From the NCBI RefSeq assembly GCF_002355475.1, contig NZ_AP014862.1, forward strand, positions 2,666,001 to 2,730,000: a stretch of DNA of 64,000 nt. The letters run 5' to 3'. The translations under genes were made by a program, and so were the position numbers. This document shows positions 1 to 64,000 of the stretch, one piece after another. The notes under the pieces were generated by a model, which was not told the origin of the DNA, did not search any database, and saw only the letters and a list, made by a program, of their open reading frames with translations. The first letter of the stretch is position 1. Every line of letters starts with the position of its first letter. This stretch comes from Pseudomonas furukawaii (lineage in GTDB: Bacteria > Pseudomonadota > Gammaproteobacteria > Pseudomonadales > Pseudomonadaceae).

Positions 1-733
1 CCTTCACCCCGGCGGCGCCCAGGTCGAACCCCGCCACCGCGAGGATGGCGACGATGATGGCCAGCGCCGGTGCGGCCTTGCTCAGGTTCGCGGCCAGGGT
101 CGGGGACGCGCCGAGCTGCATCAGGGCGCCCTTGGCGTGGCGACGGGCCCACCACAGCCAGGCCATGGCGAGTGCGCCGATCAGCAGGGTGGGCGCGCTG
201 AAATCAGGGAGGTGGCGGAGCAGTTCCGGGATCAGCTCCGGCAAGGTATCGCCCTGGGCGGAGATGCCGAGGATGTGCTTGAGCTGGCTGATGGCGATGA
301 GCAGGGCGGAGGCGCTGATGAAGCCGGAAATCACCGGGTGGCTGAGAAAGTTGGCGATGAAGCCCAGGCGCAGCAGGGCCATGCCCGCCAGGACCAGGCC
401 GGAGAGCGCCGCCAGCAGCATGGCGGCACCGATGTACTCGGGGCTGCCCGCCGGAAACAGCGGACTCAGTGCCGACGCGGTCATCAGCGACGCGACGGCC
501 ACCGGCCCCACGGCCAGGGTGCGGCTGGAACCGAAGAGCGCGTAGGCGAGCAGCGGCAGCATGCTGGCGTAGAGCCCGGTGACCGGCGGCAACCCCGCGA
601 GCATGGCGTAGGCCAGGCTCTGGGGGATCAGCATGAGGGTGACGATCATCGCCGCCAGCCCATCCTGGGCGGCCGTTTCGCGGTTGTAGTCGCGGCCCCA
701 GGCCAGGCAGGGCAGCCAGCGCTGGAGGCTCAT
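1..733 (-). CDS. SulP-family anion transporter, N-terminal part (cut by window edge)
   Basis: Translated from the minus strand, this reads as the N-terminal membrane half of a SulP (sulfate permease/SLC26) transporter: after about 25 residues comes the family signature region with IPQSLAYAMLAGLPPVTGLY, then hydrophobic spans with AVGPVAVASLMT and the segment NFLSHPVISGFISASALLI. The C-terminal half, including any STAS domain, lies outside the window. The ATG at 733 overlaps the stop of a 27-codon open frame that begins at 813 (ATGA overlap), so translational coupling to a short leader is possible. The metallo-hydrolase gene just upstream on the same strand ends at 824, so the two may form one sulfur-related operon. 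Substrate is inferred to be sulfate or another small anion; the family also carries bicarbonate. Confidence 0.9.
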   Translation of the reverse strand, partial: MSLQRWLPCLAWGRDYNRETAAQDGLAAMIVTLMLIPQSLAYAMLAGLPPVTGLYASMLPLLAYALFGSSRTLAVGPVAVASLMTASALSPLFPAGSPEYIGAAMLLAALSGLVLAGMALLRLGFIANFLSHPVISGFISASALLIAISQLKHILGISAQGDTLPELIPELLRHLPDFSAPTLLIGALAMAWLWWARRHAKGALMQLGASPTLAANLSKAAPALAIIVAILAVAGFDLGAAGVK

Positions 734-823
734 GCCGGGTTGCGCTCCCCGGGCGCGAGGGTCGCTACAACCGGGGGGACGGCCTGAAGGGCGCCTGTGT
801 CGAGGGTATCCATGCTGGCGGGC

Positions 824-1687
824 TCAGAGCGCGTTGAGTGGGATCTTCAGGTAGCGGGTGCCGTTGTCTTCGGCGGGCGGCAGATGGCCGGCGCGCATGT
901 TCACCTGCACCGAGGGCAGGATCAGCTTGGGCATTCCCAGGGTGGCGTCGCGGGCACGGCGCATGGTGACGAAATCGTCCTCGCTGATGCCTTCATGCAC
1001 ATGGATGTTGTGGGTGCGCTCCTCCGCGACGGTGGTCTGGTGCAGGTAGTCCTCACGGCCCGGTGCCTTGTAGTCGTGGCACATGAACAGCCGGGTTTCC
1101 GGGGGCAGGGCGAACAGCCTGGCGATGGAGCGGTAGAGGGCGCGGGCGTCGCCGCCGGGGAAGTCGCAGCGCGCGGTGCCGTAGTCCGGCATGAACAGCG
1201 TGTCACCGACGAAGGCGGCGTCGCCGATCAGGTAGGTCATGCAGGCGGGCGTATGGCCCGGGGTGTGAATGGCGTGCGCCTCGATGTTGCCGACCTTGAA
1301 GCGCTCGCCGTCGTGGAACAGGTGGTCGAACTGGCTGCCGTCGGTGGCGAACTCGGTGCCGGCGTTGAACAGCTTGCCGAAGGTGTCCTGCACCCGGGTG
1401 ATCAGCTCGCCGATGGCCAGGCGGCCGCCGAGCTTCTGCTTCAGGTAGGGCGCGGCGGACAGGTGGTCGGCGTGGACATGGGTTTCCAGCAGCCAGTCCA
1501 CCCTGAGCCCCTGGTCCCTGACGTAGTCCACCAGGCGATCGGCGTTGGCACAGGACGTCCGGCCTGCGGCGGGATCGTAGTCCAGCACCGAATCGATGAT
1601 GGCGCAGCGGTGCGTGGCCGGGTCGGAGACGACATAGCTGAAGGTGAAGGTGTCGGGGTCGAAGAAGGCTTCAACGTGGGGAACCAT
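824..1687 (-). CDS. MBL-fold metallo-hydrolase, persulfide dioxygenase-like (Blh/ETHE1 type)
   Basis: A 287-residue metallo-beta-lactamase-fold protein. Metal ligands are visible in HVHADH (about residue 70), in HTPGHT (about 142) and in MCHDY (about 205); GDTLFMPDYGTARCDFPGG carries the bridging Asp. This arrangement is that of the ETHE1/Blh group, whose members oxidise glutathione persulfide to sulfite. Blh-type genes often lie next to SulP or TauE-type transporters and sulfide-responsive repressors, which fits the downstream SulP gene. An inverted repeat of CsoR/CstR type lies 23 bp upstream of the ATG. Persulfide dioxygenase activity is inferred from family and context. It could also be an uncharacterised glyoxalase-II-like hydrolase. 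Confidence 0.8.
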   Translation of the reverse strand: MVPHVEAFFDPDTFTFSYVVSDPATHRCAIIDSVLDYDPAAGRTSCANADRLVDYVRDQGLRVDWLLETHVHADHLSAAPYLKQKLGGRLAIGELITRVQDTFGKLFNAGTEFATDGSQFDHLFHDGERFKVGNIEAHAIHTPGHTPACMTYLIGDAAFVGDTLFMPDYGTARCDFPGGDARALYRSIARLFALPPETRLFMCHDYKAPGREDYLHQTTVAEERTHNIHVHEGISEDDFVTMRRARDATLGMPKLILPSVQVNMRAGHLPPAEDNGTRYLKIPLNAL

Positions 1688-1709
1688 GGTGCTCAGGCCT
1701 CTGAAATAA

Positions 1710-1725
1710 ATACCCCTGGGGGTAT
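1710..1725. promoter_or_regulatory. CsoR/CstR-like palindromic operator upstream of the MBL gene
   Basis: ATACCCCTGGGGGTAT is a near-perfect inverted repeat (7 of 8 positions per arm) lying 23 bp upstream of the start at 1687. The ATACCCC/GGGGTAT form is typical of operators bound by DUF156 (CsoR/CstR/FrmR) repressors. CstR responds to persulfides, which would suit a persulfide dioxygenase. No DUF156 gene is in this window, so the regulator is inferred. Confidence 0.45.
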
Positions 1726-1818
1726 GGTGCTGAGCATAGTCGATAAATGGTTATATCGATATATGTATTTGGAATATGCGCTTGCGGCTTATTGCCTCGG
1801 CACCGGTCCGCCGCGACG

Positions 1819-2052
1819 TCAGCGATGGAGCGCGAGGATCAGGCGCTCGAACAGCAGCGTCAGCAGGCCGAACAGGACGAAGGCGCCGATCAGCCAGGCG
1901 CCGGTGGATTCGCTGGCCAGCGGGGTGAAGACGCCGAGGCCGATCGCCACCAGCAGCAAACTCAGGCCGAACCACTGTGCCGATTGCGCCCAGGCCGGCA
2001 GCGGCGAGGGGCGTGCCCGACGGCCGGGATGCGGTGCGTGTGCGTTGTTCAT
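1819..2052 (-). CDS. small two-helix membrane protein, unknown function
   Basis: A 77-residue protein starting MNNAHAPHPGRRARPSPLPA. The ATG at 2052 is preceded by GGAGG seven bases upstream, which decides this start over longer in-frame extensions. Two hydrophobic stretches (about residues 28-45 and 50-72) predict two transmembrane helices after a basic, proline-rich cytoplasmic tail. It is transcribed divergently from the AI-2E-type exporter gene at 2138. I do not recognise a family; small inner-membrane proteins of this sort are common in Pseudomonas. Confidence 0.6.
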   Translation of the reverse strand: MNNAHAPHPGRRARPSPLPAWAQSAQWFGLSLLLVAIGLGVFTPLASESTGAWLIGAFVLFGLLTLLFERLILALHR

Positions 2053-2137
2053 GGGAAGTCCTCCACGAATCGAGGCGGTGTCCCTGCAGATTTTTCCATC
2101 TGGTCCAGAATGCATGGAGGTGCCGGAGGACAGGTCA

Positions 2138-3271
2138 ATGAACGACAAACGGTCGATTACGCTCGCCAACGCTCGGGAGCTTCTGGATGTGCTGATTCGC
2201 GCCGGCCTGATTGCCGTGCTGGTGGTGTCCTGCTTCGACATCTTCCGCCCCTTCATGAACATCATGCTCTGGGCGGTGATCCTCGCCATCACCCTCTATC
2301 CGCTGAACCAGCGCCTGGCCCCGATGCTGGGCAATCGCTCCGGGCGCGCCGCCACCTTGCTGGTGGTGCTGGGGCTGGCCTGCCTGATCACGCCGCTGGG
2401 ATTTCTTGGCGCCTCCATCGCCGAATCGGTGCAGAGCGGCGTACACAGCGTCGAAGGGCTTGGCGACCTGCTGGCGATTCCTCCACCGCCCGCGCGGGTG
2501 CAGGAGTGGCCCCTGATCGGCGAGCCCCTGTTCCGCATCTGGATGCATGCCTCCACCGACCTGAGCTGGGCCTTCCAGCAGGTGGCGCCCCACCTCAAGG
2601 GGCTGAGCAGGACGCTGCTGGGCCAGCTCGCCGGGGTGGGCGCCGGGATCCTGGTCTTCGTCATGGCCCTGGTGATCGCCGGGCTGATCATGGCCCACGG
2701 CGAAAGCGGCACGCGCAATTCGGTGGCCATCGCCAGCCGGATCTCCGGACCCGAGCGGGGCCCCGAGCTGGCGACGCTCTGCACCGCCACCATCCGCGCG
2801 GTGGCCCAGGGCGTGGTGGGCATCGCCTTCATCCAGATGCTGCTGGTGGGCGTCGGCCTGGTGATGAAGGGCGTGCCCGGCGCCGGCCTGCTGGCCCTGG
2901 CCGTGCTGATCCTCGGCATCATGCAGCTGCCGGTGGTCCTGGTGACCATCCCGGTGATCATCTACGTGCTCGGCCAGGAGGGCGTGAACGTCGCCACCGT
3001 GATCTTCGCCATCTGGACCTTCGTCGCCGGGCTGTCCGACAACGTCCTCAAGCCCCTGTTGCTGGGGCGCGGGGTGGCGGTCCCGATGCCGGTGGTGCTC
3101 ATCGGCGCCTTGGGGGGCATGGTCACCAACGGCATCATCGGCCTCTTCATCGGCCCGGTGATCCTCGGGGTGGGCTACCAGCTGTTCATGTCCTGGGTGC
3201 GCCATCCGCTGGAGGAGGACAGGCCGGAACCCACCCCCGAATCCGTGACCGACCTTGCCCGGAAACCCTGA
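2138..3271 (+). CDS. AI-2E family transporter (PerM-like)
   Basis: A 377-residue polytopic membrane protein of the AI-2E/PerM (UPF0118) family. Family features are the paired N-terminal helices (about residues 15-55), the central soluble stretch with an amphipathic segment, and a C-terminal block of hydrophobic spans including DNVLKPLLLGRG and GGMVTNGIIGLFIGPVILG, the most conserved part. Start ATG 2138 has GGAGG eight bases upstream; an in-frame ATG at 2114 has weaker support. Members export autoinducer-2 or act as Na+/H+ antiporters, and the substrate here is unknown. The downstream DUF1772 gene begins 5 bp after the stop, so they are likely cotranscribed. Confidence 0.85.
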   Translation: MNDKRSITLANARELLDVLIRAGLIAVLVVSCFDIFRPFMNIMLWAVILAITLYPLNQRLAPMLGNRSGRAATLLVVLGLACLITPLGFLGASIAESVQSGVHSVEGLGDLLAIPPPPARVQEWPLIGEPLFRIWMHASTDLSWAFQQVAPHLKGLSRTLLGQLAGVGAGILVFVMALVIAGLIMAHGESGTRNSVAIASRISGPERGPELATLCTATIRAVAQGVVGIAFIQMLLVGVGLVMKGVPGAGLLALAVLILGIMQLPVVLVTIPVIIYVLGQEGVNVATVIFAIWTFVAGLSDNVLKPLLLGRGVAVPMPVVLIGALGGMVTNGIIGLFIGPVILGVGYQLFMSWVRHPLEEDRPEPTPESVTDLARKP

Positions 3272-3276
3272 GCACC

Positions 3277-3780
3277 ATGGCATTCCTCGACGACCTGGCC
3301 TTTATCCTGGCGTTCCTGACCGCCATCGCCTGTGGGCTGATGGGCGGCCTGTTCTTCGCCTTCTCCAACTTCGTGATGCAGGCCCTGGGGCGCATCCACC
3401 CCGAGGCCGGCATCGCGGCCATGCAGTCCATCAACCAGGTGGTGCTCAACCGCGCCTTCCTCTGCCTCTTCATGGGCACAACGGCGGCCTGCGTGTTGCT
3501 GGTGCTCTACGCCCTGTCCAACTGGGAGGTCCCGGGTACCTTCTTCCTGCTGCTGGGCAGCCTGCTTTATCTGGCGGGCAATTTCGTCGTGACCCTCGCC
3601 TGCAACGTGCCCCGCAACAACGCCCTGGCCCGTCTCGACGCCGGCAGCCCGGACGCCGTCGCGCCCTGGCGCGAGTACGTGGAGACCTGGTCTCGCTGGA
3701 ACCATGTGCGCACCGCCACCGCCCTGGCCGCGTCGGCCATGCTGATCGTGGGCCTGTGCCTGATGTTGACCCTGGATTGA
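3277..3780 (+). CDS. DUF1772 family integral membrane protein
   Basis: A 167-residue protein with four predicted transmembrane spans. The opening span carries GLMGGLFFAFSNFVMQALGR, the hallmark of DUF1772 (also called anthrone-oxygenase-like), and a conserved Asn/Trp-rich segment (WSRWNHVRTATAL) lies near the C-terminus. The start lies 5 bp downstream of the AI-2E-type gene, with no strong ribosome site of its own, suggesting coupled translation. Biochemical function of bacterial members is not established. No cofactor residues can be asserted from the sequence. Confidence 0.75.
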   Translation: MAFLDDLAFILAFLTAIACGLMGGLFFAFSNFVMQALGRIHPEAGIAAMQSINQVVLNRAFLCLFMGTTAACVLLVLYALSNWEVPGTFFLLLGSLLYLAGNFVVTLACNVPRNNALARLDAGSPDAVAPWREYVETWSRWNHVRTATALAASAMLIVGLCLMLTLD

Positions 3781-3850
3781 GCGGGACCGCGCCCGGCGCG
3801 CCGACCCGCCTGTAGAATCGCCCGCCATCCCATCACCTGGCCCCAAGTCC

Positions 3851-4354
3851 ATGCACAGCGCCTCCCTCGAACGGGTCCTCACCGGCCCGGAACATGCCGA
3901 CCTGATCCGCAACCTCTACCAGTACTACGCCTACGAATCCTCCGATTGGGAGGATGAGGACGTGGAGGTGGACGGCCGCTTCTACATCCACGAGCCGCAT
4001 TTCCAGCGCTACTGGCAGGAGGCCGGCTGGCGGGCCGAGCTCATCCTGGTGGACGGCTTCATCGCCGGCTTCCTGCTGGTGGAGCGCAGCGAGCTGCCGG
4101 GCCTCGACGCGCTGGAGCTGGCCGACCTCTTCGTGCTGAAGAAGTACCGCCGGCTGGGGATAGGCCGCGCGGTGGCGACCCAGGTGCTGCTGGAGGGCGA
4201 ATGCGACTGGCTGGTGCGCTTCTTCGGCGAGGACGAGGTGGCCCAGGCCTTCTGGAAAGCGGTGCTGGACGATATGCCGCGCCCCGTGCGCAGCCTCGAC
4301 CCGGGTGACGATCCGCAGCTGGAAACCTTCCTGGTGACCCGCGCCACCCACTGA
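3851..4354 (+). CDS. GNAT family N-acetyltransferase
   Basis: A 167-residue protein with the acetyl-CoA pyrophosphate-binding loop KKYRRLGIGRAVA (about residues 96-108), which matches the R/Q-x-x-G-x-G/A motif A of GNAT enzymes, preceded by the beta-strand LELADLFV. The N-terminal half is acidic. The C-terminal segment FGEDEVAQAFWKAVLDD corresponds to the usual GNAT substrate-side helix. No substrate can be named. It stands alone between the membrane-protein pair and the NTF2-like gene. Confidence 0.8.
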   Translation: MHSASLERVLTGPEHADLIRNLYQYYAYESSDWEDEDVEVDGRFYIHEPHFQRYWQEAGWRAELILVDGFIAGFLLVERSELPGLDALELADLFVLKKYRRLGIGRAVATQVLLEGECDWLVRFFGEDEVAQAFWKAVLDDMPRPVRSLDPGDDPQLETFLVTRATH

Positions 4355-4491
4355 GGTGCAGGTTGTGCGGGAGGATCATAAGGCTGTCATTTTCGATCAT
4401 TGAGGCCCCGGGGCGCAGGCTCGTATCGTCGCGATTCCCCTGACGCCGCCAGCCGGCGTCCAGCACAACAAGAATCGAGAGGAGAACCGAC

Positions 4492-4920
4492 ATGTCCGCA
4501 CCCGCCCTGCAAGCCCACGCCGCCACCACCCTCAGGCACTGGCACGAAATGGTCGCCCGACGCGACCTGTCCGCGCTGCCCGAGTGGCTGGCGGACGACG
4601 TGGTGTTCCGCTCGCCCATGGCCCACACGCCGTACCCGGGGCCCCAGGTGGTCTCCACCATCCTCAACACCGTGATGCAGGTCTTCGCCGATTTCGCCTA
4701 CCACCGCGAACTCGCCAGTGCCGACGGCCTCAGCGTGGTGCTGGAGTTCAGCGCCACGGTGAACGGGCGCGAGCTCAAGGGCATCGACATGATCCGCTTC
4801 GACGAGGCGGGCAAGATCGTCGAGTTCGAAGTGATGGTCCGCCCCTTGAGCGGCCTTCAGGCGCTGGGCGAGGAAATGGGGCGGCGGGTGGGGCCCTATC
4901 TGGCGAAGCTGAAGGGCTGA
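4492..4920 (+). CDS. NTF2-like (SnoaL-type) small protein
   Basis: A 142-residue protein with the cone-shaped NTF2/SnoaL pattern: an N-terminal helix (HWHEMVARRDLSALPEWLADD), then the strand pair around VVFRSPMA, and a curved sheet ending in GIDMIRFDEAGKIVEFEVMV, the common SnoaL terminal motif. A good ribosome site (GAGAGGAG) lies 8 bases before the ATG. The family includes isomerases, hydratases and non-catalytic ligand binders, so no reaction is assigned. The gene appears monocistronic. Confidence 0.75.
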   Translation: MSAPALQAHAATTLRHWHEMVARRDLSALPEWLADDVVFRSPMAHTPYPGPQVVSTILNTVMQVFADFAYHRELASADGLSVVLEFSATVNGRELKGIDMIRFDEAGKIVEFEVMVRPLSGLQALGEEMGRRVGPYLAKLKG

Positions 4921-4934
4921 CCCCGGCGGGGGCC

Positions 4935-5062
4935 GGGTTTGTCCCTGGATTCCATCCAGGCTACGGCGCCCCGGGTAATGACGATGCGCGGGGAATGGGT
5001 AGCCCGGATGCAATCCGGGAGCGGAGTTCGGGTTTGTCCCTGGATTTCATCCAGGCTACGGC
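4935..5062. repeat. REP-like palindromes, three copies
   Basis: Three copies of a short palindromic element follow the NTF2-like gene. Two are in one orientation with the core CTGGATTYCATCCAG (about 4943-4957 and 5039-5054); one is inverted, with GTAGCCCGGATGCAATCCGG at about 5000. The GTAGCCYGGATGNAATCCRGG form is a known Pseudomonas REP consensus. The cluster directly abuts cassette A at 5064. Confidence 0.75.
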
Positions 5063-5083
5063 GCTGTACCTTTTCCACGAATC

Positions 5084-5112
5084 GGGGCAGCGCACCCACG
5101 GCGCGCTGCCCC
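5084..5112 (-). terminator. hairpin closing cassette A
   Basis: GGGGCAGCGC and GCGCTGCCCC form a 10-bp perfect stem just downstream of the stop of the 86-residue gene (minus strand). No clear T-run follows, so it may end transcription poorly or protect the 3' end. The same hairpin occurs at 7944-7973 in copy B. Confidence 0.5.
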
Positions 5113-5126
5113 AAGCCCATCGCGCT

Positions 5127-5387
5127 CTAATGTTGCTCGTACAGCCCGCTGGGCAACCTCGCCAGGTCCACCAGCTTGAGGAAATCATCGTGGTTGCTGC
5201 GTGACAGGTGGATCATGGCATCCATCAGGGCGCCCTCCTGGTGATCGTTCAGGTAGGGCCCCAGATCGCTGGGGCGCCGGTCGGCGTTCTTCAGCAGCAG
5301 CTCGGCCAGCACCTGCGTGGTGTAGAGCCGGTCTTCCAGGCGACGCACCAGCTGCCTGATCCGCCGCTCTTCGTGGACGTCGCTCAT
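5127..5387 (-). CDS. small conserved protein partnered with BRO-N protein, copy A
   Basis: An 86-residue, charged protein starting MSDVHEERRIRQLVRRLEDR. Start ATG 5387 overlaps the stop of the BRO-N gene (ATGA) and has GGAGG about 8 bases upstream inside that gene. It looks all-helical: the first 40 residues are Arg/Leu-rich with a possible coiled coil, followed by a segment with HLSRSNHDDFLKLVDLARL. Copy B encodes an almost identical protein (about three changes), while copy C lacks the gene. No family is recognised. The strict overlap suggests co-translation and perhaps a physical partnership with the BRO-N protein. Confidence 0.7.
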   Translation of the reverse strand: MSDVHEERRIRQLVRRLEDRLYTTQVLAELLLKNADRRPSDLGPYLNDHQEGALMDAMIHLSRSNHDDFLKLVDLARLPSGLYEQH

Positions 5388-5851
5388 GGCTGCGCCTCCT
5401 GACTCTCCTTCATCACCAGCGGCAAGTCCCGCCAGGCCACCCAGACTTCCCGCTGCCACTTCAGCACGTTGATCGGATGGTCATCCCAATGGAGAAAGGC
5501 CCGGCGCGGCTCGGCGCCGGGGTCGCGGTGGTAGTCGTGCAGGGTCGGCACCAGCACCTCCGCCAGCCAACGGCCGATGGCGTCGTGCTCGACGAGGCCG
5601 AAGCGGAACAGCGCCTTGTAAGCCCCGGCATCGCTGATGGCATCCACCTCTTCGTGGAAGCTGTCGGTGTAGCTGAGCAGGACCTGGCGCTTCTCGAAGG
5701 GCTCCAGTGCCTGGAGCATCTCGCGGGCGTCATCGATGCCAATCAGCCGGGCGTAATCCCGGGCGACGAACCAGGGCTGGTTGTCGGCCATCAGGCAGCG
5801 CAGGCGTTGGCCGTGGTTGTAGAAAACGATGGGGGTGAAAGTGTTTTGCAT
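5384..5851 (-). CDS. BRO-N (phage antirepressor-type) domain protein, copy A
   Basis: A 155-residue protein whose first 100 residues look like a BRO-N domain: FYNHGQRLRCLMADNQPWFVARDYARLIG, then ALEPFEKRQVLL and a VDAISDAGAYKALFRF segment. In phage antirepressors this domain binds DNA. The C-terminal third (about 110-155, rich in Trp, His and Pro, with FLHWDDHPINVLKWQREVWVAW) replaces the usual Ant/KilA-C domain and is not recognised. Start ATG 5851 has AAGGAG nine bases upstream. Stop and next start overlap. A host-encoded DNA-binding regulator is inferred, not shown. Confidence 0.75.
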   Translation of the reverse strand: MQNTFTPIVFYNHGQRLRCLMADNQPWFVARDYARLIGIDDAREMLQALEPFEKRQVLLSYTDSFHEEVDAISDAGAYKALFRFGLVEHDAIGRWLAEVLVPTLHDYHRDPGAEPRRAFLHWDDHPINVLKWQREVWVAWRDLPLVMKESQEAQP

Positions 5852-5892
5852 GGGTATGGCTCCTTGTCTGAAAGACACCTCGCCACACGTCG

Positions 5893-6119
5893 CTGTCAAT
5901 CGAGGGGTGGCGAATCGCACGGGGTTGACAGACCGGGACAAGGACCGGCAGACCGCAGGGGTCTCCCCGCGCGATCCGCCATAGAGCGGTGCAGCCAAAA
6001 AGCTGCATGCGTGCAAATGCCTGCAAGAAACATCCGCCGTTTCTCGCATGCACCAAGCGGCGCAATCGCGCCTTGTCTGCGGGCTGTCAAACCCGGCCAC
6101 GGGATTGACCGTGGCCGGG
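5893..6119 (-). other. structured leader upstream of BRO-N gene, copy A
   Basis: Conserved non-coding stretch between the BRO-N start and the cassette edge. On the plus strand it contains, in order: CTGTCAA...TTGACAG (5893-5931), a second pair around GGCAGACCGC/GCGATCCGCC, the self-complementary GCGAGAAACGG/TTTCTTGC-type arms, GGCGCAATCGCGCC (about 6059-6072) and a GC-rich stem CCCGGCCACGG/CCGTGGCCGGG (6092-6118). Arms are preserved in copies B and C while bases between them vary, which suggests folding in RNA or DNA. It might be a long structured 5' UTR, an ncRNA or a recombination site. No RNA family is recognised. Confidence 0.5.
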
Positions 6120-6253
6120 GCAGGATAGGGATAGCGAAGGGGGAGGGCAAGGGGGCGTTGTTGATCCCGTTCGGTTGTTGTTTCAAGGGCGGCAGATGGC
6201 TTCAGCATGTTTCAGATCGGGTTGCAATGACCGACCGGAAGTGAAGGCCAGGC

Positions 6254-6862
6254 CTAGGAGCGAATTGGAAGCAGAGCCCCGAAGATCATGAAGAAACCAC
6301 CGCAGGTTTGATTGAAGCGTCGACCGGTTTTCGCAAGCCAGGGCCTGACCCGATGCGCCCCGCTGGCAACGATGTACTCCACGAGGAACTCCACCACCGC
6401 GTAGGTCAGAGCGATCACCACCGTCTGGATGAAGAGGTTCCTGCCGGCATCGAGAAAGGGTGGGATGAACGCGGTGTAGAGCAGCAGTGCCTTGGGATTT
6501 GACAGTGCCGATAGCAGCCCTTGCCTGAACAACGACCACTTCGTCGACGCGGCGGTTTGCACGGAATCAAGCGACAGGGGCGTCGACCGCCACAGGCTGA
6601 TGCCGATCCAGATGAGATACAGCCCGCCGAGCACCTTCAATGCGGTGAATACGGTGACTGACGTCTTGATCAGGACTGCCAACCCGGTTGCGCAGAGGGA
6701 GATCATTGCAATGAACCCAAGAACGCCTCCAGAGATGGTGAAGAGCGTTTCCTTGCGTCCGTAGATCGCGCCGTGAGTCAGCACGAGCAGCGCATTGGGT
6801 CCGGGAACGACTGCCATGCCTAGGCAGGTCAGCAGATAAAGGAGCCAGGTATCGAAGGGCAT
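6254..6862 (-). CDS. LysE family translocator
   Basis: A 202-residue inner-membrane exporter of the LysE/RhtB family. The N-terminal signature LTCLGMAVVPGPNALLVLTHG (residues about 11-31) and the middle motif RQGLLSALSNPKALLLYTAFIPPFL are both clear, and six hydrophobic spans can be drawn. The start at 6862 has an AGGA ribosome site and gives the usual family length; the open frame continues upstream but without family similarity. It is divergent from a LysR regulator at 6983 with a palindromic operator between them, the standard LysE/LysG-type arrangement. The exported compound is probably an amino acid or related metabolite. The pair sits between direct cassettes A and B. Confidence 0.85.
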   Translation of the reverse strand: MPFDTWLLYLLTCLGMAVVPGPNALLVLTHGAIYGRKETLFTISGGVLGFIAMISLCATGLAVLIKTSVTVFTALKVLGGLYLIWIGISLWRSTPLSLDSVQTAASTKWSLFRQGLLSALSNPKALLLYTAFIPPFLDAGRNLFIQTVVIALTYAVVEFLVEYIVASGAHRVRPWLAKTGRRFNQTCGGFFMIFGALLPIRS

Positions 6863-6942
6863 GAAACAGTCCTGAAGAGCGGATTTCCTACGAATGATGA
6901 AGCTGGCATCTCTGCTCGAAAAGCACATAATCCAGAAGGCAA

Positions 6943-6961
6943 CTATTCGATTGTCGAATAG
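6943..6961. promoter_or_regulatory. LysR-type operator between lysE-like and lysR-like genes
   Basis: CTATTCGATTGTCGAATAG is a perfect 8-bp inverted repeat with a 3-bp centre. It contains ATTCGATTGTCGAAT, a T-N11-A dyad as bound by LysR regulators. It lies 22 bp upstream of the LysR ATG and 81 bp upstream of the LysE start, suited to autorepression and activation of the exporter. Confidence 0.65.
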
Positions 6962-6982
6962 GTGGCCGGGGGAACTGTGAAC

Positions 6983-7846
6983 ATGGGTGAGCTGCAGCTC
7001 GATTGGCTCAAATGCTTCGTGGCGGTAGTCGACAACGGGTCGTTGTCGAGTGCCGCGCTGGACGTGCATCGCTCGCAGTCCGCAGTCAGCATGCAACTGA
7101 AGAAGCTTGAAGCGGCTGTCGGGCGGTCATTGCTCGACCGTGGGCCGAGGCATATGCAGCTGACCGTCGATGGACAGGTTCTCCTCGGCTATGCGAGGCG
7201 GATGCTGGCCCTTTATGCCGAAACACAAGCGGCGTTCGACGGTGAAGAACTCACCGGCCTGATTCGACTGGGTGTGGCTGAAGACTACGCGGCGAAGTAC
7301 CTGACCCCGGCGCTCAAGCGCTTTACGCCCCGCCATGGTGGCGTCGATATAGAGCTCACCTGTGAGCAGTCCGTGAACCTCATCCCCCTTGTTACCCGGG
7401 GCGAGTTGGACCTTGCGCTGGTATCCAGGGACCAGGCGCGGCGAGGGACCTTGCTTTTCCAGGAGCCGATGGTGTGGGTAGGCTCGCCCCAATTCGAGCT
7501 TTGGCGCAAAGACCCATTGCCAGTTGCCGTGTACGACGCGCAGAACCTCGCCAGGCGCATCGCATTGAATGCCCTGGCGCTGCAGGGCCGCGAGTACAAG
7601 GTGGTCTATCACAGCTCCAGCCTTGCCGGTCAGATTGCGGCCGTCGAAAGCGGCTTGGCCATAGCCGCACTCACTCAGTGCTGCACGCCCCAGCACTTGC
7701 AGATCCTGGGCAAGGAGCAGGGTTTAAGTCCCATGGTTCCCGCAGAAGTCGTGCTGTACCGAAGCCGCGCCTCGATCGGCTCGAAGCCGGTGGATCATCT
7801 GCGGAGGTTCTTGATCAACGAGCTTGGATCGTCTGCCCTGAGATAG
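6983..7846 (+). CDS. LysR family transcriptional regulator (of the LysE exporter)
   Basis: A 287-residue LysR protein with an N-terminal winged helix-turn-helix (residues about 3-62; SLSSAALDVHRSQSAVSMQLKKLEAAVG) and a periplasmic-binding-like effector domain with GLIRLGVAEDYA and the late motif AAVESGLAIAAL. I chose ATG 6983, preceded by GGGGGAA; a GTG at 6962 in frame overlaps the operator. Divergence from the LysE gene and the dyad at 6943-6961 imply that it controls the exporter. A C-C pair (QCCTPQ) in the effector domain is unusual but of unknown meaning. Confidence 0.85.
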   Translation: MGELQLDWLKCFVAVVDNGSLSSAALDVHRSQSAVSMQLKKLEAAVGRSLLDRGPRHMQLTVDGQVLLGYARRMLALYAETQAAFDGEELTGLIRLGVAEDYAAKYLTPALKRFTPRHGGVDIELTCEQSVNLIPLVTRGELDLALVSRDQARRGTLLFQEPMVWVGSPQFELWRKDPLPVAVYDAQNLARRIALNALALQGREYKVVYHSSSLAGQIAAVESGLAIAALTQCCTPQHLQILGKEQGLSPMVPAEVVLYRSRASIGSKPVDHLRRFLINELGSSALR

Positions 7847-7943
7847 CTCCCTGCCGATCATTCATATCGGGCCGATGGCTGTAGCTGTTCGTGGCGAAGC
7901 GCGGTCGGTTGGCAGCCAATCAATCTGTACCTTTTCCACGAAT

Positions 7944-7973
7944 CGGGGCAGCGCACCCAAGGCGCGCTGCCCC
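7944..7973 (-). terminator. hairpin closing cassette B
   Basis: GGGGCAGCGC and GCGCTGCCCC form the same 10-bp stem as in cassette A, directly after the stop of the small gene. It has no T-run. Confidence 0.5.
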
Positions 7974-7987
7974 AAACCCACCGCGCT

Positions 7988-8248
7988 CTAACGTTGCTCG
8001 TACAGCCCGCTGGGCAACCGCGTCAGGTCCACCAGCTTGAGGAAATCATCGTGGTTGCTGCGTGACAGGTGGATCACCGCATCCATCAGGGCGCCCTCCT
8101 GGTGATCGTTCAGGTAGGGTCCCAGGTCGCTGGGGCGCCGGTCGGCGTTCTTCAGCAGCAGCTCGGCCAGCACCTGCGTGGTGTAGAGCCGGTCTTCCAG
8201 GCGACGCACCAGCTGCCTGATCCGCCGCTCTTCGTGGACGTCGCTCAT
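7988..8248 (-). CDS. small conserved protein partnered with BRO-N protein, copy B
   Basis: An 86-residue near-identical copy of the 5127-5387 protein. The visible changes are Met-Val in LMDAVIHL, Ala-Thr in LVDLTRL and the last residue Arg for His. Start ATG 8248 overlaps the BRO-N stop and keeps the same GGAGG site. The strong protein conservation between copies suggests either recent duplication or selection. Function unknown. Confidence 0.7.
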   Translation of the reverse strand: MSDVHEERRIRQLVRRLEDRLYTTQVLAELLLKNADRRPSDLGPYLNDHQEGALMDAVIHLSRSNHDDFLKLVDLTRLPSGLYEQR

Positions 8249-8712
8249 GGCTGCGCCTCCTGACTCTCCTTCATCAGCAGCGGCAAGTCCCGCCAGGCCA
8301 CCCAGACTTCCCGCTGCCACTTCAGCACGTTGATCGGATGGTCATCCCAATGGAGAAAGGCCCGGCGCGGCTCGGCGCCGGGGTCGCGGTGGTAGTCGTG
8401 CAGGGTCGGCACCAGCACCTCCGCCAGCCAGCGGCCGATGGCGTCGTGCTCCACGAGGCCGAAGCGAAATAGCGCCTTGTAGGCCCCGGCATCGCTGATG
8501 GCATCCACCTCTTCGTGGAAGCTGTCGGTGTAGCGGAGCAGGACCTGGCGCTTCTCGAAGGGCTCCAGCGCCTGGAGCATCTCGCGGGCGTCATCGACGC
8601 CAATCAGCCGGGCGTAATCCCGGGCGACGAACCAGGGCTGGTTGTCGGCCATCAGGCAGCGCAGGCGTTGGCCGTGGTTGTAGAAAACGATGGGGGAATA
8701 GGCGTTTTGCAT
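8245..8712 (-). CDS. BRO-N domain protein, copy B
   Basis: A 155-residue paralogue of the 5384-5851 product. It differs at only a few positions: MQNAYSP for MQNTFTP, GVDDAR for GIDDAR, LLRYTD for LLSYTD. Domain layout is the same: BRO-N over residues 1 to about 100 and an unrecognised Trp/His-rich tail. Most base changes from copy A are synonymous. The next gene overlaps by 4 bp. Together with copy A it brackets the LysE/LysR pair in direct orientation. Confidence 0.75.
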   Translation of the reverse strand: MQNAYSPIVFYNHGQRLRCLMADNQPWFVARDYARLIGVDDAREMLQALEPFEKRQVLLRYTDSFHEEVDAISDAGAYKALFRFGLVEHDAIGRWLAEVLVPTLHDYHRDPGAEPRRAFLHWDDHPINVLKWQREVWVAWRDLPLLMKESQEAQP

Positions 8713-8754
8713 GGCTAAGAGTCCTTTGCTAAGTCCATCCACTGCCACATTCCG

Positions 8755-9228
8755 CTGTCAATCGAAGGGTGGCAGACCGCGCAGGGTTGACAGACCGGGC
8801 AAAGGAGCCGGCAGATCGCAAGGATCTCCCTACGCGATCTGCCATAAAGCAGAGCAGTCCTGAAAAACTGCATGCGAACAAAGGCCTGCAAGAAGCGTTC
8901 GCCGCTTCTCGCATGCACCTTGCGGCGCAATCGCGCCTTTGCTACGGGCTGTCAAACCCGGCCACGGGATTGACCGTGGCCGGGGCAGGATAGGGACAGC
9001 GAAGGGGGAGGGCAAGGGGACGGGGGGTGCGGGTCGTCGATTCTGGGGAGGGTTGGCGGGGGCCGGTTAAACCGTCCGCAACAGGACACAGATGCCATTG
9101 CGTTGCTTCGGACGATTCCCGGTCTTTCTCGCAACCATCCTCTTCGGGGCCGAGTGCCCGCCAGCCACGTCAACCGAATCGGCCAAAGCAGTCACCCTGC
9201 GCGGCAATTTACGCTGCTGAATCCTCGA
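8755..9228. other. structured leader of cassette B, then gene-free flank
   Basis: 8755-8985 is the same hairpin series as in copy A: CTGTCAA/TTGACAG at 8755-8793, the GGCAGATCGC/GCGATCTGCC pair (here perfect, about 8810-8844), the GCGAGAAG/CTTCTTGC arms, GGCGCAATCGCGCC, and CCCGGCCACGG/CCGTGGCCGGG ending near 8985. From 9021 to the end of ktrA at 9229 I see no gene, RNA or repeat beyond the fading cassette edge. Confidence 0.5.
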
Positions 9229-9921
9229 TCACTTACGCCCAGCGAATTTCTGAATCCGGTGAGTCGACCCGGACACGATGAGCAAATCGCCCGGCAGGAC
9301 CAAGGTTTCGGGCTTGGCGTGTTGGAAGTCTTCATTGGCACGCTTGAGGCCAACGACCGTTACACCGAACTCTCCACGCACGTTGGACTCGGCCAGTGTG
9401 TGATTGTGGGTGGCGGTAGGGGCATGAATCTTCGCGATGCCGAATCCGTCGTCGAATTCGATGAAGTCCACCATTCGCCCGGAGATGAGGTGTGCCACGC
9501 GCTCACCCATGTCCGCTTCCGGATGGACGACGTGGTGGGCGCCGATCCGCTGCGCGATATGCCCATGCTCGGTGGTCAACGCCTTGACCCAGATATCCTT
9601 TATGCCCAGTTCGGTCAGCGCCATGATGGTCATCAGGCTCGCGGCCAGGTCAGTGCCTATTCCCACGATTGCGTGGGCGAAGTCGGCAACGCCCAGCTGG
9701 CGCAGCACCATGGTGTTGGTGGAGTCGGCTTGCACCGCGTGGGTCAGCAGATCGGCCCAGGCGTGCACCGACTCGGCGTCCTTGTCGATACCCATCACGT
9801 CATGCCCCAGACGCATCAGCGATTGGGCCACCGAACTGCCAAAGCGCCCCAGGCCGATCACGACGACGCTGTCGCCTTTGGAGAAGGCGAACTGTTCCGA
9901 AAATAGCAATTTAGCCAACAA
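9229..9921 (-). CDS. ktrA: KtrA/TrkA-type potassium channel gating protein
   Basis: A 230-residue cytosolic RCK protein. It has an N-terminal Rossmann (TrkA-N) domain with the nucleotide-binding glycine pattern VVVIGLGRFGSSVAQ (about residues 19-33) and acidic strand end GIDKDAE, followed by a TrkA-C domain from about 150 (HNHTLAESNVRGEFGVTVVG to LIVSG). KtrA rings bind ATP/ADP and gate the KtrB channel. The start overlaps the end of ktrB by 11 bp, so the two are coexpressed and form the K+ uptake complex. Confidence 0.88.
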   Translation of the reverse strand: MLAKLLFSEQFAFSKGDSVVVIGLGRFGSSVAQSLMRLGHDVMGIDKDAESVHAWADLLTHAVQADSTNTMVLRQLGVADFAHAIVGIGTDLAASLMTIMALTELGIKDIWVKALTTEHGHIAQRIGAHHVVHPEADMGERVAHLISGRMVDFIEFDDGFGIAKIHAPTATHNHTLAESNVRGEFGVTVVGLKRANEDFQHAKPETLVLPGDLLIVSGSTHRIQKFAGRK

Positions 9922-11239
9922 TTGGATGCTCCTCTGGATAGCGGTAGGACATGCGGTGCTCGCCCAGCGCCAGTGATGCGGCCAGCGTAATGGTCCCGAC
10001 TCGGCCGACGTACATCAGTACCGTCAACATGAGCTGGCTCGATTCGGGCAGGCTGGCGGTGATTCCGGTGGAGAGCCCTACGGTGCCGAACGCGGAGATC
10101 ACTTCGAAGATGACCTGATCGGTCGGGATATCCGTGTCGCGCAGAATCACCAAAGTGCCCAGTACGATCATCGTGCTTCCCAGCACGAGCACGGTAATGG
10201 CCTGGCGCTGCGCCGCACCGCCAACGCGTCGCCCGAACGCCTCGCTGTCCTGGCGTCCGCGTATCTCCGCGATGACCAGCAAGGCCAGGATGGCGATGGT
10301 GCCTACTTTCACACCGCCCGCTGTTCCCGCGCTGCCTCCGCCAACGAACATCAGGAAGTAGTGCAGGGCCCAGCTCTCGTGCGTCAGTGCGCCGATGTCG
10401 ATCGAGTTGAATCCTGCCGTACGCGCGGAAACCGACGCGAAGGCCGCCGAGAGCAGCTTGTCCGGCAGCGACATGGTTCCCAGCGTGCCCGGGTTGGACC
10501 ATTCGAATACCAGCAGGCTGGCGAAGCCGCCAAAGAGCAACAGCGCGGTCCCCGACAGGGTGAGCTTGGTGTGCAGCGACCAATGGCGGGGGTCGCTGAT
10601 CTTGCGCCGGAGGTCGTTCAGCACGGGAAAGCCGATACCTCCAATGACGATCGCCGCCATGACCGGAAGCAGTATCAGCGCATCGGTGGCGTAACCCATC
10701 AAGTTATCGGGGTAGATCGAGAAGCCGGCGTTGTTGAAGGCCGAGACAGAATGGAACAGACCGCTCCACGCTGCCTCGCCCCAAGGCTGGCCATAGGCGA
10801 AGTGCAGTCTGAGGGTCAGCAAGCCAGCTACCAGCAGCTCCATGACAAAGGTCACCAACAGCACGACCTTGGCCACGCTGACGACATCACCCATCCCCAG
10901 GGAGCGCGACTCGCTCTGGGCGATCATCCGGGTCCGAAGTCGTAGCGAGCTGTTGACCAGCAGACCCAGCAGGGTCGCGACCGTCATGATTCCGAAACCG
11001 CCCAGCTGAAACAGCAGCAGAATCACCACCTGGCCAAAGGTCGACCAATAGGTGCCGGTGTCCACTGTCGCCAGACCGGTCACGCACACGGCAGAAACCG
11101 CAGTGAAGAAGGCGGTTATCCAGGGAGCGGAAATACCCTCGGCATTCGACACCGGAAGCATCAGGAGGCCGGTCCCCATCAGTATCACGGCGAGGAAAAT
11201 CAGGGCCACTGCCCTGTTGGGGTGAAGCAGCGTTCTCAT
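9911..11239 (-). CDS. ktrB: KtrB/TrkH-type potassium channel subunit
   Basis: A 442-residue membrane protein with the four-fold M1-P-M2 repeat of the Trk/Ktr/HKT family. Four pore loops are visible: VCVTGL, SAFNNAGFS, SARTAGFNS and SAFGTVGLSTG, each giving the single filter glycine. It transports K+ (often Na+-coupled) with KtrA encoded next. I place the start at ATG 11239 (MRTLLHPNRAV); an in-frame TTG at 11302 would add 21 non-conserved residues and neither has a strong ribosome site. Confidence 0.88.
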   Translation of the reverse strand: MRTLLHPNRAVALIFLAVILMGTGLLMLPVSNAEGISAPWITAFFTAVSAVCVTGLATVDTGTYWSTFGQVVILLLFQLGGFGIMTVATLLGLLVNSSLRLRTRMIAQSESRSLGMGDVVSVAKVVLLVTFVMELLVAGLLTLRLHFAYGQPWGEAAWSGLFHSVSAFNNAGFSIYPDNLMGYATDALILLPVMAAIVIGGIGFPVLNDLRRKISDPRHWSLHTKLTLSGTALLLFGGFASLLVFEWSNPGTLGTMSLPDKLLSAAFASVSARTAGFNSIDIGALTHESWALHYFLMFVGGGSAGTAGGVKVGTIAILALLVIAEIRGRQDSEAFGRRVGGAAQRQAITVLVLGSTMIVLGTLVILRDTDIPTDQVIFEVISAFGTVGLSTGITASLPESSQLMLTVLMYVGRVGTITLAASLALGEHRMSYRYPEEHPIVG

Positions 11240-11440
11240 GTGGGAGTCGTCGGCTTGAACGGGGGGGCTGGATGTGGGGTTTCGCTCATGGCCATTACTC
11301 AATGCTTGTCTGGCAAGGCATGCCGGCCCATCGGATGCGGCGCTGCACGATACCGCAAGGAGTCAGCAGATCAGGTCCCCAAACAGCGAAAATTTACGAA
11401 TTCTTAACGCCAAGGAAGTGGAGCAGGTTCCACAAGGACA

Positions 11441-11507
11441 GGGACAGCGAAGGGGGAGGGCAAGGGGACGGGGTGTCGATTCCGGGGAGGGCGGGTTGGC
11501 GTCGCTC
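11441..11507 (-). repeat. relic of a BRO-N cassette edge (copy D)
   Basis: GGGACAGCGAAGGGGGAGGG followed by CAAGGGGACGGGGTGTCGAT and TCYGGGGAGGG matches the right edge of cassette B (8993 onward) almost base for base, and those of A and C less fully. The genes and hairpins are missing. It marks either a former cassette or the flank where cassettes insert. Confidence 0.6.
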
Positions 11508-11529
11508 TATCGTGCGAACGATCTTCAAA

Positions 11530-11552
11530 CGTTACTCGTTATCATTTATATT
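11530..11552 (+). promoter_or_regulatory. Fur-box-like site before the sigma factor gene
   Basis: GTTACTCGTTATCATTTAT matches the 19-bp Fur consensus at about 11 positions, better in its right half (TTATCATT). FecI-type sigma genes are normally Fur-repressed, so position and composition agree, but the match is degenerate. Confidence 0.4.
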
Positions 11553-11586
11553 CGCGCGCTCTCCACTACCTACCGCGCACGCAATC

Positions 11587-12111
11587 TTGCCTCACGCCCC
11601 GGCCAAACCGTCTCTGATCACGACCCTAGCCCGACACTACGACGAGCTGGTGGACTCTGTACGTCGCCGTTTCGGCGACCGTCAGGCGGCGCGCGAGGTG
11701 GTGCACGATGTCTGCGTGCAGTTGCTGGAGTCGCCCGAAAAGGAAGCTGTACGTGTGCCCTTGGCGCTGCTTCACAAGATCACCCATGATCGCGCCATCA
11801 GCCATTACCGCAGTGAGCGCCGCCGGCAAGCCTGGGTGGATGACCAGGCCGAACTGACCGAGGTGCTCTGTAATGCCCCGAGCCCGGAGCGCCAGCATGA
11901 CGCCGCTGAAGAGCTGGAGCGCTTATGCGCTGCCATCACCGAACTGCCACCACGCTGCCAGCAGGTTTTCGTCATGCACAAGATTCATGAGCTGCCGCAG
12001 CAGGAGGTCGCCGAGCGACTGGGGATTTCGGTAAAGGCCGTGGAGAAACACCTCAAGGTCGGCATGGCCAAGTGCTTGGCCCGCCTGGGCTATCAAGAGG
12101 CCTGCGCATGA
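11587..12111 (+). CDS. FecI-like ECF sigma factor
   Basis: About 174 residues. Region 2 carries LARHYDELVDSVRRRFGD...AAREVVHDV and region 4 carries LPPRCQQVFVMHKIHELPQQ...VAERLGISVKAVEKHLKVGM, the FecI-family iron-starvation sigma signature. No ATG exists between the Fur-like box and region 2; TTG 11587 gives the normal family length but lacks a good ribosome site, so the start is uncertain. The fecR-like gene starts within its stop codon (ATGA), and the receptor gene follows. It would direct RNA polymerase to the receptor promoter when the signal arrives. Confidence 0.85.
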   Translation: MPHAPAKPSLITTLARHYDELVDSVRRRFGDRQAAREVVHDVCVQLLESPEKEAVRVPLALLHKITHDRAISHYRSERRRQAWVDDQAELTEVLCNAPSPERQHDAAEELERLCAAITELPPRCQQVFVMHKIHELPQQEVAERLGISVKAVEKHLKVGMAKCLARLGYQEACA

Positions 12112-12929
12112 GTCGCCCCGCTGACGAGCAACACCCTGCAGACGACCCGCTCGCGCGCCATCGCGAGGAGCTGAAGAGGCGCTTCCCCCTGCCGGCGCCT
12201 GTCAAGAAATCCCGTAAACCTCCCGCCCTGCTCGGGTTGCTGATCGGAGCGATGGCCCTGGGGCTGGTCTGGCTCGACCCAAGCTATCGCAGCGAGCGCT
12301 ATGGCAGCGCACCGGGCCAGGTGCAGAACATCGCCTTGGCTGACGGCAGCAGCCTCATCCTCGATGGTGGCAGCCAGGTCAACGTCAGCTGGCACCTGCG
12401 CAGCCGCCGCGTCGAGTTGCTGGCGGGTCAGGCACTGTTCGATGTCGCGCCTGCCACCTTCCGTCCTTTCTACACGCTGGCCGGCTCGACCGAGATCACC
12501 GTGGTCGGCACCCGCTACAACGTCAGCCGCGTGGCAGAGCAGGTGCGGGTGACCGTCGAGGAAGGCAAGGTCGCTGTACGCGGCCAGGTGAATGAGCTGC
12601 TGCTAACGCCCGGTCAGCAGGTTCTGGTGCATGACGGCCAGCTGGGCAATCCCGCTCAGGTGGATGCCAAGGCTTTGAACGGTTGGATCAAAGGCCGCGT
12701 GGTATTTGATCGCACTCCGCTGGTCGAGGTGCTGGATACGCTCAGGCGCCAACGGAACATCGTCGTGCACCTCGACGACCCGGATCTGGCACGGCTGCCG
12801 GTATCCGGCACCTTCGACAGCGCCAACCTGGATGCCCTGTTGGCCTTGTTGCCGAAAATATTGCCACTGGAGCTGCATACCGCTGCGGACGGCTCGTTGA
12901 GCCTGAGTCGACGGGCTACGAAAAAATAA
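12108..12929 (+). CDS. FecR-like sigma factor regulator
   Basis: A 273-residue single-pass membrane protein: short cytoplasmic N-terminus, one transmembrane span (about residues 40-58, LLGLLIGAMALGLVWL), then the periplasmic FecR domain (LADGSSLILDGGSQVNVSW, RRVELLAGQALFDVA, ITVVGTRYNVSR) and a C-terminal secretin/STN-like region around GWIKGRVVFDRTPLVEVLDTL. The N-terminal DUF4880-type domain is shorter than usual. It relays the signal from the receptor STN domain to the sigma factor, with which it overlaps by 4 bp. Confidence 0.85.
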   Translation: MSRPADEQHPADDPLARHREELKRRFPLPAPVKKSRKPPALLGLLIGAMALGLVWLDPSYRSERYGSAPGQVQNIALADGSSLILDGGSQVNVSWHLRSRRVELLAGQALFDVAPATFRPFYTLAGSTEITVVGTRYNVSRVAEQVRVTVEEGKVAVRGQVNELLLTPGQQVLVHDGQLGNPAQVDAKALNGWIKGRVVFDRTPLVEVLDTLRRQRNIVVHLDDPDLARLPVSGTFDSANLDALLALLPKILPLELHTAADGSLSLSRRATKK

Positions 12930-13008
12930 TTCCATCCCGAGGTAGGGTTTTCGCTCCGCTCTGGCGGCTTATTCCAGGAACGCCTCACATCTTCCCGGAG
13001 CCTTACCA

Positions 13009-15435
13009 GTGCGAACCCCGACACGGCGCCTCAACCTGTTGGCCAGCAGCCTGCTGCTCGGCCTGTCATCGATGGCCCAGGCCGCTGGCGAAATCGACTT
13101 CGATCTGCCCGCTGCACCTCTCGAACAATCGCTGAACGCCCTGGCAGCCCAGTCTGACAGCCAGATACTGTTCTCCAGCGACGCCACCCTGGGCAAGCGG
13201 TCGCCAGCCCTGCGCGGCCGCCTGACCACCCGTGAAGCCCTGCAACGCCTGCTCAACGACAGCGGTCTCGACGTGCAGCGGCAGGATGAACACACCTTCA
13301 TCGTGGTGCCGCGCGCAGCGGCCGCAGACGCGCTGGAAACCGCTGCGGCCGCCGTCGAACTGGCGCCCATGGAAGTGACTTCGTCACGTACTTCCAGTGA
13401 TCTGGTGCCGCAGGTGCGTCAGGTCGACGTCATCGAGCGGGAGCAGTTGGAAAAGCTGCGCATGGCCTCCGACAGCCTGGCTACCGTACTGGCCAAGAGC
13501 ATCCCCGGCATGTCGGACTCCAGCCGCACGGTCACCGACTACGGCCAGACCCTGCGCGGCCGCACCATGCTGGTCCTGGTCGATGGCGTGCCGCTGAACA
13601 CCAACCGTGACTCCTCGCGCAACCTGGCCAACATCGATCCGGCGCTGATCGAGCGCGTCGAGGTGATCCACGGCAGCAGCGCGATCTATGGCGCTGGCGC
13701 TACGGGCGGCATCGTCAACATCACGACACGCCCCGCGGGCGGTGAAATGCGCGCCGAGACCAGGCTGACCGGCACGTCTTCGCTGACCCAGTTCGACAAC
13801 GACGGCCTCGGCGGACAGCTCCAACATCACCTGTCCGGCTCCCGGGACCGGTTCGACTATGCCCTCGACTTCGGCGCACGGCATATCGGCGGCTCGTTCG
13901 ACGCCGACGGCCAGCGCATTGCGCCAGAGCCCAGCCAGGGCGACCTGTTCGACTCCAACGCCTTCAATATCGGCGGCAAGCTCGGCCTGCGCATCGATGA
14001 GAGCCAGCGCATCCAGCTCGCCCTCAGCCACTACGATGCACAGCAGGACAGCGACTACACGTCCGACCCGTCCGTGGCCAGCCTGCCCGCAGGCACGGTA
14101 CCGGCGCAGGCGCTCAAAGGCCTCAGCCTGGACGAGCAGAACCAGATCAAGAACTCCATGGCCAATCTCGAATACAGCCATGAAGACCTGCTCGGCAGTC
14201 GCCTGTCGGCGCAGCTCTACTACCGCGACTACTTCACCCGCTTCACCCCCTTCGATGCCCGTGGCGTGGCCACGCGCGGTCGCTTCGTCGATCAAGTCAT
14301 GCAGAACAGCGAAGTCTTCGGCAGCCGCCTGACACTGCGCACGCCGCTGGGCGAGAGCACGGAGCTGGTCTGGGGTGGCGATCTGAACCACGAGCGCAGT
14401 GACATGCCGCTCGACATCTTCGATCCGGCCCTCTACGACGCCAGTGGCGGCACCGACTTCGAGAAGATCGGCAAGATGACCTACATGCCGGACCTGACCA
14501 CCGTCAGCACCGGCGCCTTCGCCCAGTTGCAGCATCGCTTCAATGAACAATGGTCAATCGATGGCGGCTTGCGCTACGAATACGCCACTGCCGAGTTCGA
14601 TGACTTCGTCCCGCTCTCGGAAATCCACAACGCCAGCCCGGCGACCGTCCAGGGCGGCAAGGTTCGCTACGACGATGTGCTCTACAACGTCGGCGCGGTC
14701 TACTCGCCGATCGAGGGCCAGGAGGTATATGCAGCCTTCAGCCAGGGCTTCCAGCTGCCGGATATCGGCGTGCAGGTGCGTAATGCCCGACGCGGCTTCG
14801 ATATCGACTCCTCCGACCTGGAACCGGTGAAGACCGACAACTACGAGCTGGGTTGGCGTGGCGCCCTCGGCGAGCAGACCCTGGCCTCGCTGGCGCTGTT
14901 CTACACCACCTCGGACCTGGGCGATGTGCAGAGCTTCAACAACGGCCTGATCCTCAAGCGCACCAAGGAACGCATCTATGGCGTCGAAGGCAGCGCCGAC
15001 TGGCTGACTCCGGACGAAGTCTGGGGCGTGGGCGGTACCTTCACCTGGATGAAGGGGCGCGAGAAGCCAGAAGACGGCGACTGGCAGGACATGACCGGCT
15101 TTCGCGTACCGCCGTTGAAACTGACCGCCTACCTGCAGTACCAGCCGGATGAGGCCTGGAGCAACCGCCTGCAGGCCACCTACGTCGGCAGCGAGGACTA
15201 CCGTCTGGATGGCATGGCCAGCTTTGGACGCCGCGAAGTGGACAGCTACACCACGGTTGACCTGATCAGCGACTACCGCCTGAGCGAAAAAGACAAGGTC
15301 AGCCTGGGTATCGAGAACCTGTTCAACCGCGACTATTACCCGCTGTACAGCCAATTGATGCGCAGCAGCAGCAACACCAGCCACCTGCCGGCTCCCGGCA
15401 TCACGCTGACATTGGGCTATAGCCACCAGTGGTAG
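13009..15435 (+). CDS. IutA-like TonB-dependent siderophore receptor with signalling domain
   Basis: An 808-residue outer-membrane receptor. It starts with GTG 13009 (GGAG nine bases upstream) and a signal peptide ending near MAQA/AGEI. Order: STN signalling domain (about 28-105, IDFDLPAAPLEQSLNALAAQ), plug (about 120-240; SSRTVTDYGQTLRGRTMLVL and the IYGAGATGGIVNI motif) and a beta-barrel ending in the aromatic GYSHQW. Plug and barrel resemble the aerobactin receptor IutA, but classical IutA has no STN domain. With the FecI/FecR genes just upstream it forms a cell-surface signalling system. The siderophore (aerobactin-like hydroxamate) is inferred. Confidence 0.85.
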   Translation: MRTPTRRLNLLASSLLLGLSSMAQAAGEIDFDLPAAPLEQSLNALAAQSDSQILFSSDATLGKRSPALRGRLTTREALQRLLNDSGLDVQRQDEHTFIVVPRAAAADALETAAAAVELAPMEVTSSRTSSDLVPQVRQVDVIEREQLEKLRMASDSLATVLAKSIPGMSDSSRTVTDYGQTLRGRTMLVLVDGVPLNTNRDSSRNLANIDPALIERVEVIHGSSAIYGAGATGGIVNITTRPAGGEMRAETRLTGTSSLTQFDNDGLGGQLQHHLSGSRDRFDYALDFGARHIGGSFDADGQRIAPEPSQGDLFDSNAFNIGGKLGLRIDESQRIQLALSHYDAQQDSDYTSDPSVASLPAGTVPAQALKGLSLDEQNQIKNSMANLEYSHEDLLGSRLSAQLYYRDYFTRFTPFDARGVATRGRFVDQVMQNSEVFGSRLTLRTPLGESTELVWGGDLNHERSDMPLDIFDPALYDASGGTDFEKIGKMTYMPDLTTVSTGAFAQLQHRFNEQWSIDGGLRYEYATAEFDDFVPLSEIHNASPATVQGGKVRYDDVLYNVGAVYSPIEGQEVYAAFSQGFQLPDIGVQVRNARRGFDIDSSDLEPVKTDNYELGWRGALGEQTLASLALFYTTSDLGDVQSFNNGLILKRTKERIYGVEGSADWLTPDEVWGVGGTFTWMKGREKPEDGDWQDMTGFRVPPLKLTAYLQYQPDEAWSNRLQATYVGSEDYRLDGMASFGRREVDSYTTVDLISDYRLSEKDKVSLGIENLFNRDYYPLYSQLMRSSSNTSHLPAPGITLTLGYSHQW

Positions 15436-15540
15436 GTCTCAGGCGCACAGGGACGTGTGCAGGGGGCACGGCGAGAAGCTTTAGTTCATCAAATTGAAAT
15501 GACGGATTTTGGGCGGGGGGTGTGGCGTAACGGGCAGGAG

Positions 15541-15592
15541 GCGGCCAAATGCGGACAGTAGGCCAGTAAATAAATCTGCCCCCTTTCCGCGC
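15541..15592 (+). repeat. left inverted repeat of the ATPase islet
   Basis: The sequence GCGGACAGTAGGCCAGTAAA followed by TAAATCTGCCCCCTTTCCGC recurs in inverted form at 17240-17291 (about 70% identical by eye) and in direct, shorter form at 17328-17368. The AAATCTGTCCCCTTTT-type word is common in Pseudomonas intergenic repeats. Confidence 0.55.
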
Positions 15593-15664
15593 TTTACGCT
15601 CTTGAAAAACCCGACTATGTGCCAGACCATACGAGCCGATTTGCACAGTTAGCATGGAGCGAAA

Positions 15665-17191
15665 ATGTCCCTCATCTACAAGCTAGGCCTCAGCGGAAAT
15701 CCATTTGAAAATTACACCGCAGAGACTGAACCAGACATCGGCGAATATGCGGTTCGGCCACCATATCTTGAGTCGATTTCTGCCAGAGCCCGAAAGCTTA
15801 GTTCGTTCATCCTGTTCGGAGATCGTGGCGCGGGGAAAAGCGCAACACGCCTAACTGTCTTCAAGGAAATCTGGGGAAGCAAGGACAGCGACAAACCCTT
15901 TATTGTTAATCTTACAGATTTCAGTAGCATTATTGAGATATTTAAAAAAGACAAGCTATCCGAAAAAGAAATTATCTTCCTCGCTGCATACAATACGATT
16001 GAGCAGATGCTTGCATGGCTAGCATCCCTGAATGAGAGTGATCGCTCTGCCAAACTTAGCTCCTTAACTAAGGAGCAGCGATCGCTTATCATGGCCTTAG
16101 TTCAAGGATTCTATCTGTCTAAGGAGGAGATGGACCGAGAGCACTCAACTGCCGAAACGTTTCGTCTGCTAGATAGTACATGGCAGACTAAGGCCGTTGT
16201 TTGGACAACTCAACGTGGCGAGACCATAAGCAAAATCATAGCTGAAGCAGTGGCCTTATTTAGTCGACGAGTTACTGAAGACGACAGCCTCGAGATTTCC
16301 GAGCCTGCGGAAAAACTTCTGAAGAGTTTGATTGGTGACTCTCCAAATGCACCGCGAGCAATTTTGCATAAGCTTGTGGAACTTGCTCAAATTTTTGGAT
16401 TCACCGGCGTATGCATGCTGGTTGATAAACTCGATGAAACAGCTGCAACCATGAAGTCTGCCGAGTCTACAGCCAAGCTTATCCATCCGCTTCTTTCACA
16501 CATTCAGCTTCTTGAAGTAGTAGGTTTTTCCTGGATATTTTTCATCTGGAGAAACGTAACCACTCACTTCAACGGGAAGCATGAAGTAAGGCTCGACAAA
16601 ATCCCTTCATCCAATATCGTCTGGGGTCAAATCCAGCTCCGAGAAATGCTCGATAAAAGAGTAGAGTTTTTCTCCAGTGGCGCCCTCAATTTTTCACAGC
16701 TTTTTGAACCGGAAACAGATATGGAGCAGGTTTATAACTTGCTTCTCACTCACTCGATAAACTCCCCGCGCGAGCTTATCAAAATTATTGATATCATTAT
16801 CCGCGAGCACGACATAAACGAGCCAGACACCTCACTAACGCTCAACTCCGTCAATGCCGGCATCAACAAGTACTGCATCGAAACCATTGACACTTGGCAC
16901 GCTCCAAAAATCCTACAGCAAATTTATCGGCTAGGCAAAACACCATTCATAAATCAGGACGTTCAAACCACCTTCAAAATCGGTGATCAAGGAGCCAGAG
17001 TTAAAATTAAGACATGGGAAGATGCAGGCCTAGTCAAACAAAGCGGAACTTTGCCTAGCTCCGCTGGTGGTAAACAGGTCTATCGGTACGTGATATCTGA
17101 TCCTCGTGTTATAAGAATCATTGAAAACACTCTTGATCCCTCTGTAGGCATTGAGTTTGATGAGTTCGCTGAAGAGCCTTCCGACGATTAA
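15665..17191 (+). CDS. P-loop ATPase, Sll1717-like, candidate defence gene
   Basis: A 508-residue protein with Walker A GDRGAGKS (residues 52-59), a likely Walker B VCMLVDKLDE (about 249-258) followed by a helical region, and a winged-helix-like C-terminus (about 425-480, KTPFINQDVQTTFKIGDQGA). The opening GLSGNPFENYTAE and the FGDRGAGKSATR pattern recall the Sll1717-family P-loop ATPases, a little-studied STAND/KAP-like group often found in defence islands. Base composition is clearly lower in GC than both neighbours, and the gene sits alone between inverted repeats, so transfer is likely. A ribosome site (GGAG, 15656) precedes ATG. Defence function is inference only. Confidence 0.75.
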   Translation: MSLIYKLGLSGNPFENYTAETEPDIGEYAVRPPYLESISARARKLSSFILFGDRGAGKSATRLTVFKEIWGSKDSDKPFIVNLTDFSSIIEIFKKDKLSEKEIIFLAAYNTIEQMLAWLASLNESDRSAKLSSLTKEQRSLIMALVQGFYLSKEEMDREHSTAETFRLLDSTWQTKAVVWTTQRGETISKIIAEAVALFSRRVTEDDSLEISEPAEKLLKSLIGDSPNAPRAILHKLVELAQIFGFTGVCMLVDKLDETAATMKSAESTAKLIHPLLSHIQLLEVVGFSWIFFIWRNVTTHFNGKHEVRLDKIPSSNIVWGQIQLREMLDKRVEFFSSGALNFSQLFEPETDMEQVYNLLLTHSINSPRELIKIIDIIIREHDINEPDTSLTLNSVNAGINKYCIETIDTWHAPKILQQIYRLGKTPFINQDVQTTFKIGDQGARVKIKTWEDAGLVKQSGTLPSSAGGKQVYRYVISDPRVIRIIENTLDPSVGIEFDEFAEEPSDD

Positions 17192-17239
17192 GCCTACACC
17201 GTCCAGAGCTGATCCACCCTGGTGGTGAAGCTTTGGCCC

Positions 17240-17291
17240 GCGCAGAAAATGGGACAGATTTATTTATTCGTGACTGTCCGTTTCTGGCCGG
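17240..17291 (-). repeat. right inverted repeat of the ATPase islet
   Basis: Reverse complement of this stretch (CGGCCAGAAACGGACAGTCA, then AATAAATAAATCTGTCCCAT) aligns with 15541-15592, so the ATPase gene with about 70 bp on each side is bracketed by inverted repeats. Confidence 0.55.
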
Positions 17292-17327
17292 CTTCTACCA
17301 GTAGAGGTCAGCAGAACCCCGCCACGA

Positions 17328-17368
17328 GCGGACATTAGCGTAGAAAAAGAATCTGTCCCCTTTTCCGC
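17328..17368 (+). repeat. third copy of the islet repeat
   Basis: GCGGACATTAGCGTAGAAAA followed by AGAATCTGTCCCCTTTTCCGC is a direct, partial copy of the left repeat, 37 bp beyond the right inverted copy. Confidence 0.5.
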
Positions 17369-17412
17369 AAAGGGCGAAGTCGGCACCGTCCCAATCCACG
17401 CAGCCATGCGGC

Positions 17413-18279
17413 TCAGCCCTCGCTGACCAATTGCAGGAATGCCATGAGAATCCGCCGAGAACTCTGCGCCCGGAGGCAGGCCAGGGTTTCGGTGAAATGA
17501 CTCCGGCAGTCGATGATGGGCAGGGCGCGTAGTCGAGAGTCGAATCCCAGCTCGGCTGCGGAGATCACCCCTACGCCAATACCGAATGCCACGGCCTCCA
17601 TCGCGCCCTCGCGTCCCTCTACCTCGATGGCCTTGCGGATGGTGAAGCCGGCCGCCGCCATTTCTTCCTCCAGGGTCTGGCGTGTGACCGAGCCTTGCTC
17701 ACGCAGCACCAGCGGCGTGCCGTCGAGGTCCGCGAGGCGAATGGACTTGCGTCGTGCCCAGGGGTGGTCCTTGGCGACGAAGGCGATCATGGGATCGCGG
17801 CGCAGCGGCACTGAATGCAGGCGCTCGTCGTCGATGCTGCGGCCCAGCAGTGCAAGGTCCGCGCTGTGGCTGAACAGCCGCTGCAGGACCACGTCCGTGT
17901 TGGCTGACTCGATCCTCACATCGATGCCCGGGTAGCGCGCGCAGAAACGTGCGACATAGGGCAGCACGTGAACCGGAGCGTCGACCGCGAGGACCAGGCT
18001 GCCGGTCGTGAGATCGCGATAGTCCATCAGCAGTTCGTGGGCATCGATACTGATGTCGAAGAGCCGCCGCGTCAGTCCCAGCAGCCGCTCGCCCACTTCG
18101 GTCAGCCGCACCGCGCGCTTGTCCCGGTGAAAGACCATCACGCCGTAGTACTCCTCGAGCTTGCGCACCTGGTCGGAAACCGCTGGCTGCGAGAGGCAGA
18201 GCCGCTCCGCCGCGCGGGTGAAGCTGCCGGCCTCGGCGACGGCATGGAAGGCTCGTAATTGCGAATGGGATATCTGCAT
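17413..18279 (-). CDS. LysR family regulator, possibly of aminoethylphosphonate use
   Basis: A 288-residue LysR protein with a strongly conserved helix-turn-helix (HSQLRAFHAVAEAGSFTRAA, LSQPAVSDQVRKLEEYYG) and effector domain with LVLAVDAPVHVLPYVARF and the late EAVAFGIGVGVISAAE. The N-terminal wording resembles the LysR subgroup that accompanies 2-aminoethylphosphonate catabolic genes; this is from memory of the family and not certain. It is divergent from an organophosphate-type transporter with a LysR dyad between them, so it most likely controls the transporter and FAD oxidase genes. Confidence 0.8.
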   Translation of the reverse strand: MQISHSQLRAFHAVAEAGSFTRAAERLCLSQPAVSDQVRKLEEYYGVMVFHRDKRAVRLTEVGERLLGLTRRLFDISIDAHELLMDYRDLTTGSLVLAVDAPVHVLPYVARFCARYPGIDVRIESANTDVVLQRLFSHSADLALLGRSIDDERLHSVPLRRDPMIAFVAKDHPWARRKSIRLADLDGTPLVLREQGSVTRQTLEEEMAAAGFTIRKAIEVEGREGAMEAVAFGIGVGVISAAELGFDSRLRALPIIDCRSHFTETLACLRAQSSRRILMAFLQLVSEG

Positions 18280-18294
18280 GGCGATACCGTTTGA

Positions 18295-18309
18295 ATAAGT
18301 TGAACTTAT
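18295..18309. promoter_or_regulatory. LysR-type dyad between regulator and transporter
   Basis: ATAAGTTGAACTTAT is a perfect 7+1+7 palindrome of the T-N11-A type, starting 16 bp upstream of the LysR start codon and about 175 bp from the transporter start. It would serve autorepression; the long distance to the transporter suggests further sites in 18310-18484. Confidence 0.65.
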
Positions 18310-18484
18310 GTGAGGATACGATAAATCGATTTTGTTTATTCAAGACGAATTGGTCTGATAACCCCCGCAACCTGATTCACCGCAGTCTGACCGGCGCCAG
18401 GTTTCAAACCGGCGCTGGAGTGCCTTCCAAAACAACAAACAGGCGCCTGGCAAGGGCGCCAGCACACCTGAGGTCAGAATCACC

Positions 18485-19807
18485 ATGAATGAACATGCCG
18501 CCGTGGGTACCGGAGGTTCTCTGAGCCGCTGGCGCCTGCAGATATTCGCCGTCACCTGGCTGGCTTACGCCGCCTTCTACTTCACTCGCAAGGCCTTTTC
18601 AGTTGCCAAGCTCGGCATTGCCGAAGACCCCGGCTTCATGCTCGACAAGATGGATATGGCGAATCTCGATGCCCTCTACCTGGCCGCCTACGCGGTGGGG
18701 CAGTTTGCCTTCGGCGTGCTGGCCGACCGTTTCGGACCTCGCGTCGTCGTGCTGGGCGGCATGGTCGTGTCGGCGCTGGCTGCGATGCTGATGGGGACCT
18801 TTGCCACCTTGCCGATCTTCGCGACCTGCATGCTGGTCCAGGGACTTGCGCAATCCACCGGCTGGTCGGGGCTGTGCAAGAACCTCGGCAGCTTCTTTCC
18901 CGGTGAGATGCGCGGGCGGGTGATGGGCTTCTGGAGCACCTGCTATGCCTTCGGCGGTTTGGTGGCCTCGCCCTTCGCGGGCTGGTGGGCCTATACGGTC
19001 TTTCAGAGCTGGCAGGCGGCGTTCTACTCCGGCGCGGGCGTGGTGGCCGGCGTGGCGCTGCTGTTCTTCCTTTTCCAGCGCAACCGCCCGGAAGATGTGG
19101 GCCTGCCTCCGGTAGAGGTCGAGCCGGATGACGGCGATGAGGGGCGATCCAATGCAACCCCGCTGCGCGATGTACTGCGCAATCGCACGGTGCTGGCCCT
19201 TGGAGCGGCCTACTTCCTGCTCAAGCCGGCGCGCTACGCCATTCTTTTCTGGGGACCGGTGATCGTGTATGAGCGCATGCCGTCGGTCGGCAAGGTGGGG
19301 GCGGCGGTCATTCCTACCGCCTTCGAGCTGGCGGGGCTGCTCGGGCCGATTCTCATCGGCCTGGCCTCCGACAAGCTGTTCGGTGCGCGACGCATGCCCG
19401 CCTGCGTCATCAGCCTGCTGGTGCTGACGGTGGCCCTGGCACTGTTCCTCCCGGCACTGCGGACCGGCAGCGCAATGATCGTGATGGCCCTGCTGTTCGT
19501 CATGGGCCTGACCCTGTACGGGCCGGACTCGATGATCTGTGGCGCGGCGGCCATCGATTTCGGCACCAGCCGAGCGGCGGGAACGGCGTCCGGTTTCGTC
19601 AATGGATGTGGCTCGGTTGGCGCCATCCTGGGCGGGCTGCTGCCGGGTTATCTCGATACCTACAGCGTGTTCACGGTGTTCGTGGGCTGCTCCCTGCTGT
19701 CCTGCCTGATCCTGCTGCCGTATTGGAACAGTCGCCCCGTCGTCTTCGGGCCGGGACGTTTTCCGATTCCCAATCGCCGCGTGCTGCACAAGCCGCTGCG
19801 TGCCTGA
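18485..19807 (+). CDS. MFS transporter of the organophosphate:phosphate antiporter (OPA) type
   Basis: A 440-residue, 12-span major facilitator. The N-terminal YAAFYFTRKAFSVAK matches the conserved substrate-binding stretch of GlpT/UhpT-type proteins, and DRFGPRVVVLGGMV is the loop 2-3 motif. The central loop (about 205-235) is acidic. OPA members exchange phosphorylated compounds for phosphate, so an organophosphate or organophosphonate is the likely cargo. The FAD oxidoreductase gene follows after 53 bp in the same direction. Confidence 0.82.
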   Translation: MNEHAAVGTGGSLSRWRLQIFAVTWLAYAAFYFTRKAFSVAKLGIAEDPGFMLDKMDMANLDALYLAAYAVGQFAFGVLADRFGPRVVVLGGMVVSALAAMLMGTFATLPIFATCMLVQGLAQSTGWSGLCKNLGSFFPGEMRGRVMGFWSTCYAFGGLVASPFAGWWAYTVFQSWQAAFYSGAGVVAGVALLFFLFQRNRPEDVGLPPVEVEPDDGDEGRSNATPLRDVLRNRTVLALGAAYFLLKPARYAILFWGPVIVYERMPSVGKVGAAVIPTAFELAGLLGPILIGLASDKLFGARRMPACVISLLVLTVALALFLPALRTGSAMIVMALLFVMGLTLYGPDSMICGAAAIDFGTSRAAGTASGFVNGCGSVGAILGGLLPGYLDTYSVFTVFVGCSLLSCLILLPYWNSRPVVFGPGRFPIPNRRVLHKPLRA

Positions 19808-19860
19808 TCCGTCGCCGCGCGTCACTGACCTGACCGATCCACTTCATGGAGATCACATCG

Positions 19861-21252
19861 ATGAGACCCTTCTGGCTCGACGAGGCCCTCAAGGCCCAGC
19901 CCTCGGAGCCCAGCGCGTCGCTGCAGAACGAGACCCGCGCCGATGTCTGCATCGTGGGCGGCGGCTACACCGGCTTGTGGACGGCGATCATGCTCAAGGA
20001 GCGGAACCCTGAGCTGGACGTCGTCATTATCGAAGCCGATATCTGCGGCGCGGGCGCCAGTGGCCGCAATGGCGGTTGTGCGCTGTCCTGGTCCGCCAAG
20101 TACTTCACCCTGGAACGGCTGTTCGGACGCGAAGAGGCTGTGCGCCTGGTCCGCGCTTCGGAGCAGAGCCTCTACGCCATCGGTGATTTCTGCAGAAAGT
20201 ACGGCGTCGATGCCGAGTACCGCCTCGATGGCACGCTCTACACCGCGACGAACCGGGCGCAGCAGGGCTCCACCGACAGCGTGATCGCGGCATTGGAGCG
20301 CAACGGCATCAACTCTTTCGTCCGTTGCCCCCTGCCCGAGTTGCAGCGCAGGGCGGGTTCGACCCGACACATCGAGGGCTGGTTCTCGCCGGCGGCTGCG
20401 AGCGTACAACCGGGCAAGCTGGTGCGCGGCTTGCGCCGTGTGGCACTGGAGCTGGGGGTTCGCCTGTATGAGGGCACACCGATGACCGGGCTGGAGGAGG
20501 GCAGACCTGCCGTGGTCACGACGGCGTTCGGGCGGGTAGTCGCCGATCGGGTGGTGTTGGCCATCAACGCCTGGATGGCACGGGCCTTCCCGCAGTTCGA
20601 ACGCACCGTGGCGATCGTCTCCAGCGACATGGTCATCACTGAACCACGCCCGGACCTGCTGCAGCGCATCGGCCTCACCAGTGGCGTGACGGTGCTCGAT
20701 TCGCGCATCTTCGTGCACTACTACCGCAACACCCCGGACGGCCGGATCATGCTGGGCAAAGGTGGCAACACCTTCGCCTTTGGCGGGCGCATCCTGCCGG
20801 TGTTCGACCAGCCTTCCCCTTACCAACCGCTTTTGCGCAGCACCCTGGAGGAGTTCTTCCCGGACTTCGCCGAGGTGGGCATCGCTGCGAGCTGGAACGG
20901 CCCTTCGGATCGCTCGGTCACCGGGCTGCCTTTCTTCGGCCGACTGGGGCGAAGCGACAACGTTTTCTATGGTTTCGGTTATTCGGGAAGCGGCGTCGGT
21001 CCCTGCCACATGGGTGGGCAGATCCTGTCGTCGCTGGTACTGGGACTGGACAACGCCTGGACTCGCTCGCCGCTGGTCCAGGGGCCGCTCGGCTACTTCC
21101 CGCCAGAGCCGATTCGCTATCTGGGATCGCTGATGGTGCGCAACGCCATCCGCCGCAAGGAGCGCGCCGAAGACCATGGCCGCCGCCCGCGTCGGATCGA
21201 CGTTCACTTGGCCAAGTTCGCAGCGGCTGCGGGCAAGGCGGATAAGGGCTAG
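19861..21252 (+). CDS. FAD-dependent amine/amino-acid oxidoreductase (DAO family)
   Basis: A 463-residue flavoprotein with the N-terminal dinucleotide fold (VCIVGGGYTGLWTAIMLKER, acidic EAD 20 residues later), the SGRNGGC loop and a C-terminal FAD closing motif (GFGYSGSGVGPCHMGGQI). ATG 19861 is chosen because GGAG lies nine bases upstream; ATG 19846 in frame has none. The enzyme resembles PuuB/gamma-glutamylputrescine-oxidase and the FAD enzymes that remove (N-alkyl)amines from aminophosphonates. With the OPA transporter upstream, oxidation of an imported aminophosphonate is a reasonable guess; the substrate remains unproven. Confidence 0.82.
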   Translation: MRPFWLDEALKAQPSEPSASLQNETRADVCIVGGGYTGLWTAIMLKERNPELDVVIIEADICGAGASGRNGGCALSWSAKYFTLERLFGREEAVRLVRASEQSLYAIGDFCRKYGVDAEYRLDGTLYTATNRAQQGSTDSVIAALERNGINSFVRCPLPELQRRAGSTRHIEGWFSPAAASVQPGKLVRGLRRVALELGVRLYEGTPMTGLEEGRPAVVTTAFGRVVADRVVLAINAWMARAFPQFERTVAIVSSDMVITEPRPDLLQRIGLTSGVTVLDSRIFVHYYRNTPDGRIMLGKGGNTFAFGGRILPVFDQPSPYQPLLRSTLEEFFPDFAEVGIAASWNGPSDRSVTGLPFFGRLGRSDNVFYGFGYSGSGVGPCHMGGQILSSLVLGLDNAWTRSPLVQGPLGYFPPEPIRYLGSLMVRNAIRRKERAEDHGRRPRRIDVHLAKFAAAAGKADKG

Positions 21253-21279
21253 TTAGCCGGCGAGCGGCGCCGTCGCGGC

Positions 21280-21309
21280 GGGGCGGGGCAGCGTGGGCTG
21301 TCCCGCCCC
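21280..21309. terminator. GC-rich hairpin between converging genes
   Basis: GGGGCGGGGCAG pairs with CTGTCCCGCCCC (11 of 12) around a 6-base loop, 27 bp after the FAD oxidoreductase stop and between it and the convergent BRO-N gene. There is no T-run, so it is probably a bidirectional or Rho-assisted stop. Confidence 0.5.
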
Positions 21310-21388
21310 GTCAGCGCTTATGGCCGCGCGTCAATCCTGGCTGGCAACCTTGCCAGCGTGAAGGGCAGGGTGGTCGCCCCGGCGCGGG

Positions 21389-21856
21389 TCATGACGACAG
21401 GTCTGCGGATTCCTGCATCAACACCGGCAGATCCCGCCAGGCCACCCAGACTTCCCGCTGCCACTTCACCACGTTGATCGGATGGTCATCCCAATGGAGA
21501 AAGGCCCGGCGCGGCTCGGCGCCGGGGTCGCGGTGGTAGTCGTGCAGGGTCGGCACCAGCACCTCCGCCAGCCAGCGGCCGATGGCGTCGTGCTCCACGA
21601 GGCCGAAGCGGAACAGCGCCTTGTAGGCCCCGGCATCGCTGATGGCATCCACCTCTTCGTGGAAGCTGTCGGTGTAGCGGAGCAGGACCTGGCGCTTCTC
21701 GAAGGGCTCCAGCGCCTGGAGCATCTCGCGGGCGTCATCGACGCCAATCAGCCGGGCGTAATCCCGGGCGACGAACCAGGGCTGGTTATCGGCCATCAGG
21801 CAGCGCAGGCGTTGGCCGTGGTTATAGAAAACGATGGGGGAATATGCATCTTGCAT
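21389..21856 (-). CDS. BRO-N domain protein, copy C
   Basis: A 155-residue third paralogue, near-identical to copies A and B up to about residue 145 and then ending differently (LPVLMQESADLSS for LPLxMKESQEAQP). The 86-residue partner gene of copies A and B is absent: similarity to them stops at the gene end. BRO-N domain over the first 100 residues, as in the other copies. It is followed by the hairpin at 21280-21309 in place of the cassette hairpin. The changed C-terminal end coincides with the loss of the overlapping partner, which may be compensation or just truncation. Confidence 0.75.
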   Translation of the reverse strand: MQDAYSPIVFYNHGQRLRCLMADNQPWFVARDYARLIGVDDAREMLQALEPFEKRQVLLRYTDSFHEEVDAISDAGAYKALFRFGLVEHDAIGRWLAEVLVPTLHDYHRDPGAEPRRAFLHWDDHPINVVKWQREVWVAWRDLPVLMQESADLSS

Positions 21857-22165
21857 GGTGGATCTCCTCTTGCGTTGGAAGACTCCACCACCCGCGCTGT
21901 CAATCGAGGGTGGCAGACCACGTGGGGTTGACAGACCGAGGCAAGAGGACCCGGCAGATCGCGAGGATCTCCCCACGCGATCTGCCATAAAGCGCAGCAG
22001 CTAAACGCTACATGCGAGCAAGGGCCTGCAAGAAACATTCGCCGTTTCTCGCATGCACCTTGAAGGGCGCAATCGCGCCTCTCGCATTCAGGCTGTCAAA
22101 CCCGGCCACGGGATTGACCGTGGCCGGGGCAGGATAGGGATAGCGGAGGGGGAGGGCAAGGGGAG
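21389..22165 (-). repeat. BRO-N cassette, copy C (without partner gene)
   Basis: Shares the BRO-N gene and the full hairpin leader with copies A and B, ending at the same purine-rich tract AGCGGAGGGGGAGGGCAAGG near 22165. The downstream third of the cassette (partner gene and closing hairpin) is missing. Confidence 0.75.
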
Positions 22166-22336
22166 GGTTGGCGTCGGTCGTGTGGTGCGTTTCGGGATTG
22201 GCGGAAAGCGGCCAGGAGCTGCCTCTCGCGAACGTCTGCTATCGGCCAAGGCAGAAGCCCCACTACCATGGGGTAGTGGAGCGAGTAGCGACGCCTCCCT
22301 AGTGCGCCTCGCGACTTCCAGTTCCCATTGATGGCC
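21897..22336. other. structured leader of cassette C, then gene-free flank
   Basis: The hairpin series is conserved: CTGTCAA/TTGACAG at 21897-21934, GGCAGATCGC/GCGATCTGCC (about 21953-21988), GCGAGAAA/TTTCTTGC arms, GGCGCAATCGCGCC and CCCGGCCACGG/CCGTGGCCGGG ending near 22130. 22166-22336 holds no gene or repeat I can identify. Confidence 0.5.
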
Positions 22337-23605
22337 TCAACTCCATCTCCGGAACAGGACGCTCGCATTCACCCCGCCGAAGCCAAAGCCATTGGATAGC
22401 GCGTATTCCAGAGGCATATGCCGGGCGCCGCCGCTAATCAGATTCAAGCCTTCAGCGGCGGCATCTGGCATCTCCAGATTCAGCGTGGCGGGAACGACTT
22501 GATCGCGCAGCGCAAGGATCGTGAAAATGGCCTCAATGCCTCCCGCGGCGCCCAAGAGGTGTCCCGTGGCGGATTTTGTCGAGCTAATGGCAACACGGCT
22601 GCCGTTGCCAAATACGGTTTTGATCGCGGCCAACTCACCCTTATCGCCTACTTGAGTCGAGGTGGCGTGTGCATTGAGATGTTGGACCTGGGAGGCTTCG
22701 ACACCTGCCTGTCGCAGCGCTTGCTGCATCGCCCTGCGGGCGCCATCTCCGTCCTCCGGGCCAGCCGTCATGTGATAAGCGTCGGAACTGGTGCCGTAGC
22801 CCACCAGTTCGGCAATCGGCGTGGCGCCTCGCGAAAGAGCATGCTGCAGCTCTTCGATGACCAGGAGACCTGCGCCTTCACCCATGACGAATCCGTCGCG
22901 CCCCTCATCGAAGGGGCGAGAGGCGTACTCCGGGGTATCGTTGTAGTTACTTGAAAGTGCTCGTGCAGCGGCGAATCCGGCCAGGCTGACCCGGTGGATG
23001 GTCGCCTCCGCCCCGCCACACACCGCCACGTCCACCTCGCCCGCGCGAATCATCCGTGCAGCATCACCAATCGCCTGGACCCCGGCTGCACATGCCGTGA
23101 CCGGCGTGCCCAGCGGCCCCTTGAAACCATGGGCGATGGAAACATGCCCGGCGGCCATGTTGCTTAGGAAGGACGGAATGGTGAAGGGGGACAAGCGACG
23201 CGGCCCCTTGCTGTCGGTGATCCGTACGGCCTCAGCAATCGAATGAAACCCGCCAACGCCCGAGGCGATGATGGTTGCCGTGCGTTCTTGCTCTTCAGGT
23301 GTGGTCGGAGACCAACTGGCTTGGGCCAAGGCCTCGTGGGCGGCAGCCAAGGCGAAGAGAATGAAACGGTCCATCTTCCGCTGCTCTTTAGCCGCCAGCA
23401 GTTGATCCGGATCGAATCCGACTTCCGGATCTTGGACGCGATCCGGTACCTGGCCGCCAATGGTGATTGGTAGGTCACCCACTAGTTCAGGCGGCAAGCG
23501 GCGGATGCCCGACTGGCCATCCAGAAGGCGCTTCCATATCTGTTCGACTCCGCAGCCGAGTGGGCTAACCGCGCCCATTCCGGTAATGACGATACGCTTG
23601 CTCAT
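22337..23605 (-). CDS. beta-ketoacyl-ACP synthase II-like (FabF-like) protein
   Basis: A 422-residue condensing enzyme of the FabF/KAS II type. The catalytic triad is present: Cys172 in VTACAAGVQAIG, His313 in NAHATSTQVGD and His349 in STKSATGHLLG. Start ATG 23605 has GGAG upstream and matches the family start (MSKRIVITGMGAVSPLG). It is not in a fatty-acid operon: no acyl carrier protein, reductase or dehydratase is nearby. It is divergent from an HxlR regulator with an inverted repeat between them. A regulated, auxiliary KAS for fatty-acid composition or a secondary metabolite is inferred. Confidence 0.88.
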   Translation of the reverse strand: MSKRIVITGMGAVSPLGCGVEQIWKRLLDGQSGIRRLPPELVGDLPITIGGQVPDRVQDPEVGFDPDQLLAAKEQRKMDRFILFALAAAHEALAQASWSPTTPEEQERTATIIASGVGGFHSIAEAVRITDSKGPRRLSPFTIPSFLSNMAAGHVSIAHGFKGPLGTPVTACAAGVQAIGDAARMIRAGEVDVAVCGGAEATIHRVSLAGFAAARALSSNYNDTPEYASRPFDEGRDGFVMGEGAGLLVIEELQHALSRGATPIAELVGYGTSSDAYHMTAGPEDGDGARRAMQQALRQAGVEASQVQHLNAHATSTQVGDKGELAAIKTVFGNGSRVAISSTKSATGHLLGAAGGIEAIFTILALRDQVVPATLNLEMPDAAAEGLNLISGGARHMPLEYALSNGFGFGGVNASVLFRRWS

Positions 23606-23651
23606 GCTGGTCCAACTCCTTCTGCTTCTTGATGGATAGCAGTGCATGGAC

Positions 23652-23674
23652 GTTACTATCATCATGAAAGTAAC
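23652..23674. promoter_or_regulatory. probable HxlR operator between KAS and HxlR genes
   Basis: GTTACT and AGTAAC (23652-23657 and 23669-23674) form an inverted repeat whose inner bases also include TCAT/ATGA. The site is centred midway between the divergent genes (58 and 52 bp from the edges). HxlR/MarR-type winged-helix dimers usually bind such dyads. Confidence 0.5.
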
Positions 23675-23714
23675 ATGCCTAGCGAACATTCATTAGCCCT
23701 AGAAAGGACCTGCT

Positions 23715-24206
23715 ATGCAGCGCAAGACTCTTGCCGATGCCGAATGCCCCATCGCGCGCAGCCTGGAACGGGTTGGTGAGTGGTGGAGCATCCTGATCAT
23801 GCGTGATGCCTTGCAGGGCTTGCGACGCTTCGATGAGTTCGCCCGCAGTCTGGAGATCGCTCCGAACATGCTCACTCGGCGTTTGAATTCACTCGTGGAG
23901 GCGGGGCTGCTCGAACGCCAGGCATACAGTCAGCGCCCTCTGCGCTATCAATATGTGCCGACTGCCAAAGGCGAAGACTTCCGCGTGGTACTGATGGCTT
24001 TTGTGGCCTGGGGGAATCGCCATTACGCCCAGGAAGGGGAAAGTGTGCAGCTCGTCGAGCGAGCAACCGGGCGGCCGGTACGCCAGCTCATGGCAGACAT
24101 CTCCGATGGCCATTCCATACCGTTGGACCAGTGCACTGTGCAAGCAGGACCCAATGCCAGCGCAGAAATGCGTCTGCGTCTGGGAGCCATACCGAAGCCG
24201 AGCTAG
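23715..24206 (+). CDS. HxlR family winged-helix transcriptional regulator
   Basis: A 163-residue protein. The HxlR domain (about residues 8-105) begins with CPIARSLERVGEWWSILIMRDAL, a hallmark including the conserved Cys12, followed by RRFDEFARSLEIAPNMLTRRL (recognition helix) and the wing GLLERQAYSQRPLRYQYV. The C-terminal 50 residues form a small tail domain. Family members respond to electrophiles or ligands. It likely controls the divergent KAS gene and itself through the dyad at 23652-23674. Confidence 0.85.
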   Translation: MQRKTLADAECPIARSLERVGEWWSILIMRDALQGLRRFDEFARSLEIAPNMLTRRLNSLVEAGLLERQAYSQRPLRYQYVPTAKGEDFRVVLMAFVAWGNRHYAQEGESVQLVERATGRPVRQLMADISDGHSIPLDQCTVQAGPNASAEMRLRLGAIPKPS

Positions 24207-24561
24207 CTTACAGTTTTGGTGGTTCAAACTGCGGAGCCCGGTAGTGGTAACGCCCGCATCTGGCCGATATCGACTGTCTGGCTACAACCGCCGCCAGACC
24301 TCGGCCACCCAGTCAGTTACACCAAGCCCGCCTTGCCGAAGCGCCGTTCGGCTTTTCGATTGGCGCCTGCCGGTTCTGGGAGCAAGCCGTGAATGGCTTA
24401 TGCAAAGTGCGTAGGTAAAGGCAAAGACCGTGGTGTACCTGATCAATCTCGGATGAATCATCATAAAATTTCATGAAAAGCGGCACGTGCCGGCTCATTC
24501 ATCTTCCAAGGTGCGGCTAAGCTGTTTCCGTTGAGCTTCGCTAGCAGGGAGAGCTAGAGCC
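24207..24561. other. gene-free interval
   Basis: 355 bp with no convincing gene. Only short, unsupported reading frames occur. A 12-bp palindrome CGGCACGTGCCG lies near 24481-24492. Composition becomes more AT-rich from about 24410 to 24480, as in a promoter region, just before the decayed nuclease gene. Confidence 0.4.
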
Positions 24562-25032
24562 GTGACTATCCGGATCGCGTCGTTCAATCTTCAAAACGAC
24601 TTCACCCGTCCATCCGCAATGATGATGGATGGAGCCGAAGGCCCGCGCGCCCTGGGCGATCATGCCTTGGCCAGCGCGATTGTCGTCAGGCGGGTCTACA
24701 GCGAGAGCGGCGAGCAGACGCTGTTGGACCTTGACCGCCAGTTCCCATCCTCTGCCCTCGATTCCCCCGCGAATGCACCGGTGACCCTGAACAAGGTTCG
24801 TGGTGATGTGTTCCCACGAGCCCATGGCAGGGTTTCGGTGACCGCGAATGGGCGAAGCGATTGGACAGGCTGGTTCGATCTGCGACCCGAGGATGCGTCC
24901 CGGAAGGCCGGGCTCAGCCTCGCATCCGCTCGCACGTCGATGACAGGCACGACCGCTCGTGCATGGCTGAAGCCGCAGCCGGCTGACGTCCAATTCCGAA
25001 TGTCCAGAGCAGGAAAACACCGGTTCCTTTGA
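24562..25032 (+). pseudogene. decayed endonuclease/exonuclease/phosphatase (EEP) gene, 5' part
   Basis: The 156-codon frame begins MTIRIASFNLQNDFTRPSAM, like the first strand of EEP-superfamily nucleases (RIATFNLQNLF...), and keeps a middle stretch (NKVRGDVFPRAHGRVSVTAN, then DWTGWFDLRPE) typical of their N-terminal third. The following TARAWLKPQPADVQF still echoes the next helix and strand (TARVI..VNADV) but the metal-binding Glu is lost, and the frame stops where about 200 more residues are expected. I see no continuation in other frames before 25255. GTG 24562 is the probable original start. Confidence 0.6.
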
Positions 25033-25254
25033 TAGTCCGCTCGTAGGCAAGCCTGTGTGCAAGGCACTGCCATCGAATGCGGGAAGTTACGGCCATAGCG
25101 TTCAAATCGCTGAGTGGGGGCAATGGAAGGCCGCAACGACGCAGCACGTGCATGCCGTCCAGATGCACGGTTTCGCGCCATCTGGCGCATCTCCCGGTCG
25201 CCATGAAAGACCGTGGTGGCTATTGCTGTCCACTCTTTGCGTAGGAGAACTATC

Positions 25255-27057
25255 GTGAATACCGTACTGCAAGCCGCACTTCCCGAATCGAAGAAGATTC
25301 CGCTCTTACCCTTGGCCACGCCGCTGACCCAATGGCAAGACGTCAGCGTCAGCGAGTTGGCACCCTATGCGCCGCTCGATAGCACGCTGCCCATGGGCCA
25401 GTACGCGGTGTCCACCGTCATGAATTGGGCGACGCAACAAGGCTTTTCCGGCGCGATTCCGACGTGGGAGATCGGCAGTGGCACCTGGGGTGTCATTTGC
25501 TTCTTCCCCCATCCAGGGCTGCAAGTGGTGGAGATCCCGATCTCCGACCTGGCCGGATACGATCTGTCCAATCCTCAAAGTTGCGGACAGGGCGTCATGC
25601 GCTGGGCGCAAGCCGAGGAGAACGGTTCGAACCAGCTCGCCATCCCGATGTACGTGAGTGACGACGAGACCTTCAGTGCCCTCGTGTTCACTCCAAGCTA
25701 TCCGGCGCTGACGTTCTACGATGCGCCGAATACCCAGCTGTACTTCTCGCTTCAGCAGCCGGCCAAGCTCATCAATCTGCAGGACCCGGCCGTCTGGGCC
25801 AATGCGGCGATGCGCGTGGCCAATAACCTCGGCTTTGCGGCCGGCTGGCCCACTTGGGAATACACGACGAACAGGGGGCTGATCGGCATCCCGGCCTACG
25901 ACCTCGGGCCGGTGCCCGACGCGAGCCCTGCCAACGTGGCCACCGCGATCAAGGTGCTGCACCGGACTTCTCTGGCGCTACAGAATTGCGAAAGCGTGTC
26001 CTCATCGTTGACGTCCGGGGTTTTCGTCGACTTTACCGCCGCACCGATCGCCGATCCGACCCTGCAGATTCTCACCGACTGCCTGTTCGGCGCCGTGCAG
26101 GTGTGCCTCAACGCCATTCCTGGCGTGGGCGGGGCCTTGGCTGCGATTGTCTCCTCGGGAGTACAGGTCGCCATCGACGCGACCAACAGCAGCGGCGGTA
26201 CGTTCTCCCTCGAGGAGTACCAGGGCATGCTGGTCGACGCGTCCAATGCCACCATCAATTACGTCGCCCAGTTGCACGACTCGCTGCAACAGGCCACCGG
26301 CGACGATCTGCAGAAGCTGTGGCTATCGCCCTACAACGACCCGCTCACGGGGCGCAGCATCGCGCTCGGGTTACTGGCCTGTACGCCGCCGGAGGTCGTC
26401 GACGGTGACGCCTTCTGGGCACAGTTGTCGCAGCAGATGGAGGCGAGCTATCTGGAGAACCTGAAGATCCAGATCACCGCACAGTTGTACGAAATCCAGT
26501 CGCGCACCTATCAGAACCGGGCTCCGGACAAGCAATGGTGGTACGGCACTATCGCGTCGGTGACCGGCCCGGGCGGCGATTGCTCGCAGTACGTCATCAG
26601 CAGCGAGAGCGATCTGTCGGTCTGGTTCAACGGTGCGCTTCAGGTGAGTGACTACGTCGAGCTCAACGAGTGGTGGATGCAGGCTATCGCGAGCAGCTTC
26701 CCCGAGTACCCGCCGGCCACCCTGGTGTATGACCTGTTCTCTAACGATGGCTTTGGCGTGACGACCAACTGGACCGGGCCTTTCACCAAGGAGCAGTTCT
26801 ATACCCAGTTCTTCGTGCAACAAACCCAAATGGGTCTCGACGGTACCTATAACCAGGTCTGGGTGTACGACCAGTCGGACATGATCGTCGAGGCCCAGGT
26901 GAGCGGCGAGGAGATAGAGAGCGTGATCGCGGGTTCTACGGACAACTACGGCAATCTGAGCCTCAATTCGTCCAACGCCACGGTAATCTTCGTGAACGAA
27001 AAGTGCGGCTTCTCGCAACCGGTCATCATCAACTACCTGGCTCCACTGACCTCGTGA
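25255..27057 (+). CDS. 600-residue protein of unknown family with an internal repeat
   Basis: Start GTG 25255 is set by TAGGAGAA six bases upstream. I do not recognise the family. The N-terminal 240 residues hold two copies of a motif of type VMxWAxxxGFxxxxPTWE (about 56-74, MNWATQQGFSGAIPTWEIG; about 188-206, MRVANNLGFAAGWPTWEYT), each followed by a GIPA/EIPI strand, so an ancient duplication is likely. A glycine/alanine-rich hydrophobic segment (about 285-315, NAIPGVGGALAAIVSSG) could insert in a membrane. The C-terminal 150 residues are rich in Trp, Tyr, Asn and Ser. No signal peptide. Composition fits a secreted toxin or adhesin by a non-Sec route, but that is a guess. Confidence 0.6.
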   Translation: MNTVLQAALPESKKIPLLPLATPLTQWQDVSVSELAPYAPLDSTLPMGQYAVSTVMNWATQQGFSGAIPTWEIGSGTWGVICFFPHPGLQVVEIPISDLAGYDLSNPQSCGQGVMRWAQAEENGSNQLAIPMYVSDDETFSALVFTPSYPALTFYDAPNTQLYFSLQQPAKLINLQDPAVWANAAMRVANNLGFAAGWPTWEYTTNRGLIGIPAYDLGPVPDASPANVATAIKVLHRTSLALQNCESVSSSLTSGVFVDFTAAPIADPTLQILTDCLFGAVQVCLNAIPGVGGALAAIVSSGVQVAIDATNSSGGTFSLEEYQGMLVDASNATINYVAQLHDSLQQATGDDLQKLWLSPYNDPLTGRSIALGLLACTPPEVVDGDAFWAQLSQQMEASYLENLKIQITAQLYEIQSRTYQNRAPDKQWWYGTIASVTGPGGDCSQYVISSESDLSVWFNGALQVSDYVELNEWWMQAIASSFPEYPPATLVYDLFSNDGFGVTTNWTGPFTKEQFYTQFFVQQTQMGLDGTYNQVWVYDQSDMIVEAQVSGEEIESVIAGSTDNYGNLSLNSSNATVIFVNEKCGFSQPVIINYLAPLTS

Positions 27058-27124
27058 TTGGTGCCGCCTTGTGTCGATGAGGTGGAGGGTGCGCGATCGC
27101 GATCAATCCACCGAATGAAGGCGT

Positions 27125-27166
27125 CCGCGAGACTGTCCCGCCCTCCGGGGCGGGGCAGTCTCGCGG
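27125..27166. terminator. long hairpin between unknown gene and proQ-family gene
   Basis: CCGCGAGACTGTCCCGCCC and GGGCGGGGCAGTCTCGCGG pair almost perfectly (one mismatch) around a small loop. It lies 68 bp after the 600-residue gene and 93 bp beyond the stop of the convergent ProQ-family gene; a bidirectional terminator is likely although no T-run is present. Confidence 0.6.
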
Positions 27167-27258
27167 TGCTGGGCCAGGTGCCCCGTTTCGAACTGGCTCA
27201 TCATCGCCTCGCGCACCTTGTCCGTGACTGGACGACTCGGTGCCGAGGGCGAGTGATT

Positions 27259-27759
27259 TCAATCCGCGATCTGTTCCGCAGCGGTATCGACGGCCTTGTC
27301 CTGTTTAGGCTTGGGCTGATTGCGTCGTGCTTGTCCGCGCTGCCGCTTGGCCTGTTGCTTCGCATGCAGCGCCTGAGCCGCTGTCACGATGCCGACTGCC
27401 TGGCCGTTCAAGTCCAGGCGCGGCGCATTCTCCGTCATGCTTGCCCAGTATCGACTTCCGCGGCACCAGGTAGCGATGCCCTGCTTGAGCTGTTCGCTGG
27501 TGATTCCGAGCAGTTCCAGGTGCTGCTCGGCATCCTTGAGAATGCCTTCCTTGAGCGGAACCTTGGGGGCCGGATTGACCGGGAAGGCCAATGGGAAGTG
27601 CTTCTGCAATCTCCAGATCGCTTCCACCGCGGGATCTTGCTCGCGAGGCTTAGTCTGCGGAGAAGGCTTCCGCGTACGCTGCTTCGTATTCTCAGTCTTT
27701 GCCTGCACTTTTTCGGCCCGCAGGCGATCGCGTAGTTCAGCTAGTTGTTCAAAACCCAT
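27259..27759 (-). CDS. ProQ/FinO family RNA chaperone
   Basis: A 166-residue basic protein. The central FinO/ProQ domain (about residues 45-130) includes LQKHFPLAFPVNPAPKVPLK, GILKDAEQHLELLG and WCRGSRYWASMTENAPRLDL, close to the canonical RYx3-type RNA-binding surface. It is flanked by Lys/Arg/Gln-rich disordered tails. Proteins of this type bind structured sRNAs and mRNA 3' ends and promote pairing. The gene is monocistronic; the target RNAs are unknown. Confidence 0.85.
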   Translation of the reverse strand: MGFEQLAELRDRLRAEKVQAKTENTKQRTRKPSPQTKPREQDPAVEAIWRLQKHFPLAFPVNPAPKVPLKEGILKDAEQHLELLGITSEQLKQGIATWCRGSRYWASMTENAPRLDLNGQAVGIVTAAQALHAKQQAKRQRGQARRNQPKPKQDKAVDTAAEQIAD

Positions 27760-28073
27760 CGTTCAGTTCGCAGCTTCATGGTTGATTCGTGGTGCAAGGT
27801 TATCTCATGCAGCCTTTTGAAACAGCCTGATTGAGCGTCGGCCCGATCAATGCGAGCACAGGCGACATCCCGGTCGAGCGCCAGCGAGCCCTGGAGCGGC
27901 GGGCTATGGATTTGGGCTGATCGAGGGCAAGGGGTTGCGTCTGGCCGAAAGCAAAGCCTTGGCGCACGAAAAATCTGTCCCTTGGCCGACGAACCTGGCC
28001 CGGAATCGATACACTTTGTGCCCGATTACTCAAAGCCATGAACATGGCTGCGTCGAACAAGGAACTCACCTCC
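27760..28073. other. gene-free divergent promoter region
   Basis: 314 bp between the divergent ProQ-family gene and the conserved hypothetical at 28074. I see no gene, RNA or strong repeat. An in-frame ATG at 28038 could extend the right-hand gene by 12 codons but lacks a ribosome site. Confidence 0.4.
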
Positions 28074-28556
28074 ATGGCCTCCCCTGATAAACAGCAAAAG
28101 CGCGCCCGGCGAGCCAAAGCCAAGGCCAAGCAGAACCGTGTGGGCAAAGCCAAGACCCATGCCGTGCACCCGCTTCTGGCCAATCCACTGGTCAACGAGC
28201 CATTCGATGATGTCGATATCGACCTGAGCACCTTCGACTTCAAAGATATTGAAGAGAACGGTTTCGACCCGGCGGAGTTCGACGATCTGTTCCAGGCGAT
28301 GAGGGTTGGAGAAAGCATCAGCCTGCTGGCGATGTGCCTGGTGTTCCTGCAGTACCCGGTGCTGGAGCTGGTGGTCGCTGAGGAGGAGCACGAGTCAGCC
28401 ATCGACTTCATGATGGGCCTGCTGATTACCTATCGCGGAATCTTCCACGATGAAGACGAAGACACGGCAGTGAGCTGGGTCAGCAGCGATGCCTTCCAGA
28501 CTGCCTACAACGAGGCGTCGATGATCCTGCAGAAGAAGTACGCTCGCGGCGCCTGA
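28074..28556 (+). CDS. conserved hypothetical protein with basic N-terminus
   Basis: A 160-residue protein starting MASPDKQQKRARRAKAKAKQ; the first 35 residues are strongly basic and Lys/Ala-rich, then an acidic stretch (FDDVDIDLSTFDFKDIEENG) leads into a helical domain (LFQAMRVGESISLLAMCLVF to ILQKKYA). ATG 28074 is preferred because AAGGAA lies nine bases upstream. The charged tail could bind nucleic acid or ribosomes. I recall similar proteins in Pseudomonas but no assigned function. Confidence 0.6.
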   Translation: MASPDKQQKRARRAKAKAKQNRVGKAKTHAVHPLLANPLVNEPFDDVDIDLSTFDFKDIEENGFDPAEFDDLFQAMRVGESISLLAMCLVFLQYPVLELVVAEEEHESAIDFMMGLLITYRGIFHDEDEDTAVSWVSSDAFQTAYNEASMILQKKYARGA

Positions 28557-28748
28557 AGCGCCCGAGTCTGGATGCGTGCCGAGCGGCTGGGGGCCGGTAC
28601 GTTCGGTCGAGCGGAGTCAGCACGAACCCCGGGGAGAGGGGTATTTCCGGATCTAGCCGGCACTGCCAAGGCTCGCGGTCAGCGGCGCTTTTGAAGCGGC
28701 TCCGGCTTTGTCGCTATCGACGAGCGACGGCTTGCGTCCCTTCGGTCG

Positions 28749-29438
28749 TCAGTGAATCGTGGGAAAACGCTCTTTCACCAATGCCTGGGCCTGATAGGCC
28801 ATCTGGTCCAGCAAGCGGTCACGCTTGTGCTCGGCCTCGCTCATGGCCTTCCGACCGTGTTGCTTCACCAGGTAGGCGTGGATCTGCCGCACTTCCTTGG
28901 ATTGGAAGATCGGGGCCAGGTCCTGCACCGCCACCATGCCGTCCGAGCGGTGGTCACGGGTGTTCAGCAGCGCCTGCGGGCCCTGGGCGGCCAGTAGCTG
29001 AAACCCCATCGATTCGAAGGTCGGCGCCTTGCTCGCCGCGCAGGCCAGTTCGGCGTGGGGGCGGTGTTCGAGCATGCGCTGCACCATGGCCCGGGCGATG
29101 CCGCGCCGGCGGTGGCTGGCCCTGACGGCCAGGTAGGTCAGGGTGCAGGCCTCGGCGTCATCCTGGCTCGGCAGGTAGAGGGCGAAGCCCAGCACCTGCG
29201 AAGGGTCTTCGTCATCCAGCGCCAGGATCAGCCGCGCGCTGCTGTTCGTGGCGGCGTCCATGGCCTGCAGATACAGGTGCACTTCGTAGCCGATCACGTA
29301 CTGGTACAGCTGATAGAGCGGATTGCTGGGCGTCAGCGGCACCGGGCTGATATCGCTGAAGTAGTCCACCACCATCTGCAGGACCTGGTTCTTCAGGGAT
29401 TCGGGCGGCGGGGTGTCGAGGTGTACAAGGGTGAACAT
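28749..29438 (-). CDS. GNAT family N-acetyltransferase
   Basis: A 229-residue protein with the acetyl-CoA loop RASHRRRGIARAMVQRML (about residues 110-127) after the strand CTLTYLAV, and the later AASKAPTFESMGFQLL typical of GNAT motif B. The C-terminal 60 residues (QIHAYLVKQHGRKAMSEAEH) form an extra helical tail. I start at 29438 (MFTLVHLDTPPPES); the longer frame upstream looks non-coding. Substrate unknown. Confidence 0.75.
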   Translation of the reverse strand: MFTLVHLDTPPPESLKNQVLQMVVDYFSDISPVPLTPSNPLYQLYQYVIGYEVHLYLQAMDAATNSSARLILALDDEDPSQVLGFALYLPSQDDAEACTLTYLAVRASHRRRGIARAMVQRMLEHRPHAELACAASKAPTFESMGFQLLAAQGPQALLNTRDHRSDGMVAVQDLAPIFQSKEVRQIHAYLVKQHGRKAMSEAEHKRDRLLDQMAYQAQALVKERFPTIH

Positions 29439-29570
29439 CTGAAGCGGGCTCCGGGCGTGGCCGATCCGGGGAATCGGGGCGGGCGCCATTGTAGCGTCAG
29501 CGCGTGGCGCGGGTCGCGCTGGCGCCGCCTTCTCGACATCCCCATGGACCGCTCCGGTCTGTTGCCTTGG

Positions 29571-29605
29571 TCGACAATAGTTGTACAAATAGTATTTATG
29601 TACAA
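29571..29605 (+). promoter_or_regulatory. promoter-like region with TTGTACA inverted repeat
   Basis: In an AT-rich patch 73 bp before the lipoprotein gene lie TTGTACA (29581-29587) and TGTACAA (29599-29605), an inverted repeat with an 11-bp spacer. A possible sigma-70 pair is TCGACA (29571) with TATTTA (29593) at 16 bp spacing, so a bound repressor would cover the -10. The regulator is unknown. Confidence 0.45.
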
Positions 29606-29677
29606 TTATTTGCCTTCATGGTCGTGAGGGCACAGCGTCTTTCCCCGCGCCTGGCTCGAATTTCGGAGGGCTGTTCG

Positions 29678-30208
29678 ATGCGCTTGGTACTACTGGCAAT
29701 GACCCTGCTGCTGGCCAGTTGTGGGGGGATCGACGTCGACCATTACCGGCAGGAGCAGCCGAAGCTGGACCTGGTCGAGTATTTTTCCCGCCCGGTGGAA
29801 GCCTGGGGCATGTTCCAGAAGCGTTCCGGGGAGGTGGTCAAGCGCTTCCATGTCGATATCACCAGCCGGCGTGATGGAGACAAGCTGATCCTCGACGAGC
29901 GCTTCGTCTACAGCGACGGCACCCGCCAGCAGCGGGTCTGGACGCTCACGCCGCTGGGCGACGGGCGCTGGCGTGGCACCGCCGGCGACGTGGTGGGGGA
30001 GGCCGATGGCGAGGTGGCGGGCAACGCCCTGCGCTGGCGCTACACCCTGGACCTGCCGGTGGATGACACCCGCTACCACGTCCAGTTCGACGACTGGATG
30101 TACCTCATGGACGAGGACACCCTGATCAACCGTTCCTTCATGAGCAAGTTCGGCGTGGAGCTGGGCCAGGTGACCCTGTTCTTCCGCCGCCAGCCGGCTG
30201 GGCAGTGA
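29678..30208 (+). CDS. DUF3833 family lipoprotein
   Basis: A 176-residue protein with a lipoprotein signal (LLLASCG, lipobox Cys15) and the DUF3833 domain: YRQEQPKLDLVEYFSRPVEAWGMFQ, then GRWRGTAGDVVGEADGEVAG and the C-terminal DDWMYLMDEDTLINRSFMSK. A strong ribosome site (GGAGGG) precedes the ATG. The family is widespread in Proteobacteria with a lipocalin-like predicted fold but no known role. Asp2 after the lipid Cys is absent (Gly-Gly follows), so outer-membrane sorting is expected. Confidence 0.8.
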   Translation: MRLVLLAMTLLLASCGGIDVDHYRQEQPKLDLVEYFSRPVEAWGMFQKRSGEVVKRFHVDITSRRDGDKLILDERFVYSDGTRQQRVWTLTPLGDGRWRGTAGDVVGEADGEVAGNALRWRYTLDLPVDDTRYHVQFDDWMYLMDEDTLINRSFMSKFGVELGQVTLFFRRQPAGQ

Positions 30209-30270
30209 TGATCCGGCCCGCGTTCGCGGGCCCTGGCACGCACAGGGGCAGCGCCCCGGGAGGGTGAGTC

Positions 30271-30576
30271 ATGAATCTTCAGGAACTGGCGAGTGAAGTG
30301 GGCGCCGGGCACATCCGCGAACTGGACCTGGTGTCGCTGGAAGGCGGCATCTACCTGCTCCAGGCACGCCTGGACGGCAAGCTGATGACCCTGCAGGACG
30401 AGCACGGCGAAAGCCTGCGCCTGCGGTCCACCACCCACGCCCGGGAGGTGCTGGAGCACCTGCCGCCACTCACCTGCCACCTGGTGCAGCAGGTGGTCCA
30501 CGATGAAATGTGCGGCTTGCGCGACGGCGAGATCGAACCGCTGCGCCTGCCGTTCTCCTCCCGCTCGGCGTGGTGA
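30271..30576 (+). CDS. DUF6482-type small protein
   Basis: A 101-residue protein (MNLQELASEVGAGHIRELDL...) that reads as a mixed alpha/beta soluble domain with the conserved segment LEGGIYLLQARLDGKL and a C-terminal YDEMCG-like VVHDEMCGLRDG. It matches small Pseudomonas proteins placed in DUF6482. GGGAGGG lies eight bases before the start. No function is known. Confidence 0.65.
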   Translation: MNLQELASEVGAGHIRELDLVSLEGGIYLLQARLDGKLMTLQDEHGESLRLRSTTHAREVLEHLPPLTCHLVQQVVHDEMCGLRDGEIEPLRLPFSSRSAW

Positions 30577-30651
30577 GCCACGGCCGCTGAAGCTGGCGCG
30601 TCTGCGAGTACCCGCGAACAGCGCGCCTTGCCGTTATCTTGACCTGGCCGC

Positions 30652-31425
30652 TCAGCCCCCCATCGCCTGCCGGTACTGCCGGGGCGTGAAACCCGTGAGC
30701 TGCTTGAACTGGCGGCTGAAGGCGCTGTGGTCGGTGTAGCCGCACTGCAGGGCGATGTCCGTGATGGGCAGGTCGGTCTGCAGCAGGCGGTGGGCGTGTT
30801 CGAGGCGCGCCTTGGTGATCATCTGCCGGGGCGTGAGCTGGAACACCCGCGTGCAATAGCGCTCCAACTGGGCGACCGAGAGCCCGGCGATGCGGGTCAG
30901 GGTGTCCAGGGTAATGGCTTCGTGGAAGTGGTTGCGGATGTGCTCGTCCACGGCGGCGAGCCGCGCGTAGGCCGGGTGTGCGGTGCCGGCTGATTGCAGG
31001 TCCACGGAGATGCCCGCCAGGCCGATGATGGCGCCGCCGCGATCCAGCAGCGGGTGTTTGTGGGTCAGGCACCAGCCGGGTTCGCGGCTGCCGTACAGGT
31101 GCAGTTCCAGCTGGTCCTCCAGCACCTCGCCCTGTTCCAGCACGCGGCGGTCCTGTTCGGTATAGCCGGGGCCGAGCTGGGCCGGGAAGACCTCGGCGCT
31201 GGTCCTGCCCAGCAGCGGGCGCAGGTCCTTGAGGCCGCAACGCTGCACCAGGGTGCGGTTGGCCAGCACATAGCGGGCCTGGAGGTCCTTGATGAAGATC
31301 GCCGCGTTGGGGATCGCATCCAGCATCGGCAGCAGCAGTTCGGCGCTGGCGAGCAGGTCGTCCAGGGACGCCGGACCCCGTCCGGGCTCCGCCGATCCCA
31401 GTGCCGCCAGTGTGCTCCGCACCAT
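30652..31425 (-). CDS. AraC family regulator with N-terminal PAS domain (hydroxyproline locus)
   Basis: A 257-residue protein: PAS-like sensor (about residues 28-140, LDAIPNAAIFIKDLQARYVL and PLLDRGGAIIGLAGISVDLQ) and a C-terminal double helix-turn-helix (about 160-257; ITLDTLTRIAGLSVAQLERYC and ITDIALQCGYTDHSAFSRQF). ATG 31425 follows GGGAGGGA. It lies divergent to the permease of the hydroxyproline cluster 280 bp away and is the obvious activator. The P. aeruginosa regulator LhpR is also AraC-type; direct binding of hydroxyproline by the PAS domain is speculative. Confidence 0.82.
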   Translation of the reverse strand: MVRSTLAALGSAEPGRGPASLDDLLASAELLLPMLDAIPNAAIFIKDLQARYVLANRTLVQRCGLKDLRPLLGRTSAEVFPAQLGPGYTEQDRRVLEQGEVLEDQLELHLYGSREPGWCLTHKHPLLDRGGAIIGLAGISVDLQSAGTAHPAYARLAAVDEHIRNHFHEAITLDTLTRIAGLSVAQLERYCTRVFQLTPRQMITKARLEHAHRLLQTDLPITDIALQCGYTDHSAFSRQFKQLTGFTPRQYRQAMGG

Positions 31426-31704
31426 GGTTCCTCCCTCCCTCGAAGCCTGATCGCCAGGAGAGTGCCGCAGCCCGCAGGGGCTGTCGAGCGATGGCGTACA
31501 GGCCGCCTCAATTGTGCTGATTTCGTCATTCGTCATGGGGAAAAGCATCAAGCCCCGGATGACCCGGAACGTCCACTCTATGGCCATCGCATGCGGCGTG
31601 GCGCTCAGGGATGACGAGGCAGCGGATGTCCCGATCGTCCTCGGTCACAGCGCGGCAGCGGGACCTCTCCAGCCCCAACCAATAACGCACAAGAAGGCTA
31701 CGCC

Positions 31705-33327
31705 ATGTCTGGAAAGTTCAAGAAACAGCTCTCATTGACGGACCTCACCTTCATCGGCCTGGGGGCCATCTTCGGCTCCGGCTGGCTGTTCGCGGCCAGC
31801 CACGTCTCCGCCATCGCCGGCCCGGCCGGAATCGTCTCCTGGTTCCTCGGCGGCTTCGCCGTCCTGCTGCTGGGCATCATCTACTGCGAGCTGGGAGCGG
31901 CCTTGCCGCGCGCCGGTGGCGTGGTGCGCTACCCGGTGTTCTCCCACGGGCCGCTGCTGGGGTACCTGATGGGCTTCATCACGCTGATCGCCTTTTCCAG
32001 CCTGGTGGCGATCGAAGTGGTCGCTTCCCGCCAGTACGCGGCGGCCTGGTTCCCGGGGCTGACCGAGGCGGGCTCCAGCGACCCGACGGTACTCGGCTGG
32101 CTGGTGCAGTTCGGCCTGCTGTGCCTGTTCTTCTGGCTCAACTACCGCAGCGTGAAGACCTTCGCCCGGGCCAACAACCTGGTCAGCGTGTTCAAGTTCA
32201 TCGTGCCGCTGCTGGTCATCGGCGTGCTCTTCACCTTCTTCAAGCCGGCTAACTTCGAGGTCCAGGGCTTCGCGCCCTTCGGCCTTTCGGGTATCGAGAT
32301 GGCGGTGTCGGCCGGCGGCATCATCTTCGCCTACCTGGGGCTCACGCCGATCATCTCGGTGGCCAGCGAGGTGAAGAATCCGCAGCGCACCATCCCCATC
32401 GCGCTGATTCTTTCTGTGCTGCTTTCCACCGCCATCTACGTGCTGCTGCAGATCGCTTTCCTCGGGGCGGTGCCTACGGAGCTGCTGGCCAACGGCTGGG
32501 CCGGCATCTCCAGGGAGTTCGCCCTGCCGTACCGCGACATCGCCCTGGTGCTCGGGGTGGGCTGGCTGGCCTACCTGGTGGTGGCCGACGCGGTGGTCTC
32601 GCCCAGCGGCTGCGGCAACATCTACATGAACGCCACCCCTCGGGTGATCTATGGCTGGGCGAAGACCGGCACCTTCTTCCGGATCTTCACACGCATCGAC
32701 GAACAGTCCGGCATTCCGCGCCCGGCCCTCTGGCTGACCTTCGCCCTGTCGGTGTTCTGGACGCTGCCGTTTCCCTCCTGGGAAGCGCTGATCAACGTGG
32801 TTTCCGCCGCCCTGGTGCTGAGCTACGCCGTGGCGCCGGTAACGGTCGCCGCCCTGCGCCGCAACGCACCGGACCTGCCGCGTCCGTTCCGGGTGCGGGG
32901 GCTGGGGCTGATGGGGCCGCTGTCCTTCGTCATCGCCGCGCTGATCGTCTACTGGTCCGGCTGGGGCACGGTGTCCTGGCTGCTGGGCCTGCAGATCCTG
33001 ATGTTCGTGATCTACCTCCTGTGCCGCCGCTTCGTGCCCACCGAGCACCTGAGCCTGGCCCAGCAGGTGCGCTCGTCCGCCTGGCTGATCGGCTTCTACG
33101 CCCTGACCCTGCTGCTCTCCTGGCTCGGCAGCTTCGGCGGCCTGGGCGTGCTCGGCCATCCCTACGACACCCTCGCCGTGGCGGTTTGCGCCCTGGGCAT
33201 CTACCACTGGGGCGCGGCGACCGGCGTGCCGGCCGAGCTGATCCGCCTCGGCGGCGAGGATGAAAGCGAGGAGGGCACCGAGGCGGAAGCAGCGCCGTCC
33301 CCGGTGGCGCTCCCTGACCAGGCTTAG
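31705..33327 (+). CDS. APC family amino-acid permease (hydroxyproline uptake)
   Basis: A 540-residue permease of the amino acid-polyamine-organocation superfamily. The first helix carries the broken GAIFGSGWL substrate motif (about residues 20-28), and twelve or more spans follow, with a charged C-terminal tail (GGEDESEEGTEAEAA). Gene position (first of the catabolic operon, 27 bp before the reductase) implies hydroxyproline or proline as cargo. P. aeruginosa uses an ABC transporter and other carriers in the equivalent locus, so this is a variant set-up. Confidence 0.83.
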   Translation: MSGKFKKQLSLTDLTFIGLGAIFGSGWLFAASHVSAIAGPAGIVSWFLGGFAVLLLGIIYCELGAALPRAGGVVRYPVFSHGPLLGYLMGFITLIAFSSLVAIEVVASRQYAAAWFPGLTEAGSSDPTVLGWLVQFGLLCLFFWLNYRSVKTFARANNLVSVFKFIVPLLVIGVLFTFFKPANFEVQGFAPFGLSGIEMAVSAGGIIFAYLGLTPIISVASEVKNPQRTIPIALILSVLLSTAIYVLLQIAFLGAVPTELLANGWAGISREFALPYRDIALVLGVGWLAYLVVADAVVSPSGCGNIYMNATPRVIYGWAKTGTFFRIFTRIDEQSGIPRPALWLTFALSVFWTLPFPSWEALINVVSAALVLSYAVAPVTVAALRRNAPDLPRPFRVRGLGLMGPLSFVIAALIVYWSGWGTVSWLLGLQILMFVIYLLCRRFVPTEHLSLAQQVRSSAWLIGFYALTLLLSWLGSFGGLGVLGHPYDTLAVAVCALGIYHWGAATGVPAELIRLGGEDESEEGTEAEAAPSPVALPDQA

Positions 33328-33354
33328 TCCTGACCGACCGAAAGGAGTACGGCC

Positions 33355-34386
33355 ATGAACGATCTCATCAACCTCAGCCTCGAGCAGGTGCATGCCCTCG
33401 CACTGCGTGCCCTGACCGTCAACGGCATGGGCGAGGACCACGCCCGTGCCATCGCCGACACCATCACCCAGGGGCAGCGCGACGAATGCCATTCCCACGG
33501 CCTGTACCGGGTGCTGGTGTGCGTGCATTCGCTGCGCTCCGGCAAGGTGGACCCCGTGGCGCGGCCCAGCGTGAGCCGCCCGGCGCCGGCCATCGTCCGC
33601 GTCGATGCGCAGCGAGGCTACTCGCTGCTGGCCTTCCAGACCGGGCTCCCGCTGCTGGTGGAGCAGGCCCGCGAGCTGGGCATGGCCGCCCTGGTGATCC
33701 GCAATTGCTTCCACTTCTCCGCGCTGTGGCCGGAGGTGGAAGCCATAGCCGCCCAGGGTCTGGTGGGGATGGCCATGACCCCCAGCCACGCCTGGGTGGC
33801 GCCGGAGGGCGGCCGCAGGGGCGTGTTCGGCACCAACCCGCTGGCGTTTTCCTGGCCGCGAGAGGGCCAGGAGCCCTTCGTCTTCGACTTCGCCACCAGC
33901 GCCATCGCCCGGGGCGACATCGAGCTGCACGCGCGCCAGGGCAAGCCGATTCCACTGGGTTGGGGCCTGGACGCCGAAGGCCGGCCCAGCACCGATGCCC
34001 GGGCCGTGCTGGAGGGCGCCATGCAGACCTTCGGCGGCCACAAGGGCTCGGCCCTGGCGGCGATGATCGAACTCATGGCCGGCGCGCTGATCGGCGACCT
34101 GACCAGCGCCGAGTCCCTGGCCTTCGACGGCGGGGCCGGCGCCACGCCCTGCCATGGCGAACTGGTGCTGGCCTTCGACCCGGCGCGCTTCCTCGGCAAC
34201 GAACTGGACGCCGGACGACAACGGGCCGAGGCGCTGTTCGCCGCCATCACCGGGCAGGGCGCGCGGCTGCCGTCGCAACGCCGCTTCGCCGCCCGCCAGC
34301 GCAGCGAGCGGGAGGGCGTCTGGGTCGGCCGGACGCTGCTGGACGACATCCAGCGCCTGATCGACGACCCCCATTCCCCGACCTGA
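33355..34386 (+). CDS. dpkA: Ldh2/DpkA-type delta-1-pyrroline-2-carboxylate reductase
   Basis: A 343-residue NAD(P)H-dependent oxidoreductase of the malate/L-lactate dehydrogenase 2 (Ldh2) superfamily. Conserved His is in DECHSHGLYRVL (about residues 44-55), with VFGTNPLAFSWP and FDFATSAIARGDIELHARQG in the cofactor part. In hydroxyproline loci these enzymes reduce delta-1-pyrroline-2-carboxylate to L-proline, and also piperideine-2-carboxylate. The usual partner for this step, trans-3-hydroxyproline dehydratase, is not present here. It is placed between permease and epimerase with short spacers, so it is part of the operon. Confidence 0.8.
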   Translation: MNDLINLSLEQVHALALRALTVNGMGEDHARAIADTITQGQRDECHSHGLYRVLVCVHSLRSGKVDPVARPSVSRPAPAIVRVDAQRGYSLLAFQTGLPLLVEQARELGMAALVIRNCFHFSALWPEVEAIAAQGLVGMAMTPSHAWVAPEGGRRGVFGTNPLAFSWPREGQEPFVFDFATSAIARGDIELHARQGKPIPLGWGLDAEGRPSTDARAVLEGAMQTFGGHKGSALAAMIELMAGALIGDLTSAESLAFDGGAGATPCHGELVLAFDPARFLGNELDAGRQRAEALFAAITGQGARLPSQRRFAARQRSEREGVWVGRTLLDDIQRLIDDPHSPT

Positions 34387-34398
34387 CGGAGCAGCCCC

Positions 34399-35325
34399 AT
34401 GAAGCGCATCCATGTCATCGATTCCCACACCGGCGGCGAACCCACGCGCCTGGTGATGGACGGCTTTCCCGAACTGGAAGGCAGCACCCTGGCCGAGCAG
34501 CGCGACAGCCTGCGCGAGCGGCACGACCACTGGCGCCGCGCCTGCCTGCTGGAACCGCGTGGCAACGACGTGCTGGTGGGCGCGCTGTACCGCCCGCCGG
34601 TGTCGCCCGGCGCCACCTGCGGGGTGATCTTCTTCAACAACGCCGGCTACCTCGGCATGTGCGGCCACGGCACCCTCGGCCTGGTGGCGTCCCTCCAGCA
34701 CCTGGGGCTGATGGCCCCCGGCGAGCACCGCATCGACACGCCGGTGGGCACCGTCAGCGCCACTCTCCATGAGGACGGCCGCGTCACCCTGGGCAACGTG
34801 CCGGCCTACCGCTACCGCCGCCAGGTACCGGTGGAGGTGCCCGGGCATGGCGTGGTCCACGGCGACATCGCCTGGGGCGGCAACTGGTTCTTCCTGGTGA
34901 ACGACCATGGCCAGCGCCTGGACCTGGACAACGTCGAAGCCCTCACCGCGTACACCTGGGCCATGCTGCGGGCCCTGGAGGCCCAGGGCATCCACGGCGA
35001 GGGCGGGGCGCTGATCGACCACGTTGAGCTGTTCGCCGAGGACCCCGAGGCCGACAGCCGCAACTTCGTCATGTGCCCCGGCAAGGCCTACGACCGCTCC
35101 CCCTGCGGCACCGGCACCAGCGCCAAGCTGGCCTGCCTGGCGGCGGACGGCAAGCTCGCCCCCGGCCAGCGCTGGGTCCAGGCCAGCATCACCGGCAGCC
35201 GCTTCGAGGGGCACTACCAGTGGGAAGGCGAGCGCATCCGCCCCTTCATCACCGGCCGTGCCCACCTCACCGCCGACAGCACCCTGCTCATCGACGAGCA
35301 GGACCCCTTCGCCTGGGGCATCTGA
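34399..35325 (+). CDS. lhpA: 4-hydroxyproline 2-epimerase (proline racemase family)
   Basis: A 308-residue enzyme with both catalytic cysteines of the proline racemase fold: Cys88 in MCGHGTLG and Cys236 in SPCGTGTS. Two Cys identify a racemase/epimerase; the dehydratase branch has Thr or Ser in the second place. It converts trans-4-hydroxy-L-proline to cis-4-hydroxy-D-proline, the first catabolic step. Context (dehydrogenase, deaminase and semialdehyde dehydrogenase in the same operon) supports hydroxyproline over proline. Confidence 0.9.
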
Positions 35326-35370
35326 GCCCCGTTTTCCCGAACCCTGAATCCCTGCTCAAGGAGCGACAAC

Positions 35371-36318
35371 ATGAACATCGACATCTTCCGTGGCTGCATC
35401 CCCGCCCTCATGACCCCCTGCACCGACGCGCGCCAGCCGGACTACGACGCCCTGGTGGCCAAGGGGCGTGAACTGATCCAGGCCGGCATGAGCGCCGTGG
35501 TCTACTGCGGTTCCATGGGCGACTGGCCGTTGCTCAGCGAGGCCCAGCGCCAGGAGGGCGTGGCGCGCCTGGTGAAGGCCGGCGTGCCCACCATCGTCGG
35601 CACCGGCGCGGTGAACACCCGCGAGGCGGTGTCCCACGCCGCCCATGCCGCCAAGGTCGGCGCCCATGGCCTGATGGTGATTCCGCGCCTGCTGTCCCGC
35701 GCGGCCTCTCCGGCAGCGCAGAAGGCGCATTTCTCCGCCGTGCTCCAGGCGGCGGCGGAGCTGCCCTCGGTCATCTACAACAGCCCCTACTACAGCTTCT
35801 CCACCCGCGCCGACCTGTTCTTCGAACTGCGCGGGCAACACCGCAACCTGATCGGCTTCAAGGAGTTCGGCGGCGCCGACGCCATGCGCTACGCCGCCGA
35901 GCACATCACCTCCCACGATGACGAGGTGATCCTGATGGCCGGGGTCGACACCCAGGTGTTCCACGGCTACGTCAACTGCAACGCCACCGGCACCATCACC
36001 GGCATCGGCAACGTGCTGCCCCGCGAGGTGCTGCAACTGGTGGCGCTGAGCCGCCAGGCCGCCACCGGCGATGCCCGCGCACGCCGCCTGGCCCTGGAGC
36101 TGAGCGCGGCGCTGGACGTGCTCTCGTCCTTCGACGAGGGCTGCGACCTGGTGCTCTTCTACAAGTACCTGATGGTGCTCAACGGCGACCGCGAGTACCG
36201 CCTGCACTTCAACGAGAGCGACGCCCTCAGCGACTCCCAGCGCCGCTATGCCGAGCAGCAGTACGGGCTGTTCCGCCAGTGGTATGCCAACTGGTCGGCC
36301 GAGCACAACCTGGCCTGA
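35371..36318 (+). CDS. lhpC: 1-pyrroline-4-hydroxy-2-carboxylate deaminase (DapA family)
   Basis: A 315-residue class I aldolase-type barrel. The Schiff-base lysine is Lys164 in IGFKEFGG and the catalytic Tyr is in VIYNSPYY (Tyr136). The DapA-type GTGAVNT loop is present. In the hydroxyproline pathway this protein converts 1-pyrroline-4-hydroxy-2-carboxylate to 2-oxoglutarate semialdehyde with loss of ammonia. It stands directly after the epimerase (45 bp). Confidence 0.88.
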   Translation: MNIDIFRGCIPALMTPCTDARQPDYDALVAKGRELIQAGMSAVVYCGSMGDWPLLSEAQRQEGVARLVKAGVPTIVGTGAVNTREAVSHAAHAAKVGAHGLMVIPRLLSRAASPAAQKAHFSAVLQAAAELPSVIYNSPYYSFSTRADLFFELRGQHRNLIGFKEFGGADAMRYAAEHITSHDDEVILMAGVDTQVFHGYVNCNATGTITGIGNVLPREVLQLVALSRQAATGDARARRLALELSAALDVLSSFDEGCDLVLFYKYLMVLNGDREYRLHFNESDALSDSQRRYAEQQYGLFRQWYANWSAEHNLA

Positions 36319-36335
36319 CCGCCGGCCTCGCCCCG

Positions 36336-36359
36336 CTGCGGAGCCGTCCCGCTCCGCAG
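36336..36359 (+). other. intercistronic hairpin in the hydroxyproline operon
   Basis: CTGCGGAGC and GCTCCGCAG form a perfect 9-bp stem with a 6-base loop in the 69-bp gap between deaminase and semialdehyde dehydrogenase genes. No T-run follows. It may set mRNA stability or partial termination inside the operon. Confidence 0.5.
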
Positions 36360-36387
36360 TCACCTTTCCCTCGACGCAGGACGCACC

Positions 36388-37965
36388 ATGAACCTGACAG
36401 GCAACATGCTGATCGGCCGGCAGGCCGTTACCGGTGATCGCGACGCGATCCGCGCCGTACATCCCGCCACTGGCAATCTCCTCGAACCCGCCTATCCCGG
36501 CGGCAGCGAGGCCCAGGTCGCCCAGGCCTGCGCGCTGGCCTGGGCCGCCTTCGACGCCTACCGCGAAACCGCCCCGGAAACCCGGGCAGGCTTCCTCGAG
36601 GCCATCGCCGAGGAGATCGAGGCCCTGGGGGATGCCCTGATCGAACGCGCCATGGCCGAAACCGGCCTTCCGCAGCCCCGTATCCAGGGCGAGCGGGGCC
36701 GTACCTGCCAGCAGCTCCGGACCTTCGCCCGCACCCTGCGGGCCGGTGAGTGGCTGGACGTGCGTATCGATCCGGCGCTGCCCGAACGCCAGCCCCAGGC
36801 ACGACCCGACCTGCGCCAGCGGCGGATCCCACTGGGGCCGGTGGCGGTGTTCGGCGCCAGCAACTTTCCCCTGGCTTTCTCCGTGGCCGGCGGTGATACC
36901 GCGTCCGCGCTCGCAGCGGGTTGCCCCGTGGTGGTCAAGGCCCACAGCGCTCATCCCGGTACCAGCGAATGGGTGGGCCGCGCCGTGGTGCGCGCGGCCA
37001 CGCGCTGCCGGATGCCCGAGGGGGTGTTCTCGCTCCTGTTCGGCGCCGGTCGGGAGGTGGGCCTCGCCCTGGTCATCGATCCGCGCATCAAGGCCGTGGG
37101 TTTCACCGGCTCGCGCAGCGGCGGCCTGGCCCTGTGTCGCGCGGCCCAGGCGCGTCCCGAACCCATTCCGGTGTACGCGGAGATGAGCTCGATCAATCCG
37201 GTATTCCTTTTCTCCAACGCCTTGCAGGCGCGGTTAGAGGTCCTCGCCGAGGGCTACGTCGCGTCCCTGACCCAGGGTGCCGGCCAGTTCTGCACCAACC
37301 CGGGCCTGCTGATCGCCCGCGAGGGCGAGGCGCTCGACGCCTTTCTCGCGGCGGCGGCCGGGCACCTGCGGCAGTGCCCCGCGCAGACCATGCTCACGCC
37401 CGGCATCTTCCAGGCATTCGCGGTGGGCGTGGACGCGCTGGCCCAGCATCCCCAGGTGCGGCTCCTGGCCGCCGGGCTGCCGGGCGACGGCCCCAACCGC
37501 TGCCAGGCCCGGTTGTTCGTCACCGATGCCGAATCCTTCCTGGCCGACCCGGCGCTGCACGGCGAAATCTTCGGCGCGGCCGGACTGGTGGTGCGGTGCC
37601 GCGATGAGGGTCAGTTCCGCCAGCTCGCCGAGCGGCTCGAAGGCCAGCTCACCGCGACCCTGCACCTGGAGGATGGCGACCTCGACAGCGCCCGAGCCCT
37701 GCTGCCGACCCTGGAGCTCAAGGCTGGCCGCGTGCTGGTCAATGGCTGGCCCACGGGCGTCGAAGTGTGCGACGCCATGGTTCACGGCGGCCCGTTCCCG
37801 GCCACTTCGGACACGCGCGCCACCTCGGTCGGCACCGCTGCCATCCACCGCTTCCTGCGGCCGGTCTGCTACCAGGGTTTCCCCGATGGGCTGCTGCCCG
37901 CCGCGCTGCGGCAGGCCAATCCCCTGGGCCTCAAGCGGTTGATCGACGGCGAGCGGGAGGCCTGA
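36388..37965 (+). CDS. lhpG: 2-oxoglutarate semialdehyde dehydrogenase
   Basis: A 525-residue aldehyde dehydrogenase. Catalytic Cys302 is in [10 protein letters not shown] and general base Glu265 in [10 protein letters not shown]; the nucleotide region reads [16 protein letters not shown] and GFTGSRSGG. The GQFCTNPG form with extended C-terminus is typical of the NADP+-dependent ketoglutarate-semialdehyde dehydrogenases. It makes 2-oxoglutarate, the end product of hydroxyproline breakdown. The FAD dehydrogenase gene begins 3 bp after its stop. Confidence 0.88.
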
Positions 37966-37968
37966 GCC

Positions 37969-39240
37969 ATGAGCCGTTCCCAGTCTGAACGAACGGCCGA
38001 GATCGACGTGGCCGTGGTGGGCGCCGGTGTCATCGGCATGGCCTGTGCGCTGGACCTGGCGCGACAGGGCAAGCGGGTGCAGGTGTTCGACCCGGAAGGA
38101 CCGGGGCAGGGCGCTTCCTTCGGCAACGCCGGGCACCTGGCCACCGAGCAGGTCTTCCCCATCGCCGACCTGTCGATCCTCAAGCGCCTGCCCGCCATGC
38201 TCCTCGATCCCATGGGCCCGCTGCGGCTGGACTGGACCTACCTGCCGCGTGCGATGCCCTGGTTCATCCGCCTGCTGCTCAACCTGCGGCCGGCGCCGTT
38301 TCAGCGCACCGTCGCCGGGCTTCGCGCGCTCAACGATGCAAGCCTGGCGGCCTGGCAGCGGCTGCTGCAGTCCATCGGGCATGCCGGCCTGTTGAAGGAG
38401 GACGGCTCCCTGCTGGCCTTCGAACGCCCCGAGTCGCGCGAGGCGCTGCTGGCCCTGCAGGCGCGGATGGGCGGGCAGGGCGTGCCGGTGGAGTACTGGG
38501 AAGCCGGCGCCGTGCAGGCCGCCGCGCCGCAGTTGAGCGAGCGGATACTCGGTGGGTTGTTCTTTCCCGCCACCGGGCACTTCATCGACCCCCACCGGGT
38601 GGTGTGCGCATTGCTGGACGCCGCCGAGGCGCTGGGGGTGGCGTTCCACCGGCAGCGGGTCATCGATGGACAGCTGCTGCCGGACGGCGTCGCACTGCGC
38701 CTGGGCAGCGGCAGCGTGCGGGCGCGCCAGGTGCTGATTGCCTGCGGTGCCCACTCCGCGGCGATGACCGAACGGCTCACCGGCACGCGGACGCCACTGG
38801 ACACCGAGCGCGGCTATCACCTGATGCTGCCCCGGGAGCATGGGCGGCTGCCCTTTGCCGTCACCTCCTTCGAGCGCAAGTTCATCATGACGCCCATGGA
38901 GGGCGGCCTGCGCCTGGCCGGCACCGTCGAGTTCGCCGGGCTGGAGAAGCCGGCGAACATGGCGCGCGCCTGGCAGCTCCATCGACTCAGCCAGGGCCTT
39001 TTCAGGCACGACCTGGATGCCGAAGCTGCCAGCCCCTGGATGGGCTTTCGACCCTCCTTGCCGGACTCGCTGCCCGTCATCGACCGGGCGTGCGGAGGCC
39101 GCGTCCTGCTTGCCTTCGGCCACCAGCACCTGGGGCTGACCCAGGCGGCCATTACCGCCGAGCACATCGGCCGACTGGCCCGGGGACAGGCGGTGGACGG
39201 GTTGGACGCCTATCGGCTGGATCGTTTCTGCTGGACATGA
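37969..39240 (+). CDS. lhpB: cis-4-hydroxy-D-proline dehydrogenase (FAD, single subunit)
   Basis: A 423-residue DadA-like D-amino-acid dehydrogenase. FAD-binding fold at the N-terminus (VAVVGAGVIGMACALDLARQ, GASFGNAGHL) and the C-terminal FAD motif FGHQHLGLTQA. It oxidises cis-4-hydroxy-D-proline, made by the epimerase, to 1-pyrroline-4-hydroxy-2-carboxylate. P. aeruginosa has a multi-subunit LhpBEF enzyme, while P. putida has a one-chain form as here. It is last in the operon and nearly fused in spacing to the upstream gene. Confidence 0.85.
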   Translation: MSRSQSERTAEIDVAVVGAGVIGMACALDLARQGKRVQVFDPEGPGQGASFGNAGHLATEQVFPIADLSILKRLPAMLLDPMGPLRLDWTYLPRAMPWFIRLLLNLRPAPFQRTVAGLRALNDASLAAWQRLLQSIGHAGLLKEDGSLLAFERPESREALLALQARMGGQGVPVEYWEAGAVQAAAPQLSERILGGLFFPATGHFIDPHRVVCALLDAAEALGVAFHRQRVIDGQLLPDGVALRLGSGSVRARQVLIACGAHSAAMTERLTGTRTPLDTERGYHLMLPREHGRLPFAVTSFERKFIMTPMEGGLRLAGTVEFAGLEKPANMARAWQLHRLSQGLFRHDLDAEAASPWMGFRPSLPDSLPVIDRACGGRVLLAFGHQHLGLTQAAITAEHIGRLARGQAVDGLDAYRLDRFCWT

Positions 39241-39472
39241 CGTCGATCGGAGAACCGTCCAGAGCACAGGACGCTTTCCGGAAAGTCGTGGGCTGTGGCC
39301 CGCACAAATACGGGTAGCAAGTTTCCAGTCGTCCCCTGTGGGGTGACGGCCCACGTGCCGGTAAGCATGTGACTACAGGAAAGGGGGCGTATGCCAGCTC
39401 GCCTTGGCCTGGTGCGCGTCTAGCATGCTCTACCTCGACAGTCACTAAAGGGCGCACAAGGTGTTCAGGTGC

Positions 39473-40441
39473 ATGCGTTATATCCTCTGCACGGTGTTCC
39501 TGGTCTCGAGCTACCAGACCTTTGCATGCCAGCTGCGGACCAAGGGCGAGACCCGCCATGTCTTTCCCGCCACGCTCAGTGTGCCCCGCGACTTGCCGGT
39601 GGGTGGCGTGATCTACGACACCCAGGGGTGGGTCGGCACGGGGGAGGCCTACGTGAACTGTGGGGGACTGTTCCAGCATTACATGGGGACCGGATTCACA
39701 TCGACCACCAAGGTGCCCGGCATGAGCGGGGTCTACACCACCAGCCTGGATGGCATCGGCATCAAGGTTGCCTGGGCCAATAGCCTCAAAGATCTCCCCT
39801 CGAGCCCCAATGCGGCGGAAATCATGCAGTACCCACGCAACCGCCGTGCGATTGGCGTGAATCACTACACCCCGGCCCAGCGCTGGTGGATACAGTTGAT
39901 CAAGACCAAGCCCAGCCCGGAAAGCGGCGTGCTTACCGCCGCCCCCGCGAGGATCTACTACGACAACGAGCTGACCAACGAGCTGATCTTCACGCCCAGC
40001 ATGGTGGTGGTGAATGCCCGCAGTTGCCGTCTGGGTGGCGATGGGGGTGTCGGCAACATCAACGTCAAGCTGGATCCGGCGCCGATCCGCGACTTCACGG
40101 GAGTGGGTTCTACCAGCACACCGAAAGCGTTCAGGATCCCGCTGAACTGCGATCCCGAGGTGCGTGTCTCCTACACGATCAGCGGCCTTTATGAGGGAGA
40201 GGGCGCCGTGCTGAAGAACACCCAGGGCGCGGGGATGGCCAGGGGCATCGGGGTGCAGTTACTCAAGGCCTATGGCGATGATGGCGCTGTCGTGCTGGGG
40301 CGGAAGACGGCATTCGGCAACACGGGAGCGGTGGGCGGCAGCATGCCGATCCCCCTGGTCGCCCGCTACTACCAGATAGAACCGGAGGTGACGCCCGGCG
40401 AGATCAATATCCTGGGCTATCTCACCCTCTACTACGAGTAA
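39473..40441 (+). CDS. orphan fimbrial-type adhesin
   Basis: A 322-residue exported protein: signal peptide (MRYILCTVFLVSSYQTFA, cleavage before CQLRTKG), an N-terminal receptor-binding-like domain (to about residue 175), and a C-terminal pilin-like domain with CRLGGDGGVGNINVKLDPAP, a second Cys in IPLNCDPEV and a final beta strand GEINILGYLTLYYE, the usual chaperone-recognised penultimate Tyr pattern. This is the two-domain build of chaperone-usher tip adhesins. No chaperone, usher or major pilin gene is adjacent. ATG 39473 is preferred to GTG 39461 because it starts the signal peptide. Confidence 0.7.
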   Translation: MRYILCTVFLVSSYQTFACQLRTKGETRHVFPATLSVPRDLPVGGVIYDTQGWVGTGEAYVNCGGLFQHYMGTGFTSTTKVPGMSGVYTTSLDGIGIKVAWANSLKDLPSSPNAAEIMQYPRNRRAIGVNHYTPAQRWWIQLIKTKPSPESGVLTAAPARIYYDNELTNELIFTPSMVVVNARSCRLGGDGGVGNINVKLDPAPIRDFTGVGSTSTPKAFRIPLNCDPEVRVSYTISGLYEGEGAVLKNTQGAGMARGIGVQLLKAYGDDGAVVLGRKTAFGNTGAVGGSMPIPLVARYYQIEPEVTPGEINILGYLTLYYE

Positions 40442-40451
40442 TCCGGACTGC

Positions 40452-40589
40452 GGGCCGGCAAGCGCCTGCTTGCAGGGCGTCCTGGCCAACCAGCTCACCC
40501 CCAGGGTCGGCGTGTTCTGCATCACCTTCCTGCCGCAGTTCATGCCAGCGGGCGCTGGACCGGCGGGCTGGTGGCCTTCGGCGCACTGA
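40452..40589 (+). pseudogene. fragment of a LysE/RhtB exporter gene
   Basis: Frame starting near 40452 translates to a stretch with LQGVLANQLTPRVGVFCITF followed by LPQFMPAGAG, which is the middle motif of LysE/RhtB exporters (QGxLxNxLNPKxxLFxxxFLPQF). Nothing upstream or downstream encodes the rest, and the frame ends at 40589. It is a remnant, about 45 of 205 residues. Confidence 0.65.
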
Positions 40590-40716
40590 GGCGGGGCATC
40601 ACGGTCCGCTATGGCCGGCATGCGGCTCTGGTATTGGCCTTGGGGGGCGGGCATCCCTAGAGTCGTTGTGGGACCGCGTGTCCGACTATTCCAACAAGAC
40701 CAGAACGAGCCTCCTT

Positions 40717-42684
40717 ATGCCCAGTTTCCGCCTAAGCGCCATCGCCCTGGCGCTCCTGCTTTCCGGCGGCGCCCATGCCGACCAGCCCGCCGCGCCTAAA
40801 CCGGCTACCGAGTTCACCCAGTCCCTCAACCAGTCCTGGCTCACGCGCCTGCCGTTCGCCGACCAGGCGGACTTCGAGCATGCCCGCCGTGGCCTGATCG
40901 AGCCCTTCGACGGGGTGATCCACAATGCCGAGGGCAAGCCGGTGTGGGACCGCACCGCCTACAACTTCCTCGACGGCAACCAGGCACCGGCCAGCGTGAA
41001 TCCCAGCCTCTGGCGCATCGGCCAGTTGAACAACATCGCCGGCCTGTTCCAGGTGCGCGAGCGGATCTACCAGGTGCGCGGGCTGGACCTGTCGAACATG
41101 ACCATCATCGAGGGCGACAGCGGACTGATCCTGATCGACCCGCTGATCAGCACCGAAACGGCCCGTGCCGGACTGGAGAGCTACTACCGCCACCGCCCGC
41201 GCAAGCCAGTGCTGGCGGTGATCTACAGCCATTCCCACGTGGACCATTTCGGGGGCGTGCGGGGGGTGATCGACGAGGCGGACGTGAAGGCCGGCAAGGT
41301 CCGGGTGATCGCCCCGGAAGGCTTCTACGAGCACGCCGTCAGCGAAAACGTGCTGGCGGGGCCGGCGATGATGCGCCGCGCCCAGTACATGTACGGCTCG
41401 TTGCTGCCCCGGGGCGAGCGGGGCCAGGTGGACGCCGGGCTGGGCAAGAGCACCCCGGTCAACGCCACGGTGACCCTGATCGCGCCGACCCAACTGATCG
41501 CCAAGCCGCTGGAGAGGCACAGCCTCGATGGCGTGGAGATCGAGTTCCAGCTCACCCCCGGCACCGAGGCGCCGGCGGAGATGAACCTGTACTTCCCGCA
41601 GTTCAAGACCCTGTGCATGGCCGAGAACGCGACCCACACCCAGCACAACGTGCTCACCCTGCGTGGCGCGCTGGTGCGCGATGCCAAGGTCTGGGCCCAC
41701 TACCTGGACGAGGCGCTGGTGCGCTACGGCGACCAGGCCGAGGTGCTCTTCGCCCAGCACCACTGGCCGACCTGGGGCGGCGCGGAAATCCGCGAGTACC
41801 TGGCGGACCAGCGCGATATGTACGCCTTCCTCGACAGCCAGACCCTGCGGCTGATCAACCAGGGCCTCGGCCCCACCGAGATCGCCGCGCAACTGACGTC
41901 CTTGCCGCCGCGCCTGGCGGGCAAGTGGTACAGCCGCGACTACTACGGCTCCCTCAGCCATAACGTGCGGGCCGTCTACCAGCGCTACATGGGCTTCTAC
42001 GACGGCAATCCGGCCAACCTCGACCCGCTGCCGCCGGAAGCGGCCGGCAAACGCTACGTCGAGGCCATGGGCGGCGCCGAGGCCGTGCTGGCCAGCGCGC
42101 GCAAGGCCTTCGCCACCGGGGAGTACCGCTGGGCGGCGCAACTGCTCAACCACCTGGTCTTCGCCGAACCCGCCAACCAGGCGGCGCGCCAGCTGCAGGC
42201 CGACACCCTGGAGCAGCTGGGTTACCAGAGCGAGAACGCCACCTGGCGCAACATCTACTTGAGCGGCGCCCAGGAACTGCGCCAGGGCGTGACCCGGGCG
42301 GGTGGCCGCAACGGCGCCCCGGACCTGGTCCGTGCGCTGACGCCCAGCATGTTCTTCGACTACCTGGCGGTGCGCATCGATGCCATGAAGGCCGCCGGGG
42401 AGGACCTGCGCATCAACTGGCGCTTCAGCGACCTGGGCGAGGACTACGCCCTGACGGTGCGCAACGGCGTGCTCACCTACCGCAAGGGCATGCGCCACCC
42501 CGAGGCCGAGGTGGACCTGAGCATGACCAAGGCCCTGCTGGATCGGATCGCCCTGAAGGAAACCGGATTCCTCAAGGAAGCCACCCTGGGCGGCATCGAG
42601 TTCGAGTCGGGGCGGATCAGCCTGCTCAAGCTCCTGGGCGGCCTGGACGAGGCCAATCCGCAGTTCAACCTCGTCGAGCCATAA
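40717..42684 (+). CDS. sdsA1: alkyl sulfatase SdsA1-type, MBL fold, exported
   Basis: A 655-residue periplasmic or secreted enzyme that hydrolyses primary alkyl sulfates such as SDS to alcohol and sulfate. Signal peptide (ALALLLSGGAHA, cleavage before DQP), catalytic metallo-beta-lactamase domain with HSHVDHFGG (residues 172-180, zinc ligands), a helical dimerisation domain (from about 400; AQLLNHLVFAEPANQAARQL), and a C-terminal SCP-2-like domain (DLRINWRFSDLGEDYALTVR). Length matches SdsA1 of P. aeruginosa. No LysR-type SdsB regulator is adjacent. ATG 40717 gives a clean signal peptide; the frame runs upstream without one. Confidence 0.88.
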   Translation: MPSFRLSAIALALLLSGGAHADQPAAPKPATEFTQSLNQSWLTRLPFADQADFEHARRGLIEPFDGVIHNAEGKPVWDRTAYNFLDGNQAPASVNPSLWRIGQLNNIAGLFQVRERIYQVRGLDLSNMTIIEGDSGLILIDPLISTETARAGLESYYRHRPRKPVLAVIYSHSHVDHFGGVRGVIDEADVKAGKVRVIAPEGFYEHAVSENVLAGPAMMRRAQYMYGSLLPRGERGQVDAGLGKSTPVNATVTLIAPTQLIAKPLERHSLDGVEIEFQLTPGTEAPAEMNLYFPQFKTLCMAENATHTQHNVLTLRGALVRDAKVWAHYLDEALVRYGDQAEVLFAQHHWPTWGGAEIREYLADQRDMYAFLDSQTLRLINQGLGPTEIAAQLTSLPPRLAGKWYSRDYYGSLSHNVRAVYQRYMGFYDGNPANLDPLPPEAAGKRYVEAMGGAEAVLASARKAFATGEYRWAAQLLNHLVFAEPANQAARQLQADTLEQLGYQSENATWRNIYLSGAQELRQGVTRAGGRNGAPDLVRALTPSMFFDYLAVRIDAMKAAGEDLRINWRFSDLGEDYALTVRNGVLTYRKGMRHPEAEVDLSMTKALLDRIALKETGFLKEATLGGIEFESGRISLLKLLGGLDEANPQFNLVEP

Positions 42685-43169
42685 GGCGCGGCGCCCTCCA
42701 ACCTGTCGTGCCCCAGGGCACCACTGCCCGAGAATAGGCGTACCGACTCATCAGTTTGTCTGGGGCTCCTGTCGAGCCCCACATTCTTCCAAACGGCCCC
42801 AAAAAACGTCAGAGAGGCGCATGACAGGCCACGACAAGGTAAGCGGTCGGTAAAAATCGTCCAGCACTCAGACGTTTCGAGCGCCTTTCCAGATTCCTCT
42901 GATTTCCCCACCCAAGCGTTATCGGCCTAGATAACCGCCGTCCCGCCGGCATCTCGCTCCCAGCGCCGAAGCCGGCGGTTGCTGTTGCCGTCCCCACGGC
43001 ACACCCAAGGCACGAAGTGGAATTCACCGCTGCCGTTCGGCGCTCAAGCCGCTTGTGACCATGAATTCCAGCTCGATCGAACCCATCCGCGCTCCCGTCC
43101 GGGAGCCATCTGGAGTGGTCATGGCATCCAACAGCTTCCAGTGCGATTCCCCCCTGGCGAGGCCTGAAC
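42685..43169. other. gene-free interval
   Basis: 485 bp between the sulfatase and the effector module. No supported gene, RNA or repeat was found. It is GC-poor at 42780-42920 compared with both sides, so it could be the junction of a transferred segment or the module's promoter region. Confidence 0.4.
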
Positions 43170-43709
43170 ATGCTCGCTGAAATCCGCCCCTTCTTCGGCC
43201 TGAACCTGCCCCCCGCGCAACCCCTGCGCACCCCGCACGGCATGAAGACCGGCTATCGCCGCCTCTCCGGCTCCAACGACGAAGCCCGTTACCCACTCAC
43301 CCTGGAGCCGCGCCTGGCCCTGCTCGGACGGGGCCGCCAGTACCGCATCTACCAGCACCTCTCGGTGCCCGAGATCGTCGAGCAGAGCCACTGTCAGCAA
43401 TCGCCCCGACCAATGAACAGTAATTCCGCCTGGGCAGCCTCAGCGATGCCCAGCAATTGCTTGGACTGGCAAGAGAGCGAATGCCGGAAAACACGCAGGT
43501 GCAATGGTTCGACGCCTGCTCCCACCTGGCTCGCTAAGCAGAACAGGAAGGCTATTTCGGAGGCTTGGAAGCTAATTCAAGTCAGGGATTCAAGTTACTT
43601 GGCCAAGGATGAATATAGGCGTGGGTTTATTGATTTTGAGAATGGAAGCCTTTTTCAGAAGGCAGCTTTCATTTGCAACTGGAATATCTATGCAAGGGAT
43701 TGGAAATGA
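43170..43709 (+). pseudogene. mosaic or broken gene upstream of the DUF3304 genes
   Basis: One frame stays open for 179 codons but looks composite. Codons 1-74 (MLAEIRPFFGLNLPPAQPLR...) have high GC at third positions and a fair ribosome site (GAGG), as in a real gene start. Codons about 75-125 look non-coding; here another frame gives LSDAQQLLGLARERMPENTQ ending in a stop at about 43530. The last 55 codons (EAWKLIQVRDSSYLAKDEYR... to FICNWNIYARDW) are AT-richer and coding-like. A similar tail, VFICHWNIPARDW, precedes the second DUF3304 gene. I infer a gene broken by rearrangement, of unknown type. Confidence 0.4.
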
Positions 43710-44224
43710 GGGCTGCGTGTGAACCAAAGTGGTTGCTGGGGGTGTTTTTCTTAAGTTTGGCGGGTTGTTCGCTAGGGGAGTCTGAATATCTGGGAGGGGA
43801 CTTGTGGGCGGTCAACCATACCTCTGCCGCTATCAATCACTTTTCGGTAAACGGTTATGGCGGAGGTAATGCGAGCCCTTACGGATACGGAGGCGGCGCC
43901 TGCTGCGTGATGCTGCCCCGCGAATGGCGGCCGGGTTTGATGATGAAGGTTGAGTGGGAAACCGATCCGAATCCTGATGCGCGGCTACCACCATTGGGTA
44001 CTGATGAGTACTCCGCGGCCTACGCCAAGCACGCTGCTAATTATCAACAACACATCACCAGCGTTCCCTTGCCACCCTATGAACAAGGCCTATGCGCTCT
44101 GGAAGTGCATTTCTTGCCTTGCCACCAAGTCAAGCTCACCACGGCTTGCTGGGGTTACGGTTCGCCTAAAAATCCAATCAAGGAACCTCTGGAAATGAAG
44201 GAGCCTGCGGTATGTCCGGAGTAA
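43706..44224 (+). CDS. DUF3304 lipoprotein, probable Tle1 immunity protein, copy 1
   Basis: A 172-residue lipoprotein (lipobox SLAGCS, Cys about 20) with the DUF3304 pattern: LWAVNHTSAAINHFSVNGYG, GGGACCVMLPREWRPGLMMKVEW and PLPPYEQGLCALEVHFLPCH. DUF3304 proteins are frequent neighbours of DUF2235 type VI lipases and are taken to neutralise them in the periplasm. It is about 98% identical to copy 2 over its first 95 residues and then much less so. Its ATG overlaps the preceding frame by 4 bp. GC is below the window average. Confidence 0.8.
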   Translation: MRAACEPKWLLGVFFLSLAGCSLGESEYLGGDLWAVNHTSAAINHFSVNGYGGGNASPYGYGGGACCVMLPREWRPGLMMKVEWETDPNPDARLPPLGTDEYSAAYAKHAANYQQHITSVPLPPYEQGLCALEVHFLPCHQVKLTTACWGYGSPKNPIKEPLEMKEPAVCPE

Positions 44225-44322
44225 TAGTTCATAAGGTGGTTGTTCCGGAAATAAATGAAGTCCCCTGGCATCAGGCGGTTTTCATTTGTCACTGGAATAT
44301 CCCTGCGAGGGATTGGAGATGA
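44212..44322 (+). other. 36-codon scar frame between the DUF3304 copies
   Basis: Open frame MSGVIVHKVVVPEINEVPWH ... ARDWR overlapping the stop of copy 1 and the start of copy 2. Its start ATGTCCGGAGTAA mirrors the effector start ATGTCCGAAGTGA that overlaps copy 2 at 44828. Its end (FICHWNIPARDW) mirrors the tail before copy 1. It is best read as a fusion scar: effector start joined to the tail of the upstream gene when the unit duplicated. Translation is possible but not supported. Confidence 0.5.
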
Positions 44323-44840
44323 GGGCTGCGTGTGAGCTCAAGTGGTTATGGGGGGTGTTGTTCTTAAGTTTGGCGGGTTGTTCGCTAGGGGAGTCTGAAT
44401 ATCTGGGAGGGGACTTGTGGGCGGTCAACCATACCTCTGCCGCTATCAATCACTTTTCGGTAAACGGTTATGGCGGAGGTAATGCGAGCCCTTACGGATA
44501 CGGAGGCGGCGCCTGCTGCGTGATGCTGCCCCGCGAATGGCGACCGGGTTTGATGATGAAGGTTGAGTGGGAAACCGATCCTGATCCTTATGCCAAGTCA
44601 CCGCCATTAGGTACTGATGAGTTTCGTAAGTTTATGGTCAAGCACAAGGCTAACTACGAGCATCACACCGCCAGCGTTCCCTTGCCACCCTATGAAGAAG
44701 AGGGCCTGTGTGCGCTGGAGGTGCATTTTTTTCCCTGCCATCAGGTCAAGGTCACGACTTCATGTTGGCGCTACCCCTCGCCCAATAGCCCGATCAAGGA
44801 ACCTCTGGAAATGAAGGAGCCTGCCGAATGTCCGAAGTGA
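44319..44840 (+). CDS. DUF3304 lipoprotein, probable Tle1 immunity protein, copy 2
   Basis: A 173-residue paralogue of the 43706 product with the same signal (SLAGCS) and near-identical residues 10-95. From about 96 it diverges (DPDPYAKSPPLGTDEFRKFM against DPNPDARLPPLGTDEYSAAY), then converges again at IKEPLEMKEPAECPK. The effector gene starts inside its last codons (13-bp overlap), so it is the directly coupled, probably cognate, immunity protein. The variable block likely meets the effector surface. Confidence 0.82.
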   Translation: MRAACELKWLWGVLFLSLAGCSLGESEYLGGDLWAVNHTSAAINHFSVNGYGGGNASPYGYGGGACCVMLPREWRPGLMMKVEWETDPDPYAKSPPLGTDEFRKFMVKHKANYEHHTASVPLPPYEEEGLCALEVHFFPCHQVKVTTSCWRYPSPNSPIKEPLEMKEPAECPK

Positions 44841-47149
44841 ACACTCATGCCTGGGCACATGTCCCGGCGGTTTTCCCCTTGGCGGGGCGTTTGCCCGGTA
44901 ATCCAAGCGCAGTACGCGCCAACCACCGCAAGCAGGTGGCCGAGGAGCTGGCCCATCGCCGGTGCCTGAATGCCGCCCAGGGAGGGCCGGGGGCCTCCAC
45001 CTGCGCCCATAGCCTGCATATCAGCCTGTTCTTCGATGGCACCAACAACAACGAGGAATATGACACCCGCAAGGCGAAGCCTCCGCACCCCACCAATATC
45101 GCCTGTCTTTACCATGCCTCGTTGCTGGAGCAGGACTGCGGCTACTTCCGTTACTACATCCCTGGCGTGGGCACGCCTTTTCCGGAAATCGGCGAGCTGG
45201 AGTTCGGCACAAGAGGAATGGCGTTCGGCTTTCGTGGGGAGGACCGCATCAACTGGGGCCTGCTGCGATTGGCCGATGCCTTGATGTTTGCACTGAACGA
45301 CAAGAAGGGGCTCAAGCTGCCGCAAGCCCAGGCCCAACTGAAGAAGATGGCCACTGCCTGGCCATTGACCGGCCTGGGTCGCGCCTGCCGGCGTGCGGCG
45401 ATGATGGAGTTGCTCGAGCCGCTGCGCCAGCGGGTGGGCAAGGCCCAGCCGACGGTGGTGGCGATCAAGCTGTTCGTCTACGGTTTTTCCCGTGGGGCGG
45501 CGGAGGCGCGCACCTTCGTCACCTGGCTCAGCGAGCTGTTCGATACGCCCGAGGGGGCGGACCAGCCGGAGCGGAGCCTGCTGGGCATTCCGCTGCGCAT
45601 CGAGTTCCTCGGCCTGATGGACACCGTGGCTTCGGTGGGCAGTGCCCATGCCGCGCCCTTCGCCTCCGGGCATATGGACTGGGCCGACGGCAACTTGCCC
45701 TTGCCCTGCGCCGAGCGCTTTCCAGGGTGGATCAAGGACTGCCGGCATTTCGTCGCCGCCCACGAGCAGCGCCTGTGCTTCCCGCTGGACTCGATCCGCA
45801 CCGAAGCGGGGCACTACCCACCCTATGCCCGTGAAGTGCTCTACCCCGGCGTGCACTCGGACGTGGGGGGCGGCTACCCGCCGGGCGCCCAGGGCAAGGC
45901 CCGGGATGGGCAGGCCGAGCTGCTCTCGCAGATTGCCCTGCATGATCTCTATGCCGCGGCCTTCGCTGCGGGAGCCCCCTTGGCGGTGCCGGAAGCGGTG
46001 GTGCCGGAGGAGCTGAGGCAGATAAAGCCGGCACGACAGATGTCGCTCGAAACTAAAGAAGAGTTCGATATCACACCGGGTCTAGTCCACCGCTTCAACG
46101 CCTGGCGTAGCGCCACCCTGGGCCTGTCGGAGGCGACGCCCGCCGAGTCCTCTAGCCACGAACCGCAGCAGGCCGGGCAGGACCTGGACACCCTGATGGC
46201 CGAGCAGTTGGCCTGGCTCACCGGCTGGCGTATCGAGCGCTTCGCCCGGGGCAGCTATGCCAGCCGGCCTTTCTACGGCGAGGCCAGGCAAACCAGTGCG
46301 GAGGAGCAGGTGCAGGAGCGGGAGGCCCTCGCGGCGCGCAGGGATGAGCTTCGAAAGAAACGCCAGGCTGCCCGTGGCAATCCCGATGTGAGGCTCGTAG
46401 ACGAGCCGGACTACGAGCCGGTGCTGGACCGGCAGCAGATCCGCGAGGCCGCCACCGAGTTCGAGCATGACTATACGGAGCGCTGGCGCGAGCAGACCGG
46501 CCTCGGCGGCTTCCTGCTCGATGTGTTGGTGGGCGATACGGTGTTGCTGCTCAATGACGACGATGAGCTCGCCGAGTTCCAACGGCTCAAGGCGGAGGGC
46601 GAGGCGCGGGCGCGGGAGCTGTTCGCGGAGCCCTTCAAAGGCCGTTTCGAGCTCACCGACCACCCCGCACGGGCGGCGCTGGTGGCGCTGTTCGACGATC
46701 AGGTGCATGACTCGCGTGCCTGGTTCCTGCACAGCACGATCGGTGCGCGGGAGATGTGGGGCGACTATTTCCGCTATCGCATGGTGTATTTCGGCACACA
46801 GACCAACAAGCGCGTCACACCGGTCGTGATCGCCGGGCGTGTCGTCGGCGTCGCGGTGTTGCTGGGCGGCGCCTACGCCATTCGCAAGCATGGCTGGACG
46901 GGACTGGCCGGCACCCTGGCGGCGGGGAGCATCGGCTACCAGGTGATCAACACCGTCAGCGGCAAGCCGGTGCCTTTCCTACCGGGAGCGGAGAAGATTC
47001 TCCAGCCGACCCGCGCCATCGGCCAGGTGGTGGCGGAGCAGCGACAGGCCCTGCTTGCCGCAGAAGAAGAGCAGCGCATGCAGACCATGCTGGACTACCT
47101 GCGCAAGACCGGTGGGCTGGTCGAGCAGGCCAAGGCGGTGCTGCCATGA
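44828..47149 (+). CDS. Tle1-like type VI secretion phospholipase effector (DUF2235)
   Basis: A 773-residue alpha/beta hydrolase. DUF2235 features: SLFFDGTNNN (residues 67-75), nucleophile elbow GFSRG (219-223, Ser221) and VHSDVGGGYP (about 344, with the likely catalytic Asp). Such Tle1 effectors cleave membrane phospholipids after delivery by the type VI apparatus. The C-terminal 120 residues hold two hydrophobic stretches (VVGVAVLLGGAYAIRKHGW, LAGTLAAGSIGYQVI) that could insert into the target membrane. Immunity candidates lie immediately upstream. No VgrG, PAAR or adaptor gene is found in the window, so the delivery partner is elsewhere or was lost. Confidence 0.85.
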   Translation: MSEVNTHAWAHVPAVFPLAGRLPGNPSAVRANHRKQVAEELAHRRCLNAAQGGPGASTCAHSLHISLFFDGTNNNEEYDTRKAKPPHPTNIACLYHASLLEQDCGYFRYYIPGVGTPFPEIGELEFGTRGMAFGFRGEDRINWGLLRLADALMFALNDKKGLKLPQAQAQLKKMATAWPLTGLGRACRRAAMMELLEPLRQRVGKAQPTVVAIKLFVYGFSRGAAEARTFVTWLSELFDTPEGADQPERSLLGIPLRIEFLGLMDTVASVGSAHAAPFASGHMDWADGNLPLPCAERFPGWIKDCRHFVAAHEQRLCFPLDSIRTEAGHYPPYAREVLYPGVHSDVGGGYPPGAQGKARDGQAELLSQIALHDLYAAAFAAGAPLAVPEAVVPEELRQIKPARQMSLETKEEFDITPGLVHRFNAWRSATLGLSEATPAESSSHEPQQAGQDLDTLMAEQLAWLTGWRIERFARGSYASRPFYGEARQTSAEEQVQEREALAARRDELRKKRQAARGNPDVRLVDEPDYEPVLDRQQIREAATEFEHDYTERWREQTGLGGFLLDVLVGDTVLLLNDDDELAEFQRLKAEGEARARELFAEPFKGRFELTDHPARAALVALFDDQVHDSRAWFLHSTIGAREMWGDYFRYRMVYFGTQTNKRVTPVVIAGRVVGVAVLLGGAYAIRKHGWTGLAGTLAAGSIGYQVINTVSGKPVPFLPGAEKILQPTRAIGQVVAEQRQALLAAEEEQRMQTMLDYLRKTGGLVEQAKAVLP

Positions 47150-47273
47150 AACCCCTGGTGCGTCCTCTAGCCCTGGACCAGCAGTAGGCTGCGGGCTGGG
47201 ACGCTCAGCCGGAGCAGGGGGCGGTTGGCCAGGATCTCCCACTGAGCGGCGACATCCGGCTGGGATTACGTCT

Positions 47274-47579
47274 CTAGAGGGTCGCCAGCGCCTTGGCCAT
47301 GCCGATCAGCGCCATCACCACCAGGGCGACGCTGGTGCCGAGGATCTGCAGCGGCCGCGAGTCGCCGCTTTCGTTTCGCAGCATGGCCAGGCTCAAGCGG
47401 TAGCGTCCTCCCTGGCTGATCCACAGCAGGCCGGCGGTGAGCAGTGCGAGGCCCATCAGTACCGGCGATTGGCCGCGCAGCGCCAGGCAGGCGATCACCA
47501 CCAGGGCAATCTGGGTACGGCGCCAGGCCAGTTCCGTGCGCTCGGCCTGCAGGCCGGGGTCGGTGAGGGGCTGGGGCAT
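47274..47579 (-). CDS. DUF202 membrane protein (YidG-like)
   Basis: A 101-residue protein with DUF202 features: DPGLQAERTELAWRRTQIAL at the N-terminus followed by three hydrophobic spans. The start lies one base after the stop of the upstream DUF202 gene, so translation is coupled. Paired DUF202 genes (yidH-yidG in E. coli) are common; their job in the inner membrane is unknown. Confidence 0.8.
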   Translation of the reverse strand: MPQPLTDPGLQAERTELAWRRTQIALVVIACLALRGQSPVLMGLALLTAGLLWISQGGRYRLSLAMLRNESGDSRPLQILGTSVALVVMALIGMAKALATL

Positions 47580-47580
47580 T

Positions 47581-47955
47581 TCAGTTGGGCCAGAACAGGC
47601 CGGCGAGGATGAAGGCGGCCAGGCAGCAGCCCATCGCCAGCAGCGGGACCAGCGTCGGCAGGGGCAGGGCGCGGCCGTGACGCAGGGCACGCTCCACCGA
47701 CAGCCAGCGCAACCCCGCGCCCGCGCTGACCAGCAGGCTCAGGCTGAGCAGGCTGAGGGTGATGCCCAGGCGCATGGAGGGTTCGAACGCATCGCCGGCG
47801 AAGGTCTCCACGGCGATGCCGCCGCCCAGCAGGGCCAGCGAGGTGCGTATCCAGGCCAGGAAGGTGCGTTCGTTGGCCAGGGTGAAACGGGGGTCGGGCT
47901 CGTTGCCGCCAAGCAGGCGCTGGCCCAGCGTTTTGCGGGGGGTAGGCGTATCCAT
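47581..47955 (-). CDS. yidH: DUF202 membrane protein (YidH-like)
   Basis: A 124-residue protein. The DUF202 signature DPRFTLANERTFLAWIRTSL (about residues 21-40) is followed by three transmembrane spans (LALLGGGIAVE, LSLLSLSLLVSAGAG, LVPLLAMGCCLAAFILAGLF). It forms a two-gene operon with the YidG-like gene. No enzymatic residues are evident. Function unknown. Confidence 0.82.
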   Translation of the reverse strand: MDTPTPRKTLGQRLLGGNEPDPRFTLANERTFLAWIRTSLALLGGGIAVETFAGDAFEPSMRLGITLSLLSLSLLVSAGAGLRWLSVERALRHGRALPLPTLVPLLAMGCCLAAFILAGLFWPN

Positions 47956-48012
47956 GGTGACTCGACGATTGGGGAAACCGCCGGCCGGACGGCGCGGCGG
48001 TGAGGCAGTGTA

Positions 48013-49383
48013 TCAGCGCAGGCCCTTGCTGCGCAGGGCTCCGGGCGAATAGTCGGAGGCGCTGGCCTGGTAGCTGAAGTCGAAGGGATTGCGCTGCTCG
48101 CTGGTCAGGCCGGAGGCCAGGTATCGGCCGTTGTTCAGGTCGTAGGTGATCTCCATGGCGTTGACCGCCGCCTGGCCGGTGAAGTGGTAGAAGCTGTGGG
48201 CCTCGCCGACGCGCCAGAGCTCGCCACGGTTGTCGTAGTGATCGGCCTCGAGGATGGCCCAGGTGTCTTCGTCGACGAAGTAGTGGCGCTTGCTGTAGAT
48301 GTGGCGCATGCCGGGCTTGAGGGTGGCGACCACCTCCCAGACGCGATGCAGTTCGTAGCGGGTGGCGTCCGGGTTGATATGGCCAGGCAGCAGCAGGCTG
48401 TCGTAGCTCAGGTCCGGTGAGGCCAGGCGGTAGCTGTTGTAGGGCACGTAGAGGGTCCTCTTGCCCACCAGCTTCCAGTCATAGCGGTCGGGTGCGCCGT
48501 TGAACATGTCGCGACTGTCGGCGGTGCGCAGGCCGGCGGTGGTGGGGCCGGCGGTGTCGTAGGCGAGGGTCGGCGCGCGTCTCACCCGGCGCTGGCCGGC
48601 GCTGTAGACCCAGGACAGGCGCGGCTCGGCGACCTGGTCCAGGGTCTCGTGCACCAGCACCACTTCACCCACCATGCGCGACGGCGCGGTGAGCAGGTGG
48701 CTGTAGTAGTAGAGGATGTTGCGCGCCTGGTCCGGTGCCATGCCCTTCACGGCGTCGCGCCGGGTGAAGTACTGCTGGGTGGTCATGACGGTGTAGGCGC
48801 CGTCCTTCTGGGGGGCGGCGCTGTCGGTGGTCAGTCGGAAGCTGGGATTGCGATTGCGGGTCAGGTGATTCCACAGCACTTCCAGGCCGTTCCGGGAAAT
48901 CGGGAAGGCGAGGGTGCCGGCGAAGCCTTCCACGCCGTTGCCATCGTTCACCAGGTGGGCGCTGACGGCGTTGCGTGCGGCGGATTCGCGCACCGCGTCG
49001 GGCACCGCTACCGGGCGATGGCTGGGGTAGACGGGCAGGCGGAAGCTGGCGGGGAAGCGTTCAAGCAGGGCGATCTGCCCGGGGCTCAACTGCTCCTGAT
49101 ACTGCGTGTAGTTGCTGGCATCGATGGTGAACAGGGGCTTCTCGCCGGCGAAGGGGTCCACCGGCGTGCCATTGGCCGACAGCTTGGGCGCGGCCGGTTT
49201 GAGGCCGCCATCCCAGGCGGGAATGCGGCCGTCGGGGCTGCCGGCACGTTCGGCGCCGATGGGGGTGAGGCCGGCGTTGAGCGCTGCGGCTTCTTCCGGG
49301 GATACCGCCGCCAGGCACTGGCCGGACAGCAACAGGGTGCAGAAGAGCGCGCCGCCACGCAGCAGGCTAGGGGTGTTGTTCAT
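48013..49383 (-). CDS. DUF1329 envelope protein
   Basis: A 456-residue exported protein with a signal peptide (LFCTLLLSGQCLA, cleavage before AVSPEEAA) and the DUF1329 domain: AGSPDGRIPAWDGGLKPAAP near the start, then YVPYNSYRLASPDLSYDSLL, LHRVWEVVATLKPGMRHIYS and FVDEDTWAILEADHYDNRGE. DUF1329 is related to the LolA/LolB-like fold and in Pseudomonas is almost always coupled to a DUF1302 gene, as here (12 bp upstream). The pair is linked to export or uptake of hydrophobic compounds by context only. Confidence 0.85.
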   Translation of the reverse strand: MNNTPSLLRGGALFCTLLLSGQCLAAVSPEEAAALNAGLTPIGAERAGSPDGRIPAWDGGLKPAAPKLSANGTPVDPFAGEKPLFTIDASNYTQYQEQLSPGQIALLERFPASFRLPVYPSHRPVAVPDAVRESAARNAVSAHLVNDGNGVEGFAGTLAFPISRNGLEVLWNHLTRNRNPSFRLTTDSAAPQKDGAYTVMTTQQYFTRRDAVKGMAPDQARNILYYYSHLLTAPSRMVGEVVLVHETLDQVAEPRLSWVYSAGQRRVRRAPTLAYDTAGPTTAGLRTADSRDMFNGAPDRYDWKLVGKRTLYVPYNSYRLASPDLSYDSLLLPGHINPDATRYELHRVWEVVATLKPGMRHIYSKRHYFVDEDTWAILEADHYDNRGELWRVGEAHSFYHFTGQAAVNAMEITYDLNNGRYLASGLTSEQRNPFDFSYQASASDYSPGALRSKGLR

Positions 49384-49395
49384 GAGGAACTCCGC

Positions 49396-51249
49396 TTAGA
49401 AGGTGACGCCCAGGCTGATGGACAGGTAGTCGCGGTCGCCGCGCGTGCCATAGTCGCCGTCGATGTAGTCGGTGTACGCCAGGCTGGCGTTGTAGGTGTT
49501 GTTGAAGGAGGCGTCGAGGCCGACGCTGATGGCCTTCGAGCCTTCGCTGAAGGCCGAGCCCTCGCCGGGGCCGTTGCCGTCCACGTCGTGCTGCCACGAG
49601 AGGTTGGGGCGCAGGTCGATGCCTGCGATGGCGTTGGGGTAGCTCAGGTTGGCGCGCATCCGGTAGCCCCAGGAGAAGCGTGTGAGAAAGCCCTTGTCAT
49701 TGCAGTGCTCCGGCGTCCTGGACAGGGTGGCACAGGCGCCGCTGGCGAGGATGCCGCTGCCATAGGTGCCGCTGCGGCCGTAGCGCGGACCGAAGGTGCC
49801 TTCCAGGCCGCCGACCCAGGTGCCGCCCACCTCGCCCACGACCACCAGCTGGTCCGCGCCCAGCACCTGGGCGAAGGAATGGGTGGCGGTGACCTGGGCC
49901 TGGGTGACTTCCTTGCGCCGGTAGCCGTTGAACAGGGTGCTGTCGGTGTCGGGGCGGATGTCCCCGGCCACCAGCGGTGAACGCGCCGGACTGTTCAGCA
50001 GCGACTGGATGATGTCGGTCCCATTGAGCTGGATCGGCAGGTTCGGCCGGTAGCTGATCTCGCCCTGCAGGGCGGTGCCGGTGGCCAGGTTGGTGGAGAA
50101 GGACAGGCCGTAGAGGCGGATGTCTTCCGGGTACTGGGCCAGGTACTGGGAGGTACCCAGGCGCAAGGCGCCAGCCAGGCTCTGGCCGTTGGCGCTGCCG
50201 AGGAAGGCGCGGCAGTTGGCCAGGGGCACGCCCAGGTTCGCGCAGAGCGACGGCGCGAAGTCGGTGTTGCCGTAGTAGGGGCTGCTGACGGTGCCCAGGT
50301 AGGGCAGGCGGCTGTGGTAGTTGGCCACGTAGGCGCCGAATTCGGTATCCAGGCTGGCGGCGAACCAGCGCAGGGACAGGCCCCACTGGCCACCGTTTCG
50401 GGCGTCCGCGTCGCCGGTCCGGGGGATGCGGATGCCTTCGTCGGTGAGGTTGACGCCGAAGGGCGTCAGGCCTGCGACCGCCGCGGGATTGCCGGTCAGC
50501 ACGCTGCCCACGTCCAGGCCATCGCAGCCGTCGGCGAGGAAGTCGTTGCTGGAGAAGAAGGTGCCGCAGTTGTCCAACTGCGTCTGTTCCCAATCCAGTT
50601 GGTAGAAGAAGTCGCCGGAGAGGGACTCGCTGAGGTTCTGCGAGACGTAGAACATGTTCACCGGCACCAGCCCTTCCTTCACCTCGGAACCCGGACGGCG
50701 CAGCGCCGAGAGGTTGAAGGGGTTGACCACGTTGAGGCCGCCCTGGATGAAGGTGCTCTCGCCCCAGTTCACCACCTGCTTGCCCAGGCGCACGGAGCCC
50801 GGCTGGTCGGCAATGGCGTAGTTGTAATAGACGAAGGCATCCAGCAATTCGGTGCCGGCGGACTTCGCCGAGCGCTTGCGGTTGTTGTCCTCCACATCCT
50901 TGAAGCGCTGATCGCGGTCGCGCAGGACATAGTCGTACCAGTAGCTGCCCCGCAGGAAGATACCGATATCGCCCTGGCTCAGTTGCAGGTCATGGGTGCC
51001 CTTGAAGAGGCCGGAGAAGGCGTCGCCTGAACGGAAGTTGCGCCGGCCATCATCGCTGGTCGCGCTGTTCAGCTGCTTGGGATCGGGGTTGGCGGTGGAG
51101 AGGCTGGTGCCGATGGATAGCGACGAATCCAGCTGGCCCTCGATTCCGCCAAGTTGGAAATTGACCGCCAGTGCATGACTTGCCAGGCAACTCAGGGGCA
51201 ATAGTAGAAATGGCGGGCGAATAATGCCGCGCATATTGAATCTCATCAC
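49396..51249 (-). CDS. DUF1302 outer-membrane-type protein
   Basis: A 617-residue protein with signal peptide (LLLPLSCLASHALA, cleavage before VNFQLG) and long alternating polar/apolar stretches ending in a C-terminal Phe (SLGVTF), consistent with an outer-membrane beta-barrel. DUF1302 hallmarks are LDSSLSIGTSLSTANPDP near the start and RLGKQVVNWGESTFIQGGLN in the middle. Coupled to the DUF1329 gene. Being divergent from the LysR regulator at 51554, it is likely under that regulator's control and could take up the acid handled by the genes at 52489-56589. Confidence 0.85.
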   Translation of the reverse strand: MMRFNMRGIIRPPFLLLPLSCLASHALAVNFQLGGIEGQLDSSLSIGTSLSTANPDPKQLNSATSDDGRRNFRSGDAFSGLFKGTHDLQLSQGDIGIFLRGSYWYDYVLRDRDQRFKDVEDNNRKRSAKSAGTELLDAFVYYNYAIADQPGSVRLGKQVVNWGESTFIQGGLNVVNPFNLSALRRPGSEVKEGLVPVNMFYVSQNLSESLSGDFFYQLDWEQTQLDNCGTFFSSNDFLADGCDGLDVGSVLTGNPAAVAGLTPFGVNLTDEGIRIPRTGDADARNGGQWGLSLRWFAASLDTEFGAYVANYHSRLPYLGTVSSPYYGNTDFAPSLCANLGVPLANCRAFLGSANGQSLAGALRLGTSQYLAQYPEDIRLYGLSFSTNLATGTALQGEISYRPNLPIQLNGTDIIQSLLNSPARSPLVAGDIRPDTDSTLFNGYRRKEVTQAQVTATHSFAQVLGADQLVVVGEVGGTWVGGLEGTFGPRYGRSGTYGSGILASGACATLSRTPEHCNDKGFLTRFSWGYRMRANLSYPNAIAGIDLRPNLSWQHDVDGNGPGEGSAFSEGSKAISVGLDASFNNTYNASLAYTDYIDGDYGTRGDRDYLSISLGVTF

Positions 51250-51553
51250 TCGTTATCCTCTTTGTTTTTGAGTGAGAACCAGGTTCAAGGCGCAGGCACA
51301 ATAAGTTCAGGTATATCCAGGCAATAGCAATCCCGGCCGCTTGAGCGACATATCGACACTATTCGGCAGAATGGAAGTCGACCCGGAAACAGGGTGCTGG
51401 ATGCCCGTTACTTATTGTTCTGCGTAATGGGGTGAAGTTGCGGATACTCCCTTCTAACTGCTGTTTCAGCGATACTAGGGGCGCCCCGGAATGCCCACAA
51501 ATAGTGTCTTCCGATAGTTGCCATATCACTTCGGCATAGCCAGCGAGATCCCC
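51250..51553. promoter_or_regulatory. divergent promoter region, DUF1302 operon and LysR gene
   Basis: 304 bp, AT-richer than its flanks and free of genes. It separates the leftward DUF1302/DUF1329 operon from the rightward LysR gene. Short T-N11-A-like dyads such as GATAGTTGCCATATC (about 51512-51526) may be LysR sites, but none is a strong palindrome. Confidence 0.4.
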
Positions 51554-52525
51554 ATGACCCTCAAGCAGCTCCGCTACCTGATCGCCATCGCCGAAGCGGG
51601 AAGCTTCTCCGCCGCCGCGCGCCGCTCCTTCATTGCGCAACCGGCGCTGAGCCGACAGATCGGCCTGCTGGAAAGCGAGCTGGAGATTCAGTTGCTGGAG
51701 CGCCAGCACGATGGCGTAGCGTTGACCGACGCGGGACGACGGCTCTACGAAGTGGCGCGTTCGGTGGTGCAGAAGCTGGACTCGGTGAAGGACGAGCTGA
51801 CCTCCACGCGGGGCGACCCGCGCGGGCATGTGTCCATCTCGATTCCGGCCAGCGCCTCGGCGCTGCTGCTGCCGGAAATCATCTCGCGGGCCACGGAGAA
51901 GTTCCCCGGCATCACCCTGACGGTGTGCGACGGCCTGACCCGCGAAGGGGGACAGGCCATCGAACTGGGCAAGGTGGATTTCGGCGTGGTGCCCAATGCC
52001 GAGGAACTGGAGCACGTGGCGGCCGAGCCCATCTTCACCGAGGACCTCTATTGGGTGGGGGCGGCCAGCGAGGCGGAGAAGGACGCGCCCATCACCCTGG
52101 CGGAGGCCGCCGCCACGCGCCTGGTGGTGGCGCCACGGGCGCTGCACCTGCGGCGTCGCATCGAGCAGGCGGCGATGGAGGCGGGGGTCACGCTGAATGT
52201 GGCCTATGAGCAGCAGTCAGCGCCGGGGATCGCCAGCCTGGTGCGCAGCGGGCTGGCGGCGACCATCTGCAACTGGCCGCCACTGATGGAACTGTTCGAG
52301 CCCACCGCCGCCCGGCTGGTGGTGGAGCCACGCATTACCCGCACGGTGTCCATCGCCCACTCGGTCCACAAGCCGCTGTCGTTCGCGGCCTCCTGCATGC
52401 ATGACCTGGTGCGCTCGATCCTGCTGGACGCGGTGCGGGAGGACCGCTGGCGCGGCAGCCTGATCGAGCGGAGTGTGGAGGAGGGGGCTCAGGCCCTGGA
52501 GGCGAGCGCCGGCGTTTCGTCCTGA
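51554..52525 (+). CDS. LysR family regulator of the acyl-CoA cluster
   Basis: A 323-residue LysR protein. Helix-turn-helix at residues about 2-60 (TLKQLRYLIAIAEAGSFSAA, IAQPALSRQIGLLESELE), effector domain from about 90 (GHVSISIPASASALLLPEII, LGKVDFGVVPN, SAPGIASLVRSGLAATI). The form resembles Nac/CbnR-type regulators of aromatic or organic acid use. The start is ATG 51554; the frame extends upstream without conservation. Its 3' end overlaps the convergent MFS gene by 37 bp. Likely inducer: the acid that the neighbouring genes activate. Confidence 0.85.
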   Translation: MTLKQLRYLIAIAEAGSFSAAARRSFIAQPALSRQIGLLESELEIQLLERQHDGVALTDAGRRLYEVARSVVQKLDSVKDELTSTRGDPRGHVSISIPASASALLLPEIISRATEKFPGITLTVCDGLTREGGQAIELGKVDFGVVPNAEELEHVAAEPIFTEDLYWVGAASEAEKDAPITLAEAAATRLVVAPRALHLRRRIEQAAMEAGVTLNVAYEQQSAPGIASLVRSGLAATICNWPPLMELFEPTAARLVVEPRITRTVSIAHSVHKPLSFAASCMHDLVRSILLDAVREDRWRGSLIERSVEEGAQALEASAGVSS

Positions 52526-53787
52526 GCCAGGCGTTGGCGGGAGCGTTGCGGATCCATGGTCACCAGTCCGAGCAGTCCGGCCACCACCATCACGATGCCG
52601 CAAGCCAGGAAGCCCTGGGCATAACCCTCGGGGTGCCCCGCGCCAGCGCCGTGGACCAGCAGTCCGGTGACCACCGGCGCCGAGAGCCCGGCCAGGGACG
52701 CCACCGCGTTGCCGATGGCGAGGATGCCGCCACGCTGGCTGCTGGGGGTGAACTCGGCCAGCATCGCCGGCCCCACCGAGTACATCACCAGGGCCAGGCC
52801 GCCGCTCAGGGTGAGGGCGATGATGCGGGTGACGACCGACAGCTCGGTGAGCATCAGCGAGGCGGAGAACAGCCCGCCGGCCATCAGGCACACCGACACG
52901 AAGGCGCCCCGGGCCAGGCGCGATGGCAGGCCCCGGCGCAACAGGCGCTGGGACAGCCAGGCCATGAACAGGCTGAGGGGCGTGGTCACCAGGACGAAGA
53001 GGACGAACATCCGGCCGGTGTTCAGCGGGTCGATGCCCAGGCCGATTTCCAGGTAGCTGGGCACCCAGGTCAGGGTCAGTGCCAGGGACCAGTTGGCGGC
53101 GAAATGGCAGGCGTAGTTGCCCAGCACGCTGCCATCGGTGAGCAGGCGACGGTAGGGCACGCGGTGGGCGTCCGGGGCGACCTGGCCGGATCGCAGGTTG
53201 TCGAGGGTGCCTTCGCGGCCCAGCAACCACCAGAGCACGCACCAGACCAGGCCGATGGCCGCCAGCACGACGAAGTTGGTGCGCCAGCCGTAATGCAGGC
53301 TGATCCAGGGAATCATGGCGCCGGCCACCAGCAGGCCCATGGCGCTGCCGGAATGCAGCAGGGCCACCGGCAGGCTGCGGCGGTTGTCGGGGAACCACTT
53401 GTAGAGGGCGTGGGTGGCCACCGGCGACGCGGGACCCTCGCCGATGCCCAGCAGCACGCGGCAGGCGACGATCATCCACAGCGAGCTGGCGAACAGCATG
53501 GGCAACTGGATCAGCGCCCAGAACAGGCCCATGCCCAGCAGCAGGCTGCGGGTGGGTCGGCGGTTGGCGAGGAAGCCGCCGACCACGGCGGACACGGCGA
53601 ACAGCCAGTGCAGCGCGCCGCCGATCAGGCCGAATTCGGTGGGGGTGAGGTCCAGTTCCTGGGTCATGGGAACGGCGACCAGGCCGATCACCACCTTGTC
53701 GAGGAAGTTGACCAGCATCATGAAGGCCAGCAGGACCGCGATGGTCCAGGCGCTGGCCGGGCGGAAGGCAGTGTCGTCTTGGGTCAT
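52489..53787 (-). CDS. MFS transporter, anion:cation symporter type
   Basis: A 432-residue 12-span MFS carrier. The first span has FMMLVNFLDKVVIGLVAVPM, the motif of anion:cation symporters (DxxxxG type) that import organic acids, and the loop 2-3 motif is GGFLANRRPTRSLLLG; WFPDNRRSLPVALLHSGSAMG marks span 4-5. Part of a leftward operon with acyl-CoA dehydrogenase and ligase. It probably imports the carboxylate that the ligase activates. Confidence 0.83.
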   Translation of the reverse strand: MTQDDTAFRPASAWTIAVLLAFMMLVNFLDKVVIGLVAVPMTQELDLTPTEFGLIGGALHWLFAVSAVVGGFLANRRPTRSLLLGMGLFWALIQLPMLFASSLWMIVACRVLLGIGEGPASPVATHALYKWFPDNRRSLPVALLHSGSAMGLLVAGAMIPWISLHYGWRTNFVVLAAIGLVWCVLWWLLGREGTLDNLRSGQVAPDAHRVPYRRLLTDGSVLGNYACHFAANWSLALTLTWVPSYLEIGLGIDPLNTGRMFVLFVLVTTPLSLFMAWLSQRLLRRGLPSRLARGAFVSVCLMAGGLFSASLMLTELSVVTRIIALTLSGGLALVMYSVGPAMLAEFTPSSQRGGILAIGNAVASLAGLSAPVVTGLLVHGAGAGHPEGYAQGFLACGIVMVVAGLLGLVTMDPQRSRQRLAQDETPALASRA

Positions 53788-53864
53788 GGGAATGCTCTTG
53801 TTGTCGTTATCGAAGACCCGTCCGGCTTCCCTCGCCGGACGGGCACTGGGGCGTCGGGAGCCCC

Positions 53865-55028
53865 TCAGTCCGGCATCAGGATGCCTTTGGCGATGGTGTT
53901 GCGCTGGATCTCGCTGGTGCCGGTCAGGATGCGCATCATGCGGGTGGCGCGGAACAGCCATTCGACGGGATGCCCCGCCACCAGGCCGGACCCGCCGTGG
54001 ATCTGCACGGCCCGATCCGCGATGCGGAAGGCGGTTTCCGAGGCGTAGAGCTTGCACATGGACGCCTGCACCTTGATGTCGCCGCCCGCATCGTTGCTGA
54101 GCGCCGTGGCGAACATCATGCTGCGCGCGGCGTGGAGCTCGGTGGCCATGTCCGCGAGCATGTGGTTGATGGACTGGAACATCGCGATGGGCTGGCCGAA
54201 CTGCTTGCGCGTGCGGGCATGTTCGATCGACAGGTTCAGCGCCAGGCCCGCCATGCCGAGCATGGTGGGACAGTGCAGCAGGCGGTTGAGGGTGATGCGA
54301 CCCATGGCCAGCTTGAAGCCGGCGCCCTCGTCGCCGAGGCGGTTCTCCACCGGCACCCGGACGTCGTCCAGGATGATGTTGCCGTGGGCGCCGCCGCCGG
54401 ACATCACCGAGTAGTCGCTTTCCACCCGCACGCCTTCGCTGTGCAGGTCAATGAAGAACGCCGAGATGCCCTGCGGACCGCGACCCGGACCGGTCACCGC
54501 CAGCAGAATGGCCAGGTCGGCGTAGGGCGCGCCGGAAATGTAGCGTTTGGCTCCGTTCAGCAGATAGTGGTCGCCGTCGCGGCGGGCCTCGGTGCGGATG
54601 GCGGTGGCGTCGGAGCCGGCTTCCGCCTCGGTCAGGGCGAAACAGACGGATTTTTCCGCCTGGCACACCGGACGCAGGAAGGCCTCCACCTGATGCTCGC
54701 TGGCCACGCGGAACAGGTGGCCGATGCGGGGCGGGCCGGAGAGCTCGCCCAGCACGTGGGGCGCCAGCGGCGAGCCGGTCAGCACGGCCGCTTCCTTCAC
54801 CGCGCAGAGCTCGGCGACGCTGAGTCCGGCGCCACCCAGGTGCTCCGGCAGCAGGGCGTTGTAGAAGCCCAGCTCGCAGGAGCGCTTCCAGATGTCCCGC
54901 AGCAGGGGACGGGCGATCGGCTGGCCCCAGACGATGCCTTCGCGCTGCACCAGCGGGTCGAGTTCGTCGCGGACGAATGCGTTGATGCCGTCGATGATGG
55001 TGCGGGCCTTGTCGCTTGGCTTGAGCAT
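53865..55028 (-). CDS. acyl-CoA dehydrogenase
   Basis: A 387-residue flavoprotein with both family signatures: CFALTEAEAGSDATAIRTEA (about residues 129-148, FAD and substrate binding) and QIHGGSGLVAGHPVEWLFRA near the C-terminus (signature 2). The usual catalytic glutamate position near 370 is replaced by RILTGTSEIQRNTIAK, whose Glu (TSEIQ) is the normal catalytic base of medium-chain-like enzymes. It dehydrogenates the acyl-CoA made by the ligase encoded 13 bp upstream. Confidence 0.87.
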   Translation of the reverse strand: MLKPSDKARTIIDGINAFVRDELDPLVQREGIVWGQPIARPLLRDIWKRSCELGFYNALLPEHLGGAGLSVAELCAVKEAAVLTGSPLAPHVLGELSGPPRIGHLFRVASEHQVEAFLRPVCQAEKSVCFALTEAEAGSDATAIRTEARRDGDHYLLNGAKRYISGAPYADLAILLAVTGPGRGPQGISAFFIDLHSEGVRVESDYSVMSGGGAHGNIILDDVRVPVENRLGDEGAGFKLAMGRITLNRLLHCPTMLGMAGLALNLSIEHARTRKQFGQPIAMFQSINHMLADMATELHAARSMMFATALSNDAGGDIKVQASMCKLYASETAFRIADRAVQIHGGSGLVAGHPVEWLFRATRMMRILTGTSEIQRNTIAKGILMPD

Positions 55029-55041
55029 GTGCCTGTCTCCC

Positions 55042-56589
55042 TCAGATCCGTCGTTCGCTGTTCTGCCAGTACGCTTCGCGGATCAGGCGGCGCACGACCT
55101 TGCCGTTGGGGTTCTTCGGCAGTTCCTTGACGAAGTCCACTGCGCGGGGCTTCTTGAAGCCCGCGAGGGAACGCCCGCAGTGTTCGATGATGGCGTCGGC
55201 GCTGAGGCTTTCACCCGGCTTGAGCACCACCACGGCGCGCACCGCTTCGCCCCATTGCTCGTCCGGCACGCCCACCACAGCGGCCTCGAAGACCTGGGGC
55301 AGGCTGTAGAGCACCTGCTCCACCTCGGTGGGGTAGATGTTGAAGCCACCGGAAATGATCATTTCCTTCTTGCGGTCGACGATGAACAGGTACCCGCGTT
55401 CGTCCACCCTGGCCAGGTCGCCGGTGAGGTAGTAGCCGTCGCGCATCACCTCGGCGGTCAGCTCCGGGGCCTGCCAGTAGCCCTTCATGATGTCCGGGCC
55501 CTTGACCACGATCTCGCCGACTTCGCCGGGGCGCACGTCCTCGAAGTCCTCGTTCACCACCCGCAGGTCGGTCTCGAAGTAGCAGCGGCCGCAGGAGGCC
55601 AGGCGGCTGTGGTCGTCGCCTTCGATCAGGTGGTCCTGCTCGGTGAGCACCGTCACCAGGGAGCAGGTTTCCCCGGCGCCGTAGCCCTGGGCGAGGATGG
55701 GGCCGAACACCTCGATGGCGCGCTTGACCAGGGCCGGCGCCATGGGCGCGGCGCCGTACATCACCAGGCGCAGGCTGGAGAGGTCGTAGCGCTCGACCTC
55801 CGGCACGTTGACCAGGCGGTTGATCATGGCCGGCACCAGGAACAGGCGAGTGACCCGCTCGCGCTGGATGGTTTCCAGCAGCAGGCGGTCGTCGTAGCGG
55901 TCCAGCAGCAGGTTGCAGGCGCCCACCGCCAGCAGCGGCATGATCTGCATGCCGCTGGCATGGGTGATGGGGCCGACGTGGGCCATGATGTCGCCGGGTG
56001 CCGCCCGGCGGGTGGGGCTGGCGATGCTCTTGCGGATCAGCGCCTTGCGGTTGCCGAAGCTGAGCATGGCGGCCTTGAGCACGCCGGAGCTGCCGGAGGT
56101 GTAGTGCAGCACCGCCAGCTCGTCGTCGTCGGGGTCGCAGTTCACCGGTGCCTCGCTGCCTCGTGCCAGCACCTCGGGGTAGCGGATGTCGGCGCTTTCC
56201 TCGTCGAGGGAGATGATCCAGCGCAGCTGCGGGACCTCGCCCCGGCGGGCCTGGAGGGCGGCGGCGAAGCGGCCATCGGTCACCACCGCCTGGCTCCGTG
56301 AGTCTTCCAGCACCTGGACGACCTCGTCCAGGGAGAGGCGGGCGTTGATCGGCACCTTGACCATGCCGGCCTTGTAGAAGGCGACTTCGGCCTCCACCAG
56401 TTCGACGCGGTTGAAGGCGAGTATCGCCACATGGGCGCCGCGCGCCAGGCCGAGGGCCTGGAGGCCGGATGCCAGGCGGTTGGTGCGGGCCTCCAATTGC
56501 GCGAAGGTGATCCGCTGGCGGCTGTCGACAACGGCTTCATGGTCGGGCCAGTAGAGCGCGCTCCGACTGATGATCTTTCCTAGGTTCAT
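55042..56589 (-). CDS. acyl-CoA synthetase (AMP-dependent ligase)
   Basis: A 515-residue adenylate-forming enzyme. Motifs: A3 YTSGSSGVLKAAMLS (P-loop), A5 GYGAGETC, A7 YYLTGDLARVDERGYLFIVD, A8 DRKKEMIISGGFNIYPTEVE and the C-terminal acylation lysine in PKNPNGKVVRR. It activates a carboxylic acid as AMP ester and transfers it to CoA. First gene of the leftward operon ligase - acyl-CoA dehydrogenase - MFS carrier. Chain type cannot be read from sequence; branched or aromatic acids are possible. Confidence 0.88.
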   Translation of the reverse strand: MNLGKIISRSALYWPDHEAVVDSRQRITFAQLEARTNRLASGLQALGLARGAHVAILAFNRVELVEAEVAFYKAGMVKVPINARLSLDEVVQVLEDSRSQAVVTDGRFAAALQARRGEVPQLRWIISLDEESADIRYPEVLARGSEAPVNCDPDDDELAVLHYTSGSSGVLKAAMLSFGNRKALIRKSIASPTRRAAPGDIMAHVGPITHASGMQIMPLLAVGACNLLLDRYDDRLLLETIQRERVTRLFLVPAMINRLVNVPEVERYDLSSLRLVMYGAAPMAPALVKRAIEVFGPILAQGYGAGETCSLVTVLTEQDHLIEGDDHSRLASCGRCYFETDLRVVNEDFEDVRPGEVGEIVVKGPDIMKGYWQAPELTAEVMRDGYYLTGDLARVDERGYLFIVDRKKEMIISGGFNIYPTEVEQVLYSLPQVFEAAVVGVPDEQWGEAVRAVVVLKPGESLSADAIIEHCGRSLAGFKKPRAVDFVKELPKNPNGKVVRRLIREAYWQNSERRI

Positions 56590-56887
56590 TTATTGTTCTC
56601 ATCGGCAGGACAACTGCGCCGATGCTAGCCAAGCGAACTTCGCGGCAACTAATACAACAGTACGATGCAGGCCATAGCGATATGGAATAGCCGCAATCCC
56701 TCGGGGCAGACGCAGCAAGCAGCCCTTGTCCAAGGGCATGAGGGGCCTTGGCCGTGTCCGCTCATCGGCTTTTTCCGGCGCTCGACGCCGCCGGAGGGGC
56801 CTCGAGGTGGTTGAGGGCGCGGGTTTTGTTGTTGAATCAGCCGGCACGCCAGGGTGTCGGAACACGGAGCGGTTTCCCGGTAAGTCA

Positions 56888-58348
56888 ATGAGTGAGAACA
56901 AGAAGAACAACGATTCAAGCAGTATCTGGCATCCCATCCAGGGGCCGCTCGGGGCGGGGCTGACGCTGGGGGCGCTGGTGTTCATGGGCAGCCTGCTGGG
57001 CATCCTGACCCGGATGGAGAACCATCTGGCGTCGTTCTGGCTGGCCAACGCCATCATGGCGGGTGTCCTGCTGCGGATCCCGGCGTCCTCGACCCTGTTT
57101 GGCTGGCTGGTGGCGACGCTCGGCTTTCTTTCCGCCGACCTGATCACCGGCTCCTATCCGCTGAAGGCCGGCTTACTGACGCTCGCCAACCTGGTCGGGG
57201 TGGCGGCCATTCGCGCGGCGTACCTTCGGCTTACCCGGGGGCTCATCGGCATTCACCAACCCCTGGCGGTGCTCCATCTGGCCTGCGCTTGCGCCTGTGG
57301 CGCGGCGGCTTCCGGCATGGTCGGAGGGCTGATCAATCCGGTGCTGTTCGATGACGGTGTGCTGATTGGCTACCTCTTCTGGTTCGTGACCGAGTTCGCC
57401 AACTACATCGGCATCCTGCCGGTGCTGCTCACGGCTCCGGCCTTGCCGGACCTGTGTCGGCGTGTGGTGCGCTACATGACCACCCCCGCCTATCGCGCCA
57501 ACCTGCTGCCGGTCCTGCTCCTGATGGTGTCCTGTGTCGGGGCGCAGCTCATCGGTGGGCCCGGGGCCATCGCCTTCCCGGTGCCGGCCCTGCTGTGGTG
57601 CGCCGTGAGCTACTCCACCTTCGCCACCGCGACCCTGACCCTGCTGACCAGCGCCTGGATGCTGGTGAGCTATTCGAACTCCCTGCCTTTCAACGCCGAG
57701 GCGATGATTTCCCTGCGCCTCGGCGTGTTCCTGATCGTGCCGGGGCCGATCATGTTGTCCTTGCTGATGCAGAGCAACAACAGCCTGCTCGCCACCCTCA
57801 AGCACATGGCCGCGCGTGACGGCCTGACCGGTGTGAGCAACCGTCTTGACTTCATGGAACGGGCGCGGCAGCAGCTGCGCAGTGGCGGTTCGCCCGTGGG
57901 GGTGATGATGATCGACCTGGACCATTTCAAGGCGATCAACGACACCCATGGCCATGCGGCCGGCGACGCGGTACTGGTGTCGGTGGCCAGTCGTATCCAG
58001 CACTGCCTGCGGACGGGCGACCTGCTGGGTCGCCTCGGCGGTGAGGAGTTCGCCATCCTGATCGACGGTCACTCCGCCGAGGAGCTGGCCGCGATCGCCG
58101 AGCGAATTCGCCTGACGGTGGTCCAGGCGGCGGTGCGGATCCCGGAAGGGGTCGCTTTGCCGGTGACCATGAGCATTGGCGTGGCTGTGGCCGAGAGCGA
58201 CGGTCGATTGAGCATCGAGCAACTGCTGGCGGCATCCGATGCCGCACTCTACCGGGCGAAGAACGAAGGGCGTAACCGGGTGGTGGTGACGTCGCTGTTA
58301 CCGGACTGGTCGGCCGACGCGGAGTTCGGGCAGGGGGCGGTTCGATGA
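56888..58348 (+). CDS. diguanylate cyclase with MASE1-like membrane sensor
   Basis: A 486-residue membrane protein. The first 310 residues contain eight or so hydrophobic spans like the MASE1 sensory domain (WLANAIMAGVLLRIPA is a typical piece). The GGDEF domain starts at about 315 (ARDGLTGVSNRLDFMERARQ) with active site RLGGEEFAIL (about 382-391) and an RTGD inhibitory site five residues before it. It makes cyclic di-GMP and should be subject to product inhibition. Start ATG 56888 lacks a strong ribosome site. No EAL domain. Confidence 0.86.
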   Translation: MSENKKNNDSSSIWHPIQGPLGAGLTLGALVFMGSLLGILTRMENHLASFWLANAIMAGVLLRIPASSTLFGWLVATLGFLSADLITGSYPLKAGLLTLANLVGVAAIRAAYLRLTRGLIGIHQPLAVLHLACACACGAAASGMVGGLINPVLFDDGVLIGYLFWFVTEFANYIGILPVLLTAPALPDLCRRVVRYMTTPAYRANLLPVLLLMVSCVGAQLIGGPGAIAFPVPALLWCAVSYSTFATATLTLLTSAWMLVSYSNSLPFNAEAMISLRLGVFLIVPGPIMLSLLMQSNNSLLATLKHMAARDGLTGVSNRLDFMERARQQLRSGGSPVGVMMIDLDHFKAINDTHGHAAGDAVLVSVASRIQHCLRTGDLLGRLGGEEFAILIDGHSAEELAAIAERIRLTVVQAAVRIPEGVALPVTMSIGVAVAESDGRLSIEQLLAASDAALYRAKNEGRNRVVVTSLLPDWSADAEFGQGAVR

Positions 58349-58792
58349 GCGCTGCTGTGGGCTCGCCTCACTGAGACCGATCGGGCGGGGGCACCCGCGC
58401 CGGATCCGTGGCCTGGAAGCACGGCGCGACGCCTGACGATTTAATATAAAAATTCGTGAGGTCAAACCTCATTATTATTAGTTTGTTGCATTTATCCGGG
58501 TTCTTCACACTAGTGCGGCTCCCCTCGAAGTCCCCGTGACCCCACGGCCTTCGGCCACGACTGCCGTCATCCGTCCTCCCGGGGCGGCAGGGGGAGCGTC
58601 CTGCAATCCGAACCGAGATGGAACCCCAATGACCACCGCGATTCCCTTCGACGCGGCCGACTCCTGCAACTGCGGGATCGTCCGCCGTTTCGACGCCTGA
58701 TCCCTACAAAAAAATAAATGCTCCCGGGTGCCCATGGGCGCCTTGCCGGGTTCCTCGCAGGTCGAGGGGCCCTTCCTGACTGCCGGAACATC
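58349..58792. other. gene-free interval with AT-rich dyad
   Basis: 444 bp between the cyclase and HPP genes. 58438-58500 is strikingly AT-rich for this genome and contains TGAGGTCAAACCTCA (58457-58471), a perfect 6+3+6 palindrome. Promoter elements for the HPP gene are likely here. No gene or RNA is recognised. Confidence 0.45.
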
Positions 58793-59929
58793 ATGACTTT
58801 CAAGCACTACCTGCGGCATTGGTTCGCCGCTTTCCTGCCCGAAGCCCCCCATACCCGTCCCCGCGAATGGCTGCGCGCCGCCTTCGGCACGGGGCTCGGC
58901 TACTTCATCAGCACCTGGTTGTGCGGCCTGCTCTTCGGCGGGGAGGCGGTGCTGTCCTTCGCCGGCCCGCTGGCGGCCTCGGCGGTCCTGGTGTTCGCCG
59001 TGTCCTCCGGGGCGCTGGCGCAACCCTGGTCCCTGGTCGGCAGCTACCTCTGCGCCTCGGCCGTGGCGGTGCTGGTCAGTCATACCCTCGGTGCGGGGCT
59101 GGCCCAGGCCAGCCTGGCGCTGGCGCTGAGCCTGCTGCTGATGTGCCCGTTGCGCTGCCTGCATCCACCGGGCGGGGCGGTGGCCTTCTGCATGGTGCTG
59201 GCCGCGCCGGCGCTGAAGGCTCCGGTCTGGTATCCCATCGGGCTGGCCCTGGCCGGCGCCGGCAGCCTGCTGGCGACGGCGCTGCTCTACAACAACCTGA
59301 CCCGGGTGCGTTATCCCCGCGTCCACAACCGCGAGGCGGACGACCACCTGACGCGCGACGCGCCGCCCAGCGAACGGCTTGGCATCGTGGCGCAGGACCT
59401 GGATCGGGCGCTGGAGGAGGTCGGCGAGTTCGTCGACATCACCCGCGAGGACCTGGAGGTGATCGTCCGCAGCACCGAACGTCACGCCTTGCGGCGCGGC
59501 ATGGCGGACATCCGCGCCCGCGACATGATGGCCCGCGACCTGGTCTGTGGCACGCCGGAGATGCCGGTGGCCAGTGGGCTGCGGCTGTTGCGCCGGCATC
59601 ACCTCAAGGCCCTGCCGATCCTCGATGCCGCGGGGCGGCTGGTGGGCATCGTCAGCCTCAGCGACCTGGTGGGACCGGTGCGCATCGCCCGGGCGCGGCG
59701 CCTGGGATTCGGCTTCGGCCCTCGCCGGGAACGCCTGCTCGGGCAACTGATGAGCCGGCCGGTGCGCACCGTGGAGGCGGACACCCACGCGGTGGACCTG
59801 ATTCCGCTGCTATCGGACCGGGGCCTACACTGTCTCCCGGTGATGGAGAATGGCGCACTGGTGGGCGTCATCACCCAGACGGACCTGATCGTGGCGCTGC
59901 ACCGCGACCTGCTGGCGCACCTGGGCTGA
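58793..59929 (+). CDS. HPP family membrane protein with CBS domain pair
   Basis: A 378-residue fusion. Residues about 25-170 form an HPP domain (four spans, with RCLHPPGGAVAFCMVLAAPAL, the defining HPP motif). After a linker (about 180-240) come two CBS domains (DIRARDMMARDLVCGTPEMP to VGIVSLSDLVG, and LMSRPVRTVEADTHAVDLIP to VGVITQTDLIVAL). CBS pairs sense adenosine nucleotides. HPP proteins have been linked to nitrite transport in plants and cyanobacteria; the bacterial role is open. A LysR gene follows 70 bp downstream. Confidence 0.85.
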   Translation: MTFKHYLRHWFAAFLPEAPHTRPREWLRAAFGTGLGYFISTWLCGLLFGGEAVLSFAGPLAASAVLVFAVSSGALAQPWSLVGSYLCASAVAVLVSHTLGAGLAQASLALALSLLLMCPLRCLHPPGGAVAFCMVLAAPALKAPVWYPIGLALAGAGSLLATALLYNNLTRVRYPRVHNREADDHLTRDAPPSERLGIVAQDLDRALEEVGEFVDITREDLEVIVRSTERHALRRGMADIRARDMMARDLVCGTPEMPVASGLRLLRRHHLKALPILDAAGRLVGIVSLSDLVGPVRIARARRLGFGFGPRRERLLGQLMSRPVRTVEADTHAVDLIPLLSDRGLHCLPVMENGALVGVITQTDLIVALHRDLLAHLG

Positions 59930-59999
59930 TCCTCTCATCGACTCCTTTACGATGGACGCGGCACCGGCTGGACGCCGCGCCCCCTGAACGCAGGCCCCC

Positions 60000-60860
60000 A
60001 TGGACATCGACCTGACCCGCACCTTTCTCGAAGTCGTTCGCCACGGCAGTTTCGTCTCCGCCGCCGAGCGGCTGCACCTGACCCAGACCGCGGTCACCGC
60101 CCGTATCCAGAAGCTGGAGAGCCACCTCAACGCGACGCTCTTCGTGCGCAACCGCGCCGGCGCCCGGCTGACGCCCGACGGCGAGGCCTTCGTGCCTTTC
60201 GCCAACCAGATCCTGCAGACCTGGGAGGCGGCCCAGCGTGAACTGCCCATGCCGGACGGCTACCACAACGTGTTGCACATCGGTGGCGAGGTGAGCCTGT
60301 GCAATCCGTTGATGCTGCGCTGGGTCGGGCGCATCCGCGAGGTCATCGGCGACCACGCCGTGCGCGCGGAGGTCGCCGACGGCCAGACCTTGTTGCGCAA
60401 GCTGGAGCAGGGGACCCTGGACGCGGCGCTGGTGTACCAACCGAACTACTGGCCTGGGATGCAGGTGGAGCAGTTGCTGGAGGAGAAGCTGATCCTGGTG
60501 CGCGCCCGCAAGGCGGAGCCCTACGTCTACATCGACTGGGGCGAGACCTTCCGCCGCCAGCACGACCGCGCGCTGCCGGAGCACGCCAAGGCACCGGTCG
60601 CGTTCAACCTGGGGCCGCTGGCGCTGCAGTACATCCTGGAGTACGGCGGCTCCGGCTACTTCCGCACCCGGGTGGTCCAGCACTACCTGGACCGCAAGGT
60701 GCTCCGACGGGTGCCCAAGGCCCCGGAGTTCAGTTACCCCACCTACCTCATCTACTCCCGCGAGCGGGACGTCCCGGCCCTGCAGCAAGCCTTCGCGCTG
60801 CTGCGGGAGATCGTCGAGCAGGACACCGACTGGTCCCAGCGTTGGGACCCGGCGATCTAG
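60000..60860 (+). CDS. LysR family transcriptional regulator
   Basis: A 286-residue LysR protein. Helix-turn-helix DLTRTFLEVVRHGSFVSAAE, LTQTAVTARIQKLESHLN (residues about 4-60), effector domain with VLHIGGEVSLCNPLMLRWVG and DAALVYQPNYWPGMQVEQLL. The hydrophobic contact residues late in the effector domain (GGSGYFRTRVVQHYLD) are atypical. It lies directly after the HPP-CBS gene on the same strand and may regulate it. Effector unknown. Confidence 0.83.
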   Translation: MDIDLTRTFLEVVRHGSFVSAAERLHLTQTAVTARIQKLESHLNATLFVRNRAGARLTPDGEAFVPFANQILQTWEAAQRELPMPDGYHNVLHIGGEVSLCNPLMLRWVGRIREVIGDHAVRAEVADGQTLLRKLEQGTLDAALVYQPNYWPGMQVEQLLEEKLILVRARKAEPYVYIDWGETFRRQHDRALPEHAKAPVAFNLGPLALQYILEYGGSGYFRTRVVQHYLDRKVLRRVPKAPEFSYPTYLIYSRERDVPALQQAFALLREIVEQDTDWSQRWDPAI

Positions 60861-60876
60861 TCCGGCCACCCGCGCG

Positions 60877-61325
60877 CAGGAGCCGGCTTGCCGGCGAACG
60901 ATGCGGGCTGGGCGGTTCGCTAGCGAGCTCGCTCCTACAGGAACGGGAGGCCCGTAGGAGCCGGCTCGCCAGCGAATGACGCGAGCTGGGCGGTTCGCGA
61001 GCGAGCTCGCTCCTACAGGGCGGGAGGCCTGTAGGAGCCGGCTTGCCGGCGAACGACGCGGGCTGGGCGGTTCGCGAGCGAGCTCGCTCCTACAGGAACG
61101 GGAGGCCTGTAGGAGCCGGCTCGCCGGCGAATGACGGGGGCTGGGCGGTTCGCGAGCGAGCTCGCTCCTACAGGAACGGGAGGCCTGTAGGAGCCGGCTT
61201 GCCGGCGAATGACGGGGGGCTGGCGGTTCGCGAGCGAGCTCGCTCCTACAGGGGCGGGAGGCCTGTAGGAGCCGGCTTGCCGGCGAATGACGCGGGCTGG
61301 GCGGTTCGCGAGCGAGCTCGCTCCT
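60877..61325. repeat. six tandem BIME units (paired REP elements)
   Basis: A unit of about 77 bp repeats six times: GTAGGAGCCGGCTTGCCGGC, then a spacer with GACGCGGGCTGGGCGGTTCG, then the inverted REP GCGAGCGAGCTCGCTCCTAC and an ACAGGAACGGGAGGCC link. Units start near 60877, 60954, 61031, 61109, 61187 and 61266. The sixth is cut at GAGCTCGCTCCT by the IS1111-type element. Each unit can form two hairpins. It follows the LysR gene as an intergenic array. Confidence 0.88.
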
Positions 61326-61341
61326 GATATGGATTGACCTG

Positions 61342-61593
61342 TCAACTCTGGGTCTATTCTTTCGTTTTGTTCTTCTCCGCCAGTGGCTTCGGTTCAGGGG
61401 GTGGAGGGCGATTAGGCGACGGTGGATCACTCTGATATACGTGGGTTGGTTACCGACCTGACTTCACTTCGTCGCGGAGCTGCCCTTCTCTACGGTCGTG
61501 GGTCTGTCCTCCTCGCAGAGGACGCCACATAGGAGCGCCAGGGGTTCTCCTCACCGGCCCTCCACCCCCTGAACCGAAGCCACTGCTGCGGGT
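61342..61593 (-). ncRNA. candidate bridge-RNA region of the IS1111-type element
   Basis: The 250-bp non-coding end lies downstream of the transposase gene. IS110-family elements make a bridge RNA that guides target choice; in the IS1111 subgroup it is encoded in the end 3' of the gene. This stretch has the size and position, plus a perfect 29-bp inverted repeat (CAGTGGCTTCGGTTCAGGGG and complement) closing a 147-bp loop. Guide loops cannot be assigned by eye. Strand is assumed from the transposase. Confidence 0.5.
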
Positions 61594-62724
61594 TCATGCC
61601 ACGGCCTTACTGCCGTGTGCCTTGCCCGCCACCGCGCAGGCGATGGCCCAGATGAATCCCGCCAGCTCCCGGGCGATGGCGGTGGTGACCTGCTGCTTGA
61701 GCTTGCCCGCCGCCAGCAGCGCTCGATAACGACCACACAAGCGCATCTGCGCGTGCCAGGCGATGGCCTGAACCACCGCCGAGGTCTTCGCCGCGCGCGC
61801 CTCGATGACGCGTGTCTTGCGTGCCGGGAAACGGTAGTTCCACCCCGCTTCCACCAGCACCCGCCGGACATGGCCATTGCCCGTGCGGGTAATGCGGCCC
61901 TGGCGGCGTGAGCCACCGCTGGAGTGCTCGCTGGGAACCAGTCCCAGGTAGGCCATCAGCTCGCGCGGCGAGTCGAAGCGACTGAGGTCGCCCAACTCCG
62001 CCAACACCGTCATCGCCGTGATCAGGCTCACCCCGCGCAACGCCATCAGGGCTTGCGCCACCGTACCCAGCGACCAGCCGGCCAGCGCTTCGTGCATTTG
62101 CGCTTCCAGATCGGCCACCCGCCGTTGCATCGATTTAACGGTGTCGAGGTACTCCTGCAGGACGATCTGCTGCACCGGCGAGTCAAGTTTCACGCTCGCC
62201 AACCAGTGGAAATGGGCCTGGGTCCAGCGACTTTTACCGGCATAGACGTGCCCATGACGCAGCAAGAACGCGCCCAGGCGTTGCCGGCACTTCAGTTCCA
62301 GGGACTTCATGTCCTCCCGGGCGCGCGTCAAGTCGCGGATCGCTTCCTGCTCCTGATCCGGCACCCACACCGCCGTCAGCTCGCCCGCCCGATGCAGGCG
62401 CGCCAACATCAGGGCGTCCCGACGGTCGGTTTTCAACCGCTCGCCCGCCTTGCGCGGAATCAGCGAGGGCGCCACCACCACGCAACCATGGCCCAGCGCT
62501 GTCAGCTCACGGTAAAGGCCGTAGCCGCAGGGGCCGGCCTCGTAGCAGAAGCTCAACGCCTCGCCCTGCCGGCTCAGCTGCTTGAGCAGTTTGCGCAGCG
62601 CGCTGTCGCGGTTCTCGATGGTGCCGTGATAGTCCGGCTCACCGCGCCCCGGCCGTGCCACCGCGACAGCAATCGTCGCCTGGTGAACGTCCAAACCTAC
62701 ATAGACCTGGTTAAACTCGTTCAT
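61594..62724 (-). CDS. IS110-family (IS1111-type) transposase
   Basis: A 376-residue DEDD transposase. RuvC-like N-terminal domain with Asp12 (YVGLDVHQATI), Glu62 (CYEAGPCGYGLYREL), Asp100 and Asp103 (KTDRRDALML); a central coiled coil (about 125-215); and the C-terminal Tnp domain with MALRGVSLITAMTVLAELGD and HSSGGSRRQGRITRTGNGHV, which holds the catalytic Ser. Full-length and without stops, so probably active. IS110 enzymes use an RNA guide and make a covalent Ser-DNA link. Confidence 0.92.
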   Translation of the reverse strand: MNEFNQVYVGLDVHQATIAVAVARPGRGEPDYHGTIENRDSALRKLLKQLSRQGEALSFCYEAGPCGYGLYRELTALGHGCVVVAPSLIPRKAGERLKTDRRDALMLARLHRAGELTAVWVPDQEQEAIRDLTRAREDMKSLELKCRQRLGAFLLRHGHVYAGKSRWTQAHFHWLASVKLDSPVQQIVLQEYLDTVKSMQRRVADLEAQMHEALAGWSLGTVAQALMALRGVSLITAMTVLAELGDLSRFDSPRELMAYLGLVPSEHSSGGSRRQGRITRTGNGHVRRVLVEAGWNYRFPARKTRVIEARAAKTSAVVQAIAWHAQMRLCGRYRALLAAGKLKQQVTTAIARELAGFIWAIACAVAGKAHGSKAVA

Positions 62725-62836
62725 GACCTGTCCCCCTCGATGCGGCTCTGTGTTGGAGGTGTTTCCACCCCGAAAACATAACCCGCGCTTTCGAGGTGGG
62801 GCAGGTCAATCCATGATGTCTACAGGCGAACGACGC

Positions 62837-64000
62837 TCAGAGCCTGATCAACACCGACTTCAGCTCGGTGTAGTGCTCGATGGCAGCGGCACCCATCTCG
62901 CGGCCGACGCCGGAGAGCTTGTAGCCACCGAAGGGCAGGGCCGGGTCGAGGGCGCTGTGGCAGTTGACCCAGACGGAGCCGGACTTGATGCGCGGCACCA
63001 TGCGGTGGACGGCCGAAAGGTCGTTGGACCAGATGCTGGCGCCCAGGCCGTAGGGGTTGTCGTTGGCCATGCGCACGGCGTCGTCGATGTCGTCGAAGGG
63101 CATCGCCACCAGCACCGGGCCGAAGATCTCCTCCTGAACCAGGCGGTGTTTCTGGTCCACGTCGACGATCACCGTGGGCTTGACGAAGTAGCCGGGGCCG
63201 AAGCCTTCGCCGCCACAGGCGATGGTGGCGCCCAGTTCGCGGCCGAGGTTGATGTAGCCGGTGACGCGGTCCTGCTGCTTGGCGGAGATCAGCGGGCCCA
63301 TCTGCACGCTGGGGTCCAGGCCGTTGCCGAGTTTCATGCCGTTGGCGATGCCGGCGATGTCGGCCACCACCTTGTCGAAGTGCTTGCGATGGACGTAGAG
63401 CCGCGAGCCGGCGCAGCAGACCTGGCCCTGGTTGAAGAAGATGGCGGTGGCGGCGCCGGCGGCGGCCTCCTGCAGGTCGGCATCGGCCATGACGATGGTG
63501 GGCGACTTGCCGCCCAGCTCCAGGGTCACGCGGGTCATGTTGTCCATGGCGGCCTTGCCGATCTGCTTGCCCACCTCGGTGGAGCCGGTGAAGGTCAGCT
63601 TGTCGACACCCGGATGGCGGGTGAGGGCGACGCCGGCGTTGAGCCCGGTGCCGGTGACCAGGTTGAACACGCCCGCCGGGTAGCCTGCCTCCAGAACCAG
63701 CTCCGCCAGTTTCAGGGCGGTCAGCGGGGTTTCGTCGGCGGGCTTGAGCACCACGGTACAGCCGGTGGCGAGCGCCGGGCCGAGCTTCCAGCAGGCCAGC
63801 AGCAGGGGGAAGTTCCAGGCGACGATGGCACCGACGACGCCCACCGCTTCACGGCGGATGTAGCCGTGAAACTCGTCATTGGGCATGAGTGGCATGGAGA
63901 CGTCGACGCTGGAACCTTCGATCTTGGTGGCCCAGCCCGCCATGTAGCGGAGGAAGTCGATGGCCAGCTGCACGTCCATCACCTGGGCCACGGCGGCGCT
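62837..64000 (-). CDS. aldehyde dehydrogenase, C-terminal part (cut by window edge)
   Basis: 388 codons of an NAD(P)-dependent aldehyde dehydrogenase; the N-terminus lies beyond base 64000. Clear class motifs: VAWNFPLLLACWKLGPALAT, nucleotide loop FTGSTEVGK, general base in TLELGGKSP, catalytic Cys in FNQGQVCCAGSRLYVH (first of the CC pair or its neighbour) and C-terminal GGYKLSGVGREMG. The double Cys and SRLYVHRK wording fit the phenylacetaldehyde/betaine-aldehyde type branch. The IS1111-type element sits 16 bp after its stop, so the reading frame is untouched but its terminator may be displaced. Confidence 0.88.
   Translation of the reverse strand, partial: SAAVAQVMDVQLAIDFLRYMAGWATKIEGSSVDVSMPLMPNDEFHGYIRREAVGVVGAIVAWNFPLLLACWKLGPALATGCTVVLKPADETPLTALKLAELVLEAGYPAGVFNLVTGTGLNAGVALTRHPGVDKLTFTGSTEVGKQIGKAAMDNMTRVTLELGGKSPTIVMADADLQEAAAGAATAIFFNQGQVCCAGSRLYVHRKHFDKVVADIAGIANGMKLGNGLDPSVQMGPLISAKQQDRVTGYINLGRELGATIACGGEGFGPGYFVKPTVIVDVDQKHRLVQEEIFGPVLVAMPFDDIDDAVRMANDNPYGLGASIWSNDLSAVHRMVPRIKSGSVWVNCHSALDPALPFGGYKLSGVGREMGAAAIEHYTELKSVLIRL

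What the first reader, a model, noticed from the sequence alone, without database searches (positions are those of the whole stretch)
5064..22165. A multicopy cassette: BRO-N gene, overlapping small gene and conserved hairpin leader
The same unit occurs at 5064-6157, 7925-9020 and, without its last third, at 21389-22165, always in the same orientation. Each copy carries a BRO-N-domain protein of 155 residues and a roughly 250-bp leader made of five inverted-repeat pairs. Copies A and B add an 86-residue gene in ATGA overlap and a closing hairpin. There is no transposase, no phage gene nearby and no obvious ends of a known IS class. Three near-identical copies in 17 kb mean recent mobility or gene conversion. 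An antirepressor-like protein plus a structured non-coding region could be a self-regulated selfish unit, a host system against phage, or an element moved in trans. I know no described element with this layout.
Basis: partly seen in the sequence, partly recalled or inferred. Interest (0 to 1): 0.78.

Follow-up and report, generated by a model that had tools for sequence, protein, structure and literature searches.

The report
Many orthogonal phage-type antisense RNA cassettes
The repeated cassette is a small gene that appears to be kept silent by its own phage-type C4 antisense RNA; this Pseudomonas chromosome carries 25 C4 RNAs with nearly all different address codes, most of them on a gene type almost unknown from viruses, so a phage immunity switch seems to have become a large bacterial gene family.

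Summary
The leader is Rfam C4 antisense RNA plus its a1/b1 target (71.6-74.5 and 54.5-55.1 bits), in the order of phage P1 immI: promoter, a1, b1, C4, a2, b2, gene. New are scale and genetics. This genome has 25 C4 loci; the 17 other held genomes of its genus have 3-21 each. Seventeen of the 25 drive a short BRO-N gene. Each C4 tends to pair with its own targets, not its neighbours' (a2 and b2 both at least 6 bp: own 17 of 25, non-own 6 of 600); 24 of 25 specificity loops differ. Within a genome, genes up to 98% identical carry different RNA codes; between genomes, identical codes sit on genes 60-99% identical. One unit is missing at 10 of 10 resolvable sites in relatives. In two genomes of another genus, C4 instead precedes DUF6124/DUF3077 genes (22 of 24, 20 of 22). 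Silencing is well supported by sequence, not measured. The protein's function, and incompatibility as cause of the diversity, are inferred.

The parts
5064..6157 (-). Copy A of the unit, long form (leader, BRO-N, ORF2, closing hairpin)
6122..6150 (-). Copy A promoter-like boxes: -35 TTGCCC (6145-6150), 17-bp spacer, -10 TATCCT (6122-6127)
   Evidence: positions checked; same boxes in B and C; transcription not tested
6076..6128 (-). Copy A c4-a1b1 target region, RF03163, 55.1 bits; a1 TTGACAG at 6084-6090; b1 GACAAGG at 6071-6077
5903..5986 (-). Copy A C4 antisense RNA, RF01695, 72.8 bits; b' loop 5937-5944; a' strand 5925-5931
5893..5899 (-). Copy A a2 site TTGACAG, close behind C4
5861..5868 (-). 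Copy A b2 site GACAAGGA, overlaps the Shine-Dalgarno of the BRO-N gene
5384..5851 (-). Copy A BRO-N protein, 155 aa
5127..5387 (-). Copy A ORF2, 86 aa, ATGA overlap with BRO-N; no Pfam or PADLOC hit, one weak PHROG hit (E 0.023)
5084..5112 (-). Copy A closing hairpin
   Evidence: sequence
7925..9020 (-). Copy B of the unit, long form
8987..9015 (-). Copy B promoter-like boxes (TTGCCC, 17 bp, TATCCT)
8941..8993 (-). Copy B c4-a1b1 target region, 54.7 bits
8765..8849 (-). Copy B C4 RNA, 74.5 bits; b' loop CTCCTTTGC, a' CTGTCAA
8245..8712 (-). Copy B BRO-N protein, 155 aa
7988..8248 (-). Copy B ORF2, 86 aa
21389..22166 (-). Copy C of the unit, short form without ORF2
22131..22159 (-). Copy C promoter-like boxes (TTGCCC, 17 bp, TATCCT)
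22085..22137 (-). Copy C c4-a1b1 target region, 54.5 bits
21906..21992 (-). Copy C C4 RNA, 71.6 bits; b' loop GTCCTCTTGCC, a' CTGTCAA
21389..21856 (-). Copy C BRO-N protein, 155 aa
11435..11476 (-). Solo promoter end of the unit, 95% identical to copy B over 42 nt, upstream of a TrkH gene

Best explanation
Each unit is a stand-alone C4 antisense-RNA cassette of the phage immI kind. One promoter drives a leader that carries target sites a1 and b1, then the C4 RNA, then target sites a2 and b2, with b2 on the ribosome-binding site of the small gene. C4 RNA, cut out of the same transcript, pairs through its P3 loop (b') and an adjacent single strand (a') with a2/b2 and so blocks translation, and with a1/b1, which probably promotes early termination or lets the short leader RNA act as a decoy. 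The cassette is therefore normally silent and opens only in a cell that holds no matching C4. The genome holds a large family of such cassettes with mutually different specificities. I infer that this diversity exists because a resident C4 silences any second cassette with the same code, which works like plasmid incompatibility or superinfection immunity, while the proteins are exchangeable and are homogenised within a genome. Shown: RNA family, order of parts, own-target pairing, orthogonality by sequence, purifying selection on the protein, one unit absent at its site in relatives. Inferred: processing, silencing, the exclusion mechanism, and an effector that acts on repressors or regulators of prophages or host.
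For: Rfam C4 and c4-a1b1 above gathering scores in all three copies; same part order as annotated P1, and the P1 a' strand CTGTCAA is identical to copies A-C. 25 of 25 C4 matches of the genome are over the cut-off. Own against other pairing in this genome: P3 loop with RBS region 7.32 against 4.33 bp, with leader 7.00 against 4.53; a' strand 6.16 against 4.33 and 6.96 against 4.84; 0 of 20000 permutations reach any of the four (where the letters a and b are swapped relative to P1). Joint test at 6 bp: a2 and b2 own 17 of 25, non-own 6 of 600; a1 and b1 own 18 of 25, non-own 16 of 600. Same result in 21 units of seven genomes outside the genus, in the 24 C4 of G268 (7 of them also) and, without a permutation test, in the first 120 of 214 viral units. 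Exclusion over 116 units of the genus: same a'+b' type within one genome 0 of 599 pairs, shuffled labels give 6.94 on average, 8 of 20000 shuffles give 0. In 35 of 35 same-code BRO-N pairs between genomes the leader is more alike than the gene; in 15 of 15 different-code pairs of one genome, chosen for gene identity of at least 0.83, it is less alike. dN/dS 0.02-0.51 in 12 chosen pairs.
Against: No expression data. Pairing at a2 and b2 is weak (3-5 bp each) in four of the 17 BRO-N units of this genome (4018898, 5375797, 1858849, 523921), although a1 pairs at 7-9 bp in all four and b1 at 8-11 bp in three (5 bp in 1858849); a fifth, 1304412, has a2 at 4 bp. Non-own pairs over the threshold include A with B in both directions, so A and B may cross-talk. 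Outside the genus, co-resident units can share the b' loop: 2 of 33 same-genome pairs (G337, G361), both differing at a', one of them by a single base in the listed strand. The label shuffle ignores kinship, and only 91 of 178 C4 loci of the other genus genomes were read, mostly high-scoring ones. For BRO-N units alone the exclusion result is weaker: b' loop 1 observed, 4.16 expected, 1288 of 20000 shuffles; a'+b' 0 observed, 3.54 expected, 364 of 20000. The inverse pattern of gene and leader could also come from gene conversion confined to the coding part, without selection on specificity.
Confidence: 0.82

Rival explanations
1. The units are decayed remnants of prophages or satellites, each from a different phage, whose differing immunity is simply inherited from the phages.
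For: One viral contig carries the short BRO-N type.
Against: The short BRO-N with its extra C-terminal part is nearly absent from viruses: 0 of 66 viral loci match past residue 120, 1 of 214 viral C4 units carries its motif, 2 of 146 matching phage records cover at least 80% of it. None of 33 searchable codes of BRO-N units (of 43) occurs among 145 viral codes. Scanned window neighbours are chromosomal (neighbours of the other units were not scanned); genes are under purifying selection.
Confidence: 0.12
2. Type I toxin-antitoxin or addiction modules: the small protein is harmful and the C4 RNA is the antitoxin, so loss of the cassette kills or slows the cell.
For: Multi-copy chromosomal families of small proteins under cis antisense RNA with paralogue-specific pairing are a known form of type I toxin-antitoxin families (recalled, from no call). 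In Gifsy-1 the IsrK/AnrP cascade leads to growth arrest through AntQ (PMC4825925, abstract). A P1 icd analogue is missing here, so the first gene may be the effector.
Against: BRO-N has a confident soluble mixed fold, not that of a small membrane peptide; C4 lies in the same transcript as its target, not under a separate antisense promoter; no hit in PADLOC.
Confidence: 0.25
3. Host regulators: the C4 RNAs have been recruited to silence host or incoming-phage mRNAs in trans, and the cognate gene is secondary. This was proposed for A. baumannii Group 1 sRNAs (PMC5320573; section 16 and passages).
For: The b' loop is hypervariable; C4 RNA of P1 and P7 is described as acting on ant mRNA and as the basis of heteroimmunity (PMC12197685, passages).
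Against: The loop covaries with the gene directly downstream, in this and in other genera; codes of BRO-N units match no viral code found. Host mRNAs were not searched.
Confidence: 0.1
4. An insertion sequence or integron-like element moves the unit.
For: Unit 5096260 is absent at its site in relatives; an IS110-type transposase lies just downstream of two units.
Against: No transposase in the unit, no target duplication or fixed ends seen; intergenic sequence at the empty sites is too variable to place the joints; IS110 was seen beside only 2 of the 17 BRO-N units of G000, in the ORFs listed.
Confidence: 0.08

Closest known systems
immI operon (c4, icd, ant) of phages P1 and P7
   Same: C4 RNA family, order promoter-a1-b1-C4-a2-b2-gene, a2 close behind C4, b2 just upstream of the start; a' strand CTGTCAA identical in P1 and copies A-C
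   Different: No icd; b2 lies on the RBS of the antirepressor-like gene itself; short BRO-N without a recognised second domain; chromosomal, many copies, different codes. P7 was not fetched
Group 1 C4-like sRNAs of Acinetobacter baumannii AB5075 (PMC5320573; section 16 and passages read)
   Same: Many C4 RNAs in one genome (21 similar sequences reported), one variable loop
   Different: The parts read treat them as sRNAs and leave their targets open; here cognate target sites and the controlled gene are identified and the code is shown to covary with them
isrK-orf45-anrP of Gifsy-1, and P4 CI/seqA/seqC as cited there (PMC4825925; abstract and sections 12, 21 read)
   Same: Leader RNA before a C4/CI-type RNA and an antirepressor gene; isrK model matches below its cut-off
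   Different: isrK score is sub-threshold (31.6-32.9 of 50 bits in the window); not in a prophage
BRO family phage antirepressors (PF02498)
   Same: Bro-N domain, phrog anti-repressor hits
   Different: 155 aa with its own C-terminal beta part; full-length type seen almost only in Pseudomonas genomes
DUF6124 / DUF3077 small proteins (PF19619, PF11275)
   Same: Multi-copy small genes directly behind C4 in two genomes of another genus of the family
   Different: Other protein families; no sequence link to ORF2 (hhalign probability 1.3)
Type I toxin-antitoxin families (recalled)
   Same: Paralogous small genes each under a specific antisense RNA
   Different: C4 lies in the target's own transcript and is structured; toxicity unknown

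Membership tests
C4 antisense RNA immunity module (immI type) | C4 RNA fold and sequence | tested here: met
   RF01695 71.6-74.5 bits, cut-off 45, in all three copies
C4 antisense RNA immunity module (immI type) | Upstream target sites a1, b1 complementary to C4 | tested here: met
   RF03163 over cut-off in A, B, C; own pairing a1 7 bp in A, B, C; b1 7, 7, 5 bp
C4 antisense RNA immunity module (immI type) | Downstream target sites a2, b2, b2 at the RBS of the controlled gene | tested here: met
   a2 7 bp, b2 8-9 bp in A, B, C; 17 of 25 units of the genome have both at 6 bp or more, 8 do not
C4 antisense RNA immunity module (immI type) | icd gene between C4 and ant | tested here: not met
   In A, B, C the BRO-N start follows b2 directly; icd present in P1
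C4 antisense RNA immunity module (immI type) | RNase P processing and repression in vivo | not testable with these tools
   needs RNA and reporter work
C4 antisense RNA immunity module (immI type) | Specificity differs between heteroimmune members | tested here: met
   24 of 25 loops and all 25 loop plus a' types differ in G000; 24 of 24 in G268; outside, 2 of 33 same-genome pairs share the loop but not a'
BRO family antirepressor | Bro-N domain | tested here: met
   PF02498 32.1 and 30.3 bits, cut-off 25.6; model mean pLDDT 87.1; best fold match 4ye7 at E 0.016, none at 0.001 or better
BRO family antirepressor | Antirepressor activity | not testable with these tools
   -
Prophage | Phage genes around the unit | tested here: not met
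   window copies only: 9 of 10 chosen neighbouring proteins ordinary, 1 without hit
Insertion sequence | Transposase in the unit, terminal repeats, target duplication | tested here: not met
   no transposase in the unit; ends not definable at the empty sites, so duplication is undecided
Anti-phage defence system (PADLOC list) | Match to a known defence protein | tested here: not met
   0 families for two BRO-N, ORF2, one DUF6124 and one DUF3077 protein
Type I toxin-antitoxin | Toxicity of the protein without its RNA | not testable with these tools
   -

The most novel reading that the evidence does not exclude
Pseudomonas chromosomes hold a library of 20 or more mutually orthogonal antisense-RNA locks, each on an exchangeable small effector (BRO-N in one genus, DUF6124/DUF3077 in another). 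The lock type works as an incompatibility code: a cell is immune to incoming cassettes of its own types, and a foreign type fires its effector on entry. Diversity of codes is kept by selection, while effectors are homogenised within a genome. This would be an RNA-coded self/non-self or invasion-control system derived from phage immunity.
Probability: 0.35. Interest if true: 0.88.

Novelty: new variant of a known kind. Interest (0 to 1): 0.74.

Why it matters
It turns an unexplained repeat into a large, natural set of antisense RNA-target pairs that are orthogonal by sequence. It suggests a regulator for two protein families of unknown function (DUF6124, DUF3077), shows how cognate targets could be found for the C4-like sRNAs already reported in A. 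baumannii, and makes it directly testable why a bacterial genome keeps some 20 different copies of a phage immunity switch. The pairs may also serve as ready-made orthogonal translation switches.

Tried and rejected

Led nowhere: synteny of the A/B region and of unit 3217493 (the flanks do not lie together in the relatives listed); exact ends and target duplication at the empty sites of 5096260; NCBIfam (nothing near a cut-off); fold search (no hit at E 0.001 or better). Not done: search of host mRNAs for pairing with the b' loops; R-scape on the leader (not available); structure of ORF2; neighbours of units outside the window.

Rows dropped or limited: 91 of 178 C4 loci of the 17 other genus genomes were fetched, by score rank. 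65 of 116 units have a BRO-N-like ORF by my motif rule; the other 51 hold other genes, broken genes or were missed. 59 of the 65 entered the gene comparison (ORF of at least 140 aa from the start nearest +50). 110 of 116 units entered the flank test. Of 214 viral units 120 entered the pairing test. The 12 dN/dS pairs were chosen by hand. The order survey (62 of 390 genomes with C4) used stricter filters and scored at most 11 candidates a genome. The distance limits (300 and 650 bp) were set after seeing examples, and its DUF6124 counts include five matches under Pfam's cut-off. In one search two of ten inputs were poor (one ORF in the wrong frame, one 40-residue fragment).


Full report
WHAT IS THERE. 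The three copies exist as described, on the minus strand. Copies A and B carry leader, BRO-N (155 aa), ORF2 (86 aa, ATGA overlap) and a closing hairpin; C lacks ORF2. Relatives of ORF2 follow BRO-N in many units of other genomes.

THE LEADER IS C4. Rfam finds in each copy C4 antisense RNA (72.8, 74.5, 71.6 bits in A, B, C; cut-off 45) and upstream the c4-a1b1 target (55.1, 54.7, 54.5; cut-off 46.7), with isrK below its cut-off overlapping the stretch between. The annotated P1 record gives the reference order: promoters, a1, b1, C4, a2, b2, icd, ant. Its a1 and a2 are TTGACAG, pairing with CTGTCAA in C4, and b2 pairs with the P3 loop. Copies A-C show the same order with the same a' strand. I use P1 letters: b' is the P3 loop, a' the strand next to it. 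In one search these two labels are swapped.

A LARGE FAMILY. The genome (6.24 Mb) has 25 C4 loci, all over the cut-off, 19 a1b1 matches (8 over the cut-off) and 19 Bro-N matches. All 18 held genomes of the genus have C4, 3-25 each, 203 in all. In the order 62 of 390 genomes have a match under stricter filters; the 14 control genomes have none. In G000, 17 units drive a short BRO-N gene (15 with the C-terminal WQ part), one is degenerate (4475780), seven drive other genes, two of these phage-type antirepressors.

EACH C4 FITS ITS OWN TARGETS. In the 25 units the b' loop pairs with its own RBS region over 7.32 bp on average against 4.33 with other units, with its own leader 7.00 against 4.53; the a' strand 6.16 against 4.33 and 6.96 against 4.84; no permutation of 20000 reaches the observed mean in any of the four. 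Requiring 6 bp at both a2 and b2: own 17 of 25, non-own 6 of 600; at a1 and b1: own 18 of 25, non-own 16 of 600. 24 of 25 loops are unique in G000; the one shared pair (4271212, 3217493) differs at a'. The rule holds in 21 units of seven genomes outside the genus (6.90 against 4.63 and 7.71 against 4.71, 0 of 20000), in the first 120 of 214 viral units (7.28 against 4.65, no permutation) and in G268 (24 of 24 loops unique; a2 at least 7 bp in 22 of 24, non-own 29 of 552). Against it: four BRO-N units of G000 have weak a2 and b2 but a1 at 7-9 bp, perhaps a class controlled in the leader only; one more lacks a2; A and B may cross-talk; and outside the genus 2 of 33 same-genome pairs share the b' loop, though not a'.

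INVERSE EVOLUTION. Units 2520330 and 2524112 differ at 12 of 483 gene sites but at 6 of 10 loop sites; A and B at 16 of 483 and 3 of 9; the rest of the leader differs at 46 of 251 and 48 of 260. Three same-code units of different genomes differ at 22-103 of 482-483 gene sites and at 0 of 30 specificity sites. Over 59 BRO-N units, genes at least 90% identical share the loop (edit distance at most 0.1) in 0 of 8 same-genome pairs and 8 of 12 different-genome pairs (Fisher p 0.005, pairs not independent). In 35 of 35 same-code pairs between genomes the leader is more alike than the gene; in 15 of 15 different-code pairs of one genome it is less alike (the latter were chosen for gene identity of at least 0.83). 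Of 77 same-code pairs 24 show any match in the short flanks tested, so most lie at sites without visible kinship, and units at one site can differ in code. Over 116 units no same-genome pair of 599 shares a' and b'; shuffled labels give 6.94 on average and 0 in 8 of 20000. This shuffle ignores kinship and rests on 91 of 178 loci of the other genomes; for BRO-N units alone it is weaker (b' 1288 of 20000, a'+b' 364 of 20000).

CHROMOSOMAL AND ACCESSORY. Of 80 genome-contig loci kept, 40 match the short BRO-N to residue 143 or beyond, all titled Pseudomonas, e.g. P. resinovorans, P. otitidis, P. citronellolis, P. nitroreducens (my count from the table). Of 66 viral loci none matches past residue 120; one viral unit of 214 carries the type (L491). 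None of 33 searchable codes occurs among 145 viral codes. Unit 5096260 sits between two convergent genes. In 10 of 10 relatives whose two flanks both align close to the unit the gap is 133-336 bp against 916-957 bp here (read from the table: G002, G004, G005, G006, G010, G011, G012, G013, G015, G016); in three more the right flank aligns only further out and the gap (194-481 bp) is also too small for the unit; four could not be judged. Eight were aligned; the joints could not be placed. dN/dS of BRO-N is 0.02-0.51 in 12 chosen pairs.

BEYOND BRO-N. In two genomes of another genus of the family (24 and 22 C4), 22 of 24 and 20 of 22 C4 are followed on the same strand by DUF6124 (within 300 bp) or DUF3077 (within 650 bp); 19 of 22 and 19 of 23 DUF6124 matches have C4 upstream; a rough chance figure is 0.01 per genome. 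The searched library holds no paper with DUF6124 and one with DUF3077, where I read one passage, a mutation in P. putida.

PRIOR WORK. C4 and c4-a1b1 are listed as RNA motifs in PMC2864571 (passages). A. baumannii AB5075 has 21 C4-like sRNAs with a variable loop, with targets left open in what I read (PMC5320573, section 16 and passages). IsrK shows how a short leader RNA can open such an operon (PMC4825925, abstract, sections 12 and 21). My ten library searches listed no paper that I recognised, from titles and abstract starts, as treating chromosomal C4 cassette families in Pseudomonas or C4 with DUF6124; most subscription journals are not held.

MECHANISM. Silencing of the gene by its own C4 follows from the anatomy and the P1 precedent and is likely; it was not measured. 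The protein has a confident model (pLDDT 87.1) whose nearest solved structure by Foldseek is the N-terminal domain of a granulovirus protein (4ye7) at E 0.016, which is weak. Its action, on prophage repressors, on host regulators or as a toxin, is open. I prefer code-specific exclusion as the reason for the diversity because it explains distinct codes within a genome, shared codes between genomes and homogenised genes at once; confined gene conversion is the main alternative.

Noticed in passing
window 11435-11476: Solo promoter end of the cassette, 95% identical to copy B over 42 nt, upstream of a TrkH gene; a remnant or a captured promoter.
   Followed up: partly
L099 (4482152+) and L103 (2524112-), about 0.8 kb downstream of C4: An IS110-type transposase (PF01548, tested on the copy in L103) lies directly behind two units whose BRO-N genes are 97% identical.
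   Followed up: partly
window 4926-5064: Repeated piece cctggattccatccaggctac beside copy A; short matches to window 4999-5067 recur in many genomes of the genus.
   Followed up: no
window 5384-5500, 8245-8360: The C-terminal part of the short BRO-N (RRAFLHW...WQREVWVAWRDLP) looks like a repeat of its own N-terminal strands (FYNHGQRLRCLMADNQPWFVARDY); seen by eye, the model shows a second set of strands.
   Followed up: no
G268 and G307 (among them L331-L340, L351-L367): DUF6124/DUF3077 genes sit directly behind C4 RNAs in 22 of 24 and 20 of 22 cases.
   Followed up: yes
L135 and L138: Two C4 RNAs in tandem about 280 bp apart in two genomes (G008, G017), with different codes.
   Followed up: no
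L491 (viral contig, 37 kb): The only viral contig seen with the short BRO-N type behind C4; may be a host flank of a prophage.
   Followed up: no
L343/L344 (G337) and L347/L348 (G361): Co-resident C4 units with the same b' loop but different a' strands, against full exclusion by loop alone.
   Followed up: partly
window 60866-61325 and 43641-44838: A direct repeat array with a period of about 78 bp and a 613-bp duplication elsewhere in the window.
   Followed up: no
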